Position numbers and translations under genes: made by a program. This document shows, one piece after another, positions 1 through 56,285 of a stretch of DNA of 56,285 bases. Origin of the DNA: Acidovorax sp. SRB_14 (GTDB lineage: Bacteria; Pseudomonadota; Gammaproteobacteria; Burkholderiales; Burkholderiaceae_C); the NCBI RefSeq assembly GCF_012932145.1, contig NZ_MWOK01000019.1:1-56285 (forward strand), given 5' to 3'. The notes beneath the pieces are model-generated. The model was not told the DNA's origin, searched no databases, and was given only the letters and a program-made list of their open reading frames with translations. The stretch's first letter is position 1. Every line of letters starts with the position of its first letter.

Positions 1-1
1 C

Positions 2-637
2 AACGGCAGCGCCACCAATGGCAGCGCCACCGCAGGCAGCGGCGGCAATGGCAATGGCGGGCGCGCCAATGGCGGAGACAGCGGTGGTGCGTCCGCTGCC
101 AACGGCAGCGGCAGCGGCAGCGGTGGTGGCAGTGGCTCCGCCAATGGCGGCAGCAACACCGACGGCGGCACGGGCGGCAACGGCGGCACCTCGGGCAGCG
201 GCGGAGCCGCCACCGCCACCGGCTCAGGCGGCACCTCCAACAGCAATGGCGGCGGCAGCACCCGCACCGCCGGCATGGGCACGGGCGGCGCCGGCGGCAG
301 CAGCACCAATGGCAGCGCCACCAACGGCGGCGCCAGCAACGGCGCCAACACCAGCGGCAACGGCGGCGCGGGTGGCAGCGGCGCGGGCGGCACGGGTGGC
401 GCCGGCAGTGGCGGCACCAACACCGCCAATGGCGGCGCCGGTGGCACGGGCGCGGGCGGCAGCGGCGGCGCTGGCGGCACCAACACCGTGAGCGCGGGCA
501 CGTTCAGCATGGCCAACACCATGACCAGCGTCGGCCAGTCGGCCGCCGGCATCATGGTCGCGAGCCAGAACAGCGGCATCTCGTCGCTGGTCCAGCAGAG
601 CGTGAACGTGCAGGCCAACCTGGCCGTCGGCAAGTAA
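2..637 (+). CDS. Gly/Asn/Ser/Ala-rich low-complexity protein, 5'-truncated by window edge
   Basis: The frame is open from base 2 to the TAA at 635-637 and shows about 211 C-terminal residues; the start lies outside the window. Roughly the first 160 visible residues are built almost only from G, N, S, A and T in short units such as GGSGAGG and NGGA. The last ~48 residues are ordinary sequence and include QSAAGIMVASQN and SLVQQSVNVQANL before the C-terminal K. No transmembrane segment or catalytic motif is visible. Such composition is typical of secreted or surface structural proteins, but I do not recognise a named family. Other frames are also open because of the repetitive GC-rich codons. 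This frame is preferred because it alone gives the non-repetitive tail and a stop just before the intergenic repeat. Function unknown. Confidence 0.7.
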   Translation, partial: NGSATNGSATAGSGGNGNGGRANGGDSGGASAANGSGSGSGGGSGSANGGSNTDGGTGGNGGTSGSGGAATATGSGGTSNSNGGGSTRTAGMGTGGAGGSSTNGSATNGGASNGANTSGNGGAGGSGAGGTGGAGSGGTNTANGGAGGTGAGGSGGAGGTNTVSAGTFSMANTMTSVGQSAAGIMVASQNSGISSLVQQSVNVQANLAVGK

Positions 638-706
638 GCGCCTCCCCAGGCCCGCGCAGCGCGTGCACGCCACGCCTGCGCGGTTTCGCTGGTCTAATCC
701 AACACA

Positions 707-760
707 AAACCCGTTCAAACGCTTGCTGAAAAAGCGCTGACAGCTATATTTTGAATAGCA
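707..760. repeat. Interspersed ~60-bp imperfect inverted repeat, intergenic copy
   Basis: Between the convergent Gly-rich gene and hydrolase gene. Core features are AAACGCTTG, then AAGCGCTGACAGCTAT, then TTTTGAATAGC. The distal half matches the segment inside ppiA (25713-25738) at 24 of 26 bases. It abuts the stop codon of the minus-strand hydrolase. Confidence 0.7.
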
Positions 761-1633
761 TCACGAGCGCTCTGCTGCCAGCAAGAAGGCCTCCACGGTC
801 TGCAGCTGCCCGGTCACATTGAGCGCCGGCGCGTGGCCGCAGTCCTGCACTTCAAGCACCTGCAGCTGTCCCCGCGCACCAGGGCCGCGCAGCTGCATGG
901 CTGCTGTGGTCTGCGGCAGCACCAGGTCGGACTCGGCGCCGCGCAGGCACAGCACGGGGATGTCGAGCGCGTCGTAATGCTCCCAGATGCGGTAGTCGTT
1001 GTCGTGGTGCGTGAACTGCTGCACCATGGCCGGGTCGTAGTGCGGCGTGACGCGGCCGTCGCCCAGGCGGCGCGTGGAGGTTTCGGTCAGGCGCCGCCAC
1101 TGTGCGTCGCTGAGCCAGCCATAGGGTTGGTAGACCTGCCGGAAGAATGCCTCCAGCTCGCGCACGGTGTCGAAGGCGGGCGGCTGGCCCGCATAGGCCT
1201 TGATGCGCGCGAGCGCCGCGTCGGCCAGCTGCGGCGCGTTGTCGTTGAGCAGCAGGCTGCGGATGCGCCCCTTGAGCTGCGGCTCGAACAGCCCCGCCGC
1301 GCACACCGTGCCAATGGCGCCGCCCATCGAGGTGCCCACCCAGTGCGCCTGCGCGATGCCCAGCTGGTCAAACAGGTCGGCGGCGATGCGGGCGTAGAAC
1401 GACAGGCAGTATTCGTCCTGCGGCCTCCGGCTCCACTGGCTCAGGCCGCGCCCGAGCGTGTCCGGGCAGACCACGCGCCAGCGCGGCGCCAGGTGCGCCG
1501 CCAGTTCGTCCATGTCGCGCCCGGTGCGCGCCAGGCCGTGCCATGCAATCACCACGGGGGCGTCCTGCGCACCCCACTCCGTGTAGTGGATTTCGTAGCC
1601 GGCGCAGGTGGCGTAGCGGGAATTGGGAGACAT
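761..1633 (-). CDS. Alpha/beta-fold hydrolase
   Basis: This 290-residue protein has the alpha/beta hydrolase layout. An oxyanion HG motif lies near residue 32 (AWHGLARTG), the nucleophile elbow GTSMGG near residue 100, a candidate acid in GAESDLV and a catalytic His in DCGHAP near the C-terminus. There is no signal peptide, so it is probably cytoplasmic. It is the last gene of the minus-strand operon that carries a Liv-type transporter and a 3-hydroxybutyrate-oligomer hydrolase; the gap to the preceding receptor gene is 40 bp. Hydrolysis of an ester or short oligomer taken up by the transporter is an inference. The substrate cannot be read from sequence. The ATG at 1633 has AAGGTG upstream. 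Confidence 0.85.
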   Translation of the reverse strand: MSPNSRYATCAGYEIHYTEWGAQDAPVVIAWHGLARTGRDMDELAAHLAPRWRVVCPDTLGRGLSQWSRRPQDEYCLSFYARIAADLFDQLGIAQAHWVGTSMGGAIGTVCAAGLFEPQLKGRIRSLLLNDNAPQLADAALARIKAYAGQPPAFDTVRELEAFFRQVYQPYGWLSDAQWRRLTETSTRRLGDGRVTPHYDPAMVQQFTHHDNDYRIWEHYDALDIPVLCLRGAESDLVLPQTTAAMQLRGPGARGQLQVLEVQDCGHAPALNVTGQLQTVEAFLLAAERS

Positions 1634-1673
1634 GGTGAAGCACCTTGTGAAACAGGGAGACGGCGCCGCCGCC

Positions 1674-2825
1674 TCATTTCATGAGCCGGCCCGAGCGACC
1701 AATCACGGTCACTTCGACGTAGCGCGACCCAATGCGGTTGGTGGGTGAGTAGCCCACGGTGATCCCGCCCAGGTCCAGGCGCTGCAGGGATTCGAGCGCC
1801 TTGAGCACCTTGGCGCGCGTGGGTGCGGGCCCGGCGCGGCGCAGGGCCTCGACCAGCACCTTCGCACCGAGAAACTGCTCGAAGCTGGTGTAGTTGACCT
1901 CGGCCCCGGGCGCGTACTGTTTCAGCAACTGCTGGTACTCGCGCACCACCGGCAGCATCGGCTGGTAGGGGAATGGCACCACCTGGCTGATGCCCAGGCC
2001 GTGGGCGTTCTGCAGCCCTGCCAGCTTGACCAACTCGGCCGGGTCCACCACCGAAATGCTGTAGAGCTGCGCGCCTCCGCCCTGCGCGCGGTAGCGCTGG
2101 ATGAACGCCGCCGCCGGCTTGTTGATGGCGATCATGATCACGGCCTGCGCATCGGCGGCCTGGATGGCGCGGACCGCACCGTCGACCTGGTCGGTGTTGC
2201 GCTCGTAGCCGGCCGAGGCCACGAGCCGGAGCTTGCGCTTGGCCAGCGCCGCCTCCACGCCCGCCAGGCCGGCCTTGCCAAACCCGTCGTCCTGGTACAT
2301 CACGGCCACGCGGTCCATGCCCAGGGTGGTGAGCTGCTGCACCATGTGCTCGGCCTCGTCGGCATAGCCCGCGCGCACATGGAAGATCCAGGGGTTGAAC
2401 GGGTTGCGCAGCGGCTCGCCCCCGGTGTAGGGCGCCACCAGGGCCGCCCCGCCCTGCTCCAGCACGCCATCGGCGAGCAGCTGCGTGATGTTGGCCGTGC
2501 CGGCGAAACCATAGAGCGCCACCACCTCGGGACGCTCCAGCAGTTCGCGCGTGAGGCGCACCGTGTCGGGCACCTTGTATCCGTCGTCCACCACGGACTG
2601 GCGGATCTTGGCGCCGTGCACGCCGCCCTGGGCGTTGATCCAGTCAAAGTAGATTTTTCCGCCCAGCACCATTTGTTGGCCGGTGGTGGCGAGCACCCCC
2701 GACAGGGGCGCCACCTGGCCAATGACGATCTCACCGGCACGGGCAGGCTGCGCCAGTCCCCCTCCAGCGCAGAGGGCGAGCGCGGCCAGCAGGCCGGCCG
2801 CGCACGACTTCCAGAATGTTTGCAT
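1674..2825 (-). CDS. Liv-type ABC transporter periplasmic substrate-binding protein (second receptor of the operon)
   Basis: A 383-residue type-I periplasmic binding protein of the leucine-binding/HAAT receptor family. Start MQTFWKSC is followed by a signal peptide (hydrophobic LLAALALCA, cleavage after ARA near residue 30). Mature sequence begins GEIVIGQVAPLSGVLATTGQ, the standard LivJ-like opening. The frame is open far upstream through the 3HB-oligomer hydrolase gene, but signal peptide and family length place the start at 2825. It lies 29 bp downstream of the oligomer hydrolase and upstream of the alpha/beta hydrolase. A second receptor in the same operon suggests the LivFGHM core serves two ligands. 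Ligand unknown. Confidence 0.88.
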   Translation of the reverse strand: MQTFWKSCAAGLLAALALCAGGGLAQPARAGEIVIGQVAPLSGVLATTGQQMVLGGKIYFDWINAQGGVHGAKIRQSVVDDGYKVPDTVRLTRELLERPEVVALYGFAGTANITQLLADGVLEQGGAALVAPYTGGEPLRNPFNPWIFHVRAGYADEAEHMVQQLTTLGMDRVAVMYQDDGFGKAGLAGVEAALAKRKLRLVASAGYERNTDQVDGAVRAIQAADAQAVIMIAINKPAAAFIQRYRAQGGGAQLYSISVVDPAELVKLAGLQNAHGLGISQVVPFPYQPMLPVVREYQQLLKQYAPGAEVNYTSFEQFLGAKVLVEALRRAGPAPTRAKVLKALESLQRLDLGGITVGYSPTNRIGSRYVEVTVIGRSGRLMK

Positions 2826-2854
2826 GGTGGGGTTCCTGCGCAGCCAGCCCGGGC

Positions 2855-5041
2855 TCAGTTGGGAACGCTCAGCGACGTGCCCGCAAAGCCAATCTGGTTG
2901 CCGACGGTGGGTGCCGCCACAAACGGCGGCACATTGCTGGCGGTGATGGCCGGGGCCGCACCGGGCACGCCGCCACGCGGTGTGGTGCGCACCACCTGGC
3001 TCGCGGGCAGCGCGGCACCGCTCTTGAGGTGCGCGTACATCGCGTCCATGGCCTGGTTGAAGTACGGGTGCAGCGGCACGAAGCGCGTGTCGAACCCGCT
3101 GAGCGGCAGGAAGGTGTCGAAGTGCTGGCCGTTCGTCACCTCGATGTAGCGCAGCTTGCTCGCGGCGCCCTCCACCACCTTGTTGTAGGCGGCATAGGCG
3201 CGGGCGTTGTTGTTCACCGGCACCAGGGCATCGCTGCGCCCGCTCACGATGAGGGTGGGCTTGCCGCGCAGGTTGCCGTTGAGCACCACCTCGGCGATGC
3301 CGGCACGCACGGCGTCGCTCTGTGCCTTGGTGGGCACCGTGGATGCCGTGAGCGCCGCGCCGGTGGCCGGATCGGTGCCGGTGACCAGTGCGCGCTGGCA
3401 CAAGGCGTTGTCGAGGCCGAAGTCGGCGACGCCTGTCGACGGCGACACGGCAAACTGCCACGCTTTGGCACCGCCCACCGAGTCGTTGTAGACCACCGTG
3501 GCCGGTGTGCCGTTGGCGGTGCCGTTGGCCGTGGCGAAGCTCTGCGCAAGAGCCGCGGGCGCCACGGCCACCGGGTCGCCGGTGGCACTGACCGCCGCAA
3601 AGCTGGTGTTGCAGACATTGGCCTCGACCGGGAAGCGGCCATAGCTGACCGGGTACATGGCCGAGAGGATGGGGCCGTTGCCCAGGGCGTAGTGGGCGTT
3701 GTGCATCTGGTCGTGCTCGGGCGTCCAGCCATAGGCGCGCAGCTTGTTGAGCGCGTCCAGCGACCGGGCGGCCGTGTCGGCGCCAGTGACCAGCCCCTTG
3801 GCCGCCAGGCTGTCGCAGCGTGCCGTGGCCCGCGCCGTCAGTCCGGTCAGCGCGATGTAGTTGAAGATGGACACTTCGGCCATGGCCGCGCCTGCCGCCA
3901 GCGCAGCGCAGGGCTGGTAGAGGTTGCCGTAGGTGGTGTAGTCGGCCAGCGTCTTGCCGTAGCCGGTGACCGCGGCGCCGCCGACCTGGATGCCATAGCC
4001 GCTGGCCGTGGGCATTTCGGCCACCGGTTCGGATGCGACCACGCCGTCGATCAGGCCTGCGCCGTCCTGTTCGGCAGCGCGCAGCGAAGCGGCGCCGCCA
4101 TTGGACGCAGAGCCGGCGATCACAAGGGTGTTGTCCGCCGTGAACGGCACCGGATTGGCGGCCGTGCCATAGCGGTCGTTGAGCACAAACAGTGCATAGC
4201 GGCCTGCGGCCAGCGTGTCGTTGCCCCAGTCCTTTTCCGGGTTCAGCTGCGAGTGCACCTGCTTGAGCGCCAGCCGGTTCGGGAACACGGCGTTGTAGGC
4301 CGCGCGGGCAGCATCGCTGATGTTGGCGGCAAAGAAGTTGAGCGCCCCGGCTGCGCTGCGCGTGGCGCGCGTGCCGTCGATCTTGTTGACGGTGTCGTCC
4401 ATCATGTTGTAGATGCCCACGCCCTTGCCGGCATCGGTCAGCGCGACGGCGCAGCCGTGCTTGAGGCCCCACTCGCCGGCCGTGCCGATGGCGCCGTAGA
4501 CGCCACGCGAGCCCGAGGACGCGCCCAGCACCACGCAGGGACTGGCCTGGTTGAAGCTGTCGGGCACCTGCACCGCGATCACGGTGCGCTTGCGGCCCGA
4601 GCCATCGTCGAGCACCGCCACGTGTTCACGGCCGGGAATCAAACCCTCGCTGGCCGTGACAACACCGGCCGTGGTGACGTTGGGGCCGTACAGCGTGCCA
4701 TAGCCGCCATTGGCCGAGTAATCCAGGATGCCGCGGTAATTGGAATACAGCGCGTTGCGGCGCAGTTCGGCCGCCGTGGGGTTGGCGGGATCGACATAGG
4801 CAGGCGTAGCGCCGCCCAGGCCCGTCTTGCCGATGCCCCCGGTCAGCAGGTCCTGCGTGGCGGCAGTGTCGCCCTTGCCCACCGTGGTCGCGGGGTACAC
4901 CGTGGCGCTCACCTGCGACACGCCTTTGGGAAGCTCGTTGGTGGGAAGGGATGATCCACCACCGCATGCGGCCAGCACGGCCCCCGCCAGCGCGGTCGTG
5001 GCCACTTTCAGGGCCCGCTTGTCCTGCAGATTCACTTTCAT
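2855..5041 (-). CDS. D-(-)-3-hydroxybutyrate oligomer hydrolase, lipoprotein
   Basis: A 728-residue protein matching the 3HBOH family (EC 3.1.1.22), which cleaves 3-hydroxybutyrate dimers and oligomers released from poly-3-hydroxybutyrate. Start MKVNLQDKRALK is followed by a lipoprotein signal with lipobox LAAC (Cys near residue 27), so it is an exported lipoprotein. The probable nucleophile motif is GASSGSRG near residue 170; the C-terminal part carries GRSDALVPV and NGQHFDTF, candidate acid and histidine regions. The ribosome-binding site AAGGAGA lies 8 bp before the ATG at 5041. It sits between livM (35-bp gap) and a second Liv-type receptor, linking oligomer hydrolysis to the adjacent transporter. 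Family assignment is from memory of conserved text; no search was run. Confidence 0.85.
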   Translation of the reverse strand: MKVNLQDKRALKVATTALAGAVLAACGGGSSLPTNELPKGVSQVSATVYPATTVGKGDTAATQDLLTGGIGKTGLGGATPAYVDPANPTAAELRRNALYSNYRGILDYSANGGYGTLYGPNVTTAGVVTASEGLIPGREHVAVLDDGSGRKRTVIAVQVPDSFNQASPCVVLGASSGSRGVYGAIGTAGEWGLKHGCAVALTDAGKGVGIYNMMDDTVNKIDGTRATRSAAGALNFFAANISDAARAAYNAVFPNRLALKQVHSQLNPEKDWGNDTLAAGRYALFVLNDRYGTAANPVPFTADNTLVIAGSASNGGAASLRAAEQDGAGLIDGVVASEPVAEMPTASGYGIQVGGAAVTGYGKTLADYTTYGNLYQPCAALAAGAAMAEVSIFNYIALTGLTARATARCDSLAAKGLVTGADTAARSLDALNKLRAYGWTPEHDQMHNAHYALGNGPILSAMYPVSYGRFPVEANVCNTSFAAVSATGDPVAVAPAALAQSFATANGTANGTPATVVYNDSVGGAKAWQFAVSPSTGVADFGLDNALCQRALVTGTDPATGAALTASTVPTKAQSDAVRAGIAEVVLNGNLRGKPTLIVSGRSDALVPVNNNARAYAAYNKVVEGAASKLRYIEVTNGQHFDTFLPLSGFDTRFVPLHPYFNQAMDAMYAHLKSGAALPASQVVRTTPRGGVPGAAPAITASNVPPFVAAPTVGNQIGFAGTSLSVPN

Positions 5042-5076
5042 GATGTCTCCTTTTTTCACTGACACAAAAAGCGTGC

Positions 5077-6144
5077 TCAGCGTGCCGCACGCAGGGATCT
5101 GAGGCGTCCGACGACGCCGGTGGGAAAGTAATAGACCGACAACACAAACAGCACGCCCAGCCACAGCAGCCAGCGGTCAGGCGAGAGCAGCGCGGACAGC
5201 CAGGGCAGGCCCGAAGCCCCTTCGCTACCCAGGCGCAGCAGATCCTGCAGGTAGCTTTGCGCCACCAGAAACAGCACGGCGCCGATGACCGAGCCGTAGA
5301 TCGTGCCCATGCCACCGATCACCACGATGAGCAGGCAGTCCATCATGATTTCGAAGGAAAGCGACGTGTCGGGCCCGTTGTAGCGCAGCCAGATCGCCAG
5401 CATGCCGCCGGCCAGCGTGGCAAACAGCGCCGACAGCACGCTCGACGTGGTGCGGTAGACCACCACGCGGTAGCCGATGGCCTCGGCGCGGAACTCGTTT
5501 TCGCGGATGGCCTGCAGCACGCGGCCGAACGGCGAGTTGACGATGCGCAGCAGCGCCAGCACCAGCGCCACGGCCACCACGAACAGCAGGTAGTAGCACA
5601 GCAGGCGCCCATCGAGCGATACGCCGAGGAACGGCTCGTCGGCGAACTCGAAGCTGGGCGACAGGACCGCGGGCACCTTGAAGGTCAGGCCGTCCTCGCC
5701 GCCCGTGATGTCCGACAGCTGCGAGGCCAGCGTCTGGAACGCAGCCGCCACGGCCAGCGTGATCATGGCGAAGAAGATGGCGCGCACGCGCAGCGAGAAC
5801 AGCCCCACGGCCAGCGACAGCAGCAGCGACAGCAGCAGCGCGCCGCCGATGCCCACGGCCAGCGCCATCCACGTCGGGCCCAGGCGCGTGGTGGCCACGG
5901 CCACGCCGTAGGCACCGATGCCGAAGAACATGGTGTGCGCAAAGCTCACGATGCCGGTGTAGCCCAGCAGCAGGTCGAAGCTGGCGACCAGCACCACGAA
6001 CACCAGCACCTTGGCCGCCACCGACAGCGCCTTGACGCCGGGAAACAGGAACGGTGCGAACGCCAGCCCGATCAGGATGGCCGCGAGGACCACCGCCAGC
6101 ACCCTGCTGCGCGGAAAGTCGTTGGACAGAAGACGGTTCAACAT
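5077..6144 (-). CDS. livM: Branched-chain amino acid-type ABC transporter permease LivM
   Basis: A 355-residue polytopic membrane protein with about nine hydrophobic segments and the LivM signature region (DLLLGYTGIVSFAHTMFFGI near residue 60, then IGGMGTIYGSVIGA near residue 275). It forms the inner-membrane channel with LivH. GAGGAA precedes the ATG at 6144. It begins 13 bp after livH and is followed by the 3HB-oligomer hydrolase gene. The substrate class of such transporters is broad (branched-chain amino acids, amides, carboxylates), so the name describes the family and not the ligand. Confidence 0.92.
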   Translation of the reverse strand: MLNRLLSNDFPRSRVLAVVLAAILIGLAFAPFLFPGVKALSVAAKVLVFVVLVASFDLLLGYTGIVSFAHTMFFGIGAYGVAVATTRLGPTWMALAVGIGGALLLSLLLSLAVGLFSLRVRAIFFAMITLAVAAAFQTLASQLSDITGGEDGLTFKVPAVLSPSFEFADEPFLGVSLDGRLLCYYLLFVVAVALVLALLRIVNSPFGRVLQAIRENEFRAEAIGYRVVVYRTTSSVLSALFATLAGGMLAIWLRYNGPDTSLSFEIMMDCLLIVVIGGMGTIYGSVIGAVLFLVAQSYLQDLLRLGSEGASGLPWLSALLSPDRWLLWLGVLFVLSVYYFPTGVVGRLRSLRAAR

Positions 6145-6157
6145 GGTCTGTGCTTCC

Positions 6158-7141
6158 TCAACGGTTCGCCACGGGGTACACGCCCTGCGGGCGCCACAGC
6201 AGGATGGCGACCATCAACGCGATGTTCGAGAACAGCGCCGCCTTGGGCACCAGAAAGCCCGTGTAGTTGGCCATCAGCCCCACCAGCAGCGCGCCGATCA
6301 GCGCCCCGCCCGTGCTGCCCAGGCCACCGATGATGATGACGATGAAGATCAGCACATTGACCTGCGCGCCCATCTGCGGGATGACGTTCTGCTGGTACAG
6401 CCCCCACATCACGCCGCCCAGGCCCGCCAGCGCCGAGCCCACGACGAACACGCCGACGAACAGGCGGCGGATGCGGTAGCCGAGCGACTCGACCATCTCG
6501 CGGTCCTGCACGCCGGCGCGGATCAACAGCCCCACCTTGGTGCGCGCGAGCGTCCAGGCCAGCACGCCGAACACGAGCAGGCCGACGGCCACGGCCACGA
6601 GGCGGTATTTCTCGATCGCGGCGTCGCCCACCAGCAGCGCGCCGCGCATGCCTTCGGGCAGCGGCAGCGGAATCTGCGCCGGCCCCCAGACCACCTTGAT
6701 CAGCTCCTCGCCGATGATCATGCCGCCCATGGTGATGAGGATCTGCTTCAAGTGCTGGCCATACACCGGCCGCACGATGAAGCGCTCGAACGCCAGGCCC
6801 ACGGCGCCCGCCACCGCCATGGCCACCAGCATGGCCGGCAGCACGGCGACCAGATTGCGCCACAGCTCGGCGCTGCCCGTCCAGTCGCCCATGGCGCCCA
6901 GCACGCTGGTGGCGACGAAGGCGCCGAGCGCGATGAACACGCCGTGGCCAAAGTTCAGCACGTCCATCAGGCCGAACACCAGGGTCAGGCCCGAGGCGAT
7001 GATGAAGATGATCATGCCCATGGCCAGGCCCGCCACGGTGAGCGTGAGCCAGGTCGAGGGCGAGCCGATGAAGGGCAGCACCAGCAGGGCCAGCGCCGGC
7101 ACCAGCACCAGCGGTTTCCAGTCGAGATCGCGCGCACGCAT
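6158..7141 (-). CDS. livH: Branched-chain amino acid-type ABC transporter permease LivH
   Basis: A 327-residue permease with the LivH pattern: SGLTLVFGLMDVLNFGHG near residue 50, RAGVQDREMVESLGY in the cytoplasmic EAA-like loop, and IGGLGSTGGALIGALLVG near residue 270. The frame is open far upstream, but the hydrophobic N-terminus and family length put the start at the ATG at 7141, with an AAGGGGG purine stretch upstream. It lies 92 bp after livF; that gap holds one copy of the interspersed repeat. It partners LivM in the membrane. Confidence 0.92.
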   Translation of the reverse strand: MRARDLDWKPLVLVPALALLVLPFIGSPSTWLTLTVAGLAMGMIIFIIASGLTLVFGLMDVLNFGHGVFIALGAFVATSVLGAMGDWTGSAELWRNLVAVLPAMLVAMAVAGAVGLAFERFIVRPVYGQHLKQILITMGGMIIGEELIKVVWGPAQIPLPLPEGMRGALLVGDAAIEKYRLVAVAVGLLVFGVLAWTLARTKVGLLIRAGVQDREMVESLGYRIRRLFVGVFVVGSALAGLGGVMWGLYQQNVIPQMGAQVNVLIFIVIIIGGLGSTGGALIGALLVGLMANYTGFLVPKAALFSNIALMVAILLWRPQGVYPVANR

Positions 7142-7166
7142 GCCGTGGCCCCCTTTCCGCGCTGCG

Positions 7167-7225
7167 GAAAATATGTTTTTGATAGCTGTCCGCGCTTGCC
7201 ACACAAGCGTTTGAGGCCGATTGAA
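7167..7225. repeat. Interspersed ~60-bp imperfect inverted repeat, between livF and livH
   Basis: Contains GATAGCTGTCCGCGCTTG...CAAGCGTTTGAGGCCGATTG. The reverse complement aligns with the other copies (CGGCC, AAACGCTTG, AAGCGC, AGCTATCAAAAA). It occupies most of the gap inside the liv operon. Confidence 0.7.
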
Positions 7226-7233
7226 GAATTCCG

Positions 7234-7959
7234 TCACAGTGCCAACCCCAACAGCGAACGCTGCAGCGCCTCGTCTTCGGCCAGCTGCGCCATGGAGCCT
7301 GCATGCACGACGGTGCCGTTGTCCATCACGGCCACCGAGTCGCCCAGGCGCTTGGCGAAATGGATGTTCTGCTCGACCAGCAGGATGGTCACGCCGCTCT
7401 TCTTGAGCTGGTCGAACGCCTCGATCATGTTGTTGACGATGGCAGGTGCCAGGCCCTTGCTGGGTTCGTCGACGATCAGCAGGTCGCGCGGCTCGACGAT
7501 GGCGCGCGCCACCGCCACCATCTGCTTCTGCCCGCCCGAGAGCTTGCCGGCCGGATGGTTCCAGAACTTCTCCACGGCCGGGAACAGGCCAAAGATCCAC
7601 TCCAGCCGCGCCGGGTCCATCTGCGCGGCGGTGCGGGCCGCACGAGCGGCCAGCAGCATGTTCTCCTTGACCGTGAGGTCGGCAAAGATGCCCATGTTCT
7701 CGGGCACATAGGCGATGTTCCTGCCCGCGATCTGCGGCGTGTGCAGCGCCGTGATGTCCTCGCCCGCGAAGTGGATCGAGCCCTTGGAGGCGTGCCACAG
7801 GCCCATGATGGTGCGCAGCGTGGTCGTCTTGCCCGCGCCGTTGCGGCCCAGCAGCAGGGTCAGTTCGCCCCGGGGCACGGCCAGGTCGACGCCGTGCAGG
7901 ATGTGGTAGGCGCCGATGTGCGTGTGCACGCCCTTGAGCTCCAGCAGGTTGTCGCTCAT
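7234..7959 (-). CDS. livF: Branched-chain amino acid-type ABC transporter ATPase LivF
   Basis: A 241-residue ABC ATPase. Walker A GRNGAGKTT is near residue 38, the signature LSGGQKQ near residue 138, Walker B LLIVDEPSKGL near residue 158 and the switch His in LLVEQNIHF. The length and the ENMLLAAR region fit LivF. Its ATG (7959) overlaps the TGA of livG in an ATGA arrangement, implying translational coupling. It forms a heterodimeric motor with LivG. Confidence 0.93.
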   Translation of the reverse strand: MSDNLLELKGVHTHIGAYHILHGVDLAVPRGELTLLLGRNGAGKTTTLRTIMGLWHASKGSIHFAGEDITALHTPQIAGRNIAYVPENMGIFADLTVKENMLLAARAARTAAQMDPARLEWIFGLFPAVEKFWNHPAGKLSGGQKQMVAVARAIVEPRDLLIVDEPSKGLAPAIVNNMIEAFDQLKKSGVTILLVEQNIHFAKRLGDSVAVMDNGTVVHAGSMAQLAEDEALQRSLLGLAL

Positions 7960-8720
7960 GCTGCCTCCTTCGTGACACCCAGGTAGGCCTCTTGCACCAC
8001 GGGCGAGGCGATCACTTCGGCGGGCGCGCCGTCGGCCACCAGCGTGCCGTTGGTCAGCACGATGATGCGGTCGGCCAGCTCGCGCACCACGTCCATCTTG
8101 TGCTCGACCAGCAGGATCGTCTTGGTGGGGTCCTTCTTGAGTTCGCGGATCAGGTTCAGGATCACGGGGGCCTCGTCGTGGCCCATGCCGGCCGTGGGCT
8201 CGTCGAACATGTAGACCTGCGGTTCGAGCGCCATCAGCAGCGCCACTTCGAGCTTGCGCTGGTCGCCGTGCGGCAGGCTGGCGACGGCAGTGCCGCGGCG
8301 CTCCTGCAGCGCGACGGCCTCCAGGATGGCCTCGGCGCGCTCGGTCAGCACGCGGTGGTCGCTCCAGATGCTCCACAGGTTCAGGCCGCGGCGGTGCGGC
8401 CCTTCGCGCGTGGCCTGCACGGCCAGGCGCACGTTCTCCAGCACGCTGAGGCCCGGAAACAGGTTGGTCAGCTGGAAGGCGCGCCCGAGCCCGGCGCGCG
8501 TGCGTGCCGACGGGGCCAGGCCGGTGAGCTCGCGCCCGCCCAGCCGCACCGAACCGGCGCTGGCCTTGAGCTGCCCCGAGATCAGGTTGAAGTACGTGGT
8601 CTTGCCCGCGCCGTTGGGGCCGACGATGGCGGTGAGCGTGCCCGGCGCGAACGCGCAGCTCACGGCATTCACCGCCACATGGCCGCCGAAGCGAATGGTC
8701 AGGTCTTTTGTAGCCAGCAT
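7956..8720 (-). CDS. livG: Branched-chain amino acid-type ABC transporter ATPase LivG
   Basis: A 254-residue ABC ATPase. Walker A GPNGAGKTT is near residue 36, and LGRAFQLTNLFPGLSVLENV is the LivG-typical Q-loop region. The signature is LPHGDQRKLEVA (an LSHGEQ variant common in LivG), Walker B is VYMFDEPTAGM and the switch is LLVEHKMD. It is the first ATPase of the operon, 112 bp after the receptor gene, and that gap contains an interspersed repeat. It is coupled to livF by a 4-bp overlap. Confidence 0.93.
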   Translation of the reverse strand: MLATKDLTIRFGGHVAVNAVSCAFAPGTLTAIVGPNGAGKTTYFNLISGQLKASAGSVRLGGRELTGLAPSARTRAGLGRAFQLTNLFPGLSVLENVRLAVQATREGPHRRGLNLWSIWSDHRVLTERAEAILEAVALQERRGTAVASLPHGDQRKLEVALLMALEPQVYMFDEPTAGMGHDEAPVILNLIRELKKDPTKTILLVEHKMDVVRELADRIIVLTNGTLVADGAPAEVIASPVVQEAYLGVTKEAA

Positions 8721-8721
8721 C

Positions 8722-8786
8722 GAAATTCAGGTAAAACCGCCCCAAACGCTTGATGGACAAGCGCTAAAAGCTATAAAAACAGAAGC
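8722..8786. repeat. Interspersed ~60-bp imperfect inverted repeat, between receptor gene and livG
   Basis: Contains AAACGCTTGATGGACAAGCG followed by CTAAAAGCTATAAAAACAG, the same AAACGCTTG/CAAGCGCT/AGCTAT order as the other copies. It is the second copy inside this operon. Confidence 0.65.
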
Positions 8787-8832
8787 AATCCGCCATGGGC
8801 AGGCCGCGCTTGCGCCCTGCCCCCGCGCCGCA

Positions 8833-10017
8833 TCAACGCGTATTGCGGACCGGGATCTGCATCTCTTCGGGCTTGATCTCGCGCACCAGCTCGGGCACGC
8901 CCCAGGCAAAGGCCGGGTCCACCTTGATCTTGAAGTGGTACATGCTTTGCAGGGCCTGGTGGTCTTCCTTGCGGAAGGTCATCTTGCCCTTGGGCGTGTC
9001 GAAGCTCATGCCTTCCATCGTCTTGATGAGCTTGTTGGTGTTGGTGTCGCCGCCCGTGGCCTTGAGCGCGGTGACCAGCGCCATGGCCGAGCTGAAGCCG
9101 CCGGCCGTGAAGAAGTCCGGCGGTGCCTTGAACTGCTTGTAGTGCGCGGCCACCAGGGCCTCGTTCACCGGGTTCTTGGGAATGCCGAAGTAGTAGTAGG
9201 TGGCGCCTTCCATGCCTGGGAAGTTCTTGAAGCTGGCCATGGCGGGCAGGATGTTGCCGCCGGTGGCAATCTCGATGCCATAGCGCTTCAAGTCCATGTC
9301 GGCGATCTTGAACGGGTTGCCGGCGCCGGCCCAGACAATCCAGATGATCTTGCGGCCCGGCTGGTCCTTGAGCTTGTCGATCAGGCGCTGCGCCCCGGCG
9401 GTGAAGTCGGTGGTGTTGGTGGGTAGGTATTCCTCGTGCACCAGCTTGGCGTTCTTGATGGCGTCCTTGAAGGCCTTCACGCCATCGCGGCCAAAGGCAT
9501 AGTCCTGCGCCAGCGTGGCGATGGTCACGCCCGGCTTGTCGATGGCGACGGCGTTGGAGATCGCGTCCTGGCTGCTGTTGCGGCCGGTGCGGAAGATGTA
9601 CTTGTTCCACTTATCACCGGTGATCGCGTCGGCCACGGCGGGCTCGACCAGCAGGATCTTCTTGTACTCCTCGGCCACGGGCAGCATCGCCAGCGCCACG
9701 CCGGACGAGGTGGGCCCCACGGCGATGTCGGCCTTGTCGTCCGAATAGGCGGCCGCCAGCAGGCTCTTGCCCAGGTCGGGCTTGCCTTGGTCGTCCTTCT
9801 CGATCACAACGATCTTCTTGCCATTGACCGCCATGGAGCCGCCCGTGGCGTAGTCCAGGCCCATCATCAGGCCGGTCTGGGTCTGCTTGCCATAGGCCTC
9901 GAGCGGTCCGGTCTTGCTGTAGATGTGGGCAATGCGGATTTCGTTGGACTGGGCCAGGGCCGGTGCCGAAAGCGTGGCGGCCAAAGCGGCCAGTGCGACC
10001 AGAGTGCGACGTTGCAT
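8833..10017 (-). CDS. Liv-type ABC transporter periplasmic substrate-binding protein (first gene of the operon)
   Basis: A 394-residue type-I periplasmic binding protein. Start MQRRTLVALAALAATL is followed by a Sec signal peptide with cleavage after APALA near residue 20. Mature sequence begins QSNEIRIAHIYSKTGPLEAYG, typical of HAAT-family receptors. Later regions GPTSSGVALAMLPVAEEYKK and LPTNTTDFTAGAQRL are standard lobe segments. An in-frame ATG lies further upstream, but AGGAGG (10 bp before 10017) and the signal peptide fix this start. It is promoter-proximal: a sigma-54-type promoter ends ~35 bp upstream. It delivers ligand to LivHMGF; a 3-hydroxybutyrate-related ligand is an inference from the downstream oligomer hydrolase. 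Confidence 0.9.
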   Translation of the reverse strand: MQRRTLVALAALAATLSAPALAQSNEIRIAHIYSKTGPLEAYGKQTQTGLMMGLDYATGGSMAVNGKKIVVIEKDDQGKPDLGKSLLAAAYSDDKADIAVGPTSSGVALAMLPVAEEYKKILLVEPAVADAITGDKWNKYIFRTGRNSSQDAISNAVAIDKPGVTIATLAQDYAFGRDGVKAFKDAIKNAKLVHEEYLPTNTTDFTAGAQRLIDKLKDQPGRKIIWIVWAGAGNPFKIADMDLKRYGIEIATGGNILPAMASFKNFPGMEGATYYYFGIPKNPVNEALVAAHYKQFKAPPDFFTAGGFSSAMALVTALKATGGDTNTNKLIKTMEGMSFDTPKGKMTFRKEDHQALQSMYHFKIKVDPAFAWGVPELVREIKPEEMQIPVRNTR

Positions 10018-10050
10018 GGGAAATGCCTCCTGTTGTGATGCCTGAACATC

Positions 10051-10065
10051 GCACAGTTCGTGCCA
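10051..10065 (-). promoter_or_regulatory. Sigma-54 (-24/-12) promoter of the liv/3HB-oligomer hydrolase operon
   Basis: On the minus strand the sequence is TGGCACGAACTGTGC. It matches the consensus TGGCACG-N4-TTGC at every defined position except one T to G in the -12 element. GG and GC have the exact required spacing. Transcription would start near 10038-10042, giving a ~22-25 nt leader containing AGGAGG before the ATG at 10017. The next gene upstream encodes a sigma-54 activator, which supports the call. Confidence 0.8.
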
Positions 10066-10099
10066 GCGGCGCAAGTGCTTGATGGGATGGGGAATTCAT

Positions 10100-10133
10100 T
10101 TCCACGGCGTGGAATTTGCCTGAATTTCAGACA
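10100..10133. promoter_or_regulatory. Candidate upstream activator/operator sites between the sigma-54 promoter and regulator gene
   Basis: A perfect 7+1+7 palindrome TTCCACG-G-CGTGGAA spans 10100-10114, and a second smaller one CTGAA-T-TTCAG spans 10120-10130. TTTCAGACA also occurs twice in direct orientation (10125-10133 and 10149-10157). The palindrome lies ~60-75 bp upstream of the predicted transcription start, slightly close but acceptable for an enhancer-binding protein site. Which of these is bound is unknown. Confidence 0.4.
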
Positions 10134-10169
10134 CCCCAAATGGCTACTTTTCAGACAGCCGTGCAGTTC

Positions 10170-11693
<1,524 letters not shown>

Positions 11694-11713
11694 GCGCCAG
11701 CGCTGCCTTACGC

Positions 11714-11777
11714 TACCAAAAAAAGAGCTGCCAGCGCTTATGCGATAAGCGCTGGCAGCCCATTTGGCTTGAAATTC
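11714..11777. repeat. Interspersed ~60-bp inverted repeat, copy forming the tctA terminator
   Basis: Reverse complement reads TTTCAAGCCAAATGGGCTGC, then CAGCGCTTAT-CGC-ATAAGCGCTG and GCAGC before poly-T. It shares its left end with the translated copy in tctD (TTCAAGCCAAATCGGGCTCC). Confidence 0.75.
11718..11759 (-). terminator. Rho-independent terminator of tctCBA, formed from an interspersed repeat copy
   Basis: A perfect 15-bp stem (11727-11741 with 11745-11759, 3-nt loop) is followed on the minus strand by TC and a run of seven T (11718-11724). It lies 22 bp beyond the tctA stop and just before the sigma-54 regulator gene. It would separate the two transcription units. The hairpin is itself a copy of the repeat family. 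Confidence 0.8.
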
Positions 11778-11780
11778 GGC

Positions 11781-13292
11781 TCAGGCGGCCACGGGCCCGG
11801 GGCGGCGCTTTTGCATCCAGCGCATGGCACGCGGCAGCACCAGCACGGCCAGCACCAGCACCAGCACCGTGAGCGACATCGGACGCGTGACGAAGATCGA
11901 CCAGCTGCCTTCGCCAATCGAGACGGCGTTGCGCATCTGTGCTTCGGCCAGCGGCCCCAGGATCATGCCGACCACCACCGGGGCGGTGGGAAAGTCAAAG
12001 CGCCGCATCAGCACGCCCAGCAGGCCGATGCCGTAGAGCAGGAACAGGTCGAACGTGCTTTGGCGCATGCCATAGGCGCCCACCGTGGCGAAGATCAGGA
12101 TGCCCGCATACAGCTGCGGCTTGGGGATCTTGAGCAGCTTGACCCACAGGCCGACCAGGGGCAGGTTGAGCACCAGCAGCATCAGGTTGCCGATGTAGAG
12201 CGAAGCGATCAGCGCCCACACCAGCGTGGCCGATGTGGTGAACAGCTGCGGCCCGGGGTTGATGCCGTAGTTCTGGAATGCGCCCAGCAGCACGGCCGTG
12301 GTGTTCGAGGTCGGAATGCCCAGCGTGAGCAGCGGAATCAGGGCCGCGGTGACGGTGGCGTTGTTGGCGGCCTCGGGGCCGGCGACGCCTTCAATGGCGC
12401 CCTGTGCGCCGAACTCGGCCTGGTCCTCGCCCTTGGCGAGCTTCTTTTCGACGGCGTAGCTCAGGAAGGTCGGAATCTCGGTGCCGCCGGCCGGGATGCA
12501 GCCGAAAGGCGCGCCGATCGCCGTGCCGCGCAGCCAGGCCGGGACGGAGCGCTTCCAGTCGCGCCGCGTCATGTGCACGCGGCCCATGCGGTTGCGCGAC
12601 TCGACCACCCGGCCCTCGTACATCGCGGCGTACAGCACCTCGGCCACGGCAAACAGCCCCACTGCCACCAGCACGATGTCGATGCCGTCGAGCAGCTCGG
12701 ACTTGCCGCCGGTGTAGCGTGCGGCGCCCGAGATCTGGTCCATGCCGATGCAGCCGGCAGCCAGGCCGATGAACAGCGCCGTCATGCCGCGCACCGTGCT
12801 CTTGCCCAGCACTGCGCTCACGGTGGTGAAGGCCAGCACCATCAGCATGAAGTACTCGGGTGGCCCGAGGCGCACGGCGAAGTCGGCGACGAAAGGCGCA
12901 AACAGGGTCACGATCACCGTCGCGATGGTGCCGGCCACGAACGAGCCGATGGCCGAGGTGGCTAGCGCGGCACCCGCGCGTCCGCTCTTGGCCATCTTGT
13001 TGCCCTCCATGGCCGTGACCATGCTGGCGGTCTCGCCCGGGGTGTTGAGCAGGATCGAGGTGGTCGAGCCGCCGTACATCGCGCCGTAATAGATGCCGGC
13101 AAAAAAGATCATCGAGGCCGTGATCTCGACCTTGGCCGTGATCGGCAGCAGCATGGCCACGGCCACGGCCGGTCCGATGCCCGGCAGCACGCCCACGGCC
13201 GTGCCCAGCGCGCAGCCGAACAGCGCCCAGAGCAGGTTGGCCGGCGTGGCGGCGGTGGCAAAGCCCGCCATCAGTGCGTCAAATATTTCCAT
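11781..13292 (-). CDS. tctA: Tripartite tricarboxylate transporter large permease TctA
   Basis: A 503-residue membrane protein with ~11-12 hydrophobic segments and the TctA signatures: [17 protein letters not shown] near residue 30, [20 protein letters not shown] near residue 75, and the repeat-half counterpart [17 protein letters not shown] near residue 260. It is the large channel subunit of a secondary transporter working with the TctC receptor and TctB. The start at 13292 ([10 protein letters not shown]) overlaps the tctB stop by one base (TGATG). Substrate is probably a di/tricarboxylate such as citrate, judged only from family and the neighbouring TctDE-like regulators. Confidence 0.93.
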
Positions 13293-13840
13293 CACAGCCA
13301 CCCTGTCTGTGTGAGCCCTGGCAGGTTGATGGCCAGGAACTGCGTGAAAACCCAAAAGACCGGCGCCGAGATCAGCACACCGGTCACCACATCGACCCCC
13401 CAGGTGCGGGCGCTGCCTCCGCCCTGCCCCGCCGCGCGGCGCAGGCCCTGCACCGCCAGCAGGTAGCACAGCGTGCAGCTGACGATGAAGCCCAGCGTGG
13501 TGATCAGGGCGGCGTTGAGCAGCAGGCCCGCGGACACCCAGACGAGCGCTGGCACGTTGGCGCGCGCCGCGCCGCTGGGCTCGTCCATGGCGCGAAAGCC
13601 CCCGGACAGCGCCTCCCACAGCAGCAGCGCGCCGCACACTGCCAGCACGCCCGCCACCAGCCACGGCAGGAAATTGGGCCCCACGCCGCCATAGCCGGCG
13701 TTCGACGGAATGTCGAGCGCGCCCAGGGCCAGAGCGGCGGCGGTCAGCAGCACCGCGGCGCCCACCACGGCCTGCGTGCGCGTGGCCGGCACGACCGACG
13801 GCGCAGCGGAAAGGGACGGAGAAATGAGGTGATCAGACAT
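13292..13840 (-). CDS. tctB: Tripartite tricarboxylate transporter small subunit TctB
   Basis: A 182-residue protein with four hydrophobic segments, the usual size and topology of TctB. Start MSDHLISPSLS at 13840 is chosen because the upstream open sequence is GC-biased noise. The motif GGVGPNFLPWLVAGVLAV is typical. It overlaps tctA by one base, so the two permease subunits are translationally coupled. It lies 185 bp from tctC, a gap containing a strong hairpin and an A/T-rich tract. Confidence 0.88.
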   Translation of the reverse strand: MSDHLISPSLSAAPSVVPATRTQAVVGAAVLLTAAALALGALDIPSNAGYGGVGPNFLPWLVAGVLAVCGALLLWEALSGGFRAMDEPSGAARANVPALVWVSAGLLLNAALITTLGFIVSCTLCYLLAVQGLRRAAGQGGGSARTWGVDVVTGVLISAPVFWVFTQFLAINLPGLTQTGWL

Positions 13841-14025
13841 GCTGAATCCTGTGCAAAGCCCGGGCGTCGGGGCCCGGAGAGCGACCACACCGCGGCGCCG
13901 CCATGGCACCGGCGGCGCGCGCGAAAAAAAAGAAAAAGGGGAGCCCCAGAAGAACGCGATGCCGGTGCAGCCACCGGACGGCGCCGCCACGGCGCGCAAC
14001 ACGCTGCGCGCCGTGGCTTGAGCCC
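13841..14025 (-). other. tctC-tctB intergenic region with hairpin and oligo-T tract
   Basis: A perfect 10-bp stem (CACGGCGCGC at 13988-13997 with 14006-14015, 8-nt loop) lies 10 bp beyond the tctC stop. Further down on the minus strand comes a T-rich tract (complement of 13923-13937). The hairpin is not directly followed by T, so it is not a canonical terminator. It could stabilise the tctC message end or give partial termination, leaving the receptor more abundant than the permease. That is an inference. Confidence 0.4.
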
Positions 14026-14985
14026 TCAGACCATGCCGGCCTTGACCATGGTGGCGCGCAGGCTGGCGAACTCGTTGTCGACAAAGTTGCCGAATTCGTC
14101 GCCGGCCATCCAGGCCGGGGTCCAGCCGTTCTTCTGCAGCGCCTCGGCCCAGGATGGGCTCTTGACGGCTTTTGCGACGCGGTCAATCAGCGACTTGCGC
14201 TGCTCTGCCGAGATGCCGGGCGCGCCGTAGACGCCGCGCCAGTTGCCGATTTCCACGTTGACGCCCTGCTCTTTCAGGGTCGGCACGTTGATGCCCTTGA
14301 GGCGCTGGTTCGATGTCACGCCGATCGGCTTCATCTTGCCGCTGGCAATGTATTCGGCGAACTCGCTGTAGCCACTGCCGCCAATGGTCACGTTGTTGCC
14401 CAGGATGGCGGCAATCGCCTCGCCGCCTCCGCGGAACGCCACGTAGTTGATCTTGGCCGGGTCCACCCCGACCTCGCGCGCCAGCATGGCGGCGGCAATG
14501 TGTTCGGTCGAGCCGCGCGAGCCGCCCCCCCACTTCACGCTGCCGGGGTCCTTCTTGAGCTGGGCGATCACCTCGGCCATGCTCTTGTAAGGGGAATCTG
14601 CGGGCAGCACGAACACGTTGTATTCGCTCGTCAGGCGCGCGATCGGCGTGACCTGCGAGAGGTTGACCGGCGGCTTGCCCGTAATGATGCCGCCCAGCAT
14701 CACCGCGCCCATCACCATCAGCGCGTTCGGGTCGCCCTTGCTGCCGTTGACGAACTGCGCCAGGCCGATCGCGCCGGCCGCGCCGCCCTTGTTGTCGTAG
14801 GTGACCGACGAGGCCGCACCCGAATCGAGCAGGGCTTTGCCGAGCGCGCGACCGGTGGAATCCCAGCCGCCGCCGGGGTTGGCCGGCAGCATCATCTTGA
14901 TGGCGCTGGCGGTTTGCGCCGAAACCGGCAGCGCGCCCGCGGCGGCGAGGGCGGCAAGGGATTTGAGAAAGGTATCGCGACGCAT
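14026..14985 (-). CDS. tctC: Tripartite tricarboxylate transporter receptor TctC (Bug family)
   Basis: A 319-residue periplasmic receptor of the Bug/TctC family. Start MRRDTFLKSLAALAAAGALP has a signal peptide with cleavage after VSA/QTA near residues 23-27. Mature features are MLPANPGGGWDSTGRALG (the ligand-loop GGWD variant) and YDNKGGAAGAIGLAQF, both standard. AGGAGA precedes the ATG at 14985. It is the first gene of tctCBA, divergent from tctDE with a 130-bp shared promoter region. It binds the carboxylate ligand in the periplasm and delivers it to TctAB. Confidence 0.92.
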   Translation of the reverse strand: MRRDTFLKSLAALAAAGALPVSAQTASAIKMMLPANPGGGWDSTGRALGKALLDSGAASSVTYDNKGGAAGAIGLAQFVNGSKGDPNALMVMGAVMLGGIITGKPPVNLSQVTPIARLTSEYNVFVLPADSPYKSMAEVIAQLKKDPGSVKWGGGSRGSTEHIAAAMLAREVGVDPAKINYVAFRGGGEAIAAILGNNVTIGGSGYSEFAEYIASGKMKPIGVTSNQRLKGINVPTLKEQGVNVEIGNWRGVYGAPGISAEQRKSLIDRVAKAVKSPSWAEALQKNGWTPAWMAGDEFGNFVDNEFASLRATMVKAGMV

Positions 14986-15115
14986 GGCTGTCTCCTTGTA
15001 GGGGTTGGCGAACTTTCCGATGATGGGGGCGCATCCTGTCAATCGGCTGTCCGCACGCTCAGGGAAAACACCCATGCGATGGCCCCGGCGCGGCGGTGCT
15101 AAGGTGCCGCCCACC

Positions 15116-15802
15116 ATGCAATTGCTCCTCGTTGAAGACGACCCCACCATGCAGGCCACGCTGCAGCGCGCCCTGGCACGCCGCGGCATGGAAGTGACCG
15201 CCGTGGGCGACGGCCGCAGCGCGCTCGCCCGCTGGAGCGACCTGGCCCCCGACGCCGTCGTGCTCGACCTGACGCTGCCCGGCCTGGACGGCCTGCAGGT
15301 GCTGGAGCAGGCCCGCGCGCGCGGCCTGCGCACGCCGGTGCTGATCCTGACCGCGCGCGGCACCGTCGGCGACCGGGTGCTGGGCCTCAACGCCGGCGCC
15401 GACGACTACCTGCCCAAGCCTTTCGACCTCGACGAGCTCGAGGCGCGGCTGCGCGCGCTGCAGCGCCGCAGCCACGACCCGGTTCAAGCCAAATCGGGCT
15501 CCAGCGCAATACAGATGGGCGCTATACGCTATGAAAAAGAGAGTGGCGCGATCTACCTGAACGGCGCCATCATGGAACTGACGCCGCGCGAGCTGGCCCT
15601 CATGCATGCGCTGCTGGCGCAGCCCGGCCACGCCGTGGCCAAGGAGCGGCTGTATGGGCTGGTCTTCCCGGGCCAGCTCGACGTGCAATACGAAGCCATC
15701 GAAGTGGTGGTGTACCGCCTGCGCAAAAAGCTTGCCGGCACGGGCCTGACGCTGATGACGCTGCGCGGCCTGGGCTACCTGCTCAAGACCGACACCGCAT
15801 GA
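15116..15802 (+). CDS. tctD: OmpR/TctD-family response regulator
   Basis: A 228-residue two-component regulator. The receiver domain (residues 1-115) has acidic pair EDD (7-9), phospho-acceptor Asp in VVLDLTLPG near residue 51, Thr in LTARG near 79 and Lys in YLPKPFD near 101. The C-terminal OmpR-type winged helix runs from ~residue 140 (LTPRELALMHALL; VVVYRLRKKL). Divergence from tctCBA and overlap with the kinase gene (ATGA) make it the likely TctD controlling tctCBA. The linker at residues ~123-142 is encoded by DNA matching the interspersed repeat. The start at 15116 is set by the conserved MQLLLVEDD; upstream in-frame ATGs lie in the promoter region. Confidence 0.9.
   Translation: MQLLLVEDDPTMQATLQRALARRGMEVTAVGDGRSALARWSDLAPDAVVLDLTLPGLDGLQVLEQARARGLRTPVLILTARGTVGDRVLGLNAGADDYLPKPFDLDELEARLRALQRRSHDPVQAKSGSSAIQMGAIRYEKESGAIYLNGAIMELTPRELALMHALLAQPGHAVAKERLYGLVFPGQLDVQYEAIEVVVYRLRKKLAGTGLTLMTLRGLGYLLKTDTA
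15483..15543 (+). repeat. Interspersed repeat copy inside the tctD coding sequence
   Basis: Begins TTCAAGCCAAATCGGGCTCC, matching the left end of the intergenic copy at 11714-11777, continues AGCGC...GGCGCTATACGCTAT and ends GAAAAAGAG. It encodes the receiver/winged-helix linker without breaking the frame. Confidence 0.65.
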
Positions 15803-17274
15803 GCGCCTCTGCTGCCACGCCGCGCCAGCACCGGGTGCGCGCCCTGTCGCTGCGCGGGCAGCTGCTGTTGGGCATCCTGCTGCCGGTGCTGCTGTTCATT
15901 GCGTTCAACACCTTCAGCCTGTACCGGCAGACGCTGGCCTCGCTGCACACCGCCTACGACCGCACTCTGCTGGCCTCGGCTAAGAGCATCAGCGAGCAGC
16001 TGGACGTGAGCGGCTACGACGAAGCCGCCACGCTGTACGCCACCGTGCCGTATTCGGCGCTCGAAGCCTTCGAGGCCGACAACCAGAGCCACATGTTCTA
16101 CCGCGTCTCCACATTGCAAGGCGCGCTGGTCTCGGGCTACGCCGACCTGCCCGTGTGGCACGGCCGCATTCCCCAGCGGCCTCCGTATGCGGCGTTGGTG
16201 GACTTCTACGACGACCACTTCCAGGGCCGCAAGGTGCGCGTGGCCGTGCTGCTGCAGCCCGTGGCCACCGCCTCGGGGCGCGGCATGGCCGTGGTCCAGG
16301 TGGCGGAAACGCTGGAGGTGCGCGAAACCCTGGCCCTGCAGATCCTGTGGAACACCCTGGTGCGCCAGGCGCTGCTGGTGGCCGTGGTCGCCCTCACCGT
16401 GGTGGCCGTGGTGCAGCGCGCCACGCGCCCGGTGCGCCAGCTCAGCGCCGCCCTGCAGGCGCGCCCGGAAGGTGACCTGAGCCCCATCGCCACGGCCTCG
16501 GCGCCGCGCGAACTGCAATCGCTGGTCGATGCCACCAACCAGGTCATGCGCCGCCTGCAGCACCTCCTGCAGCACCAGAAGCGCTTCGTGCGCGACACCG
16601 CGCACCAGCTGCGCACGCCCCTGGCGGTGCTCAAGACACAGGTCCAGTCGGCGCTGCGCGGCGATGCGCCGCCGCTGCAGGCCCTGCAGGAGATCGAGGG
16701 CACGGTGGACCGCGCCACCCAGTTGGCCAACCAGATGCTGGCACTGGCCAAGGTCGAGCAATTGCGCCAGCAGGCACCGCCGCCTGTCGCGCGCTTTGAA
16801 GAGGTGCTGCGCGCCGTGGCGCTGGAGCTGTCGCCGCTGATCGCACACAAAGACCTCGACTTCGGCATCCACACCGACGCAGCCCCCGTGCGTGCGCACG
16901 AGTGGATGCTGCGCGAGCTGGCGCGCAACCTGCTGCACAACGCCGTGCGCCACGCGCCGCAGGCCAGCGTGCTGGGCGTGGAGCTGCGCAGCGACGGCCG
17001 CCATGTGGTGCTCACCGTGGCCGACCAGGGCCTCGGCATCGACAGCGAACTGGCCGCGCGCCTCTACCAGCCGTTTTCGGCCGGCGACGTGCGCACCGGC
17101 TCGGGCCTGGGACTGGCCATCTGCCAGGAGATCGTGCAGGCGCTGGGCGGCAGCATCGCCCTCACCAACCGCCAGCATGCGCGGCGCACCGTCGGGCTCG
17201 ACGCCGTGGTCGTGTTGCCGCAGGCTGCGCCCGAACCGGCAGCGCACGCCGCGCCAGGCGGCGCGGCACAATAG
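15799..17274 (+). CDS. tctE: Sensor histidine kinase TctE
   Basis: A 491-residue membrane kinase. TM1 is ~residues 20-42 (LLGILLPVLLFIAFNTF), a periplasmic 2CSK_N-type sensing region spans ~43-185, TM2 is ~190-210 (LLVAVVALTVVAVV), then a HAMP-like linker. The H-box is RDTAHQLRTPLAVLKTQ near residue 270; the N-box is ARNLLHNAVRH near 375; G-boxes are DQGLGID and GSGLGLAICQEIV. Its start overlaps the tctD stop (ATGA). It probably senses the carboxylate carried by TctC and phosphorylates TctD. Confidence 0.92.
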   Translation: MSASAATPRQHRVRALSLRGQLLLGILLPVLLFIAFNTFSLYRQTLASLHTAYDRTLLASAKSISEQLDVSGYDEAATLYATVPYSALEAFEADNQSHMFYRVSTLQGALVSGYADLPVWHGRIPQRPPYAALVDFYDDHFQGRKVRVAVLLQPVATASGRGMAVVQVAETLEVRETLALQILWNTLVRQALLVAVVALTVVAVVQRATRPVRQLSAALQARPEGDLSPIATASAPRELQSLVDATNQVMRRLQHLLQHQKRFVRDTAHQLRTPLAVLKTQVQSALRGDAPPLQALQEIEGTVDRATQLANQMLALAKVEQLRQQAPPPVARFEEVLRAVALELSPLIAHKDLDFGIHTDAAPVRAHEWMLRELARNLLHNAVRHAPQASVLGVELRSDGRHVVLTVADQGLGIDSELAARLYQPFSAGDVRTGSGLGLAICQEIVQALGGSIALTNRQHARRTVGLDAVVVLPQAAPEPAAHAAPGGAAQ

Positions 17275-17279
17275 GTGCC

Positions 17280-17705
17280 ATGGACAGCCCCGACACCCTG
17301 CGCATTGACAAGTGGCTGTGGTGCGCGCGCTTTTTCAAGACCCGCAGCCTGGCGACGGAAGAAATCGCCAGGGGGCGCATCAGTGTCAACGGCCAGACCG
17401 CCAAGGCCTCGCGCGAGGTGCGCGCAGGCGACACCGTGGCCCTGCGCCATGGCAAGGTGCCGCGCACCGTGGTCGTGCGCGGCCTGGCCCGCACGCGCGG
17501 CCCCGCGCCCGTGGCGCAGCAGCTCTACGAAGAAACCGCCGAGAGCATCAGCGCACGCGAAAAGGCCGCCGAGCAGCGCCGCCTGTCCCCCGAGCCCGCC
17601 GCGGCATTGCAGGAAGGCCGCCCGACCAAACGCGACCGCCGCGACATCGACCGCGCCCGCGACTGGGGCAGCCGCTGGAGCGCATCGGTGGACGACGCAG
17701 ACTGA
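17280..17705 (+). CDS. hslR: S4-domain RNA-binding protein, Hsp15 (HslR)-like
   Basis: A 141-residue protein with an N-terminal S4 domain (LRIDKWLWCARFFKTRSLA, then GRISVNGQTAKASREVRAGD). It ends in a basic, charged tail (RPTKRDRRDIDRARDW) as in Hsp15, which binds stalled 50S subunits carrying nascent chains. Length matches the family. It starts 5 bp after tctE and may be transcribed with it. The ATG at 17280 gives the conserved S4 start. Confidence 0.88.
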   Translation: MDSPDTLRIDKWLWCARFFKTRSLATEEIARGRISVNGQTAKASREVRAGDTVALRHGKVPRTVVVRGLARTRGPAPVAQQLYEETAESISAREKAAEQRRLSPEPAAALQEGRPTKRDRRDIDRARDWGSRWSASVDDAD

Positions 17706-18388
17706 CGCGCGGCGTCGGCCCACCCCCGCCAGGCTACGCCAACACTCCACGGATGTCAGAACAAAACGACCCCTAGTGATCGGATCATTGGGATGTTGTT
17801 GGGCGAGACGATGTGAATCGAACCCATGACGCCGGAAGCCCGGTGTGGTGAATCCGCGAGCGGGCGACATCGGAAGGCCGTTGTAAGCCTTGCCACATAA
17901 CATGCCGTCACAACAACGGAGGCGGCATGCAAACCACCATCACCATCGTCGCTTTGCCGGCCGCTCGAAGCAGGCAACTCCTTCGACCAAGCCAGCCAAC
18001 GGAAGGAGTGTCTGCAGGCAGCAAAACAACCTGAGCGACTTGTCGGCAGAGCCAACGCAGGCGCCACCTCCAGCTGTGCTCCGCACGCGGTCTCTGCAGC
18101 GCCATCGCACTCCGCAGCCCGACGTGCGGCCGCCACAAGAAGCTCTGGCGTAATCTGCTGCGCCGGTCTCAGAGGTGGAACAACATACACCATCACCGCC
18201 AGTGGGCGGTTGCTAAACGCTGCGGCTCTTCAAAGATCGGGCCGCTGAGGGCTGCTGTCCAGCCAGGCACGCATCGCTCTGGCCCGGCGCAGGGGTGGCT
18301 GCCGCCGTGCCCCCGCTTTGATCGGGGCTTTTATTGCATGGCCCCCGGGGCCACGCCAAAATCAATTGTGGCCAAACAGGAGGCATGC
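17706..18388. other. 683-bp stretch with no supportable gene
   Basis: No reading frame here has recognisable protein content on either strand. Short open frames such as 17756-18196 minus look like noise. An ATG with GGAGG upstream at 17927 (MQTTITIVAL...) runs only 35 codons. The base pattern is less codon-like than the flanks, so this may be a decayed mobile or horizontally acquired segment between hslR and the small gene at 18389. A possible terminator lies at 18310-18335. Confidence 0.5.
18310..18335 (+). terminator. Possible Rho-independent terminator
   Basis: CCCCG (18311-18315) pairs with CGGGG (18323-18327) across a 7-nt loop and is followed by CTTTTATT. The stem is short. It would end plus-strand transcription before the small gene at 18389. 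Confidence 0.4.
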
Positions 18389-18649
18389 ATGTCAATCGAG
18401 TACCTGCAGCAGCTGGCCTCGGACGGGACGTTCCCCGTTGACGTGACCGACGAGGCCAAGATCGACACCCTGCGCATCTTGAAAGCGGCCGGCATGGTCG
18501 AGGTGCAGCTTCCAGATGGCGACCGCAGCCATGCATGCGTTCATGCCATCACAGGCAAAGGCCGCGCAGCCATGTTGGCGGAGATTGCGAACCAGGTCAT
18601 TGCCCGGCGCAGCGCTGACGTGGAGTCGGCCTTGCGAATCCGCGTGTAG
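18389..18649 (+). CDS. Small conserved-looking hypothetical protein
   Basis: An 86-residue protein, MSIEYLQQLASDG..., with CAGGAGG 6 bp before the ATG. It is mostly alpha-helical by composition, with KIDTLRILKAAGMVEVQL and VHAITGKGRAAM resembling a small winged-helix fold (helix, recognition-like helix, beta wing). I do not recognise a family. Upstream is the gene-poor stretch and downstream is tRNA-Ser, so it may be a remnant of an integrated segment. The good Shine-Dalgarno sequence supports expression. Confidence 0.65.
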   Translation: MSIEYLQQLASDGTFPVDVTDEAKIDTLRILKAAGMVEVQLPDGDRSHACVHAITGKGRAAMLAEIANQVIARRSADVESALRIRV

Positions 18650-18951
18650 GGGATTGGCCACACAGACCGCCCTGCTCTTCGGCAGTACCAACGTGCCCCT
18701 GGCGCTGCTCGCTGATCCCAACCCGTTCTGGGTGGCCAGGCCCGCAGGGGCCTTCTGTGCAGGTGAAGATGCGGGAGCTGCGCGTCCCAAACGTGGACAA
18801 GAGATTCGATTTGGCCGCCCGTGAAGCGCTCTTTGGGAACTCAACGCCTGAGAAAGCCGCAATTCAGGATAAACACCAGAATTAGCACGGAGTGCTAGAG
18901 GCCTAAAATGAAAAAGCCCCAAACGACTCAATCGCTTAGGGCTCTTTATCC
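18650..18951. other. 302-bp intergenic region downstream of tRNA-Ser
   Basis: No gene is supported. It holds the tRNA terminator (18910-18943) and a possible fragment of the interspersed repeat family near 18893-18912 (GCTAGAGGCCTAAAATG). The rest shows nothing recognisable. Confidence 0.5.
18910..18943 (-). terminator. Rho-independent terminator after tRNA-Ser
   Basis: On the minus strand AGCCCTAAGCGA pairs with TCGTTTGGGGCT (12 bp with two G-U pairs, 5-nt loop) and is followed by TTTTT. It starts about 9 bp beyond the tRNA 3' end. Confidence 0.75.
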
Positions 18952-19044
18952 TGGCGGAAACGGAGGGATTCGAACCCTCGATGAGGCTCTACACCCCATA
19001 CTCCCTTAGCAGGGGAGCACCTTCGGCCACTCGGTCACGTTTCC
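18952..19044 (-). tRNA. tRNA-Ser (anticodon GCU), CCA encoded
   Basis: The 93-nt minus-strand sequence begins GGAAACGTGACCGAGTGGCC and ends with the acceptor complement GTTTCCGCCA. The anticodon loop CTGCTAA reads AGY serine codons. The T-loop GGTTCGAATCC is intact, and a long variable arm is present as expected for class II tRNA-Ser. It lies 33 bp after lysC and may be co-transcribed with it or use a CATAAT-like -10 in that gap. Confidence 0.97.
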
Positions 19045-19077
19045 AATCCGGCTATTATGCCTCAGATTTGGGCCGGT

Positions 19078-20346
19078 TTAAGCGGTGACCTGGTCCAGAC
19101 CGAAGGCCGTGTGCAGCGCGCGCACCGCCAGTTCGAGGTACTTTTCATCGATGACCACCGAGGTCTTGATCTCTGACGTGGAGATCATCTGGATGTTGAT
19201 GCCTTCTTCGCTCAGCACGCGGAACATGGTGCTGGCCACGCCCACGTGGCTGCGCATGCCGATGCCCACGATGCTCACCTTGCAGATGTTCGGGTCGCCC
19301 ACGACTTCCTGCGCGCCCAGCTCAGGCACCACCTTGGTGCGCAGCAGTTCGATCGCGCGATGGAAGTCGCTGTGGTTCACCGTGAAGCTGAAGTCGGCCT
19401 TGCCGTCCTTGCTGATGTTCTGGATGATCACATCGACTTCGATGTTGGCGTCCGCCACGGGGCCGAGGATGCGGTAGGCAATGCCGGGCGTGTCGGGCAC
19501 GCCGAGCACAGTGATCTTGGCCTCGCCGCGGTTGAATGCGATGCCGGATACAACGGCTTTTTCCATTTTTTCGTCTTCCTCAAAAGTGATGAGCGTGCCC
19601 GATTGGGCTTCTTCTGCCAGGTCGATGTCCCAGGGCGTGAAGCTGGAGAGCACGCGCATGGGCACCTTGTACTTGCCGGCGAATTCGACCGAGCGGATCT
19701 GCAGCACCTTGCTGCCCAGGCTGGCCATTTCGAGCATTTCCTCGAAGCTCACCGTGCCCAGGCGGCGTGCCGCGGGCACGACACGCGGGTCGGTGGTGTA
19801 GACGCCATCGACATCGGTGTAGATCAGGCACTCCTTGGCCTTCATGGCAGCGGCAATGGCCACGGCGGAGGTGTCCGATCCACCTCGGCCGAGCGTGGTG
19901 ATGTTGCCGTTGTCGTCGATTCCCTGGAAGCCCGTGACGATCACTACCCTGCCGGCGTCGAGGTCGGCGCGCACACGCTGGTCGTCAATCGACTCGATGC
20001 GGGCTTTGGTGTGGCTGCTGTCGGTGCGCACGGGCACCTGCCAGCCGGTGTAGCTGACGGCGGACATGCCTTCGGCCTGCAGCGCAATCGCCAGCAGCGC
20101 CGAGGAGGCCTGCTCGCCCGTGGCGGCCAGCATGTCGAGTTCGCGGTGGTATTCGGCGGTGGCGCGCTCGGGCGCGAGTTCGCCCGCCAGGCCCAGCAGG
20201 CGGTTGGTCTCGCCGCTCATGGCGCTGGGCACCACCACGATCTGGTGGCCAGCGCGCGCCCATTTGGCCACGCGCTTGGCCACGTTGCGGATGCGCTCGG
20301 GCGAACCCATCGACGTGCCGCCGTATTTTTGAACGATCAATGCCAT
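19078..20346 (-). CDS. lysC: Aspartate kinase LysC
   Basis: A 422-residue monofunctional aspartokinase catalysing ATP-dependent phosphorylation of aspartate, first step toward lysine, threonine and methionine. The N-terminal kinase has VQKYGGTSMGSPERI, then GFQGIDDNGNITTLGRGGSDTS split over residues ~150-175. Two C-terminal ACT domains (from ~residue 265) bear LGVPDTPGIAYRI and FRVLSEEGINIQMISTSEIK. Length is normal for the alpha-type enzyme. It follows tilS by 60 bp and precedes tRNA-Ser. Confidence 0.96.
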   Translation of the reverse strand: MALIVQKYGGTSMGSPERIRNVAKRVAKWARAGHQIVVVPSAMSGETNRLLGLAGELAPERATAEYHRELDMLAATGEQASSALLAIALQAEGMSAVSYTGWQVPVRTDSSHTKARIESIDDQRVRADLDAGRVVIVTGFQGIDDNGNITTLGRGGSDTSAVAIAAAMKAKECLIYTDVDGVYTTDPRVVPAARRLGTVSFEEMLEMASLGSKVLQIRSVEFAGKYKVPMRVLSSFTPWDIDLAEEAQSGTLITFEEDEKMEKAVVSGIAFNRGEAKITVLGVPDTPGIAYRILGPVADANIEVDVIIQNISKDGKADFSFTVNHSDFHRAIELLRTKVVPELGAQEVVGDPNICKVSIVGIGMRSHVGVASTMFRVLSEEGINIQMISTSEIKTSVVIDEKYLELAVRALHTAFGLDQVTA

Positions 20347-20406
20347 TGGTGTTGTGTCGTGACGAAACGGCGCAGGTTGGACGGTGTTTTGGAACGCAGC
20401 CGTTTC

Positions 20407-21381
20407 TCATGCAGGGGGGGGGCCAAAACCCTCGGGATTGTACCAATGCAGCCCCGTCCCCCTGCGCTCGACGAAGCCGCCCCCCACCTTGAGGTGAATG
20501 CGGTGGCCACGCGTAGTGCAGGCGAGGATCTGGCGCTGCAGTGCCGCCAGTTGCGCTGTGGCCGGCGTGGTCTGGTGCGTGCTGCGCAGCCAGTGGCGCA
20601 GCACGTTGGCCTGGCGCGCGCCACTGAGCGCCTGCAGCGCGGCGATCTGCGGCGGCACGCCGACGGCGGCCAGGTCCTGCTGGGCGAGTTCGTACAGCAG
20701 TTCGCTGGCCTGGGCCGCGTGCGCCGCACTGCGCGCGAAGGTGTCGCGGAACGCGGGAAAGACGGCACCGAGCGCGGGCAGCAGGCGCGCGCGGATGCGG
20801 TTGCGCGTGTAGCGCTCGTCGCTGTTGCTCGGGTCTTCGACCCAGGTCTCGCCGCGCGCCTGCAGCCAGGCGCGCACGTCGGCGGCTGCCACCTTCAGCA
20901 GCGGCCGGTGCCAGGCCATGCCGCCGCGCTGCCACTGCGCCGGCATGGCGGCCAGCCCGGCCACGCCGGCGCCGCGCGAGAGCGCCAGCAGCAGGGTCTC
21001 GGCCTGGTCGTCGGCATGCTGCGCCAGCGCTATCGACTTGATAGCTGAATGCGCTTGACTGGCTTGGGCTGCAGCCTCAAAAGCCTTGTAACGGGCGATG
21101 CGCGCAGCATCTTCAGGGCTTTGCCCGGGCGCGTGGCGCGCATCGACGCGCTGCACCACCAACGGCACCTGCAGCCGCGTGCACAGCGCAGCGCAGTGCT
21201 GCTCGAAGCGGTCGGCCGCGGCCTGCAGGCCGTGGTGCACATGGATCGCCTGCACTTGGCCCGGCCAGCGCGCGGCACAGGCCAGCAGCAGGGCGGTGGA
21301 ATCGGCGCCGCCGCTCAGGCCCACGGCCAGGGGCAGCGTCGGCGCAAAGGCGCGCAGCGCGGCGTCGAAGGACTGGGTCAT
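20407..21381 (-). CDS. tilS: tRNA(Ile)-lysidine synthetase TilS
   Basis: A 324-residue N-type ATP pyrophosphatase that converts C34 of tRNA-Ile(CAU) to lysidine. The P-loop is VGLSGGADSTALLLACA near residue 20; the second signature LAQHADDQAETLLLALSRGAG is near residue 125. It is shorter than E. coli TilS, lacking part of the C-terminal region, as in many betaproteobacteria. Residues ~108-128 (AQASQAHSAIKSIA) are encoded by an interspersed repeat copy. The last codons run through a C9 tract just before the stop, so slippage would alter the C-terminus. The start is 28 bp after accA. Confidence 0.92.
   Translation of the reverse strand: MTQSFDAALRAFAPTLPLAVGLSGGADSTALLLACAARWPGQVQAIHVHHGLQAAADRFEQHCAALCTRLQVPLVVQRVDARHAPGQSPEDAARIARYKAFEAAAQASQAHSAIKSIALAQHADDQAETLLLALSRGAGVAGLAAMPAQWQRGGMAWHRPLLKVAAADVRAWLQARGETWVEDPSNSDERYTRNRIRARLLPALGAVFPAFRDTFARSAAHAAQASELLYELAQQDLAAVGVPPQIAALQALSGARQANVLRHWLRSTHQTTPATAQLAALQRQILACTTRGHRIHLKVGGGFVERRGTGLHWYNPEGFGPPPA
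21025..21085 (-). repeat. Interspersed repeat copy inside the tilS coding sequence
   Basis: The reverse complement contains AAGCCAGTCAAGCGCATTCA then GCTATCAAGTCGATAGCGC, the right half of the repeat family. It is translated between the ARYKAFEA helix and the conserved HADDQAET motif, adding a few residues relative to typical TilS spacing. Confidence 0.6.
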
Positions 21382-21409
21382 GGCTCAGCCCCGCCGGCCT
21401 GGCCGGCCT

Positions 21410-22387
21410 TCAGCGGCTGTCGGCCTTGGTGTCGGTGAAGCGGCCGTAGCCTTGCAGGCGCTCGTAGCGGCGGTCCAGCAGTTCCTTGACCTTGAGGTCG
21501 GCCACCTGGCGGAAGGCATCGCCCAGGGCGCGCTTGAGGAAGGCGGACATCTGCTTGGGATCGCGGTGGGCGCCGCCCACAGGTTCGCTGACGATCTTGT
21601 CGACCAGGCCCAGCGCCTTGAGGCGGTGGGCCGTGATGCCCAGGGCCTCGGCCGCGTCCTGGGCCCGCTCGCTGGTCTTCCAGAGGATGGAGGCGCACCC
21701 TTCAGGGCTGATCACCGAGTAGATCGAATACTGCAGCATCAGCAGCTGGTCGCCCACGCTGATGGCCAGGGCGCCGCCCGAACCGCCTTCGCCGATGATC
21801 GTGGTGATGATCGGCACTTCGAGCTGCGCCATCTCGTAGATGTTGCGGCCGATGGCTTCCGACTGGCCGCGCTCCTCGGCGTCGATGCCCGGAAAGGCAC
21901 CGGGCGTGTCGACGAAGGTGAACACCGGCAGGTGGAACTTCTCGGCCGTCTTCATGAGGCGCAGCGCCTTGCGGTAGCCCTCGGGGCGCGTCATGCCGAA
22001 GTTGCGCAGCGCGCGCTCCTTGGTGTCGCGTCCCTTCTGGTGGCCCAGCACCATGCAGGCATGGCCGCTGAAGCGCGCCAAGCCGCCAACGATGGATTTG
22101 TCGTCGGAAAAGTGGCGGTCTCCGTGCAGCTCGACAAAGTCGGTGAACAGGTCGCGCACGTAGTCGAGCGTGTAGGGCCGCTCGGGGTGGCGCGCGATCT
22201 TCGTGATCTGCCAGGGGGTCAGCTCGGCATAGATGTCTTTGGTGAGCTGCTGGCTCTTTTTGCTCAACTGGTCGATTTCGTCAGAGATATCGACCGCGCT
22301 TTCGGACTGCACGTATCGCAGCTCTTCGATCTTGGCTTCGAGTTCCGCAATAGGGTGTTCGAAATCCAGAAATGTTTTTTTTGCCAA
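21410..22387 (-). CDS. accA: Acetyl-CoA carboxylase carboxyltransferase subunit alpha (TTG start)
   Basis: A 325-residue AccA; with AccD it transfers the carboxyl group from biotin to acetyl-CoA, the committed step of fatty acid synthesis. The family N-terminus [16 protein letters not shown] begins directly after a TTG codon at 22387, with AAGGAG 7 bp upstream, so translation starts at TTG. No ATG gives the family N-terminus. Key regions are [31 protein letters not shown] and [15 protein letters not shown] (oxyanion glycines). It lies between the DNA glycosylase gene and tilS. Confidence 0.95.
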
Positions 22388-22434
22388 GTTGTTTCTCCTT
22401 GATCGCCATGCACAAGGGCAGTGGCGACAAGCGT

Positions 22435-23106
22435 TCAATATGCGACCGGCAGCGGCGCCAGCGATCGCCAAATATACCAAGTCGCCACGCTGCACCAAGG
22501 CTTCCAGGCCTCGGCCACCTCGCGCGCGTCACTGCGGCTGACCGGGTCACCCGAAAAATAATTGAGGCTGATGCCATTGATCAGCCCCACGTCATCGAGC
22601 GGCAGCACATTGGGCCGCATGAGGTGAAAGATCAGGAACATTTCGGCGGTCCAGCGGCCCACGCCGCGGATCGCGACCAGCTCGGCAATGATGGCCTCGT
22701 CGTCCATGCCCTGCCAGCCATCGACATGCAGCTTGCCGGCGTCAAAGTGCAGCGCCAAATCCACCAGGTAGTCCACCTTGCGCGCCGACAGCCCCACGCC
22801 GCGCATGTCGTCGACCTTGAGCCGGAGCACGTGCGCCGGCGCCATGGCCGGCGGCAGCGCGGCAAAGCGGTCCCACACGGTCTGCGCAGCCTTGACCGAA
22901 ATCTGCTGCCCCACGATGGAGCGCGCCAGCGTGGTGAAGGCGTCGCCGCGCGACTGCAGCGTGGCCTCGCCCAGCTGGGGGATCAGGCGCTTCATCACCC
23001 GGTCCTTCTTCATGAGGTGCTTGCGGGCTTCCGCCCAATACCCGGGCGCGGCCAGGTCGGCGGCCTCTATTGCTATGTTTTTAGAAGCTGGCACGGCAAG
23101 TCCCAT
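22435..23106 (-). CDS. DNA-3-methyladenine glycosylase II-type (HhH-GPD) base-excision enzyme
   Basis: A 223-residue HhH-GPD protein of the AlkA type. It has [19 protein letters not shown] near residue 65, the helix-hairpin-helix [16 protein letters not shown] near residue 147 and the catalytic Asp in LPLDDVGL just after. It excises alkylated purines. It lies between cysS (33-bp gap) and accA (47-bp gap), an order common in Burkholderiales. N-terminal residues ~7-14 may derive from a fragment of the interspersed repeat. Confidence 0.9.
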
Positions 23107-23139
23107 ATGCCTTATCGGCCATTTTCATGATTAAAAGGC

Positions 23140-24516
23140 TCACGGGGCCACTTCCCAGGTCGTGCCCGCGGCGGCGTCCTTGAGGACGATGCCGGCGGCC
23201 AGCAGCTCGTTGCGGATGCGGTCGGCCTCGGCAAAATTTTTCGTGGCCTTGGCCGCAGCGCGCGCCGCGATCTGCGCCTGGATGGCCGCCTCGTCCAGCG
23301 TCGCGCCCGACTGCAGGAAAGCCTGCGGGTCGCCTTGCAGCAGGCCCAGGCAGCCGCCCAGGCTTTGGAGCAGACCGGCGGCCTGCGCCGACCGGCTGCG
23401 GTTGACCTCGCCGGCCAGATCGAACAGCACCGCCACGGCCTCGGGCGTGCCGAAGTCTTCGTCCATGGCGGCCTTGAAGCGGGCCGCATGGGGCTCGGCC
23501 CAGTCGATTTCCACCGCGGCGGGCGCCACCAGCGAGAGCGCGGTGTACAGGCGCTTGAGCGCGGCGCGCGCGTCGTCGAGGTGCACGTCGCTGTAGTTCA
23601 GCGGGCTGCGGTAGTGGCTGCGCACGACGAAGAAGCGCACGGTCTCGGCGTCGTATTCCTTGAGCACGTCACGGATGGTGAAGAAGTTGCCCAGCGACTT
23701 GGACATCTTCTCGTTGTCCACATTGATGAAGCCGTTGTGCATCCAGGTCTGCGCAAGCGGCTTGCCGGTGGCGCCTTCGCTCTGGGCGATCTCGTTCTCG
23801 TGGTGCGGAAACTGCAGGTCGGCGCCGCCGCCGTGGATGTCGAAGCTCTCGCCCAGCAGTGCGCAGCCCATGGCCGAGCACTCGATGTGCCAGCCGGGGC
23901 GCCCCGGGCCCCAGGCGCTGCTCCACTTCACCTCCTCGGGCTCGCTGGGCTTGGCGCTTTTCCAGAGCACGAAGTCGAGCGGGTCGTGCTTGCCGTCCTG
24001 CACGGCCACGCGCTCGCCGGCGTGGAGTTCATCGAGCGACTTGCCCGAGAGCTTGCCGTAGCCGGCGAACTTGCGCACCGCAAAGTTCACGTCGCCCTCG
24101 CCGGCCTGGTAGGCCAGCCCTTTGCTTTCGAGCCGGCCGATCAGGGACAGCATCTGCGGCACATAGTCGGTGGCGCGCGGCTCGTGCGTGGGGCGCTCGA
24201 TGCCGAGGGCATCGGCGTCCTGGTGCAGGGCGCCGATCATGCGGTCGGTCAGGCCGCGCACGGTTTCGCCGTTCTGCACGGCGCGCTGGATGATCTTGTC
24301 GTCGATATCGGTGATGTTGCGCACATACGTGACGCGCAGGCCGCTGGCGCGCAGCCAGCGCTGCACCACATCGAACGCGACCATGGAGCGCGCATGTCCC
24401 AGGTGGCACAGGTCGTACACCGTCATGCCGCAGACATACATGCGCACATGGCCGGGGTCGAGCGGTGCAAAGTCCTCCAACGCACGCGTGAGCGTGTTGT
24501 AGATGCGCAGGGTCAT
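23140..24516 (-). CDS. cysS: Cysteinyl-tRNA synthetase
   Basis: A 458-residue class I aminoacyl-tRNA synthetase. [18 protein letters not shown] near residue 28 holds the first zinc Cys and the HIGH-type motif. Further zinc ligands are in HIECSAM and [11 protein letters not shown]. The KMSKS motif is [11 protein letters not shown] near residue 267. The ATG at 24516 ([11 protein letters not shown]) matches the family start; the open frame extends a little upstream. It heads the minus-strand cluster cysS-alkA-accA-tilS-lysC and is divergent from the TPR gene. Confidence 0.96.
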
Positions 24517-24698
24517 GGGGTCACTGGAAGGGAAAGGCAAACAGCGCTGCAGGCAGCGCATTCGGGGCAAATCAGGGAGCGTTGCGCAGCGGGGCGCGGG
24601 GCAGGAAGCGGGGGCGCGCCGCGCGGGCCCTCAGCTACAATCTGCGGCAGTATATCGCCCACCGCCGGGCTCTGCGCCCCGCTTTAGCAAAGACACCT

Positions 24699-25466
24699 AT
24701 GAACCTCGCACCGTCGGCGCTCGCGCGCATTTTGCACCACGGCGCCCGGCTGCTCGCCCTCGGCGCCTTGCTGGCAAGTCCGCTCGCCCATGCCGACGAC
24801 TACAGCGATGTCAACCAGTTGATGCGCCAAGGCAAGCATGCCCAGGCGCTGGCACGTGCCGATCAGTACCTGGCGGCCAAGCCGCGCGACCCGCAGATGC
24901 GCTTTCTCAAGGGCGTGATCCAGTCTGATAGCGGCAAGAGCGCCGACGCCACGGCCACCTTCGTCAAGCTGACCGAGGACTACCCCGAGCTGCCCGAACC
25001 CTACAACAACCTGGGCGTGCTGTACGCCGGCCAGGGGCTGTACGACAAGGCGCGCGCAGCGCTGGAAATGGCCATCCGCACCAACCCCAGCTACGCCACG
25101 GCGCAGGAAAACCTGGGCGACGTCTATGCGCGCCTGGCCAGCCAGGCCTACAGCAAGGCGCTGCAGCTCGATGCCAGCAACACGTCCGTGCCACCAAAGC
25201 TGGTGCTGATCCGCCAGCTGTTCACGCCCGGCACACCGGGCGCGCGCCCTGCCCCGGCCAAAACCGCCCCCAAGGCCGAACCCGCAGCGCTCAAGCCCGC
25301 AGCCGCGAACGCCGACCCCGGCGCCGCGGCCACCGACAGCAGCGCACGCACCGTCGGCAAGGCGCGTTACAGTGCCGACCCGCTCCAAGTATCCAGCCGC
25401 ATGACGCCAGAACGGGTCAAGTCGGGCGAGCGCTGGCTCCGCGTGCGTGAATCCACGGGCGCCTGA
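24699..25466 (+). CDS. Periplasmic TPR-repeat protein
   Basis: A 255-residue protein. The signal peptide (LLALGALLASPLAHA) ends near residue 30. TPR-like helical repeats span ~32-165 (NLGVLYAGQGLYDKARAALE; TAQENLGDVYARLASQAYSK). An Ala/Pro/Lys-rich linker runs ~178-215, followed by a short conserved-looking tail (MTPERVKSGERWLRVRE). Such proteins act as periplasmic protein-interaction scaffolds; the partner is unknown. It is the first gene of a plus-strand run with two cyclophilins, lpxH and mtfA. An in-frame upstream ATG was rejected because the signal peptide begins at 24699. Confidence 0.85.
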   Translation: MNLAPSALARILHHGARLLALGALLASPLAHADDYSDVNQLMRQGKHAQALARADQYLAAKPRDPQMRFLKGVIQSDSGKSADATATFVKLTEDYPELPEPYNNLGVLYAGQGLYDKARAALEMAIRTNPSYATAQENLGDVYARLASQAYSKALQLDASNTSVPPKLVLIRQLFTPGTPGARPAPAKTAPKAEPAALKPAAANADPGAAATDSSARTVGKARYSADPLQVSSRMTPERVKSGERWLRVRESTGA

Positions 25467-25670
25467 GGGCGGCCACACCGGCATGGCAGAGGCAGAGCGC
25501 ACCCGCGCACTCGCCGGTGGTTGAAGTGCACACCTTGACGTTTCCTCTTTGGGTGTTCGGCCCTACCAGTGTGGCGTTGGCCACGGGCGCCGCCCAAGCA
25601 GTTCTCGCGCGCGCCAGTATTGGATGCTGCACGACCGCCTGTGGAAAACAATCTACGAAGGAGTGATCGA

Positions 25671-26255
25671 ATGATTTCCAGACGAAAATCGACTCTAGCG
25701 CTTTCAGTCATTGCGCTGACAGCTATGTTTTCAATAGCGCCATCGGTCCAGGCGCAGGCTGCGCCCCAGGTCAAGCTCGCCACCTCGATGGGCGACATCG
25801 TGGTGCAGCTCGACCCTGCCAAGGCGCCCAAGACCGCGGAGAACTTCCTGCAGTACGTGCGGGACAAGCACTACGACGGCACCATCTTCCACCGCGTGAT
25901 CGACGGCTTCATGGTGCAGGGCGGCGGCTTCACGGCCGACATGGCGCAAAAGCCCACGCGCGCGCCGATTCCTCTCGAGGCCGCCAATGGCCTGAAGAAC
26001 GACACCTATACCATCGCCATGGCGCGCACCGGCAACCCGAACTCGGCCACCGCGCAGTTCTTCATCAACGTCAAGGACAACGCCATGCTCAACGCGCCCC
26101 AGCCGGACGGATACGGCTATGCCGTGTTCGGCAAGGTGGTCCAGGGCAGCGACGTGGTCGACAAGATCAAGGCCGTGGCCACCGGCAGCCGCGGCGGCCA
26201 CCAGAACGTGCCCACCACCCCTGTCACCATCATTTCCGCCACGGTGCTGAAGTAA
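25671..26255 (+). CDS. ppiA: Periplasmic peptidyl-prolyl cis-trans isomerase (cyclophilin type)
   Basis: A 194-residue cyclophilin with a Sec signal peptide (residues ~1-28, cleaved after VQA). Core motifs are [15 protein letters not shown] near residue 83 and [18 protein letters not shown] near residue 122, including the conserved catalytic Arg and Phe/Gln. It accelerates proline isomerisation in exported proteins. AAGGAG precedes the ATG at 25671. The hydrophobic core of the signal peptide ([16 protein letters not shown]) is encoded by a copy of the interspersed repeat. It is followed 28 bp later by a cytoplasmic paralogue. Confidence 0.92.
25683..25738 (+). repeat. Interspersed repeat copy inside the ppiA signal-peptide coding sequence
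   Basis: Begins AAAATCGACTCTAGCGCTTTCA and ends GCGCTGACAGCTATGTTTTC plus AATAGC. The last 26 bases match the intergenic copy at ~707-760 at 24 positions. It is translated as the signal-peptide h-region. Confidence 0.7.
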
Positions 26256-26283
26256 CCCCTCCCCTCTCTCAAAGGAACCTGCC

Positions 26284-26790
26284 ATGAGCAACCCCCAAGT
26301 CGAACTGCACATCACCGGCTACGGTGTCATCACCCTCGAACTCGACGCCGACAAGGCGCCCAAGTCGACCGCCAACTTCCTGTCGTACGTGAACAAGGGC
26401 CACTACAACAACACGGTGTTCCACCGCGTGATTCCCGGCTTCATGGTGCAGGGCGGCGGCTTCGAGCCCGGCATGAACCAGAAGGGCACGGACGCGCCCA
26501 TCGAGAACGAGGCCAACAACGGCCTCAAGAACGCCAACTACACCGTGGCCATGGCCCGCACCGGCGACCCGCACTCGGCTACCGCGCAGTTCTTCATCAA
26601 CGTGGCCGACAACGGCTTCCTGAACCACACCGCCCCCTCGGCCCAAGGCTGGGGCTACGCCGTGTTCGGCAAGGTGGTTGCCGGCACCGAGGTGGTCGAC
26701 AAGATCAAGGCCGTGAAGACCGGCCGCAAGGGCTTCCACGACGACGTGCCCAAGGAAGACGTCGTCATCGAAAAAGCCGTCGCGCTGTAA
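26284..26790 (+). CDS. ppiB: Cytoplasmic peptidyl-prolyl cis-trans isomerase B (cyclophilin)
   Basis: A 168-residue cyclophilin without signal peptide. It has [19 protein letters not shown] near residue 40 and [20 protein letters not shown] near residue 86. It is close in sequence to the preceding periplasmic enzyme, so the pair arose by tandem duplication or is an ancient pairing. AAAGGA lies upstream of the ATG. It is followed 19 bp later by lpxH. Confidence 0.95.
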
Positions 26791-26809
26791 CCGCACCGCA
26801 CTGGGCAGC

Positions 26810-27595
26810 ATGACCCCGGCCGTGCCCCCGATCCAGGAGCTTGCCGCTCCTGCGCACTGGCGCACGGTCGATGTCATCTCCGACCTGCACCTGCAAGCCA
26901 GCGAGCCGGCCACCGTGGCCGCCTGGCAGCGCTACCTGCAGACCACGCCGGCCGATGCCCTGTTCATTCTGGGCGACCTGTTCGAGGTCTGGGTCGGCGA
27001 CGACGCCATCGGCGACACCCGCGACGCCGACAGCCGTTTTGAAGCGCAGTGCTGCGCCCTGCTGCGCGCCGCCGCCCAACGCATGGCGGTGTTCTACATG
27101 CACGGCAACCGCGACTTTCTGGCGGGTCCGGCCTTTCTCGCGCACTGCGGCACCACCGGCCTGACAGACCCCACCGTGCTGGAGTTTGCGGGCCGGCGCA
27201 CGCTGCTGAGCCATGGCGACGCGCTGTGCCTGGACGACGTGGACTACCAGCGCTTTCGCCGGCTGGCGCGCAGCGCGGCGTGGCAGCGCGACTTTCTGGC
27301 CCAGCCCCTGGCCACGCGGCGCGCGCAGGCGCGCGCCATGCGCAACGAGAGCGAAGCACGCAAACACTCGGGCCAGCCCTATGCCGACGTGGACGGCCCC
27401 GCCGCCGCCGCCTGGCTGCGCGCCGCCCGGGCCGACACTCTGGTCCACGGCCACACGCACCGCCTCGCAGAGCACGCGCTCGCACCGGGCCTGCGGCGCT
27501 TGGTGCTGAGCGACTGGGATGGCGCAGCCCAGCCCCCGCGCGCCGAGGTGCTGCGCCTGGATGCCGCAGGCCTGCACCGCGTGGTGCCGGACTGA
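26810..27595 (+). CDS. lpxH: UDP-2,3-diacylglucosamine diphosphatase LpxH
   Basis: A 261-residue calcineurin-fold phosphoesterase hydrolysing UDP-2,3-diacylglucosamine to lipid X in lipid A synthesis at the inner membrane. Metal-binding motifs in order are SDLHLQ (residue ~24), GDLFEVWVGDD (~55), HGNRDFL (~100), LSHGD (~130) and HGHTHR near the C-terminus. Length is close to family norm with a short N-terminal extension. It lies between ppiB and mtfA. Confidence 0.93.
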   Translation: MTPAVPPIQELAAPAHWRTVDVISDLHLQASEPATVAAWQRYLQTTPADALFILGDLFEVWVGDDAIGDTRDADSRFEAQCCALLRAAAQRMAVFYMHGNRDFLAGPAFLAHCGTTGLTDPTVLEFAGRRTLLSHGDALCLDDVDYQRFRRLARSAAWQRDFLAQPLATRRAQARAMRNESEARKHSGQPYADVDGPAAAAWLRAARADTLVHGHTHRLAEHALAPGLRRLVLSDWDGAAQPPRAEVLRLDAAGLHRVVPD

Positions 27596-27603
27596 AGGCC
27601 GCC

Positions 27604-28434
27604 ATGGGCGGTTGGTACCGGCGCCTTTGGCGGCAGCTGCGCGGGCGCATTGCGCCCGTGCCGGACATTCCCGCCACGCTGTGGCTGCGCACCGTGCAGC
27701 ACTACCCCTTTCTCGCCAACCTTCCCCTGCACGACCAAGCCAAGCTGCGCGCACTCAGCGCGCTGTTCCTGCAGCGCAAGCAATTCCATGGCGGCCACGG
27801 CCTCACAGTGACCGACGCCATGGCCGTGGCCATCGCCGCCCAGGCCTGCCTGCCGCTGCTGCACTGGGGCGATCCGGCGCAGACGCTGGGCTGGTACGAC
27901 GATTTCGTCGGCATCGTGGTCCACCCGGGCGCCGTGGTCGCGCGCCGCCATGTCACCGACGAGGCCGGCGTGGTGCACCACTACGACGAGCACCTGGTGG
28001 GCGAGGCCATGGAGCGCGGCCCCGTGATGCTGAGCTGGCACGACGTCCACGCGGCGGGCCGCAGCGCCGAGCACGGCACCAACGTCGTGCTCCATGAATT
28101 CGCCCACAAACTCGACATGCGCAGCGGCGCGGCCGACGGCTGCCCGCCGCTGCCCGCCGGCTTCATGGGCACCTCGGGTGCGCGCGCGGCCCACGCGCTG
28201 TGGTGGGCGGCCTGGGATCCCGCCTATGCGGCTTTCCGCGAGCAGGTGCTGATTGCGCAGCGCTTCGGCGGTGCGGCGCCGTGGCTGGACGCCTATGGCG
28301 CCACGGCGCCGGCAGAGTTTTTTGCCGTGGCCTGCGAAGCCTATTTCGTCAACCGTGCGCGCTTCGCGTCAGAATTTCCTGCACTCCTGCCCCTGCTGGA
28401 TGCGTTCTTCCAGCGGCCCGCGGCAGCGGCTTGA
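27604..28434 (+). CDS. mtfA: Zinc-dependent peptidase MtfA (M90 family)
   Basis: A 276-residue cytosolic metallopeptidase. The active-site motif is LHEFAHKLDM near residue 165 (HExxH), with a downstream Glu in TAPAEFFAVACEAYF near 240 as third ligand. In E. coli MtfA binds the repressor Mlc and so affects the glucose PTS; in this lineage the partner may differ. Start ATG at 27604, 8 bp after lpxH. It converges with the LysR gene across 31 bp. Confidence 0.9.
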   Translation: MGGWYRRLWRQLRGRIAPVPDIPATLWLRTVQHYPFLANLPLHDQAKLRALSALFLQRKQFHGGHGLTVTDAMAVAIAAQACLPLLHWGDPAQTLGWYDDFVGIVVHPGAVVARRHVTDEAGVVHHYDEHLVGEAMERGPVMLSWHDVHAAGRSAEHGTNVVLHEFAHKLDMRSGAADGCPPLPAGFMGTSGARAAHALWWAAWDPAYAAFREQVLIAQRFGGAAPWLDAYGATAPAEFFAVACEAYFVNRARFASEFPALLPLLDAFFQRPAAAA

Positions 28435-28465
28435 AGGCCGCGGGGCGCGCGGCAGTCCGCACCGG

Positions 28466-29404
28466 CTAGGCGCCGCCGCCCTGTGGGAAAGGCCGCTCAC
28501 CGGTGTCTGTGTCCGCGTCCGGCGACGGCAGGAGCGCGATAAAACGCGCCGTGGCCGGGTTCAGGTTGTCGGCCCGCCACACACAGGACAGCACCGCATG
28601 CGCCGGCGGGGTCGCGCCGTCCAGCCAACGGTACACGAGCCGCCCCGCGTGGCCCTGCACCGCCGACGCTGGCACCAGGGCCGCGCCCATGCCGGCTTCC
28701 ACGAGCGCCAGCAGGGTCGGCAAGATGCTCAGGTGCTGCACCTCCGGGCGCACCCGCGCCAAGGCGAAAACGCTTTCCACCAGTTCATGAAAATAGCGCG
28801 CACCGTCCGCCTGGTAGCCGACCCAGGGCAGGCCGTGCAGCGCCTCGACCGGAACGCGCTCCATGTCTGCCAAGGCGTGGCCGACCGGCAGGGCCAGCAC
28901 CAAGGGGTCGCGGGCCACGACGCGGGACGCCAGGTCCGGCCCCTCCATTGTGGGAGACAGGCGCACCAGAGCGGCATCGATGCGGCCGCTGCGCACGCCA
29001 TCGATCAGCACATCCGAGGTCATCTGCCGCAAATCCAGCGCCACCGCGGGGTAGTGCGTGCGGTAGGCCTGCAGCGCGTCCGGCAGCACGCGGTACACCG
29101 TGCTGTGCGTGAACCCCAAGGTGAGGTGCCCCGCCTCGCCGCGCGCCGTGCGCTGCACGGCATGCTGCGCCGCCTCGGCTTCGGCGATCAGCTGGCGCGC
29201 GCGCTCCAGCAACAAGCGACCGGCGGGCGTGAGCTGCACCGAGCGCGTCGTGCGCACCAGCAGCGCCGCCCCGAGCTCTTCCTCGAACTGGCGGATCTGC
29301 TGGCTCAAGGGCGGCTGGCTGATGTGCAGCCGCTGCGCGGCGCGACCAAAGTGCAGCTCTTCGGCCACGGCCACAAAGGCAAGCAAAGCGCGAGAGAGCA
29401 GCAT
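28466..29404 (-). CDS. LysR-family transcriptional regulator
   Basis: A 312-residue LTTR. The N-terminal winged HTH is ELHFGRAAQRLHISQPPLSQ then FEEELGAALLVRTTRSVQL. The C-terminal effector domain begins near residue 85 (GHLTLGFTHSTVYRVLP). The start at 29404 (MLLSRALLAFVAVAEE) is chosen; a TTG 15 bp upstream is an alternative. It is divergent from a Bug receptor and an amidase, its likely targets. The 118-bp spacer contains a T-N11-A type site. Confidence 0.9.
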   Translation of the reverse strand: MLLSRALLAFVAVAEELHFGRAAQRLHISQPPLSQQIRQFEEELGAALLVRTTRSVQLTPAGRLLLERARQLIAEAEAAQHAVQRTARGEAGHLTLGFTHSTVYRVLPDALQAYRTHYPAVALDLRQMTSDVLIDGVRSGRIDAALVRLSPTMEGPDLASRVVARDPLVLALPVGHALADMERVPVEALHGLPWVGYQADGARYFHELVESVFALARVRPEVQHLSILPTLLALVEAGMGAALVPASAVQGHAGRLVYRWLDGATPPAHAVLSCVWRADNLNPATARFIALLPSPDADTDTGERPFPQGGGA

Positions 29405-29439
29405 TAAGACATTTATCAACCCAAATGCGGTCGAATTTT

Positions 29440-29452
29440 ATATTAGACATAT
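29440..29452. promoter_or_regulatory. Candidate LysR-type operator (T-N11-A palindrome)
   Basis: ATAT-TAGAC-ATAT is a short dyad in the AT-rich spacer between the divergent LysR and Bug-receptor genes, in the usual position for an LTTR recognition site. Only the pattern supports it. Confidence 0.4.
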
Positions 29453-29522
29453 CAGTACGCCGCTTCTATTCTGCAGCCCTCCACCCGATGTGGCGCTTTC
29501 ACCCTCTCTTTGGAGCCTTCCG

Positions 29523-30509
29523 ATGACCCGTTTTCTCACGTCCCGCCGAGCCCTTCTTGCCGCTGCCCTGCTGGGCACTGTGGCGCACACTGGCATGGCC
29601 CAGGCGCAAGCCGCCTACCCCTCCAAGCCGGTGCAGATCGTGGTGCCGTTTGCCGCAGGCAGCGTCACCGACCTGCTCGCGCGCATCGTGGCGCAGCGGC
29701 TGGCCGAAGCCCTCGGGCAGCCCGTGGTCATCGACAACAAGGCCGGCGCAGACGGCAACATCGGCGCGGCATACGCGGCAGCCGCCGCACCGGACGGCTA
29801 CACCCTGATGATGGGCGCGGCCAGCACCAACGCGATCAACCCCAGCCTGCACAAGAACCTGCGCTTCGATGCGATGCGCGACTTCGCGCCCATCACCAAC
29901 GTGGCGGCGATGCCCAACGTGCTCGTGGTCGGCCCGCAGGTGTCCGCGCGCAGCATCAAGGACTTCATCGAGGCCGCCAAGTCCGACCAATACAGCTTCG
30001 CCTCCAGTGGCGCGGGCGGCAGCATGCACCTGTCGGGCGAGCTCTTCAAGAGCATGGCCCAGATTCCGGACTTTCTGCATGTCCCGTACAAGGGCGGCAG
30101 TGCGCCCGTCACCGATGTGATGGGCGGGCGCGTGAGCGCCATGTTCTGCAACCTGCCGCTGTGCCTGCCGCACATTCGCAGCGGCAAACTCACGGCGCTG
30201 GGCGTGACCTCCACGAAGCGCTCGCCGCTGCTGCCCGACGTGCCAACCATCGCGCAGGCCGGCGTGCCGGGCTACGACGTAGAAGGCTGGTTCGGCCTGT
30301 TTGCACCGGCCGGTGTGCCCAAGCCCATCCTCACGCGCCTGAACCAGGAAGTGGTCCGCATCCTGCAGGAACCCAAAGTGCGCGAGCTGTTGCTGGCGCA
30401 AGGCGCAGAGCCGATCGGCGACAGCCCCGAGGCGTTCGGCGCATTCGTCAAGAAAGAACATGACCGCTGGGCCAAGGCCATCCGCGCCGCCGGCATCACC
30501 CCGCAGTAA
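29523..30509 (+). CDS. Bug-family (TctC-like) periplasmic solute receptor
   Basis: A 328-residue receptor. The signal peptide spans residues ~1-29 (LLAAALLGTVAHTGMAQAQA). Mature sequence begins YPSKPVQIVVPFAAGSVTD, and the ligand-loop region VIDNKAGADGNIGA is typical. No TctAB permease is adjacent, so it is an orphan receptor, as is common in Burkholderiales. The immediately following amidase suggests an amide ligand, but that is inference. The long in-frame upstream extension is antisense to the LysR gene and was rejected. Confidence 0.9.
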   Translation: MTRFLTSRRALLAAALLGTVAHTGMAQAQAAYPSKPVQIVVPFAAGSVTDLLARIVAQRLAEALGQPVVIDNKAGADGNIGAAYAAAAAPDGYTLMMGAASTNAINPSLHKNLRFDAMRDFAPITNVAAMPNVLVVGPQVSARSIKDFIEAAKSDQYSFASSGAGGSMHLSGELFKSMAQIPDFLHVPYKGGSAPVTDVMGGRVSAMFCNLPLCLPHIRSGKLTALGVTSTKRSPLLPDVPTIAQAGVPGYDVEGWFGLFAPAGVPKPILTRLNQEVVRILQEPKVRELLLAQGAEPIGDSPEAFGAFVKKEHDRWAKAIRAAGITPQ

Positions 30510-30531
30510 CTCCGTCCGTCCAATTTCCAGC

Positions 30532-31815
30532 ATGAAACCAGCCAACCAACTCACCGCGCTGCAGGCGCTGAGCGCCATCGACAACGGCACCCTCACCAGC
30601 GAAGCGCTCACGCGTGCCTGCCTGGATCGCATTGAAGAGCGCAACCCGGATGTGCTCGCCTTCACCACCATCGACCCTGCACTGGCGCTGCAGCACGCCC
30701 GCGCGGCCGACCGCGCCGCTGCGGCGCCGCTGCGCGGCCTGCCGTTCGCCGTCAAGGACGTGATCGACACCGCTCAGCACACCACTGCCTACGGCTCGCC
30801 GATCTATGTGGGCCACCGCCCCGTCGCGGACGCGGCCTGTGTCGCCAGTGCGCGCGAGCGCGGCGCCTTCGTCCTGGGCAAAGTCGCCACCAGCGAATTC
30901 GCCACGCAAACCCCGAGCACCACCCGCAACCCGCACCGGCTGGAACACACGCCCGGCGGATCCTCCAGCGGCTCGGCGGCGGCGGTCGCCGACTTCATGG
31001 TGCCCGTGGCCTTCGGCACGCAGACCACCGCCTCGACCGTGCGCCCGGCGTCGTACTGCGGTGTGGTGGGCTACAAGCCCACCTTCGGATTTTTCAACGC
31101 CGCCGGCCTCAAGCCCCTGAGCCCCGGGCAGGACACCATCAGCGTGCTCACCCGCACGGTCGAAGACGCCGCGCTGTTCAGCTTCGGCCTGCATGGCGTG
31201 CGCTTGACCCAGAGCGCCGCCCTGCGCCCGCGCCTGGCGGTGTGCATGTCGAAGCAATGGGAGCACGCGCGCCCCGAAATGGTGGAGGCGATCGAGCAGC
31301 TCGCGGCGCAGGCGCGGCGGGATGGTGCCCATGTGGTGCGCATCCAGCTGCCCGAAGACATTGAAGCGCTCGTCGAGATGCAAGCGCGTTTGTTCGCCTT
31401 CGAAGCGCGCCAGTCGCTGGCGCACGAACGCGCGCACCACAGCGCCCACTTCAGCACGCGCCTGCAGCAGCGCCTGGCGGGTGGCGAAGGCATCACGCCG
31501 CAGGAGTACCTGGACATGCGCCAGCGCGCAGCGCTCGCGCGCCAGGCGGTGCAGGCGCTGTTCGCCGATGTCGATGGCCTGCTCTACCCGCCGGCCGAGG
31601 GCGAAGCCGACAAGGGGCTGAAGGACTCGGGCTCGCCACGCTTTGGCGCACTGTGGAGCCTGCTGCACCTGCCCTGCATCTCGCTGCCGATTGCACGCGG
31701 CCCGCAAGGCCTGCCGATGGGAACGCAGGTGATTGGCGCCTATGGCGACGACGAGCGGTTGATGGCGGTGGCCGCGTTTGTCAGCCAGGCCGCGCGGCCG
31801 CGCTGGGAGCTTTAG
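30532..31815 (+). CDS. Amidase (amidase-signature family)
   Basis: A 427-residue amidase-signature hydrolase. The catalytic Lys is in PFAVKDVID near residue 74; the Gly/Ser-rich signature TPGGSSSGSAAAVADF near residue 140 contains the cis-Ser; the nucleophile Ser lies in QTTASTVRPASYCGVVGYKP. The family hydrolyses amides to carboxylate and ammonia. It begins 22 bp after the Bug receptor gene and is presumably under the same LysR regulator. Substrate unknown. Confidence 0.92.
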   Translation: MKPANQLTALQALSAIDNGTLTSEALTRACLDRIEERNPDVLAFTTIDPALALQHARAADRAAAAPLRGLPFAVKDVIDTAQHTTAYGSPIYVGHRPVADAACVASARERGAFVLGKVATSEFATQTPSTTRNPHRLEHTPGGSSSGSAAAVADFMVPVAFGTQTTASTVRPASYCGVVGYKPTFGFFNAAGLKPLSPGQDTISVLTRTVEDAALFSFGLHGVRLTQSAALRPRLAVCMSKQWEHARPEMVEAIEQLAAQARRDGAHVVRIQLPEDIEALVEMQARLFAFEARQSLAHERAHHSAHFSTRLQQRLAGGEGITPQEYLDMRQRAALARQAVQALFADVDGLLYPPAEGEADKGLKDSGSPRFGALWSLLHLPCISLPIARGPQGLPMGTQVIGAYGDDERLMAVAAFVSQAARPRWEL

Positions 31816-31892
31816 GCGGGTACGGCCTGCGGGCGCAGTTGGAACATTCCGCACCGTTTCGGTGGGCACCGCCGCAGGCGCCGATCTGGTAA

Positions 31893-31953
31893 GAAAATCG
31901 GCTAAAAACCATGCCAGATATGCGCAGAAAGCTCTGTTTTCGAGAGCGCCTGC
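31893..31953. repeat. Degenerate interspersed repeat copy between amidase and M20 genes
   Basis: AAAATCGGCTAAAAACC...GCGCAGAAAGCTCTGTTTTC then GAGAGC parallels the ppiA copy (AAAATCGACTCTAGCGC...GACAGCTATGTTTTCAATAGC). It lies between convergent genes. Confidence 0.45.
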
Positions 31954-32010
31954 AGCGCCAGGCGTGTGTGCATTACGCAACCGGGGCCGGCCCGCGCCCG
32001 GGCCTGTGCA

Positions 32011-33189
32011 TCACGCGGCGGCGAGGCAGCTCAGTGCATAGCCCACGTGCAGCGCGGCCCCCTGGTGCAGGACCGCCTCGTCGATATTGAACTGGGGGTG
32101 GTGGTGCGCAAACGTCGCGCCGCAGGCCGCATTGCGCACGCCGATGAAGGCCATCAGGCCCGGGTAGACCTCGAGGAAGTCGCCGAAATTCTCGGACACC
32201 ATCAGCGGCGGGAAGTCGATCAGCGCCTGCGCGCCGTACAAGGCCTGAACGACCGCGTGCGCGCGCGCGCTTTCGCGCGCGTCGTTGACCAGCATGGTGC
32301 CGCCGCGCCGGATGTCGAGCGTGGCGCGCGCGCGGTGCGCCTGCGCGGTGTGCTCCACCACGCGCCGCAAGGCCGCCTGCAGGTGCGCCTGGTCGGCCTT
32401 GTCGGTGGTGCGCAGGGTGCCGGCCAGCGCAGCGCTCTGGGGAATCACGTTGCCCGCGTGGCCGCTGTGCAGCTTGCCAAAGGTCAAGGCTGCGGCGTGC
32501 GTCGGATCGATCTCGCGCGCGATCAGGTGCGATGCGCTGGTCACGATCTCTGCGGCGACGACGATGGGGTCGATGCCGCGCTGCGGCGTCGCGCCATGGC
32601 AGCCCAGGCCCTCGATCAGGATGTCGAAATTATCTCCCGCTGCCATGCGCGGGCCCGCTTGCACGGAAAACTTTCCGGTCTCGATTTCCGACCACAGGTG
32701 GATGGCGAACGCGCCTCGCACCGGGTGCGGCGCCAGCAGCTTCAGGATGTCGGCGGTGCCACCGCCACGCTCTTCGGCCTGCTGAAAACACAGCTTCACC
32801 GTTCCGGGGATGCGCTCGCGCATCTGCACCAGCATCTGCGCGGCCCCCAGCAGCATCGCCACATGCCCGTCGTGTCCGCAGGCGTGCATGACCCCCGCGT
32901 GGCGCGAACAGTAGTCAAGGTGTGGGTTCTGCTCCTGGATCGGCAGCGCGTCCATGTCCGCGCGCAGCGCCACCATGCGCTCGGCATGCTGGCCATCGAC
33001 GGTGGCCACCAGGCCGTAGTCGCCTGCGACTTCGTAGGCAATGCCCAGGCGTTCGAGTTCGGCCCGCACATGATCCGAGGTCATGCGCTCTTCGAACGAC
33101 AGTTCGGGGCTTTGGTGCAGGTGCCGGCGCTGGGCCACCATATAGTCTTGCAAGCCGAGCGCCAAGTCGGCAATGGAGCTTGTCATCAT
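32011..33189 (-). CDS. M20-family amidohydrolase (hippurate/N-acyl amino acid hydrolase-like)
   Basis: A 392-residue metallohydrolase of the M20D/IAA-amino-acid hydrolase group. Motifs: RRHLHQSPELSFEE near residue 22, ALRADMDALPI near 75, HACGHDGHVAMLLG near 102, FQQAEERGGG near 138 and HHHPQFNIDE near the C-terminus. The family removes acyl groups from N-acyl amino acids. Its start (33189) overlaps the stop of the MFS gene (ATGA), so it is translated in the same operon. A role in freeing methionine or cysteine conjugates is an inference from the operon. Confidence 0.9.
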   Translation of the reverse strand: MMTSSIADLALGLQDYMVAQRRHLHQSPELSFEERMTSDHVRAELERLGIAYEVAGDYGLVATVDGQHAERMVALRADMDALPIQEQNPHLDYCSRHAGVMHACGHDGHVAMLLGAAQMLVQMRERIPGTVKLCFQQAEERGGGTADILKLLAPHPVRGAFAIHLWSEIETGKFSVQAGPRMAAGDNFDILIEGLGCHGATPQRGIDPIVVAAEIVTSASHLIAREIDPTHAAALTFGKLHSGHAGNVIPQSAALAGTLRTTDKADQAHLQAALRRVVEHTAQAHRARATLDIRRGGTMLVNDARESARAHAVVQALYGAQALIDFPPLMVSENFGDFLEVYPGLMAFIGVRNAACGATFAHHHPQFNIDEAVLHQGAALHVGYALSCLAAA

Positions 33190-34388
33190 GCGTTTGTCTT
33201 CCCTTTTTGTCTGAATAAAGGCCACATGCCTATCAGGCCGAACGCCGGGCCAGGCAGCAAGATCCATACGGCCGCGCTGCCCAGAGCGTCAATGAAGTGC
33301 AGCAACACCATGATGCTCACGATAGTGATCAGAAAGCCGATGCCGTTTTGAATTGCGAGCGCACTGCCCACCGATTGGGGCGGGCAACTGCGCGCCGAAA
33401 TGGCCGAAAACTGGGGCGAATCCGCCACCACGAAGAAGCCCCACGCCAGCAGTACCGCAAGGCGCGGCCCGAGCCAGTCCGCCGGCAGCACGGGATACAG
33501 CAGGCACAGCAGGCCCGAGGATGCCAGCGCGGTGCCCGCCACCACGGCGCTGCCCACACGCAGGCTCAGGCGGCCGCCGATGACACAGCCAAAGAACCCG
33601 GCGGCAATGCCCATGAAGCTGATCAGTGCGACCGAGAGCGTTGCCCCGCCACCGAAGCGGTGCGCGTCCTGCACCCACTGCACAGCCAGCCAGGGCAGCA
33701 CGGCCCAGAAGGCATACAGCTCCCACATGTGCCCGAAATAGCCCAGCGCAGCCGCGCGAAAGTCGGGGATGCGGAACACCGCCAGCGCTCTGCGCACCGA
33801 AGCGCCTGGGCGCACTTGCCCACGCAGCAGGTGCGGCCCATCGCCCAGCCAGTACACCAGCGCAGCCCCCGCCAATGCCAGCATGGACGACGCGCCCACC
33901 ACCGTTTGCCACGGCCAGGACGCGCCATAGGCCCGAACGCCGTGCGGCAACGCCGTCCCCAAGGTCAGCATGCCGACCAGCACGCCCAGCGCTGCCCCCG
34001 ACTTCGCCCCCACCCACCCGACAATCATCTTCATGCCCAGTGGGTAGATGCCGGCAAGGCACATGCCGACCGCCAGCCGCAGCACGAGCCCGGCCTCGAA
34101 ACTGGCCTCGCCGGCCGCAAACATGCCGTTGGCGGCCGCACCGGCGACACACGACAGGGCGAACAAGCGGCTCGTGGAATAGCGGTCCGCCCAGCCTGCA
34201 TACGCCAGCCCCAAAGTGCCGGCGATGAAGCCCGCCTGGGTGGCCGCAATGAGCCACGCGAACTCGGCCGCACCGATGTGCCAGGCCGCCATCAAATCGT
34301 CGGCGGCGCTGTTCGGGCTGAACCACAGCGAGGTGCCCAGCCACTGCGCCAGGACGATCAGCGCGACGGGCCACCAGGCACGGTTCAT
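33186..34388 (-). CDS. MFS transporter
   Basis: A 400-residue protein with about 12 hydrophobic segments and an MFS loop-like GWADRYSTSRLFALS between TM2 and TM3. Start MNRAWWPVALIVLAQ at 34388 overlaps the PLP-enzyme stop (ATGA), and its own stop overlaps the M20 gene start. These three genes therefore form a translationally coupled block. Direction and substrate are unknown; import of an acylated precursor or export of a product are both possible. Confidence 0.88.
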   Translation of the reverse strand: MNRAWWPVALIVLAQWLGTSLWFSPNSAADDLMAAWHIGAAEFAWLIAATQAGFIAGTLGLAYAGWADRYSTSRLFALSCVAGAAANGMFAAGEASFEAGLVLRLAVGMCLAGIYPLGMKMIVGWVGAKSGAALGVLVGMLTLGTALPHGVRAYGASWPWQTVVGASSMLALAGAALVYWLGDGPHLLRGQVRPGASVRRALAVFRIPDFRAAALGYFGHMWELYAFWAVLPWLAVQWVQDAHRFGGGATLSVALISFMGIAAGFFGCVIGGRLSLRVGSAVVAGTALASSGLLCLLYPVLPADWLGPRLAVLLAWGFFVVADSPQFSAISARSCPPQSVGSALAIQNGIGFLITIVSIMVLLHFIDALGSAAVWILLPGPAFGLIGMWPLFRQKGKTNA

Positions 34389-35530
34389 CCGCAGCGATCG
34401 AGCGCGCCGGCCAGGTCGTCGATCAAATCGTCTGGGTGCTCCAGGCCCACGGAGACCCGCAGCAGACCTTGCGGCGTCTTGCTTTCCGGGCCTTCGATCG
34501 ATGCACGGTGCTCGATCAGGCTCTCCACCCCCCCCAGGCTGGTGGCGCGTGTGAATATCTCGACATTCGCGGCCAGCGCCATGGCCGACTCTTTGCCGCC
34601 ATGGACCTCGAAGGACAGCATGCCGCCAAAACCGGACATCTGCTTCCTGGCCAGCGCATGGAAAGGGTTGTCCTCCAGGCCCGGGTAATGCACCACGCTG
34701 ACCTTCGCGTGCGCCTGCAGGAACTCGGCGACCTTCTGCGCGTTCGCGCAGTGGGCCTGCATGCGGGCCGGCAGCGTCGGCAGGCTGCGCATCACCAGCC
34801 AGCAATCGAACGGCGAAGGCACCCCGCCGCCAAAAAGCTGAGCCGTGCGCAACTGGGCGAAATGTTCATCGTCCTGGCGGCTCACCACCATGCCGCCCAG
34901 CACGTCGCTGCGCCCGCCCAGGTACTTCGTGGTCGCATGCATCACCATGTCGCAGCCCAGCGCCAGCGGCTGCTGCAGCATGGGGCTGGCAAAGGTGTTG
35001 TCCGCAACAGCGCGCGCGCCGTGCCGGTGGGCGATGTCGACCAGGGCGGCGATGTCGACGCACTGCAGCAGCGGATTGGAGGGCGTTTCAATCCACACCA
35101 TGCGCGTGTTCGGCGCCATGGCGGCCTGGACGGTATCGAGCCGGGTCATGTCGACAAACGACGCAGAGACACCCCACTTGGCGAAAATCTGCTTCAGCAC
35201 ATTCGCCGTGCCGTGGTAGATGTCGGCCGGAGCGACGACGTGGTCGCCCGGGGACAGCCCCTGGAAGACCGCGGTCACGGCCGCCAGGCCCGAACCGAAC
35301 GCCGCAGCGCCGGCCCCGCCCTCCAGCGCCGACAGCGCGGCCTCCAAACCATTGCGGTTCGGGTTGTGGTTGCGCGAATACAGGTAACCGCGCGAATAGC
35401 CCCCATCGGCATCGCGCTCGAACGTGGTGGACAGCTGGATGGGCTCGGTCACCGCTCCGGTGGCCGCATCCACGCCGTGCCCGGCATGGACGGCCAGGGT
35501 TTCCATGCGGTATTTCTTGTGGGTTTTCAT
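34385..35530 (-). CDS. Cys/Met-metabolism PLP-dependent enzyme (gamma-lyase/gamma-synthase family)
   Basis: A 381-residue fold-type I PLP enzyme. SRNHNPNRNGLEAALSALEG near residue 50, FGSGLAAVTAVF near 80, the Schiff-base Lys in HATTKYLGGRSDVLGG near 188, and RVSVGLEHPDDLIDDL at the C-terminus. The family includes cystathionine gamma-synthase, cystathionine gamma-lyase and methionine gamma-lyase. The active-site Cys typical of methionine gamma-lyases is not present at the equivalent IYHGTANV position, so exact substrate is open. Placement between metNIQ and an MFS/M20 pair, with an MdeB-like E1 nearby, suggests a 2-oxobutanoate-forming gamma-elimination. Confidence 0.85.
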   Translation of the reverse strand: MKTHKKYRMETLAVHAGHGVDAATGAVTEPIQLSTTFERDADGGYSRGYLYSRNHNPNRNGLEAALSALEGGAGAAAFGSGLAAVTAVFQGLSPGDHVVAPADIYHGTANVLKQIFAKWGVSASFVDMTRLDTVQAAMAPNTRMVWIETPSNPLLQCVDIAALVDIAHRHGARAVADNTFASPMLQQPLALGCDMVMHATTKYLGGRSDVLGGMVVSRQDDEHFAQLRTAQLFGGGVPSPFDCWLVMRSLPTLPARMQAHCANAQKVAEFLQAHAKVSVVHYPGLEDNPFHALARKQMSGFGGMLSFEVHGGKESAMALAANVEIFTRATSLGGVESLIEHRASIEGPESKTPQGLLRVSVGLEHPDDLIDDLAGALDRCG

Positions 35531-35563
35531 AGTGTTTGCTTTGCCGACATCACGAAGCGGGGC

Positions 35564-36337
35564 TCAGAACGCGGGCACCAGGCTGCCCTTGAAGCGCTCC
35601 AGAATGAATTGCTTGGACTGGGGCGAGCGCAGCGCATCGGCCAGCTTCTTCATGGCCGGGCTGTCCTTGTTGTCGGCACGCGCGGCCAGCAGGTTCACAT
35701 AGTTCGACTGGCCGCCTTCGAGGATCAGCGCGTCCTTCATGGGGTTGAGCTTGGCTTCCAGCGCGAAAGTCGTGTTGATGACCGACAGGTCCACCTCGCC
35801 GAGCACGCGCGGCAGCATGGGCGCCTCGAGTTGCTTGATCTTGATGTTCTTGGTGTTTTGAACGATGTCCTTTTCGGTCGACATGTTGTTCTTGGGGTCC
35901 TTGAGCTTGATGAGGTTGGCTTGGTCCAGCAGCTGCAGGGCGCGGCCACCGTTCACCGCATCGTTCGGAATGGCCACGGTGGCACCGTCCTTGAGCTCAC
36001 TGACCTTCGTGATCTTCTTGGAGTAGGCGCCAAACGGGGCGATCAGCACATCGGCCACCGCCTGGATCGAGGCGCCGCGGCTGCGGTTGAACTCATCCAT
36101 GTATGGCTTGTGCTGGAAAAAGTTCGCGTCGATTCTTTTCTCGGCCAGCTGCACGTTGGGCTGCACGTAGTCGGTATAGACCTTGATGTCCAGGTCCACA
36201 CCCTGCTGCGCCAGCATCGGCTTCAGGTGCTCGAGGATTTCCGCATGGGGCGTGGGGCTCGCGCCGACCACGATCTTGTCGGCGGCGTGGGCCAGCAAGG
36301 AAGCACCCAAAGCGAGGGCAATGCACAGTTTCTTCAT
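35564..36337 (-). CDS. metQ: Methionine ABC transporter substrate-binding protein MetQ (NlpA family)
   Basis: A 257-residue NlpA-family receptor. The signal peptide ends after LLAHA near residue 18; the mature N-terminus is ADKIVVGASPTPHAEILEHL. There is no Cys at the cleavage site, so unlike many MetQ proteins it is not an evident lipoprotein. Typical later segments are NFFQHKPYMDEFN and IAPFGAYSKKI. GGAGA precedes the ATG at 36337. It is 37 bp after metI and belongs to the metNIQ operon. Confidence 0.92.
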   Translation of the reverse strand: MKKLCIALALGASLLAHAADKIVVGASPTPHAEILEHLKPMLAQQGVDLDIKVYTDYVQPNVQLAEKRIDANFFQHKPYMDEFNRSRGASIQAVADVLIAPFGAYSKKITKVSELKDGATVAIPNDAVNGGRALQLLDQANLIKLKDPKNNMSTEKDIVQNTKNIKIKQLEAPMLPRVLGEVDLSVINTTFALEAKLNPMKDALILEGGQSNYVNLLAARADNKDSPAMKKLADALRSPQSKQFILERFKGSLVPAF

Positions 36338-36374
36338 GTTGTCTCCTGTTGAAATAATGGTTTGAAAAGCACGG

Positions 36375-37052
36375 CTACCGACTGAAATGGATCACCAGGC
36401 GCTGACCCACGGACTGCAGGATCTGCACCAGAATCAACAACAAAATGATGGTGGCGAACATCACGTTCAGCTGAAACCGCTGGTAGCCATAGCGGATCGC
36501 CAGGTCGCCCAACCCACCCCCGCCAACCACGCCGGACAGCGCGGTGTACGACACCAAGGCAATGGCGGTCACGGTCGCGGCGGCGATGATGCCCGGCAAG
36601 GCCTCGGGCAGCAAAGCGCCCAGCACGATTTGCCGCACGCTCGCGCCCATCGCCTGGGATGCTTCGATGATGCCGCGGTCCACCTCGCGCAGCGAGGTTT
36701 CCACGAGGCGCGCAAAGAACGGGGTTCCGCCCACCACCAGGGGCGGAATCGCCCCCGCGACGCCGAGTGAGGTGCCGGTGAGAAAAACCGTCACCGGAAT
36801 CATCGCAATCAACAGAATGACGAAGGGCAGCGAGCGCAGGATGTTGACGCCGAACGATACGACGGCGTAGGTCTTGTGCGCCTCGAGCACCTGCTTGGGC
36901 GCCGTCAAGAACAGCACGACGCCCAGCGGCAGGCCCAGGAGCAGCGTCAGCGACAGTGCGCCGCCGAGCATCAACAGCGTGTCGACCGAGGCCCAGCCAA
37001 TGTCGCGCCAGTCGATGCCGACGAGCATGAAGTGTTGCAAAAGATCGTTCAT
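36375..37052 (-). CDS. metI: Methionine ABC transporter permease MetI
   Basis: A 225-residue permease with five hydrophobic segments. The coupling loop is RGIIEASQAMGASVRQIVLG near residue 125, and the MetI segment NILRSLPFVILLIAMIPVT is near 70. It overlaps metN by one base (TGATG), which couples the subunits. It forms the channel for D/L-methionine or related thioether amino acids. Confidence 0.94.
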   Translation of the reverse strand: MNDLLQHFMLVGIDWRDIGWASVDTLLMLGGALSLTLLLGLPLGVVLFLTAPKQVLEAHKTYAVVSFGVNILRSLPFVILLIAMIPVTVFLTGTSLGVAGAIPPLVVGGTPFFARLVETSLREVDRGIIEASQAMGASVRQIVLGALLPEALPGIIAAATVTAIALVSYTALSGVVGGGGLGDLAIRYGYQRFQLNVMFATIILLLILVQILQSVGQRLVIHFSR

Positions 37053-38068
37053 CAGAAATTCTCCTCAACCACCACGCCCGCCTCGGCCAGGCGGTGCAAC
37101 GCAGTGCGGGTGTTGTCCGCCGTGCCCTGCACAGAAACCGTCAACTGCCCGCAAGGCGTCGACTTGATCTGGCCGAAGCGCCCGTTCAGGATCAGGAAGT
37201 CGACCGCGCATTCGCGCGCGACCCGGGTGAAGACCGGCTGGGTCATCGCTGCGTTCATGAACGTCAGGCGCCGCACGGTGGCGGGCTCGATCCCTGCGGG
37301 GCCGCCCAGCGGCTCATCGGCGCCCATGTGATCGGCCTCCATGACGAAGTTGCGCGTGGTCGGATGCTGCGGGTGCAGAAACACCTGGGCGACCGGACCG
37401 CTTTCGACGATCTTGCCGCCATCGATCACGGCGACGCGGTCGCAGATGGTCCGGATCACATCCATCTCATGGGTGATCAGGACAATCGTGAGGTGCAGTT
37501 TCTCGTTGATTTCGCGCAGCAGCTGCAGAATCGAGCGCGTCGTCTGCGGGTCCAGAGCGCTGGTGGCTTCGTCGCACAGCAGGATATGCGGGCCGTTGGC
37601 CAGGGCGCGCGCAATGCCCACGCGCTGCTTCTCGCCGCCCGAGAGTTGCTTGGGGTATTTGTGCTTGTGGAGGCTCAGCCCCACCAGTGCCAGCAACTCG
37701 TCCACGCGCGCATCGATTTTTTTCTCGTCCGTCTCCCCCGCAATCCGGATCGGAAACGCCACGTTGGCGGCCACCGTCTTGGAGCTCAGCAAATTGAAAT
37801 GCTGAAAGATCATGCCGACCTTTCTGCGGAAGTTCCGCAGCGCCCGATCGTCGAATTCCAGGATGTTTTCACCGCCGACGGTGATGCCGCCCTGCGTGGG
37901 CCGCTCCAGCAGGTTAATGAGGCGGATCAGCGTCGATTTGCCTGCGCCCGAATGCCCGATGACCCCGAAAATCTCCCCTCGAATGATGGACAGGTCAATG
38001 CCTTGCAGGGCCGGGATGCGTGTTTGGTGAACGGTGTAGCTTTTGTGTATGTCCGTGAGTTGAATCAT
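37052..38068 (-). CDS. metN: Methionine ABC transporter ATPase MetN
   Basis: A 338-residue ABC ATPase. Walker A GHSGAGKST near residue 38, signature LSGGEKQRV near 140, Walker B LLCDEATSALD near 160, switch His in VLITHEMD. The C-terminal ~95 residues form the NIL/ACT-like domain that binds methionine and feedback-inhibits transport. It is the first gene of metNIQ, 75 bp downstream of the E1 gene stop. No SAM riboswitch is visible in that short gap. Confidence 0.95.
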   Translation of the reverse strand: MIQLTDIHKSYTVHQTRIPALQGIDLSIIRGEIFGVIGHSGAGKSTLIRLINLLERPTQGGITVGGENILEFDDRALRNFRRKVGMIFQHFNLLSSKTVAANVAFPIRIAGETDEKKIDARVDELLALVGLSLHKHKYPKQLSGGEKQRVGIARALANGPHILLCDEATSALDPQTTRSILQLLREINEKLHLTIVLITHEMDVIRTICDRVAVIDGGKIVESGPVAQVFLHPQHPTTRNFVMEADHMGADEPLGGPAGIEPATVRRLTFMNAAMTQPVFTRVARECAVDFLILNGRFGQIKSTPCGQLTVSVQGTADNTRTALHRLAEAGVVVEENF

Positions 38069-38143
38069 GCGTTGTCTCTGTTTTTCTTTGTTTATTGCGC
38101 CCCAAAGCAGCGTGCGGCCATGGCCTGCTGTCCCTGCACCCGC

Positions 38144-40834
38144 TCAGTTACGAAGTGTATACATGGCGGCCCGCGCAATGCTTGCGGCATCCACCCCGAA
38201 AAATCCGCGCAGCGCGGCCCGTGTGTCGCTGCGGCCGAAGCCGTCCGTGCCCAGTGTGAGGTAGCGCCGGCCCTCGGGCACCCAGGCGCGCACGCTGTCG
38301 GGCACGGCGCGCACGTAGTCGGTGGCGGCAATCACCGGGCCTTGGGTGCCCGCAAGCTGCTGGGCGATCCACGGCGTGCCGGGCGCCGCGTCGCCCACCA
38401 GCGCGCGCTGTTCGCAGGCTTGGCCGTCGCGGGCCAGCTCGCTCCAGCTGGTCACGCTGAGCACGGTGGCCGAGACGCCCTCGGCGGCCAGTAATTGGGC
38501 GGCCTGCAGCACCTCGGTCAGGATGGCGCCGGAGCCCAGCAGGGTCACGTATTTGGATGAAATCGGCCCCTGGCCCGCATCTGCCTTGCGCAGATAGCTA
38601 TGGAAGACATAGCAGCCGCGCAGCACGCCCTCTTGCGCTCCAGCGGGCAGGTCGGGCTGGGCGTAGTTCTCGTTCATCAGCGTGATGTAGTAGAAAACGT
38701 CGCGCTGCTCCTGCACCATGGCGCGCATGCCGGCGTTGAGGATCACCGCGAGCTCGCCCGCAAAGGCCGGGTCGTAGGCCTTGCAGTTGGGGATGGTGGC
38801 CGCCACCAGGTGGCTGCTGCCGTCCTGATGCTGCAGGCCCTCGCCGGCGAGCGTGGTGCGGCCCGAGGTGGCGCCGAGCAGAAAGCCGCGTGCGCGCTGG
38901 TCAGCGGCGGCCCAGATGGCGTCGCCGACGCGCTGGAAGCCGAACATCGAGTAGTAGATGTAGAACGGCAGCATGGCCAGGCCGTGCACGCTGTAGCTGG
39001 TGGCGGCGGCCGTCCAGCTGGCCAGCGCACCGGCTTCGCTGATGCCTTCCTCGAGGATCTGCCCGTCGAGTGCCTCGCGGTAGCTCAGCACCGAGCCGAT
39101 GTCTTCGGGCGCGTAGCGCTGGCCGACGCTGCTGTAGATGCCGACCTGCTTGAACAGGTTGGCCATGCCGAAGGTGCGCGCTTCGTCGGCCACGATGGGC
39201 ACGATGCGCGGGCCCAGCTGCGCGTCTTTGAGCAGGGCGCCGAGCATGCGCACAAAGGCCATCGTGGTGCTCATTTCCTTGGCCTGCGGCTGCAGCGCAA
39301 AGCGCGCGTAGCTTTCCAGCGCCGGCACGGGCAGCGTGTCGCAGATGGACTCGCGTTGCGGCAAATAGCCGCCGAGCTGCTGGCGCTGCCGGTGCAGGTA
39401 CTGCATCTCGGGGCTGTCCTCGGCCGGCTTGTAGAACGCCAGGCCCGTGGCCTGCGCATCGGAGAGCGGCAGTTTGAAGCGGTTGCGGAACTCGATCAGG
39501 TCGGTCTCGTCGAGCTTCTTCTGGCTGTGCGTGGTCATCTTGCCCTGTCCCGCCGTGCCCATGCCGTAGCCCTTCTTGGTGTGGGCCAGGATCACCGTGG
39601 GCTGGCCGGTGTGGCGCGCGGCGGCGGCGTAGGCGGCGTGGATCTTCACGAGGTCGTGCCCGCCGCGCTTCAGGCGGTCGATCTGCTCGTCGGTCATGCC
39701 CTGCACCAGGTGCGCCAGTTCGGGGTTCTGGCCAAAGAAGTTGTCGCGGTTGAAGCGCCCGTCCTTGGCGGCAAAGGTTTGCATCTGCCCGTCCACGGTG
39801 CCGGCCAGGGCCCGCGCCAGCGCGCCCGTGAGGTCGCGCGCGAACAGGCCGTCCCAGTCGCTGCCCCAGACCAGCTTGATCACGTTCCAGCCGGCGCCCG
39901 AGAACAGGCGCTCGAGCTCGTCGATGATGCGGCCGTTGCCGCGCACCGGGCCGTCAAGGCGCTGCAGGTTGCAGTTGACCACCCAGACCAGGTTGTCGAG
40001 CTTCTCGCGCGCGGCCAGCGTCAGCGCGCTCATGCTCTCGGGCTCGTCCATTTCGCCGTCGCCAAACACGCCCCACACGCGCCGCATCGCGGTGCGTCCT
40101 GCTGTGTCATTGCGTCCCGCGCAGTCGAGCAGCCCGCGGTGCGTGAGGTAGTGCATGAAGCGCGCGTGGTAGATCGAGCTGATCGGACCGATGCCCATCG
40201 AGCCCGTGGGGAACTGCCAGAAGTCGGGCATGAGCCACGGGTGCGGGTAGCTCGACAGGCCCTGCGCACCGGCCGCGGGCGCGGTGATTTCCTGCCGGTA
40301 ATGCATCAGGTCCGCTTCGGACAGGCGCCCCTCCAGGTAGGCGCGCGCATACACGCCCGGCGCGCTGTGCGGCTGGAAGAACACCAGGTCGCCGCGGTGC
40401 TGGCCCGCGCCCAGGCCCTCGCGGGCGCGGAAGAAGTGGTTGAAGCCGGACTCGAAGAGGTCGGCCGCGCTGGCATAGCTGGCGATGTGGCCGCCGAGTT
40501 CGCCGTAGGCCTGGTTGGCGCGCACCACCATGGCCAGCGCGTTCCAGCGCACGATGGACGCGACCCGCTCCTCGATCGCCAGGTCGCCCGGGAACACCGG
40601 CTGCTCGTGCACCGCCACGCTGTTCACATAAGGCGTGTTCAGGTCGGGCTGCCAGCCAATGCGCTGGGTGCGCGCCAGCAGCACCAGCTCTTGCAGCATG
40701 TGGCGCGCGCGCTCTGGGCCTTCGGTTGCCAGCAGTGCCAGAAAGGCGTCGCGCCACTCGGCAGTTTCTTCGGGGTCGGTGTCGGCAGCGTCCAGGTCCG
40801 GCGCGGCAATGGAAAGAGACGTCAGGGCATTCAT
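38144..40834 (-). CDS. mdeB: AceE-type 2-oxoacid dehydrogenase E1 (MdeB-like, probable 2-oxobutanoate/pyruvate E1)
   Basis: An 896-residue homodimeric E1. It has the thiamine-diphosphate motif GDGEMDEPESMSALTLAARE near residue 240, followed by NCNLQRLDGPVRGNG as in AceE. KKGYGMGTAGQGKMTTHSQK is near 420 and the transketolase pyrimidine domain spans ~490-700. No E2 or E3 gene is adjacent, so this is not the housekeeping pdh operon. The divergent Lrp-type gene and downstream metNIQ/PLP enzyme match the Pseudomonas mdeR-mdeAB theme, where MdeB oxidises 2-oxobutanoate from methionine. E2/E3 would be borrowed. A short segment near the C-terminal domain is encoded by an interspersed repeat. ATG chosen at 40834. 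Confidence 0.82.
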   Translation of the reverse strand: MNALTSLSIAAPDLDAADTDPEETAEWRDAFLALLATEGPERARHMLQELVLLARTQRIGWQPDLNTPYVNSVAVHEQPVFPGDLAIEERVASIVRWNALAMVVRANQAYGELGGHIASYASAADLFESGFNHFFRAREGLGAGQHRGDLVFFQPHSAPGVYARAYLEGRLSEADLMHYRQEITAPAAGAQGLSSYPHPWLMPDFWQFPTGSMGIGPISSIYHARFMHYLTHRGLLDCAGRNDTAGRTAMRRVWGVFGDGEMDEPESMSALTLAAREKLDNLVWVVNCNLQRLDGPVRGNGRIIDELERLFSGAGWNVIKLVWGSDWDGLFARDLTGALARALAGTVDGQMQTFAAKDGRFNRDNFFGQNPELAHLVQGMTDEQIDRLKRGGHDLVKIHAAYAAAARHTGQPTVILAHTKKGYGMGTAGQGKMTTHSQKKLDETDLIEFRNRFKLPLSDAQATGLAFYKPAEDSPEMQYLHRQRQQLGGYLPQRESICDTLPVPALESYARFALQPQAKEMSTTMAFVRMLGALLKDAQLGPRIVPIVADEARTFGMANLFKQVGIYSSVGQRYAPEDIGSVLSYREALDGQILEEGISEAGALASWTAAATSYSVHGLAMLPFYIYYSMFGFQRVGDAIWAAADQRARGFLLGATSGRTTLAGEGLQHQDGSSHLVAATIPNCKAYDPAFAGELAVILNAGMRAMVQEQRDVFYYITLMNENYAQPDLPAGAQEGVLRGCYVFHSYLRKADAGQGPISSKYVTLLGSGAILTEVLQAAQLLAAEGVSATVLSVTSWSELARDGQACEQRALVGDAAPGTPWIAQQLAGTQGPVIAATDYVRAVPDSVRAWVPEGRRYLTLGTDGFGRSDTRAALRGFFGVDAASIARAAMYTLRN
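38551..38612 (+). repeat. Interspersed repeat copy inside the MdeB-like E1 coding sequence
   Basis: On the plus strand it reads ATTTGGATGAAATCGGCCCC, then TGCCTTGCGCAGATAGCTAT and ends AAGACATAGC, the full order of the family. On the coding strand it is translated as about VFHSYLRKADAGQGPISSKY, a stretch longer than the same region of E. coli AceE as I recall it. Confidence 0.6.
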
Positions 40835-40897
40835 GCGCCCACTGTAATCACGCCCTGCTGAAATGAGATGCTTTTCTGCGGCCTGGAAATTCCGAAT

Positions 40898-40918
40898 TTG
40901 CGGCATTTAATGCCACAA
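40898..40918. promoter_or_regulatory. Palindromic operator in the divergent Lrp-E1 promoter region
   Basis: TTGcGGCATT-T-AATGCCaCAA is a 21-bp dyad with 9 of 10 base pairs matched. It lies 20 bp before the Lrp-type start and 63 bp before the E1 start. Position and size fit an Lrp/AsnC-family site allowing autoregulation and control of the divergent gene. The GCGGC motif recurs nearby (around 40878 and 40932). Confidence 0.6.
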
Positions 40919-40937
40919 AAGATCCACAATGCGGCAC

Positions 40938-41405
40938 ATGAAACTAGACAACGTGGATTTTCGCATCCTTGCCGAGCTGCAGGCCGACGGCTCGCTCTCC
41001 AACGTGGAGTTGGCGCGGCGCGTGCACCTGTCGCCCTCGCCGTGCCTTGCCCGCGTCAAGGCACTGGAGGCGGCGGGCGTGATCAGCCGCTATGTGGCGC
41101 TGGCCAACGCGGCGGCCCTGGGGCTGGGGCTCAATGTGTTCATCAGCATCAGCCTCAAGACACAAAGCAAGGAAGCGCTGGCCGATTTTGAACGCCGCAT
41201 CGCCGAGCACGACGAGGTGATGGAGTGCTACCTGATGACCGGCGACTCGGACTACCTGATTCGCGTGGCCGTGGCGGACATCTCGGCGCTGGAGCGCTTC
41301 ATCCTGGAGCAGCTCACCTCGATCCCGGGCATTGAAAAGATCCGCTCGAGCTTTGCGCTCAAGCAGGTGCGCTACAAGACCGCCCTGCCCCTGCCGGTCC
41401 CGTAA
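40938..41405 (+). CDS. Lrp/AsnC-family transcriptional regulator (MdeR-like)
   Basis: A 155-residue regulator. The N-terminal HTH is [20 protein letters not shown] then [20 protein letters not shown]. The C-terminal RAM/ACT domain runs from ~residue 65 ([28 protein letters not shown]) and would bind an amino acid. It is divergent from the E1 gene with a palindromic operator between. In Pseudomonas the related MdeR activates methionine gamma-lyase and its E1, so methionine is the most plausible effector. An alternative ATG at 40929 adds three residues; neither has a clear Shine-Dalgarno sequence. Confidence 0.9.
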
Positions 41406-41413
41406 AAAAACGC

Positions 41414-42085
41414 TCAGGACGCCGTTGGCGTGGACGGCAGCGCCTCCAGCCAGGCCACCGTGGCCGCCAGCTCGGCCGGGCGGATCTCGTGCGCGCCAGG
41501 GAACTCGCGGTAGGTCATCGCCACGGGCAGTAGCTCCATGTGCTGCCGCACCGCATGGGCATTTGCCAGCGGAATCACGTTGTCTTGCGTGCCATGGCTC
41601 AGCCACAGCTGCTTGCCGCGCAGCGCGTCGGCCGGCGCGCCGAGAGCAACCGCCTGGGGCAGCAAACGGCTGTGCCACACCAGCGCGGCCTGCAGCAGCT
41701 CTGGCCGCGTCAGCAGCAGCGACAGCGCCATGATGCCGCCCTGGCTGAAGCCGCCGACCACGACGCGCTCGGGCGGAATGCCCAGCTGCTTTTGCGCCGA
41801 ATCCAGCACCTGTGCCAGCAGTGCGCGGCTGGCGGCTTCCTGCGCTTCGTTGATGCTGCGCGCGCCGTCGGGAGCGACGGAGAAGTCAAACCAGGCAAAC
41901 GCGCCCGGCGCCATGCGGTAGGGCGCGCGCAGGCTCAGCACATGAAAGCGCCCGGGGATGTGCCCCGCCAGGCCAAACAGGTCCTGCTCGTTGCTGCCCA
42001 CGCCGTGCATCAGCACCAACAGCCAGGGCTGGGGCGTGCCAGGGGCAGCGGGACGCCTCAAAAAAGGGAGCGGCAAATCAATCAT
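41414..42085 (-). CDS. Alpha/beta hydrolase, phospholipase/carboxylesterase family
   Basis: A 223-residue esterase of the YpfH/carboxylesterase type. Oxyanion region LMHGVGSNEQDLFGLA near residue 27, nucleophile GGFSQGGIMALSLL near 112, acid/His region SHGTQDNVIPL near 165 and FPGAHEIRP near 197. It is cytoplasmic, with no signal peptide. It converges with the Lrp-type gene at a gap of only 8 bp. Substrate unknown. Confidence 0.88.
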   Translation of the reverse strand: MIDLPLPFLRRPAAPGTPQPWLLVLMHGVGSNEQDLFGLAGHIPGRFHVLSLRAPYRMAPGAFAWFDFSVAPDGARSINEAQEAASRALLAQVLDSAQKQLGIPPERVVVGGFSQGGIMALSLLLTRPELLQAALVWHSRLLPQAVALGAPADALRGKQLWLSHGTQDNVIPLANAHAVRQHMELLPVAMTYREFPGAHEIRPAELAATVAWLEALPSTPTAS

Positions 42086-42136
42086 GGATAAGCACCAGAG
42101 GCAGTTTGGGTTGATAAAAGTCCGGCCACCCGCGCA

Positions 42137-42961
42137 TCAGGCCGCAGGCTGCAGCGCAAAGGCATCCATGGCCAGGATGCCGTACATCACTTCGCGGCTC
42201 AGGTAGTCGGCCTGCCAGTCGTCGCCGGCAGCCCCCAGCGCGAAAAAGAACGGCAGGAAATGGTCTTCCGTCGGGTGGGCGCGCACGGCGTGCGGCGCCT
42301 GCGTGCGGTAGTTCAACAAGGCCTGGAGGTCGCCGCGCGCCACGGCCGCTTCGATCCAGCGGCTGAACTCCAGCACATAGGGCGCGGGCGCATGCGCGCC
42401 GCCAAAGAATTCACTGAGGTTGTGCGTCATGCTGCCCGAGCCCAGCACCAGCACGCCCTGCGCGCGCAGGCTGCGCAGGGCCACGCCCATGGCATAGACC
42501 TCGGCCGGGCCCGCGTCCGCCGGCAGCGCCACCTGCACCACCGGCACGTCGGCCTGCGGGAACAGGTGCATCAAAGGCACCCAGGCCCCATGGTCGAACG
42601 GGCGCTTGGCGTCGCCTTCGGCGGGCACGCCCGCCGCCTGCAGCAGGCGCAGCACCTCGGCGGCCAGCGCGGGCGAGCCCGGTGCCGGGTACTGCAACTG
42701 GTAGAGCGCGGGCGGAAAGCCGCCGAAGTCGTGCCAGGTAGCGGGCTGCGCGCCGGTCATGACCTGCGGCGTGCGCGCCATCCAGTGCGGCGACATGATG
42801 ACCACGCCGCGCAGGCCGGGGAAGCGCGCGCGCAGACCTTCGCCCCAGCGGGTCAGCGCGGGGCCGGTTTCGCCCGCTTCGATGGCAAACAGCGGCGCGC
42901 CGTGCGAGACGTAGAGGGCGGGAACGGGGGTGTGAACAGGGTGTTGTGCAGTGGCAGACAT
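42137..42961 (-). CDS. DODA-type class III extradiol ring-cleavage dioxygenase (YgiD-like)
   Basis: A 274-residue protein of the LigB/DODA family. Metal-ligand motifs: YVSHGAPLFAIEAG near residue 20, SPHWMARTP near 60, DHGAWVPLMHLFP near 125 and GSGSMTHNLSEFF near 190. The family cleaves 4,5-extradiol bonds of small catechols such as DOPA in a Zn/Fe-dependent way. The start at 42961 is preferred because GAGG lies 9 bp upstream; ATGs at 42970 and 42976 would overlap that site. Confidence 0.88.
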   Translation of the reverse strand: MSATAQHPVHTPVPALYVSHGAPLFAIEAGETGPALTRWGEGLRARFPGLRGVVIMSPHWMARTPQVMTGAQPATWHDFGGFPPALYQLQYPAPGSPALAAEVLRLLQAAGVPAEGDAKRPFDHGAWVPLMHLFPQADVPVVQVALPADAGPAEVYAMGVALRSLRAQGVLVLGSGSMTHNLSEFFGGAHAPAPYVLEFSRWIEAAVARGDLQALLNYRTQAPHAVRAHPTEDHFLPFFFALGAAGDDWQADYLSREVMYGILAMDAFALQPAA

Positions 42962-42974
42962 GGTGGGCATCCTC

Positions 42975-43019
42975 AATAGATCAAATGTAGGAGCTAGCGG
43001 CCGCTATACCAAGCCCAGG
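42975..43019. repeat. Degenerate interspersed repeat copy
   Basis: TCAAATGTAGGAGCTAGCGG then CCGCTATACCAAGCCCAGGC resembles a shortened copy of the family, upstream of the dioxygenase gene. Confidence 0.4.
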
Positions 43020-43066
43020 CCGACGGACAGTTTGTTCCGATTTGCGAACCAATGCCCGGGTCCGCG

Positions 43067-43474
43067 TCAATCGCGCACCTTGCCGCGCAGCGCCTTGGTC
43101 TCGCTGCGCTGCGACTTGCCTTCCAGCCGGCGCTGCCTGGAGCCGTACGTGGGCTTGGTGGCCCGGCGCGCCAGCGGCGGCCGGGCCACGCTGTTGACCA
43201 GTACGTTCAGGCGTTCCAGCGCGTCGGCGCGGTTTTGCTCCTGGCTGCGGTACTGCTGCGCCTTGATGACGAGCACGCCGTCCTGCGTGATGCGGCTGTC
43301 GCGCAGCGCCAGCAGCCGCGCCTTCACGTCCAGCGGCAGCGACGAGGCGCCGATGTCAAAGCGCAGGTGCACCGCGCTGGACACCTTGTTGACGTTCTGC
43401 CCGCCGGCGCCTTGCGCGCGCATGGCGGTGATCTCCACCTCGCGCTCATCCACCTGCAACAAGGGTGCCGTCAT
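43067..43474 (-). CDS. arfB: Alternative ribosome-rescue factor ArfB (peptidyl-tRNA hydrolase, YaeJ)
   Basis: A 135-residue release-factor-like protein. The catalytic GGQ is in RAQGAGGQNVNKVSSAVHL near residue 25. The C-terminal tail is strongly basic (RRATKPTYGSRQRRLEGK), as required to enter the empty mRNA channel of stalled ribosomes. It lacks the codon-recognition domain of RF1/RF2. Start ATG at 43474 (MTAPLLQV); ATGs further upstream lack family support. It lies 28 bp after the hydrolase gene. Confidence 0.93.
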   Translation of the reverse strand: MTAPLLQVDEREVEITAMRAQGAGGQNVNKVSSAVHLRFDIGASSLPLDVKARLLALRDSRITQDGVLVIKAQQYRSQEQNRADALERLNVLVNSVARPPLARRATKPTYGSRQRRLEGKSQRSETKALRGKVRD

Positions 43475-43502
43475 GAAGTCACCACACCCCGCTGCCATGC
43501 GC

Positions 43503-44369
43503 TCAGGCCAGCGCGGCCAGCAGCGCAGTGTGGAAGGCCTGCGCGCGCTCGAACTGCACCCAGTGGCCGGCACCGTCGACCAGCGCCATGCCGCGAAAGT
43601 CGGGCGCCGACGCCGCATAGGCGCCTTCAAGCTGTTCGATGTAGTGGCGGTACAGCGCATCGTGCCGGCCATAGATGGCATGCACCGGGCACGCCACACG
43701 CGGCAGCGAGCGCGCCAGGATGTCGGTGCCCGAGAGGCGCCGGCGCGGCATGCGGTCGTGCTGCATGTTGGCCACGTGCAGGTCCAGCGCCAGGCCCTCG
43801 ATCTGCTGCGGATCGTGCAGCATCAGCGCAGCCAGGTTGTGGCGGTGCACCACCAGCTGCTGCTGCGGGTCGGCCAGATGGCGCCAGGCCTTGAGTTCGA
43901 ACTGGCGCTGCGGCACTACGCCCATGGCGGGTGCCCCCACCAGCACCAGGCGCTGCGCCAGGGCCGGGTGCGCAGCCAGCAGCAGGCCGGCCGTCAGGCC
44001 GCCAAACGAAAAGCCCACCAGATCCACCGGCCGCCCACCCATGAGGGCCTGCAGGCCCGCGTGCAGCGGTTCGACGAGCGCATCCGCGTCGCTGCCCGTC
44101 GGCGGCAAGGCCGACGCGCCAAAGCCCGGCAAATCGGGCACCCACAGCTGGCGGCCCGCGGCGACCAGGGCATCGATGTTGCGCACCCAGTGCGTCCAGC
44201 TGCCACTGCCGCCATGCAGCAGCACCAGCGGGGCCACGCCGGGCCGCGCCGCGCCCCAGACATGCCAGACCATATTGCCCGCGCCGCAGGGCGTGGTGCG
44301 CCGCTCGGCCAGGGCGGCCAACTGCCGCACTTCGGCCGGCAGGCCTGCGGATTCCGTGACAGAAGACAT
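43503..44369 (-). CDS. Alpha/beta-fold hydrolase
   Basis: A 288-residue hydrolase. Oxyanion LVLLHGGSGSWTHW near residue 50, nucleophile elbow VGFSFGGLTAGLLL near 117, acid in AIYGRHDALYRHY near 232 and catalytic His in DGAGHWVQFE near 268. No signal peptide. It lies between aroQ (8-bp gap) and arfB. Substrate is not recognisable. Confidence 0.87.
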   Translation of the reverse strand: MSSVTESAGLPAEVRQLAALAERRTTPCGAGNMVWHVWGAARPGVAPLVLLHGGSGSWTHWVRNIDALVAAGRQLWVPDLPGFGASALPPTGSDADALVEPLHAGLQALMGGRPVDLVGFSFGGLTAGLLLAAHPALAQRLVLVGAPAMGVVPQRQFELKAWRHLADPQQQLVVHRHNLAALMLHDPQQIEGLALDLHVANMQHDRMPRRRLSGTDILARSLPRVACPVHAIYGRHDALYRHYIEQLEGAYAASAPDFRGMALVDGAGHWVQFERAQAFHTALLAALA

Positions 44370-44377
44370 GGCTGCGC

Positions 44378-44821
44378 TCACAGCCGTGCCAGGCCATCGA
44401 TGGCCAGCGCGTAGCCCTGCACGCCAAACCCGCACACCACGGCGCGCGCAGCGGCGGCAATGTAAGAGTGGTGTCTGAACGCCTCGCGCGCATGCACGTT
44501 GCTGATGTGCAGCTCGATCAGCGTGACGCCCGTGCCCTTGGTGGCATCGAGCAGCGCCACGCTGGTGTGGGTGTAGGCGCCGGCATTGAGCACCACGCCC
44601 GCCAGCTCGCCAGCGGCATGCAGGCGGCCGGCCTCGTGGATCCAGTCCACCAGCACGCCTTCGTGGTTGCTCTGGCGAAACTGCAGCGCAAAGCCGTGGT
44701 GTCCACACGCTTCGATACAAATTTGCTCAACATCGGCCAGGGTTTGCGCACCGTACACAGCCGGCTCACGCGAGCCCAGCAGGTTCAGATTGGGGCCGTT
44801 CAGGACAAAGACAGTTTTCAA
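44378..44821 (-). CDS. aroQ: Type II 3-dehydroquinate dehydratase
   Basis: A 147-residue dodecameric-type dehydroquinase of the shikimate pathway. Motifs: [16 protein letters not shown] near residue 5, [12 protein letters not shown] near 50 with the usual Arg/Tyr region before it, [16 protein letters not shown] near 77 and [17 protein letters not shown] near 101 (catalytic His and Arg). Length matches the family. It heads the aroQ-hydrolase-arfB run. Confidence 0.96.
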
Positions 44822-44967
44822 GGGATCGCTCCAGGCGTTGCGGCCACCGCGAACTCATCTTCGGCGGGCCGGAGCGCCCGATTATGCGGCGCGCACAATG
44901 CAAAGCGGCCCGCAAAGGCCGCTTCGTGCACGCCGCGTCCAACACGGCAGGGGAATGGACAACCGCT

Positions 44968-45321
44968 TCAGTGGCGATGGCCGTGGCGGTGGCCATGCCC
45001 ATGGCCGCGCCAGCCCTCACGGTAATAGCCATAGGCGGGAGGCCCCACCACCACCGCAGGCGCGTAATAGACCGGGCGCGGCGGCGCGTAGTACACCGGC
45101 GGCGGCGGTGCGTAATACACCGGACGCGGCGGCGCGTAATAGACCGGCGCGGGCGCCGCATACACGGGGTAGCCATTGGTCACCCCCACCGAAACACCGG
45201 GCGAACTCAGCCCCACCGACCAGTTCACATCGCGCGCCTGGGCAATGCCTGGGCCCAGCAACGCGGCCAATGCCACACCGGCAGCGGCAGCCATGCCATA
45301 CAGGGAACGGATTCTTGTCAT
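44968..45321 (-). CDS. Small exported protein with PVYYAPP repeats and His-rich C-terminus
   Basis: A 117-residue protein. The signal peptide spans residues ~1-31 (AAAAGVALAALLGPGIAQA). The mature part starts RDVNWSVGLSSPGVSVGV, then five tandem Pro-Tyr units of the type PVYYAPP(R/P) near residues 55-90. The tail is GHGHGHRHGHRH. AGGAGA lies before the ATG at 45321. Comparable PVYYAPP proteins are widespread in Burkholderiales as uncharacterised exported proteins. The His-rich tail could bind metal ions; that is inference. Confidence 0.82.
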   Translation of the reverse strand: MTRIRSLYGMAAAAGVALAALLGPGIAQARDVNWSVGLSSPGVSVGVTNGYPVYAAPAPVYYAPPRPVYYAPPPPVYYAPPRPVYYAPAVVVGPPAYGYYREGWRGHGHGHRHGHRH

Positions 45322-45502
45322 GGAAATCTCCTGGTTGAAGGGCCTGGCAACCAATCTGCACGGCCCTGTAGGTACATAACGCACCAGATGGCAGAAAGGA
45401 TGGCATAGAACTGTAAAGTTCTTGTTTCGGGAAGTTCAGGCGCTGGGCAAAGCCGTGTTGCAGTGCGTAACGCCGCCAGAGTGTGCCGCCTAAAATGCGC
45501 CC

Positions 45503-47323
<1,821 letters not shown>

Positions 47324-47368
47324 CAAACCTCCATTAATTGCCATTGAGAACTATGGAGCGAGACAAAA

Positions 47369-49116
47369 ATGAAAATCCAATGCCAAGATCATAATATTGA
47401 ATTCATTCTACAAAGCAATTATTTTGAAATTCCAAGATTTCAACGCCCATATTCCTGGGACCGCGACAATTGGGATGAATTCTGGACAGATGTTTTTGAT
47501 AGCAAGCAAAATGACTACTTTATTGGATCCGTTGCAACATTCTCAAAAGCCCAATCAAAAGCAATTTGTTGATGGACAGCAAAGACTAACTACTATCACT
47601 CTAATTCTTGCTTCAATTAGAAATTCATACCGGCTATTTGGTTTTGAAGACAGAGCATCCGGAGTGCAAAATTTCATTGAAAGAAATAACAAAAACAATG
47701 AGGCAACATATGTTCTAAAGACAGAGACATCACATCCATATTTCCAAACCGCAATTCAAAGACCACACTCCGAACCTCTAAAACTAAAGCTCGGAGAAGA
47801 AGAATCTTTACTTCAGTCAGCATTTCAATATTTCAGCGAACGGATTGCAGCGACGCTAACAGAATTACAGGCGGGAGTAGTAAATGAATCCACAAAAAAA
47901 TCACGCGCAAAACAAAACTCGATCAATTCAGAGACACACTTCTGGCACTGAAAGTAATATATGTTGAACTTGATAGTGAAGATGATGCATATCAAGTGTT
48001 CGAGACTTTAAACACTCGAGGAAAAGATCTAGCCACAGCAGATCTGCTTAAAAATCATCTTGCCAGATTGCTAAGAGAGAAAAATTCGCACGGCGACTCT
48101 GTAAAAGTAAAATGGTCAACCATGTCTGACAACATTAAAGCAATTGGCGCAGAAGATGTTGATTTGGACATGTTCATCTACCACTACTGGCTTGCAAAAA
48201 ACAATTTTGTTCAAAAACGCGATCTTTTTAAAGTAGCAAAGAATCCGTCAAAAACAAAACAGCAGCCAAAGAGTTACTCGACGAACTCGTCGCTTACTCA
48301 GAAACTTATCGAAATTTATTTGAGATAAATTTTAAAAAATGGCGTACCGACGAGCAAGAAATAAAAAATTCTCTGGAAGCAATTAATAAATTCAGGGTTC
48401 GGCACCCATTGCCATTATTAATGACTGCACTTCAGAAGTATGAACGCAGAACACTACTGAAAAATGAACTCGTTAAGCTGCTACATACTGTGGAAAGCTT
48501 CACATTTGTCAATACACACTTAATGGGATCTCGTTCATCCGGTGGGGTTGCAAAGATGTATGCCTCCCATGCAAAATCACTTGCAAGCTTCAACGAACCT
48601 GTTCGACGTCGCAAGGCAATAAACGAATTCACAACAAAGCTTGCCTCAAAACTTCCCAACAAAGATGAATTTATTGAAAAATTCAAATCGCTAAAATATT
48701 CAGACAAATTTAACTCTCAGAAGCGAGAAGTACAGTATGTTGTTGTGAAACTTTTTGAATGGATGTTTCCAGCATTTTCAATAAATGCAACAGACATGTC
48801 TATCGAGCACATCGAGCCCCAAAGTGGGGTTTCATTACCAGACACGACTATGGCCTCAATTGGAAATCTTTGGTTTCTCAGAACATCGTTCAACAATCAA
48901 CTCGGAAATGAACCTGCAATATTAAAACTTGCAAAATACAAAGAAAACCAACTCCCATGTGACTCCACTCTTAGTCGCGCCACCGAATGGGGCAATCACG
49001 AGGTAGAGCAGCGAACCAATGAACTAGCCGAACGATTTTGGCTTGAAATCTCAAAACAATTCGGAATACAAACAGCTGCGACAGGAAATCAAAAATTCGA
49101 TCTAATTCCCGCCTAA
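47369..49116 (+). pseudogene. DUF262/DUF1524 protein (GmrSD/SspE-like), interrupted by three frameshifts
   Basis: The ~580-codon gene reads in four successive frames. Segment 1 (47369-~47550) carries FEIPRFQRPYSWDRDNWDEF. Segment 2 (~47560-~47890) has the DUF262 motif QFVDGQQRLTT. Segment 3 (~47900-~48235) has FETLNTRGKDLATADLLKNH. Segment 4 (~48250-49116) holds the DUF1524 HNH-like region MSIEHIEPQSG and SIGNLWFLRTSFN. Frame changes lie near 47540-47565, at the A7 run 47894-47900, and near 48231-48255, all at A-rich tracts. The family includes type IV restriction nucleases and phosphorothioate-dependent SspE; such proteins act in phage defense. The sequence is AT-rich, unlike its neighbours, which suggests transfer. 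It is either a decayed gene or an intact one with homopolymer sequencing errors. Confidence 0.85.
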
Positions 49117-49206
49117 ATTTCGCAATAAAACAAAACACGCCCTATTAGTGGAACCTTCACAGAAAAAACCGACTGGAAAAATTTTGCTAGCGACAAAATA
49201 AAACTG

Positions 49207-49935
49207 ATGGCCAAATTTCTCAACACCAGCGCAACCAATTACTTTCTCGAAGAATTAATAAAATGCGCTTCTGACCGCCTCATCCTCATCAGTCCCTTCC
49301 TCAAACTTAATGACCGGATGAAAGAGCTGTTGGCCGACAAGAATCGTTTGAAAATCGACGTGCGCATCGTCTACGGCAAAAGCGAGTTGCAGCCGCAAGA
49401 GATTGAATGGCTGCGTGGTCTGACCTATATCCGGACCAGCTTTTGCAAGAACCTGCACGCAAAATGCTACATGAACGAAGAGATGTGCATCGTGACCAGT
49501 CTGAACCTGTACGAGTTCAGCCAAGTCAACAATAACGAGATGGGCATCCTGATTCAACGCGGCGAAGACGGCCAACTCTACAAAGACGCTTATGAAGAAG
49601 CGCAGCGCATCATCCGCATCAGCGATGAAGTGCGTATTTCTCTGGAGCGCGTGGCCGCTGGCGGACCGGAACACGCCACTACGCAGGAACCGGATACGAC
49701 AAGCAGCGATGCCGAAGCATCAGCAGGCGGCAAAATTGCCTCGTCCAAGCTGGCGCAGAAATTCGGCCTAAAAACAGCGCAACTACTGGATCGCGCCACA
49801 GAGCAAGGCTACTTGGAACAACAAGACGATAAGCATGTGCTCACGCCCAAGGGCGAGCAGGCGGGCGTGGAGCTTGTGGCCAAGTCGCGGTTTGGGCCTT
49901 ATTTCTTATGGCCGCAGGATTTGGTGTTGGCATAA
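49207..49935 (+). CDS. PLD-family phosphodiesterase-like protein with C-terminal winged-helix-like region
   Basis: A 242-residue protein. The N-terminal PLD-like domain has a single HxK motif in NLHAKCYMNEEMCIVTSLNL near residue 80, with Glu where Asp is usual and Asn later, suggesting a dimeric nuclease or phosphodiesterase. An acidic linker (~residues 155-178) leads to a compact C-terminal segment (SSKLAQKFGLKTAQLLDRATEQGYLEQ) resembling a winged helix. The frame is open without ATG back to 49129 and encodes FTEKTDWKNFASDKIKL, possibly a fused or lost upstream domain. It follows the DUF262/DUF1524 gene by 90 bp, so a shared defense role is plausible but unproven. Base composition shifts from AT-rich to GC-rich within the gene. 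Confidence 0.8.
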   Translation: MAKFLNTSATNYFLEELIKCASDRLILISPFLKLNDRMKELLADKNRLKIDVRIVYGKSELQPQEIEWLRGLTYIRTSFCKNLHAKCYMNEEMCIVTSLNLYEFSQVNNNEMGILIQRGEDGQLYKDAYEEAQRIIRISDEVRISLERVAAGGPEHATTQEPDTTSSDAEASAGGKIASSKLAQKFGLKTAQLLDRATEQGYLEQQDDKHVLTPKGEQAGVELVAKSRFGPYFLWPQDLVLA

Positions 49936-49960
49936 GACGCGACGGCGTACTCATCCGACG

Positions 49961-50023
49961 CTCTTATTTCAATAGCAACTAACGCTTACTCCGTAAGACT
50001 ATCGGCCAATTTTATTCAAATTC
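49961..50023. repeat. Degenerate interspersed repeat copy at the island's right edge
   Basis: CTTATTTCAATAGCAACTAA-CGCTTACTCCGTAAGACTAT-CGGCC-AATTTTATTCAAATTC carries the family order in reverse orientation. The central CTTAC-TCC-GTAAG forms a small hairpin. Confidence 0.5.
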
Positions 50024-50031
50024 ATCGGCGC

Positions 50032-50070
50032 ATGAACTTTGCAGACCGGCACAAGCAGCCTCCCTCCGCC
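50032..50070 (+). pseudogene. Truncated duplicate of the DUF2322-like gene start
   Basis: The 39 bases beginning ATGAACTTTGCAGACCGGC match the start of the gene at 51869 (51869-51907) at 33 positions, including the start codon and the TCCCTCCGCC end. Nothing of the rest of that gene follows. Like the intact gene, it is preceded by an interspersed repeat copy. It marks a past duplication or rearrangement breakpoint. Confidence 0.65.
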
Positions 50071-50083
50071 GTGCCTGCCTGCC

Positions 50084-50866
50084 TCACTTCAACCACTTGT
50101 CGGCCGCCTGCTTGAGCGCGCCGCGGCTGTCCACCTGGCCCCAGACGAACCCCATCACACGGGTGTAGTCGGCGTCGTCCTTGGGCAGCATGAAGCCCAG
50201 GTAGCTTTGGGGCGTGAGCGGTGCGTCCATGAAGGCGGAGTGCAGGCGCGGGTCGGCCTTGCTGTAGACCAGCGCTTCGTAGGTTTCGGTGATCATCACG
50301 TCGCCCTTGCCTTCGGCGATCAGCGCGGGGATCTCGGCGTTCTTGTCGTGCGTGCTGACCTGCGCGGCCTTGAGGTTTTCCAGCACATAGGCCTCGTTGG
50401 TGCCACCGGGGTTCTTGATGACGCGCACGCTGGCCTTGTTGAGGTCTTGCGGCGCGTTGAATTGGGCCTTGTCGGCGGAGCGCACCAGCGCCACCTTGCC
50501 GAAGGGCGCGTAGCCCGGGAGCATTTCGATCTGGCGGATGCGCGCGACGTTGCGGGTGATGCCGCCCACGGCCACGTCGAATTTGTCGGCCTGGATGTCC
50601 TTCATGAGGTTGGGCCACGAGGTTTGCACGTACTCGATCTTCACGCCCAGTTCCTTGGCCATGGCCTCGATCACGTCGATGTCGTGGCCCGAGAAGCCGC
50701 CATCCGTCTTGATGGCGAACGGCCGGTAGTCGCCCGACGTCCCCACGCGGATGACCTTGGTCTCCATGATCTTGTCGAGCCGGGGGCCGGCCTGCGCGGC
50801 CTGGCTGAAGGACAAGCTGGCGACCAGGGCTGCTGCGGCCCAGGCGAATGTTTTCTTTGTGATCAT
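50084..50866 (-). CDS. Periplasmic solute-binding family 3 protein, PheC-like (possible cyclohexadienyl/arogenate dehydratase)
   Basis: A 260-residue SBP_bac_3 protein. Signal peptide residues ~1-26 (AAAALVASLSFSQAAQA). The mature sequence opens RLDKIMETKVIRVGTSGDYR and includes TSWPNLMKDIQADKFDVAVG, NPGGTNEAYV and GKGDVMITETYEA. These segments follow Pseudomonas PheC (cyclohexadienyl dehydratase) closely as I recall it, including the Glu of the TETYEA region. PheC makes phenylpyruvate from prephenate in the periplasm. No ABC permease is adjacent, which favours an enzyme or orphan receptor. Start ATG at 50866. Enzyme function is an inference from resemblance. Confidence 0.75.
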   Translation of the reverse strand: MITKKTFAWAAAALVASLSFSQAAQAGPRLDKIMETKVIRVGTSGDYRPFAIKTDGGFSGHDIDVIEAMAKELGVKIEYVQTSWPNLMKDIQADKFDVAVGGITRNVARIRQIEMLPGYAPFGKVALVRSADKAQFNAPQDLNKASVRVIKNPGGTNEAYVLENLKAAQVSTHDKNAEIPALIAEGKGDVMITETYEALVYSKADPRLHSAFMDAPLTPQSYLGFMLPKDDADYTRVMGFVWGQVDSRGALKQAADKWLK

Positions 50867-51088
50867 TTCAAAGCGCTCCAGGATGGGGTGGGGGAAGCGG
50901 CCTGGGGGCGGAGCGGTTTGCACCGTCCCCCAGGCCGCACGAAAAGAATACCCGAGCCCCCTGCATTCACCTGCCGCGCAGGCGCCAGCGGCCGGCGTGC
51001 CCACGGTCGGGCCCCCCGGTGCCATCCATTGGGGCGTACCATGGCAGCGGGCCCGCTGGCCCCTGTTTTTCCCGAAAGGAAGCCCGCC

Positions 51089-51712
51089 ATGAACTCCCCC
51101 GCCTCCCTTGTCGACGAACTGATGGCCCACCTTCAGGGCGCTCCGCTGCAGCAGATGGCGCAGCAACTGGGCACCAGCCCCGAGCAGACGCAGAACGCGG
51201 TGGGCACAGCCCTGCCGCTGCTGTTGGGCACGCTGGGGCGCAATGCGGCCCAGCCCCAGGGTGCGATGGATCTGTTTGGCGCCTTGCAGCGCGACCACGC
51301 GAACAGTCCTGACCTGGGCGGGCTGCTGGGCTCCCTGCTGGGCGGTGGCGGCGCCGCGCCGGAAAGTCCCCAGACGGATGGCGCGGGCATCCTGGGCCAT
51401 ATTTTTGGCGGCAACCGGCAGCGTGCCGAGGAAAGCCTGGGCCAGGCCACCGGGCTGGGCGCGGGCGCCGGAAAATTGCTGCAGCTTCTGGCGCCGGTCG
51501 TGATGGCGTTCCTCGCCAAGCGCATGACCACGGGCGGCATGGACGCCGGCAGCCTGAGCGAGACCCTGGGCCAGGAGCGTGCGCGCGCGCAGCAACAGGG
51601 CGGCCTGGGCGGCGGTCTGCTGGGCAGCCTGCTCGACCAGGACGGCGACGGCCACGTGGGGCTGAGCGACCTGCTGAAAATGGGCGGTGGGCTGCTGGGC
51701 GGAAAGCGCTGA
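51089..51712 (+). CDS. DUF937-domain protein
   Basis: A 207-residue protein. Residues ~1-70 form the DUF937-type helical region (LVDELMAHLQ; LGTSPEQTQNAVGTALPLLL). A Gly-rich linker (GGLLGSLLGGGG) follows, then a second helical part (LLQLLAPVVMAFLAKRM). An EF-hand-like loop DQDGDGHVGLSDL lies at ~186 before a Gly-rich end. Function of the family is unknown; the loop could bind calcium. AAAGGAAG precedes the ATG at 51089. It is divergent from the PheC-like gene. Confidence 0.85.
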   Translation: MNSPASLVDELMAHLQGAPLQQMAQQLGTSPEQTQNAVGTALPLLLGTLGRNAAQPQGAMDLFGALQRDHANSPDLGGLLGSLLGGGGAAPESPQTDGAGILGHIFGGNRQRAEESLGQATGLGAGAGKLLQLLAPVVMAFLAKRMTTGGMDAGSLSETLGQERARAQQQGGLGGGLLGSLLDQDGDGHVGLSDLLKMGGGLLGGKR

Positions 51713-51800
51713 AGAAGCGCAGCGCCGCGCCAGCGCTCGGCTTCTAAAGAGAGCGTGGCGCGGAGACTTCCGACGGGTGCCGGCGCAGCCGCTCCGCTAA

Positions 51801-51862
51801 TCACATTTGATAGCTGCCAGCGCTTTCCCAGAAAGCGTTTGCGGCCCATTTGACTCTTATTT
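51801..51862. repeat. Interspersed ~60-bp inverted repeat upstream of the DUF2322-like gene
   Basis: TTTGATAGCTGCCAGCGCTT-TCCCAGA-AAGCGTTTGCGGCCCATTTGACTCTTA is a well-preserved copy. Its reverse complement shows CAAATGGGCC, AAACGCTTTC, GAAAGCGCTGGCAGCTATCA. It ends a few bases before the ATG at 51869. Confidence 0.75.
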
Positions 51863-51868
51863 CTCTCC

Positions 51869-52186
51869 ATGAACTTTGCCGACCGGCTGACACAGCTTCC
51901 CTCCGCCCGCCACCTCGCGGCCCTGCAACTGCTCGGCGCCGACGGCCAAGTGCTTGCCACCATTGAGAACCAACCGGGCAAGACCGGTTCGATGGTGGTC
52001 TATGCCGCGCTGGCTACCTTGTACGCCGGCACGATCACGCCCGCGGCCGCGCGCCTGGGGCTGGAGTGGTATGCCGAGCAGGTGGCGGACGCGAAGGCCT
52101 TTCCGGGCAAGCACCCCAACATCGACCGTCTGCTGGCCTGGGCCGAGGGCACCGAGAGCTACCGCGTCCGGCCGATCGCCGCGTGA
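51869..52186 (+). CDS. DUF2322-like small protein
   Basis: A 105-residue cytoplasmic protein, MNFADRLTQLPSARHLAALQ..., ending with KHPNIDRLLAWAEG and a short basic end. Layout and the PGKxGSxxVYxAL and HPNIDRLL segments recall the DUF2322 family; function unknown. The first 39 bases have a diverged duplicate at 50032-50070. A repeat copy directly precedes the start, so no strong Shine-Dalgarno sequence is visible. Confidence 0.75.
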   Translation: MNFADRLTQLPSARHLAALQLLGADGQVLATIENQPGKTGSMVVYAALATLYAGTITPAAARLGLEWYAEQVADAKAFPGKHPNIDRLLAWAEGTESYRVRPIAA

Positions 52187-52297
52187 GGGAAGCGGCGGCG
52201 GATTTGTGTTTTCGACCGCGGTGGGCGAACACGCCACGGCCGATTCGTCGTACAAAGGCGAACGGTTTTTCGCCTTCCCACTGAAAGGAGACAGTCC

Positions 52298-52750
52298 ATG
52301 ACCGCCACCACCGGCACCGTCACCCTGCACCGCGTGCTGCGCGCGCCGCCCGAGCGCATCTACCGCGCGTTTCTCGACCCCGACGCCATGGCCAAGTGGC
52401 TGCCGCCGCACGGCTTCACGGGGCGGGTGCTGCACCTGGATGCGCGCGTGGGTGGCAGCTACCGCATGCAGTTCACCAATTTCAGCAGCGGCCAGACCCA
52501 GGCATTCGGTGGCGAGTACGTGGAACTGGTGCCGGGCGAGCGCATCGTGCACACCGACCGCTTCGACGACCCGAACCTGCCCGGCGAGATGCGCACCACG
52601 CTCACGCTCCGCGCCGTGCTGGTGGGCACCGAAGTCACGGTGCTGCAGCAGGGCATCCCCGCCATGATCCCGACCGAGGCGTGCTACCTGGGCTGGCAGG
52701 AGTCGCTGCATCTGCTGACGCAGCTGGTCGAGGCCCAGGTGCCGGGCTGA
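52298..52750 (+). CDS. SRPBCC/AHSA1-family protein
   Basis: A 150-residue START-like fold protein. It has VTLHRVLRAPPERIYRAFLD at the N-terminus, AKWLPPHGFTGRVLHLDARV near residue 32 and CYLGWQESLHLLTQLVEAQV at the C-terminal helix. The family binds hydrophobic ligands or aids chaperones; a specific role cannot be read. AAAGGAGA lies 8 bp before the ATG at 52298. It is followed by the aldo/keto reductase gene. Confidence 0.9.
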   Translation: MTATTGTVTLHRVLRAPPERIYRAFLDPDAMAKWLPPHGFTGRVLHLDARVGGSYRMQFTNFSSGQTQAFGGEYVELVPGERIVHTDRFDDPNLPGEMRTTLTLRAVLVGTEVTVLQQGIPAMIPTEACYLGWQESLHLLTQLVEAQVPG

Positions 52751-52800
52751 GGCGGCGCAACGCCGAACCTTCCGCTGTTTTCGCCGCTCTCTTCACCACC

Positions 52801-53655
52801 ATGCCGACACCTTCTTTTCCGATCACCCCCACCATGCCGCGCCTGGGCCTAGGCACCTGGGGCATGGGCGAATCGCCGGCGCGCCGGCGCTCGGAAGTGG
52901 CGGCGGTGCGCGCGGCCATCGGCATGGGCTACCGGCTGATCGACACGGCCGAGATGTACGGCGAAGGCGGGGCCGAAGAGGTGGTGGGCGAGGCCCTGGC
53001 GCAGGCGCTGCGCGCGTCGGAGGTGGCGCGCGACCAGATGTACGTCGTCAGCAAGGTCTACCCGCACAACGCCAGCCGCGCCGGCACGCTGGCCGCCTGC
53101 GAGCGCAGCCTGCGCCGGCTGGGGCTCGACCACGTCGACCTGTACCTGCTGCACTGGCGCGGGCAGGTGCCGCTGGCGGAAACCTGCGCGGCCCTGCAGA
53201 CGCTGGTGGCGCAGGGGCGCATTGGCCGCTGGGGCGTGAGCAACTTCGACACCGGCGACCTGCAGGAGCTGTTGGCGCTGCCCGACGGCCCGCACTGCGC
53301 GGCCAACCAGGTCTATTACTCGCTGAGCGAGCGCGGCGCGGCCTTCACCCTGCTGCCCTGGCAGCGCGCACACGGCGTGCCGCTGATGGCCTACAGCCCC
53401 ATCGACCAGGGCGCACTGGCGCAAAGCGGCGCCCTGCAGGCCCTGGCCGGGCGCCTGGGCGCCACGCCGGCGCAGGTCGCGCTGGCCTGGCTGCTGGCGC
53501 AGCCCGGCGTCGTCGCCATTCCGAAAGCCGTGCACGAGGCCCACCAGCGCGAGAATCTGGCCGCCGCCGACCTTGCCCTGTCGGCAGACGACCTGGCCGA
53601 GCTGGACCGCCTGTTTCCGCCCCCGGCGCGCAAGGCGCCGCTGGCCATGCTCTGA
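52801..53655 (+). CDS. Aldo/keto reductase
   Basis: A 284-residue NADPH-dependent reductase. Catalytic tetrad: Asp and Tyr in GYRLIDTAEMYGEGGAEEVV near residue 45, Lys in VVSKVYP near 83 and His in YLLHWRGQVPLAE near 117. The cofactor region includes AIPKAVHEAHQREN near 243. It belongs to the YeaE/AKR5-like group. ATG at 52801; the open frame continues upstream in noise. It starts 50 bp after the SRPBCC gene and may be co-transcribed. Confidence 0.93.
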   Translation: MPTPSFPITPTMPRLGLGTWGMGESPARRRSEVAAVRAAIGMGYRLIDTAEMYGEGGAEEVVGEALAQALRASEVARDQMYVVSKVYPHNASRAGTLAACERSLRRLGLDHVDLYLLHWRGQVPLAETCAALQTLVAQGRIGRWGVSNFDTGDLQELLALPDGPHCAANQVYYSLSERGAAFTLLPWQRAHGVPLMAYSPIDQGALAQSGALQALAGRLGATPAQVALAWLLAQPGVVAIPKAVHEAHQRENLAAADLALSADDLAELDRLFPPPARKAPLAML

Positions 53656-53769
53656 GCACGCGCGCGGCCGGTGCACACTGTGGGGGCGGCGAGCCCGCAG
53701 CCACTCCGGCCCCCCGCACCGGCCCACGCCACCGTTCGCGCCTTCCAGCCACCCACCCAGGACCCCGCC

Positions 53770-54018
53770 ATGAGAAAACTCCGCGTCACCCTTGAACTTG
53801 AAATGTCCGTTCCCGACGACTGGGAGCTGGTCGAAACCTCGGAGGGCATGCCGGTGCTGAGCCTGCCCAATGGCACTTTTCTGGACATGGCGATGGAGCC
53901 GCTGTTCGCCAGCAACCCCGAAGAGACCTGGTCCAGCACGGACGACGACACGCTGCTCAACGACATTCTGGACATGGTCGAGAGCGAAGCGGTGACCTAC
54001 GAATTCGTCCGGCACTGA
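53770..54018 (+). CDS. Small acidic hypothetical protein
   Basis: An 82-residue acidic protein starting MRKLRVTLELEMSVPDDWEL and ending YEFVRH. It contains PVLSLPNGTFLDM and a run of Asp/Glu (TDDDTLLNDILDMVESEA). No signal peptide or known domain. Codon use is like the chromosome. I do not recognise the family. It converges with the methyltransferase-like gene. Confidence 0.7.
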   Translation: MRKLRVTLELEMSVPDDWELVETSEGMPVLSLPNGTFLDMAMEPLFASNPEETWSSTDDDTLLNDILDMVESEAVTYEFVRH

Positions 54019-54023
54019 CGCCT

Positions 54024-54054
54024 GCGCGGGCGCCCGGCCATGGGCGCGCCGCGC
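54024..54054. terminator. Possible bidirectional terminator hairpin
   Basis: GCGCGGGCGCCC pairs with GGGCGCGCCGCGC around a 6-nt loop with one bulge, between two convergent genes. No T-tract follows, so it may act with Rho or only stabilise ends. Confidence 0.35.
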
Positions 54055-54058
54055 CCGT

Positions 54059-54523
54059 TCAAAGCCAGCGCCGCACCTGCGCGCAGTACGCGGTGTAGGC
54101 CGCGCCAAAGCGCGCCGCCAGCGCCCGTTCTTCGGGCCGGATCTGAAAGCGCGTGATGAAGGCGCCAAACGCCAGCGGCCCGAGCAGCGCCCAGGGCGAG
54201 GCCAGATACAGCGCGAGGCCCAGCAGCATCAGCGCCAGCCCCAGGTACATCGGGTTGCGCGTGATGCGGTAGACGCCGGTGGTCACCACCGCAGTGGCTT
54301 TGTCCGGTGTCAGCGGGTTGACGGTGGTTCGGGCCTTGCGGAAGGCCAGCAGGCCGGCCAGGTCAAAGCATGCGCCCACGCCGGCCAGTGCCAGCGCGGC
54401 GCCCACGCGCACACTGGGCGGCAGCGCCAGCACCGGCGGCAGCCAGACCGAGGCAGCCACCATGGCGCCGACCGCCGCGGCGGCGACCAGGGGCGGAGGA
54501 ATCTTGAGTTCAAGCGGGGACAT
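54059..54523 (-). CDS. Isoprenylcysteine carboxyl methyltransferase-like membrane protein
   Basis: A 154-residue membrane protein with about four hydrophobic segments. It carries the ICMT/PEMT-family signature TTGVYRITRNPMYLGLALML near residue 90, then RPEERALAARFGAAYTAYCA near 134. This fold binds S-adenosylmethionine at the membrane; bacterial substrates are mostly unknown. ATG at 54523 is chosen; a GTG at 54550 would add nine residues. Confidence 0.88.
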   Translation of the reverse strand: MSPLELKIPPPLVAAAAVGAMVAASVWLPPVLALPPSVRVGAALALAGVGACFDLAGLLAFRKARTTVNPLTPDKATAVVTTGVYRITRNPMYLGLALMLLGLALYLASPWALLGPLAFGAFITRFQIRPEERALAARFGAAYTAYCAQVRRWL

Positions 54524-54619
54524 AGACACCTGCAACAGTGGAGGAGACACGCCGGGTTGTACACCGGGCCCGGCATTGCCCGCGCGGCGCTGGCCCCGGT
54601 CGTCCCGAGCGCGGCCGCC

Positions 54620-55903
54620 CTACAGCTGCGAATGCAGCACCGAGGCCAGCCGCTCGGCCAGCTTTTCTTTCCAGGGGCGGTTCAGCCAGTCCTCGTAGGT
54701 GACGGCACGCGAGCGCTTGAGGTCGTCCTCGAACACAGCGGTCTGCCGCACCGCAAAGGCCGGGTCGTAGACGTTCAGGTTGGCCTCGTCGTTGAGGCGA
54801 AACGAGCGGTTGTCGAAGTTGGTCGAGCCCACCGACACCATGCGCTGGTCGACGATCATCACCTTGCAGTGGTACATGGTCGGCTGGTACGTGTAGATCT
54901 TCGCGCCGGCCTGCAGCAGCGGCCCCCAGGTGGCGCGCGAGGCGGCCTTCACGGTCTCGGTGTCGGTGTGCTCGCCGGGCGTGATGATGCGCAGGCGCAC
55001 GCCGCGCTGGAGCGCATCGGCCAGCAGCTTGCGCGTCAGGTCGTCGGGCACAAAGTAGGCGGCCGAGAGGTCGATGCTGCGCTCGGCCGCCGTGATGGAC
55101 AGGTGGTACATCAGCTGCATGCTCTCGCTGCCGCTGGCCGGCGAGCTCGAGAACATCTGCGCGCGCTGCCCGCCCTGCGGCGCGAGCGCCGGAAAGTACG
55201 CGAGGCCGTGCATCACGCGCCCCGTGGCCTTGAGCCAGTTGTCGAGGAAGGTCGCCTGCATCTGCGCCACCACCGGCCCCTTGACCTGAAAGTGCGTGTC
55301 GCGCCAGTGGTCGGGGTCTTGCGCGTGGCCCGTCCACTCCGGCGCAATGCCGACGCCGCCAGTGAAGCCGATGGCGCCGTCCACCACCAGCAGCTTGCGG
55401 TGCGTGCGGTTGTTCAGCCGCGCCAGGTCGTACCACGACGGCTTGTGGAATTTTTCGATCTCGACGCCCGCGTCTTCCATCTCGGTGAGAAAGCTTTTTT
55501 CGATCTTCGCGCTGCCCACCCAGTCCAGCAGCACATGCACGCGCACGCCGGCGCGGGCGCGCTCGCTCAGCGCGTCGGCGAACTGCCTGCCGATGTCGCC
55601 CGACCAGTAGATGTAGGTTTCGAACGTGATGCTGTGGCGCGCGCCGCGGATGGCCGCGAGCATGGGCGGAAAGATCTGGTCGCCGTTGAGCAGCTCGACG
55701 ACCTCGTTGCCCGCGGCCACGCTGGGCCCGAGCAAAACCCCCATGGCGCGCTCGAACTGCGGGCTGGCCGTGGTGTAGAGCCGGGGGATCTGGTGCTCTA
55801 TCTTCTTTTCGCCGGCCGTGAAGTTGAGCGCCAGCAAACCCAGCACGCAGGTCACGGCGAACGTGATGGCGATGGCCTTCCAGAAACGAAGTTTTTTCGG
55901 CAT
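54620..55903 (-). CDS. Cardiolipin synthase-like phospholipase D enzyme
   Basis: A 427-residue protein. One N-terminal transmembrane anchor (AIAITFAVTCVLGLLAL, residues ~10-28) and two HKD motifs: THRKLLVVDGAIGFTGG near residue 185 and YHCKVMIVDQRMVSVGSTNF near 340. The layout matches ClsB/ClsC-type cardiolipin synthases that join phospholipids at the inner membrane. ATG at 55903 (MPKKLRFWK) gives the usual anchor start. It is not related in context to the single-HKD protein at 49207. Confidence 0.9.
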   Translation of the reverse strand: MPKKLRFWKAIAITFAVTCVLGLLALNFTAGEKKIEHQIPRLYTTASPQFERAMGVLLGPSVAAGNEVVELLNGDQIFPPMLAAIRGARHSITFETYIYWSGDIGRQFADALSERARAGVRVHVLLDWVGSAKIEKSFLTEMEDAGVEIEKFHKPSWYDLARLNNRTHRKLLVVDGAIGFTGGVGIAPEWTGHAQDPDHWRDTHFQVKGPVVAQMQATFLDNWLKATGRVMHGLAYFPALAPQGGQRAQMFSSSPASGSESMQLMYHLSITAAERSIDLSAAYFVPDDLTRKLLADALQRGVRLRIITPGEHTDTETVKAASRATWGPLLQAGAKIYTYQPTMYHCKVMIVDQRMVSVGSTNFDNRSFRLNDEANLNVYDPAFAVRQTAVFEDDLKRSRAVTYEDWLNRPWKEKLAERLASVLHSQL

Positions 55904-56096
55904 GCAGCCATTGTCGGGTTGTGCATTCCACACGCCGCGTAGGCGGAAATCGCCAGTCGCGCGGGCGGTGTCGGCCGGGCCGGCAAGCGGTGGCAGACTG
56001 GCGGCTGTGTGCAGTGCGCATGGGGCTGGCGCGCCCGCGCCGCCCGGTGCCGCTGCCTTTTCACGCCCCCTTTTCCCTCACTGCTTTGAGCTTGCC

Positions 56097-56285
56097 ATGC
56101 ATTCCCTGCCGTTCTTTCCAGGCTCCGCGCCGGTCGCCCTCCCCCCCCACGCCACCGCGCCGCGCGATAGCGCCCTGCGCCGCCGCGCCCTGCTGGGCGG
56201 CTTGGCCGGATCGGCGCTGCTGGCGCCGTGGTCCATGCAGGCAGCCCGCCCCGCGGCGCGGACCAGGGCGGCCGCCGACGACGGC
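56097..56285 (+). CDS. Start of an exported protein with Tat-like signal, 3'-truncated by window edge
   Basis: From the ATG at 56097 the frame is open to the window end (63 residues). It begins MHSLPFFPGSAPVALPPHA. Around residue 28 it has RRRALLGGLAGSALLAPWS, an Arg pair followed by a hydrophobic stretch, suggestive of a Tat signal peptide. The rest of the protein is not in the window, so no function can be assigned. Confidence 0.5.
   Translation, partial: MHSLPFFPGSAPVALPPHATAPRDSALRRRALLGGLAGSALLAPWSMQAARPAARTRAAADDG

Follow-up and report, generated by a model that had tools for sequence, protein, structure and literature searches.

Palindromic elements dispersed in Comamonadaceae genomes are old and may be kept for their nucleotide sequence

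The window, i.e. the whole stretch of 56,285 nt of Acidovorax sp. SRB_14 that was analysed, harbors copies of a short palindromic repeat, located with a covariance model (R2) built from 34 seeds and run with filters off. Two copies cut by contig ends (L002 and L023) were kept out of the seed set, and another model, R1, whose RNAalifold structure comprised 3 pairs, was set aside for R2. Coordinates are those of the 75-nt model footprint; in the copy at 691 the element proper runs from about 3 nt in to about 4 nt before the end.

691..765, minus strand: element copy, convergent intergenic (59.7 bits, seed)
7164..7238, plus strand: element copy between two same-direction genes (55.1 bits, seed)
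8718..8792, minus strand: element copy between two genes (58.1 bits, seed)
11706..11780, plus strand: element copy that includes a perfect palindrome of 13 bp, as judged by eye (66.3 bits, seed)
15476..15550, minus strand: copy within ORF 15116-15802 (plus), antisense (E=1.1e-5, non-seed)
21023..21097, plus strand: copy within ORF 20407-21381 (minus), antisense (E=1.2e-6, non-seed)
23066..23140, plus strand: possible decayed copy, weak match (E=0.013 only)
25670..25744, minus strand: copy reading in one frame as 24 residues, signal-peptide-like (51.8 bits, seed)
31879..31953, minus strand: diverged copy, convergent intergenic (42.5 bits, seed)
38545..38619, minus strand: copy within ORF 38144-40834 (minus), sense (E=7.9e-6, non-seed)
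49954..50028, plus strand: diverged copy, convergent intergenic (E=1.8e-4, non-seed)
51792..51866, plus strand: element copy, divergent intergenic (69.6 bits, seed L001)

R2 gave 22 matches in the window up to E=5, 12 of them below 0.001; one of the latter is the 11706 copy read in reverse, leaving 11 distinct places. Seven of these are seeds and thus match by construction, the other four being the non-seed copies at 15476, 21023, 38545 and 49954. The original prediction had proposed at least twelve copies of a repeat of about 60 bp. The family is genuine and 11 of the 12 places were recovered; the copy claimed at 42975 is absent from all 22 matches. A count by eye bears out, for the pair at 707 and 25683, the claim that two copies have 24 of 26 terminal bases in common. 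Also, the description as a short imperfect inverted repeat stands but its length does not, since a profile of 38 copies carries information above background only between positions -14 and +54, giving an element of about 68 nt. It has sharp ends, encodes no gene, is GC-poor for its genome (39-57% GC in the window copies) and contains putative inverted half-sites (ATAGC, GCGC...GCGC, GAGGC). The loop reads either CC or GG, an apparent loop inversion.

Copies are numerous beyond chance, as had been anticipated. Searching the genome for a 17-mer of the element with at most 2 mismatches gave 158 hits, against none for the pattern read backwards, and 400 kb sampled from the same genome hold 63 distinct places (68 rows), whereas in 360 kb of the congener G299 nothing matched at E<0.01 (top score, 17 bits). 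The window's genome carries at least 150 copies, at a sampled density of about 1 per 6 kb. Scans of other genomes bore out the presence of this dispersed, geneless family in other Comamonadaceae. Some window sites are occupied in relatives as well: of the genomes examined at 7164, 12 of 13 have the copy, and at 8718, 7 of 12; of the remainder at 8718, four have a spacer of about 1.7 kb with no match, and G302 lacks the copy. The 38545 copy has orthologous copies in two relatives, and in two relatives copies (L069 and L072) lie at the place matching 25670 by coordinates, a link that the grouping script did not return. The prediction did not foresee that an in-frame site would span 15 genera, that one clade would have lost nearly all copies, or that there would be a link to DUF1010 and integrons.

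Within 456 kb, 74 copies were classified as 54 intergenic and 20 genic. ORFs stay open through the 20 genic copies as a consequence of ORF calling, and one copy lies over a stop codon; genic copies are more common among weaker matches (16 of 36) than among copies above 40 bits (4 of 38). The intergenic copies comprise 36 in tandem, 16 in convergent and 2 in divergent spacers. Divergent spacers, i.e. promoter regions, are depleted (2 copies versus 12.0 expected by length, p=2.5e-4) and convergent ones enriched (16 versus 9.8, p=0.034); copy-bearing spacers are not simply short spacers lengthened by 64 nt. The convergent excess would suit an RNA element, such as a terminator or mRNA-stability hairpin acting in transcripts, as would the 113 G.T pairs versus 44 A.C mismatches on one strand, a figure toward which the seeds and the model lean. 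Such a role is nevertheless very unlikely: tandem spacers hold 19 sense and 17 antisense copies, showing no orientation preference, 12 of the 20 genic copies are antisense, the central helix lacks covariation (see below) and a search of the window against Rfam returned only a tRNA and one chance match, and no other family.

Comparison of the dapE, tex and purL copies with homologues without the element revealed that they sit in frame in conserved genes, where the length of the gene varies. The names dapE, gluQ, tex, purL, asparaginase, yfiH/pgeF and kdtA were assigned through searches (matches to solved chains), while the other element-associated genes are those that, from their sequence, we take to be tilS, aceE, hscA, xseA, lpxK, sucB, selO, ygfZ, meaB, PCC, mcm, an ABC-F gene and a response regulator.

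In 41 of 48 genomes, spanning 15 genera, the dapE copy lies in frame at the same position, which indicates that it is ancient and inherited in place; on the DapE tree the fewest changes at the site number 5. One genome (G003) has 40 matches elsewhere, yet its dapE lacks the element. With one genome taken per genus, third codon positions are A or T at a fraction of 0.58 in the element versus 0.12 elsewhere in dapE, a value reached by 0.5% of sliding windows along the gene, including those on the element. The element shows no gain in third-position identity (0.59 versus 0.61 across genera; 0.63 versus 0.65 within the genus), so that the constraint lies in composition plus a few half-sites. The dapE genus set kept 20 of 26 genomes, those with partial or no match being left out. 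No covariation was detected for the central helix at dapE (paired cells 0.608 versus 0.597 shuffled, p=0.24) and none that is clear among 34 paralogous copies; compensatory pairing of this helix was rejected. For the left hairpin alone the paired cells came to 0.954 versus 0.939 after shuffling (p=0.016), with p=0.08 for changes on both sides. The lack of co-varying pairing, together with the A/T-ending codons kept in a GC-rich gene, suggests that the sequence and not the fold is kept.

Three genomes (G299, G311 and G318, one of them 84% complete) have lost nearly all copies. In both the DapE and PurL trees, the latter comprising 18 of 26 genomes after split or absent genes were left out, they are nested within an element-rich genus, near G302 (471 matches) and G312 (78). 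G299 is therefore not a genome that has always lacked the element; its empty sites are losses and its net lengths do not date insertions. The codons at the dapE element site are GC-richer in this clade than in element-bearing relatives, and dapE (in G299 and G318) and purL (in all three genomes) fall 15 nt short of the genes of those relatives. Other pairings of an element-rich with an element-poor genome are G172/G243, G115/G199 and G108/G194. Relative to G299, the net length of six genic sites differs by 0 (mcm), +3 (PCC), -4 (meaB), +15 (tex), +15 (dapE) and about +43 nt (kdtA); the MCM-, PCC- and meaB-like matches, with their small net change, may be partial or due to chance.

A live non-autonomous transposon, of the MITE or REP type and moved in trans by a RAYT or some other transposase, would likewise be a dispersed inverted repeat with sharp ends and hundreds of copies. 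We consider current mobility very unlikely. Two pairs of close relatives have 15 of their 17 alignable copies in common, the other 2 sites are of nearly the same length and no new insertion was seen among alignable copies, 17 further copies having no alignable flanks. No clean empty site with target duplication was seen at the loci compared. The orthologous loci proposed for comparison thus bore out sharing between species, but not ongoing movement. The suggested link to a REP-associated tyrosine transposase was rejected, since carriage of Y1_Tnp (PF01797) does not follow copy number: the element-rich genomes G248 (one contig, 110 matches) and G126 yielded none, the element-free G299, G311 and G318 carry it, and the only Y1 gene of the window's genome is flanked by a different pair of repeats. 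No trans-acting factor was found, Y1_Tnp being the family searched. Plasmids and phages were likewise rejected as carriers, given that the consensus matched 3 of 72,556 plasmid and none of 50,697 phage records at E<0.01, a search in which diverged copies would be missed. Like REP/BIME sequences associated with RAYTs, as described in PMC2817692 and PMC3733652, the element occurs as hundreds of short imperfect palindromes per genome; unlike them, it is longer, lies partly in coding sequence, has no linked Y1 transposase and shows no GTAG or CGTC tag at the hairpin foot in the profile of 38 copies.

It is extremely improbable that the element is the Beta-proteobacterial repeat element (BRE) of Bordetella, which is also dispersed in Comamonadaceae and sometimes within genes. 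BRE is described as about 90 bp long, 69% GC in Bordetella and often in tandem; 13 copies were counted in Delftia acidovorans, while two Acidovorax genomes had 1 and 4 (PMC3110155). The two differ in length, GC, tandem arrangement and host counts, as judged from the published description; the element pattern matches twice in G199, a genome identical letter for letter at the dapE site to a Delftia tsuruhatensis record. The literature search returned no description of the element; Mattes 2008 (Polaromonas), a genome paper cited for a MITE in the review PMC10969869, or Ogata 2002 may contain one.

Palindromes lying in frame within conserved genes have, to our knowledge, been described mainly in Rickettsia and related bacteria, and are interpreted there as selfish. 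These Rickettsia palindromic elements (RPE; about 150 nt, in frame in unrelated genes and with homologues in related species; Ogata et al. 2000 and 2002, as reviewed in PMC10969869) are the nearest known kind of element, likened here by description. The present element resembles them in being short, palindromic, repeated, in frame within unrelated genes and found in relatives; it differs in its length, its free-living Comamonadaceae hosts, its mostly intergenic location, its site shared across 15 genera and its near-total loss in one clade. It could, somewhat doubtfully, be a selfish relic of the RPE type, spread once, tolerated in loops and spacers and only decaying, with no function. The position of in-frame copies at length-change regions, an avoidance of promoters that plain purifying selection would explain, the indifference to orientation and the dapE third-position identity fit such a relic. 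Persistence of A/T-ending codons in GC-rich dapE across 15 genera argues against it, as do core motifs near consensus at two orthologous intergenic sites whose flanks differ (by eye) and a loss that looks fast for passive decay in a nested short-branch clade.

That the copies are old, have at least one site common to many genera and have nearly all been lost in one group suggests that they may be kept for a purpose. The explanation we favor, at roughly even chances, is that the elements spread before these genera split, through a trans mechanism no longer visible, are now immobile, and stay because their nucleotide sequence matters, the inverted half-sites most likely being recognised as DNA by a putative protein or chromosome-maintenance system. 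A lineage no longer needing that system would let its copies degenerate until they disappear, as in G299, G311 and G318. Points against this explanation are the lack of covariation, the unraised dapE identity, G003, the 8718 site, the little length change at three genic sites, the absence of a target duplication at the loci compared, the small share of genic copies among the stronger matches, the lengths of copy-bearing spacers, the search for a trans-acting factor that found none with Y1_Tnp, and a loss seen in three genomes, one of them incomplete. More tentatively, the elements could be genome-wide DNA sites of an undescribed Comamonadaceae chromosomal system, several hundred in number and recognised by sequence, placed both between genes and in frame within them before some 15 genera diverged, held by selection and shed together with the system. 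RPE-like elements occur here in culturable, free-living bacteria with one site common to many genera; with naturally element-free relatives also at hand, whether such elements are selfish relics or kept for use becomes testable.

The element also occurs in integron cassettes, some of them in resistance integrons. A 31-residue reading matches positions 1-31 of the 66 of Pfam DUF1010 (PF06231; E=4.2e-14), with about 20 residues coming from the element in antisense and the rest from the adjoining cassette. DUF1010 is filed as a protein family, of which the element supplies only about the first third, and weak DUF1010 matches rise and fall with element number. These readings suggest that DUF1010 is in part translated repeat DNA. 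In GES-5 integrons a "DUF1010 gene cassette", annotated as an uncharacterized protein, is reported to make up 42 of 195 cassettes (PMC11616780). Element-bearing cassettes of the DUF1010 type adjoin a Comamonadaceae chromosomal integron integrase, which points to the Comamonadaceae as a likely source of these cassettes.

The original prediction treated the palindromic repeats of the window as a single family, and this was confirmed across the genome, where a 17-mer taken from the element yields 158 matches with up to two mismatches versus none for the reversed pattern. An ungapped seed alignment of 34 copies, comprising six window copies and 28 of the 30 loci recovered with the 17-mer (the two loci cut by contig ends were left out), was used to build a covariance model. 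Searched with this profile, the window gives matches below E=0.001 at 11 distinct places, 7 of which had served as seeds; the copy proposed at 42975 was not recovered. At least 150 profile matches occur in the window's genome, and a single 400-kb contig (C40) holds 63 distinct copies, about one per 6 kb, once the 5 of 68 rows that are the reverse reading of a copy are discounted. No match at E<0.01 was obtained in the 360 kb searched of the congener G299. Information exceeds background only from -14 to +54 in the 38 copies scoring above 40 bits, and the consensus, drawn by eye, reads GCTATT-N4-TTT-ATAGCTGCCAGCGCTT-N7-AAGCGCTNGAGGCC-NATTTGACTNNAAATT. The 7-nt loop carries either CC or its reverse complement GG in both alignments of copies (A1 and A2), also among orthologous dapE copies, a swap possibly produced by inversion through template switching.

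The closest known kind is the Rickettsia palindromic element. Judged by their description in PMC3110155, the BRE repeats differ from the element in length, GC content and host counts. No account of the family was found in the literature searched, the scope of which mostly excluded subscription papers, that on the Polaromonas JS666 genome included. Two other features were annotated in the window:

45046-45165, imperfect tandem repeat with a 24-nt unit
18955-19044, minus strand, tRNA gene (Rfam RF00005)

Placement was analyzed for 74 copies in 456 kb, with genes called by a simple codon-usage script that gives approximate boundaries and reading frames open by construction. Genes make up 85% of this sequence and hold 20 copies, one of them covering a stop codon; the other 54 are intergenic. 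Intergenic copies lie in same-direction (36, versus 32.2 expected by length), convergent (16 versus 9.8) and divergent spacers (2 versus 12.0), and those in tandem spacers are oriented both sense (19) and antisense (17). Genes hold just 4 of the 38 copies above 40 bits (in dapE, tex, gluQ and one meaB-like gene), compared with 16 of the 36 weaker ones. Alignment to solved homologues places the copies of three genes at length-variable regions, with 10 (Tex), 7 (PurL) and 12 (DapE) additional residues relative to chains presumably from Pseudomonas, Salmonella and Neisseria, respectively. At 25671-25742 of the window, a copy provides the first 24 residues, signal-peptide-like, of a possible ORF.

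Element sites are shared between genomes. Of 13 genus genomes compared, 12 carry the intergenic copy at 7164. The one at 8718 is kept by 7 of 12, and in four of those lacking it the spacer measures about 1.7 kb and gives no match. At both sites ATAGCT, GCGC and AAGCG.T.GAG.C are mostly retained and the flanks diverge. In two pairs of close relatives, 15 of the 17 copies with alignable flanks (17 further copies had none) are common to both members; the other two are sub-threshold in the partner, at sites of almost the same length. The dapE copy sits at an identical site, always in one orientation, in 18 of the 20 genus members aligned and likewise in 23 of 28 orthologues outside the genus (some scored by eye), that is, in 41 of 48 genomes from 15 genera. 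It is missing in G299, G318, G243, G265, G199, G194 and G003, of which the last has 40 matches to the search pattern and the other six at most 4. Of 571 named dapE loci the best 80 were retained; 22 of these have a profile match at the site, and the carriers include Acidovorax, Simplicispira, Giesbergeria, Paracidovorax and a Rhodoferax MAG. By eye, the copy is present in one Comamonas testosteroni locus and absent from the Delftia and Limnohabitans loci. At the dapE site the sequence of G302 is that of Simplicispira metamorpha and the sequence of the congener G313 that of a named Giesbergeria MAG; the genus of the window is probably the Simplicispira/Giesbergeria group. A second copy lies just downstream of dapE in several named genera (L234:9379, L255:9388, L282:9337, L290:9322 and others).

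Of 299 family genomes, 31 match the 17-mer 50 times or more, 8 match it 20-49 times and 260 less often. Within the genus (26 members), a second search pattern gives 1, 2 and 4 matches in G299, G311 and G318, 78 in G312 and 175-471 in the other 22, the maximum being that of G302. In both the DapE (48 rows) and the PurL (18 rows) tree, built after removal of the element columns, the genomes free of the element nest within the genus, close to G302 and G312, and the element-free state is therefore derived. Element-free alleles are 15 nt shorter in dapE (G299, G318) and purL (G299, G311, G318), and in this clade the codons matching the element elsewhere are GC-richer. Six genic sites compared with G299, where the sites represent losses, differ by net lengths of -4, 0, +3, +15, +15 and about +43 nt.

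The site comparisons revealed no clean empty site that carried a target duplication. The suggested link to a REP-associated tyrosine transposase was not borne out, as presence of Y1_Tnp (PF01797) does not follow copy number. Matches occur in the element-free G299 (four), G311 (four) and G318 (three); none was found in the element-rich G126, G234, G085, G177 and G248 in a search of 80 genomes, nor, among the 26 genus members, in G126, G308, G310 and G320, the last three being 61 to 67% complete. The single match of the window's genome (L031, G000:C29:241280-241579) is flanked by inverted GGGGTCAGA(C/T)... repeats, identified by eye, a pair other than the element. Genome G013 has twenty Y1_Tnp matches, several equal-scoring, suggesting a multicopy IS200-type element.

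With one genome taken per genus, A/T occupies 58% of third codon positions in the dapE copy, where the remainder of the gene has 12%; only 0.5% of dapE sliding windows, element windows included, reach the value of the copy. Third-position identity is not raised in the copy, either across genera (0.59 versus 0.61 elsewhere) or within the genus (0.63 versus 0.65). Over 35 dapE copies the central helix shows no co-variation of pairing (p=0.24); left-hairpin pairing in dapE copies is slightly above shuffles (p=0.016). Conservation appears to lie in sequence half-sites more than in a fold. Given this half-site-like conservation and the lack of orientation preference, we infer that DNA sites are favoured over an RNA hairpin.

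The consensus matches 3 of 72,556 plasmid records, two of them class 1 integrons. In a Klebsiella plasmid the match lies in a small cassette annotated as DUF1010 (PF06231), and plasmid pYKBP039 carries six copies spaced 319-320 nt apart. The cassette ORF matches PF06231 at 1.1e-26; for a reading of 31 residues, some 20 of which the element supplies, the value is 4.2e-14. In one plasmid's cassette, the DUF1010 annotation falls on the antisense reading. PF06231 matches at E up to 1 number 124 (G259), 108 (G302), 99 (G122), 70 (G172), 57 (G000, the window's genome) and 20 (G115) in higher-count genomes and 11 (G318), 7 (G299), 3 (G243) and 1 (G199) in lower-count ones; most are weak, only 4 of the 10 genomes having one above the curated cut-off. 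Some match at E up to 1 also occurs in 11 of 14 unrelated control genomes, none above the cut-off. In the window's genome, 4 of 7 among the matches listed overlap element copies. Strong matches occur clustered. Five copies in G302 (L326, 9995-11841) adjoin a gene for an integron integrase (TIGR02249, 466.6 bits), in repeats whose ends, by eye, resemble attC. Integron cassettes that appear gene-less, with one element copy each, were seen at L082:3855-4062, L083:3347-5017 and L326:9995-11841. According to PMC11616780, a DUF1010 cassette is common in GES-5 integrons.
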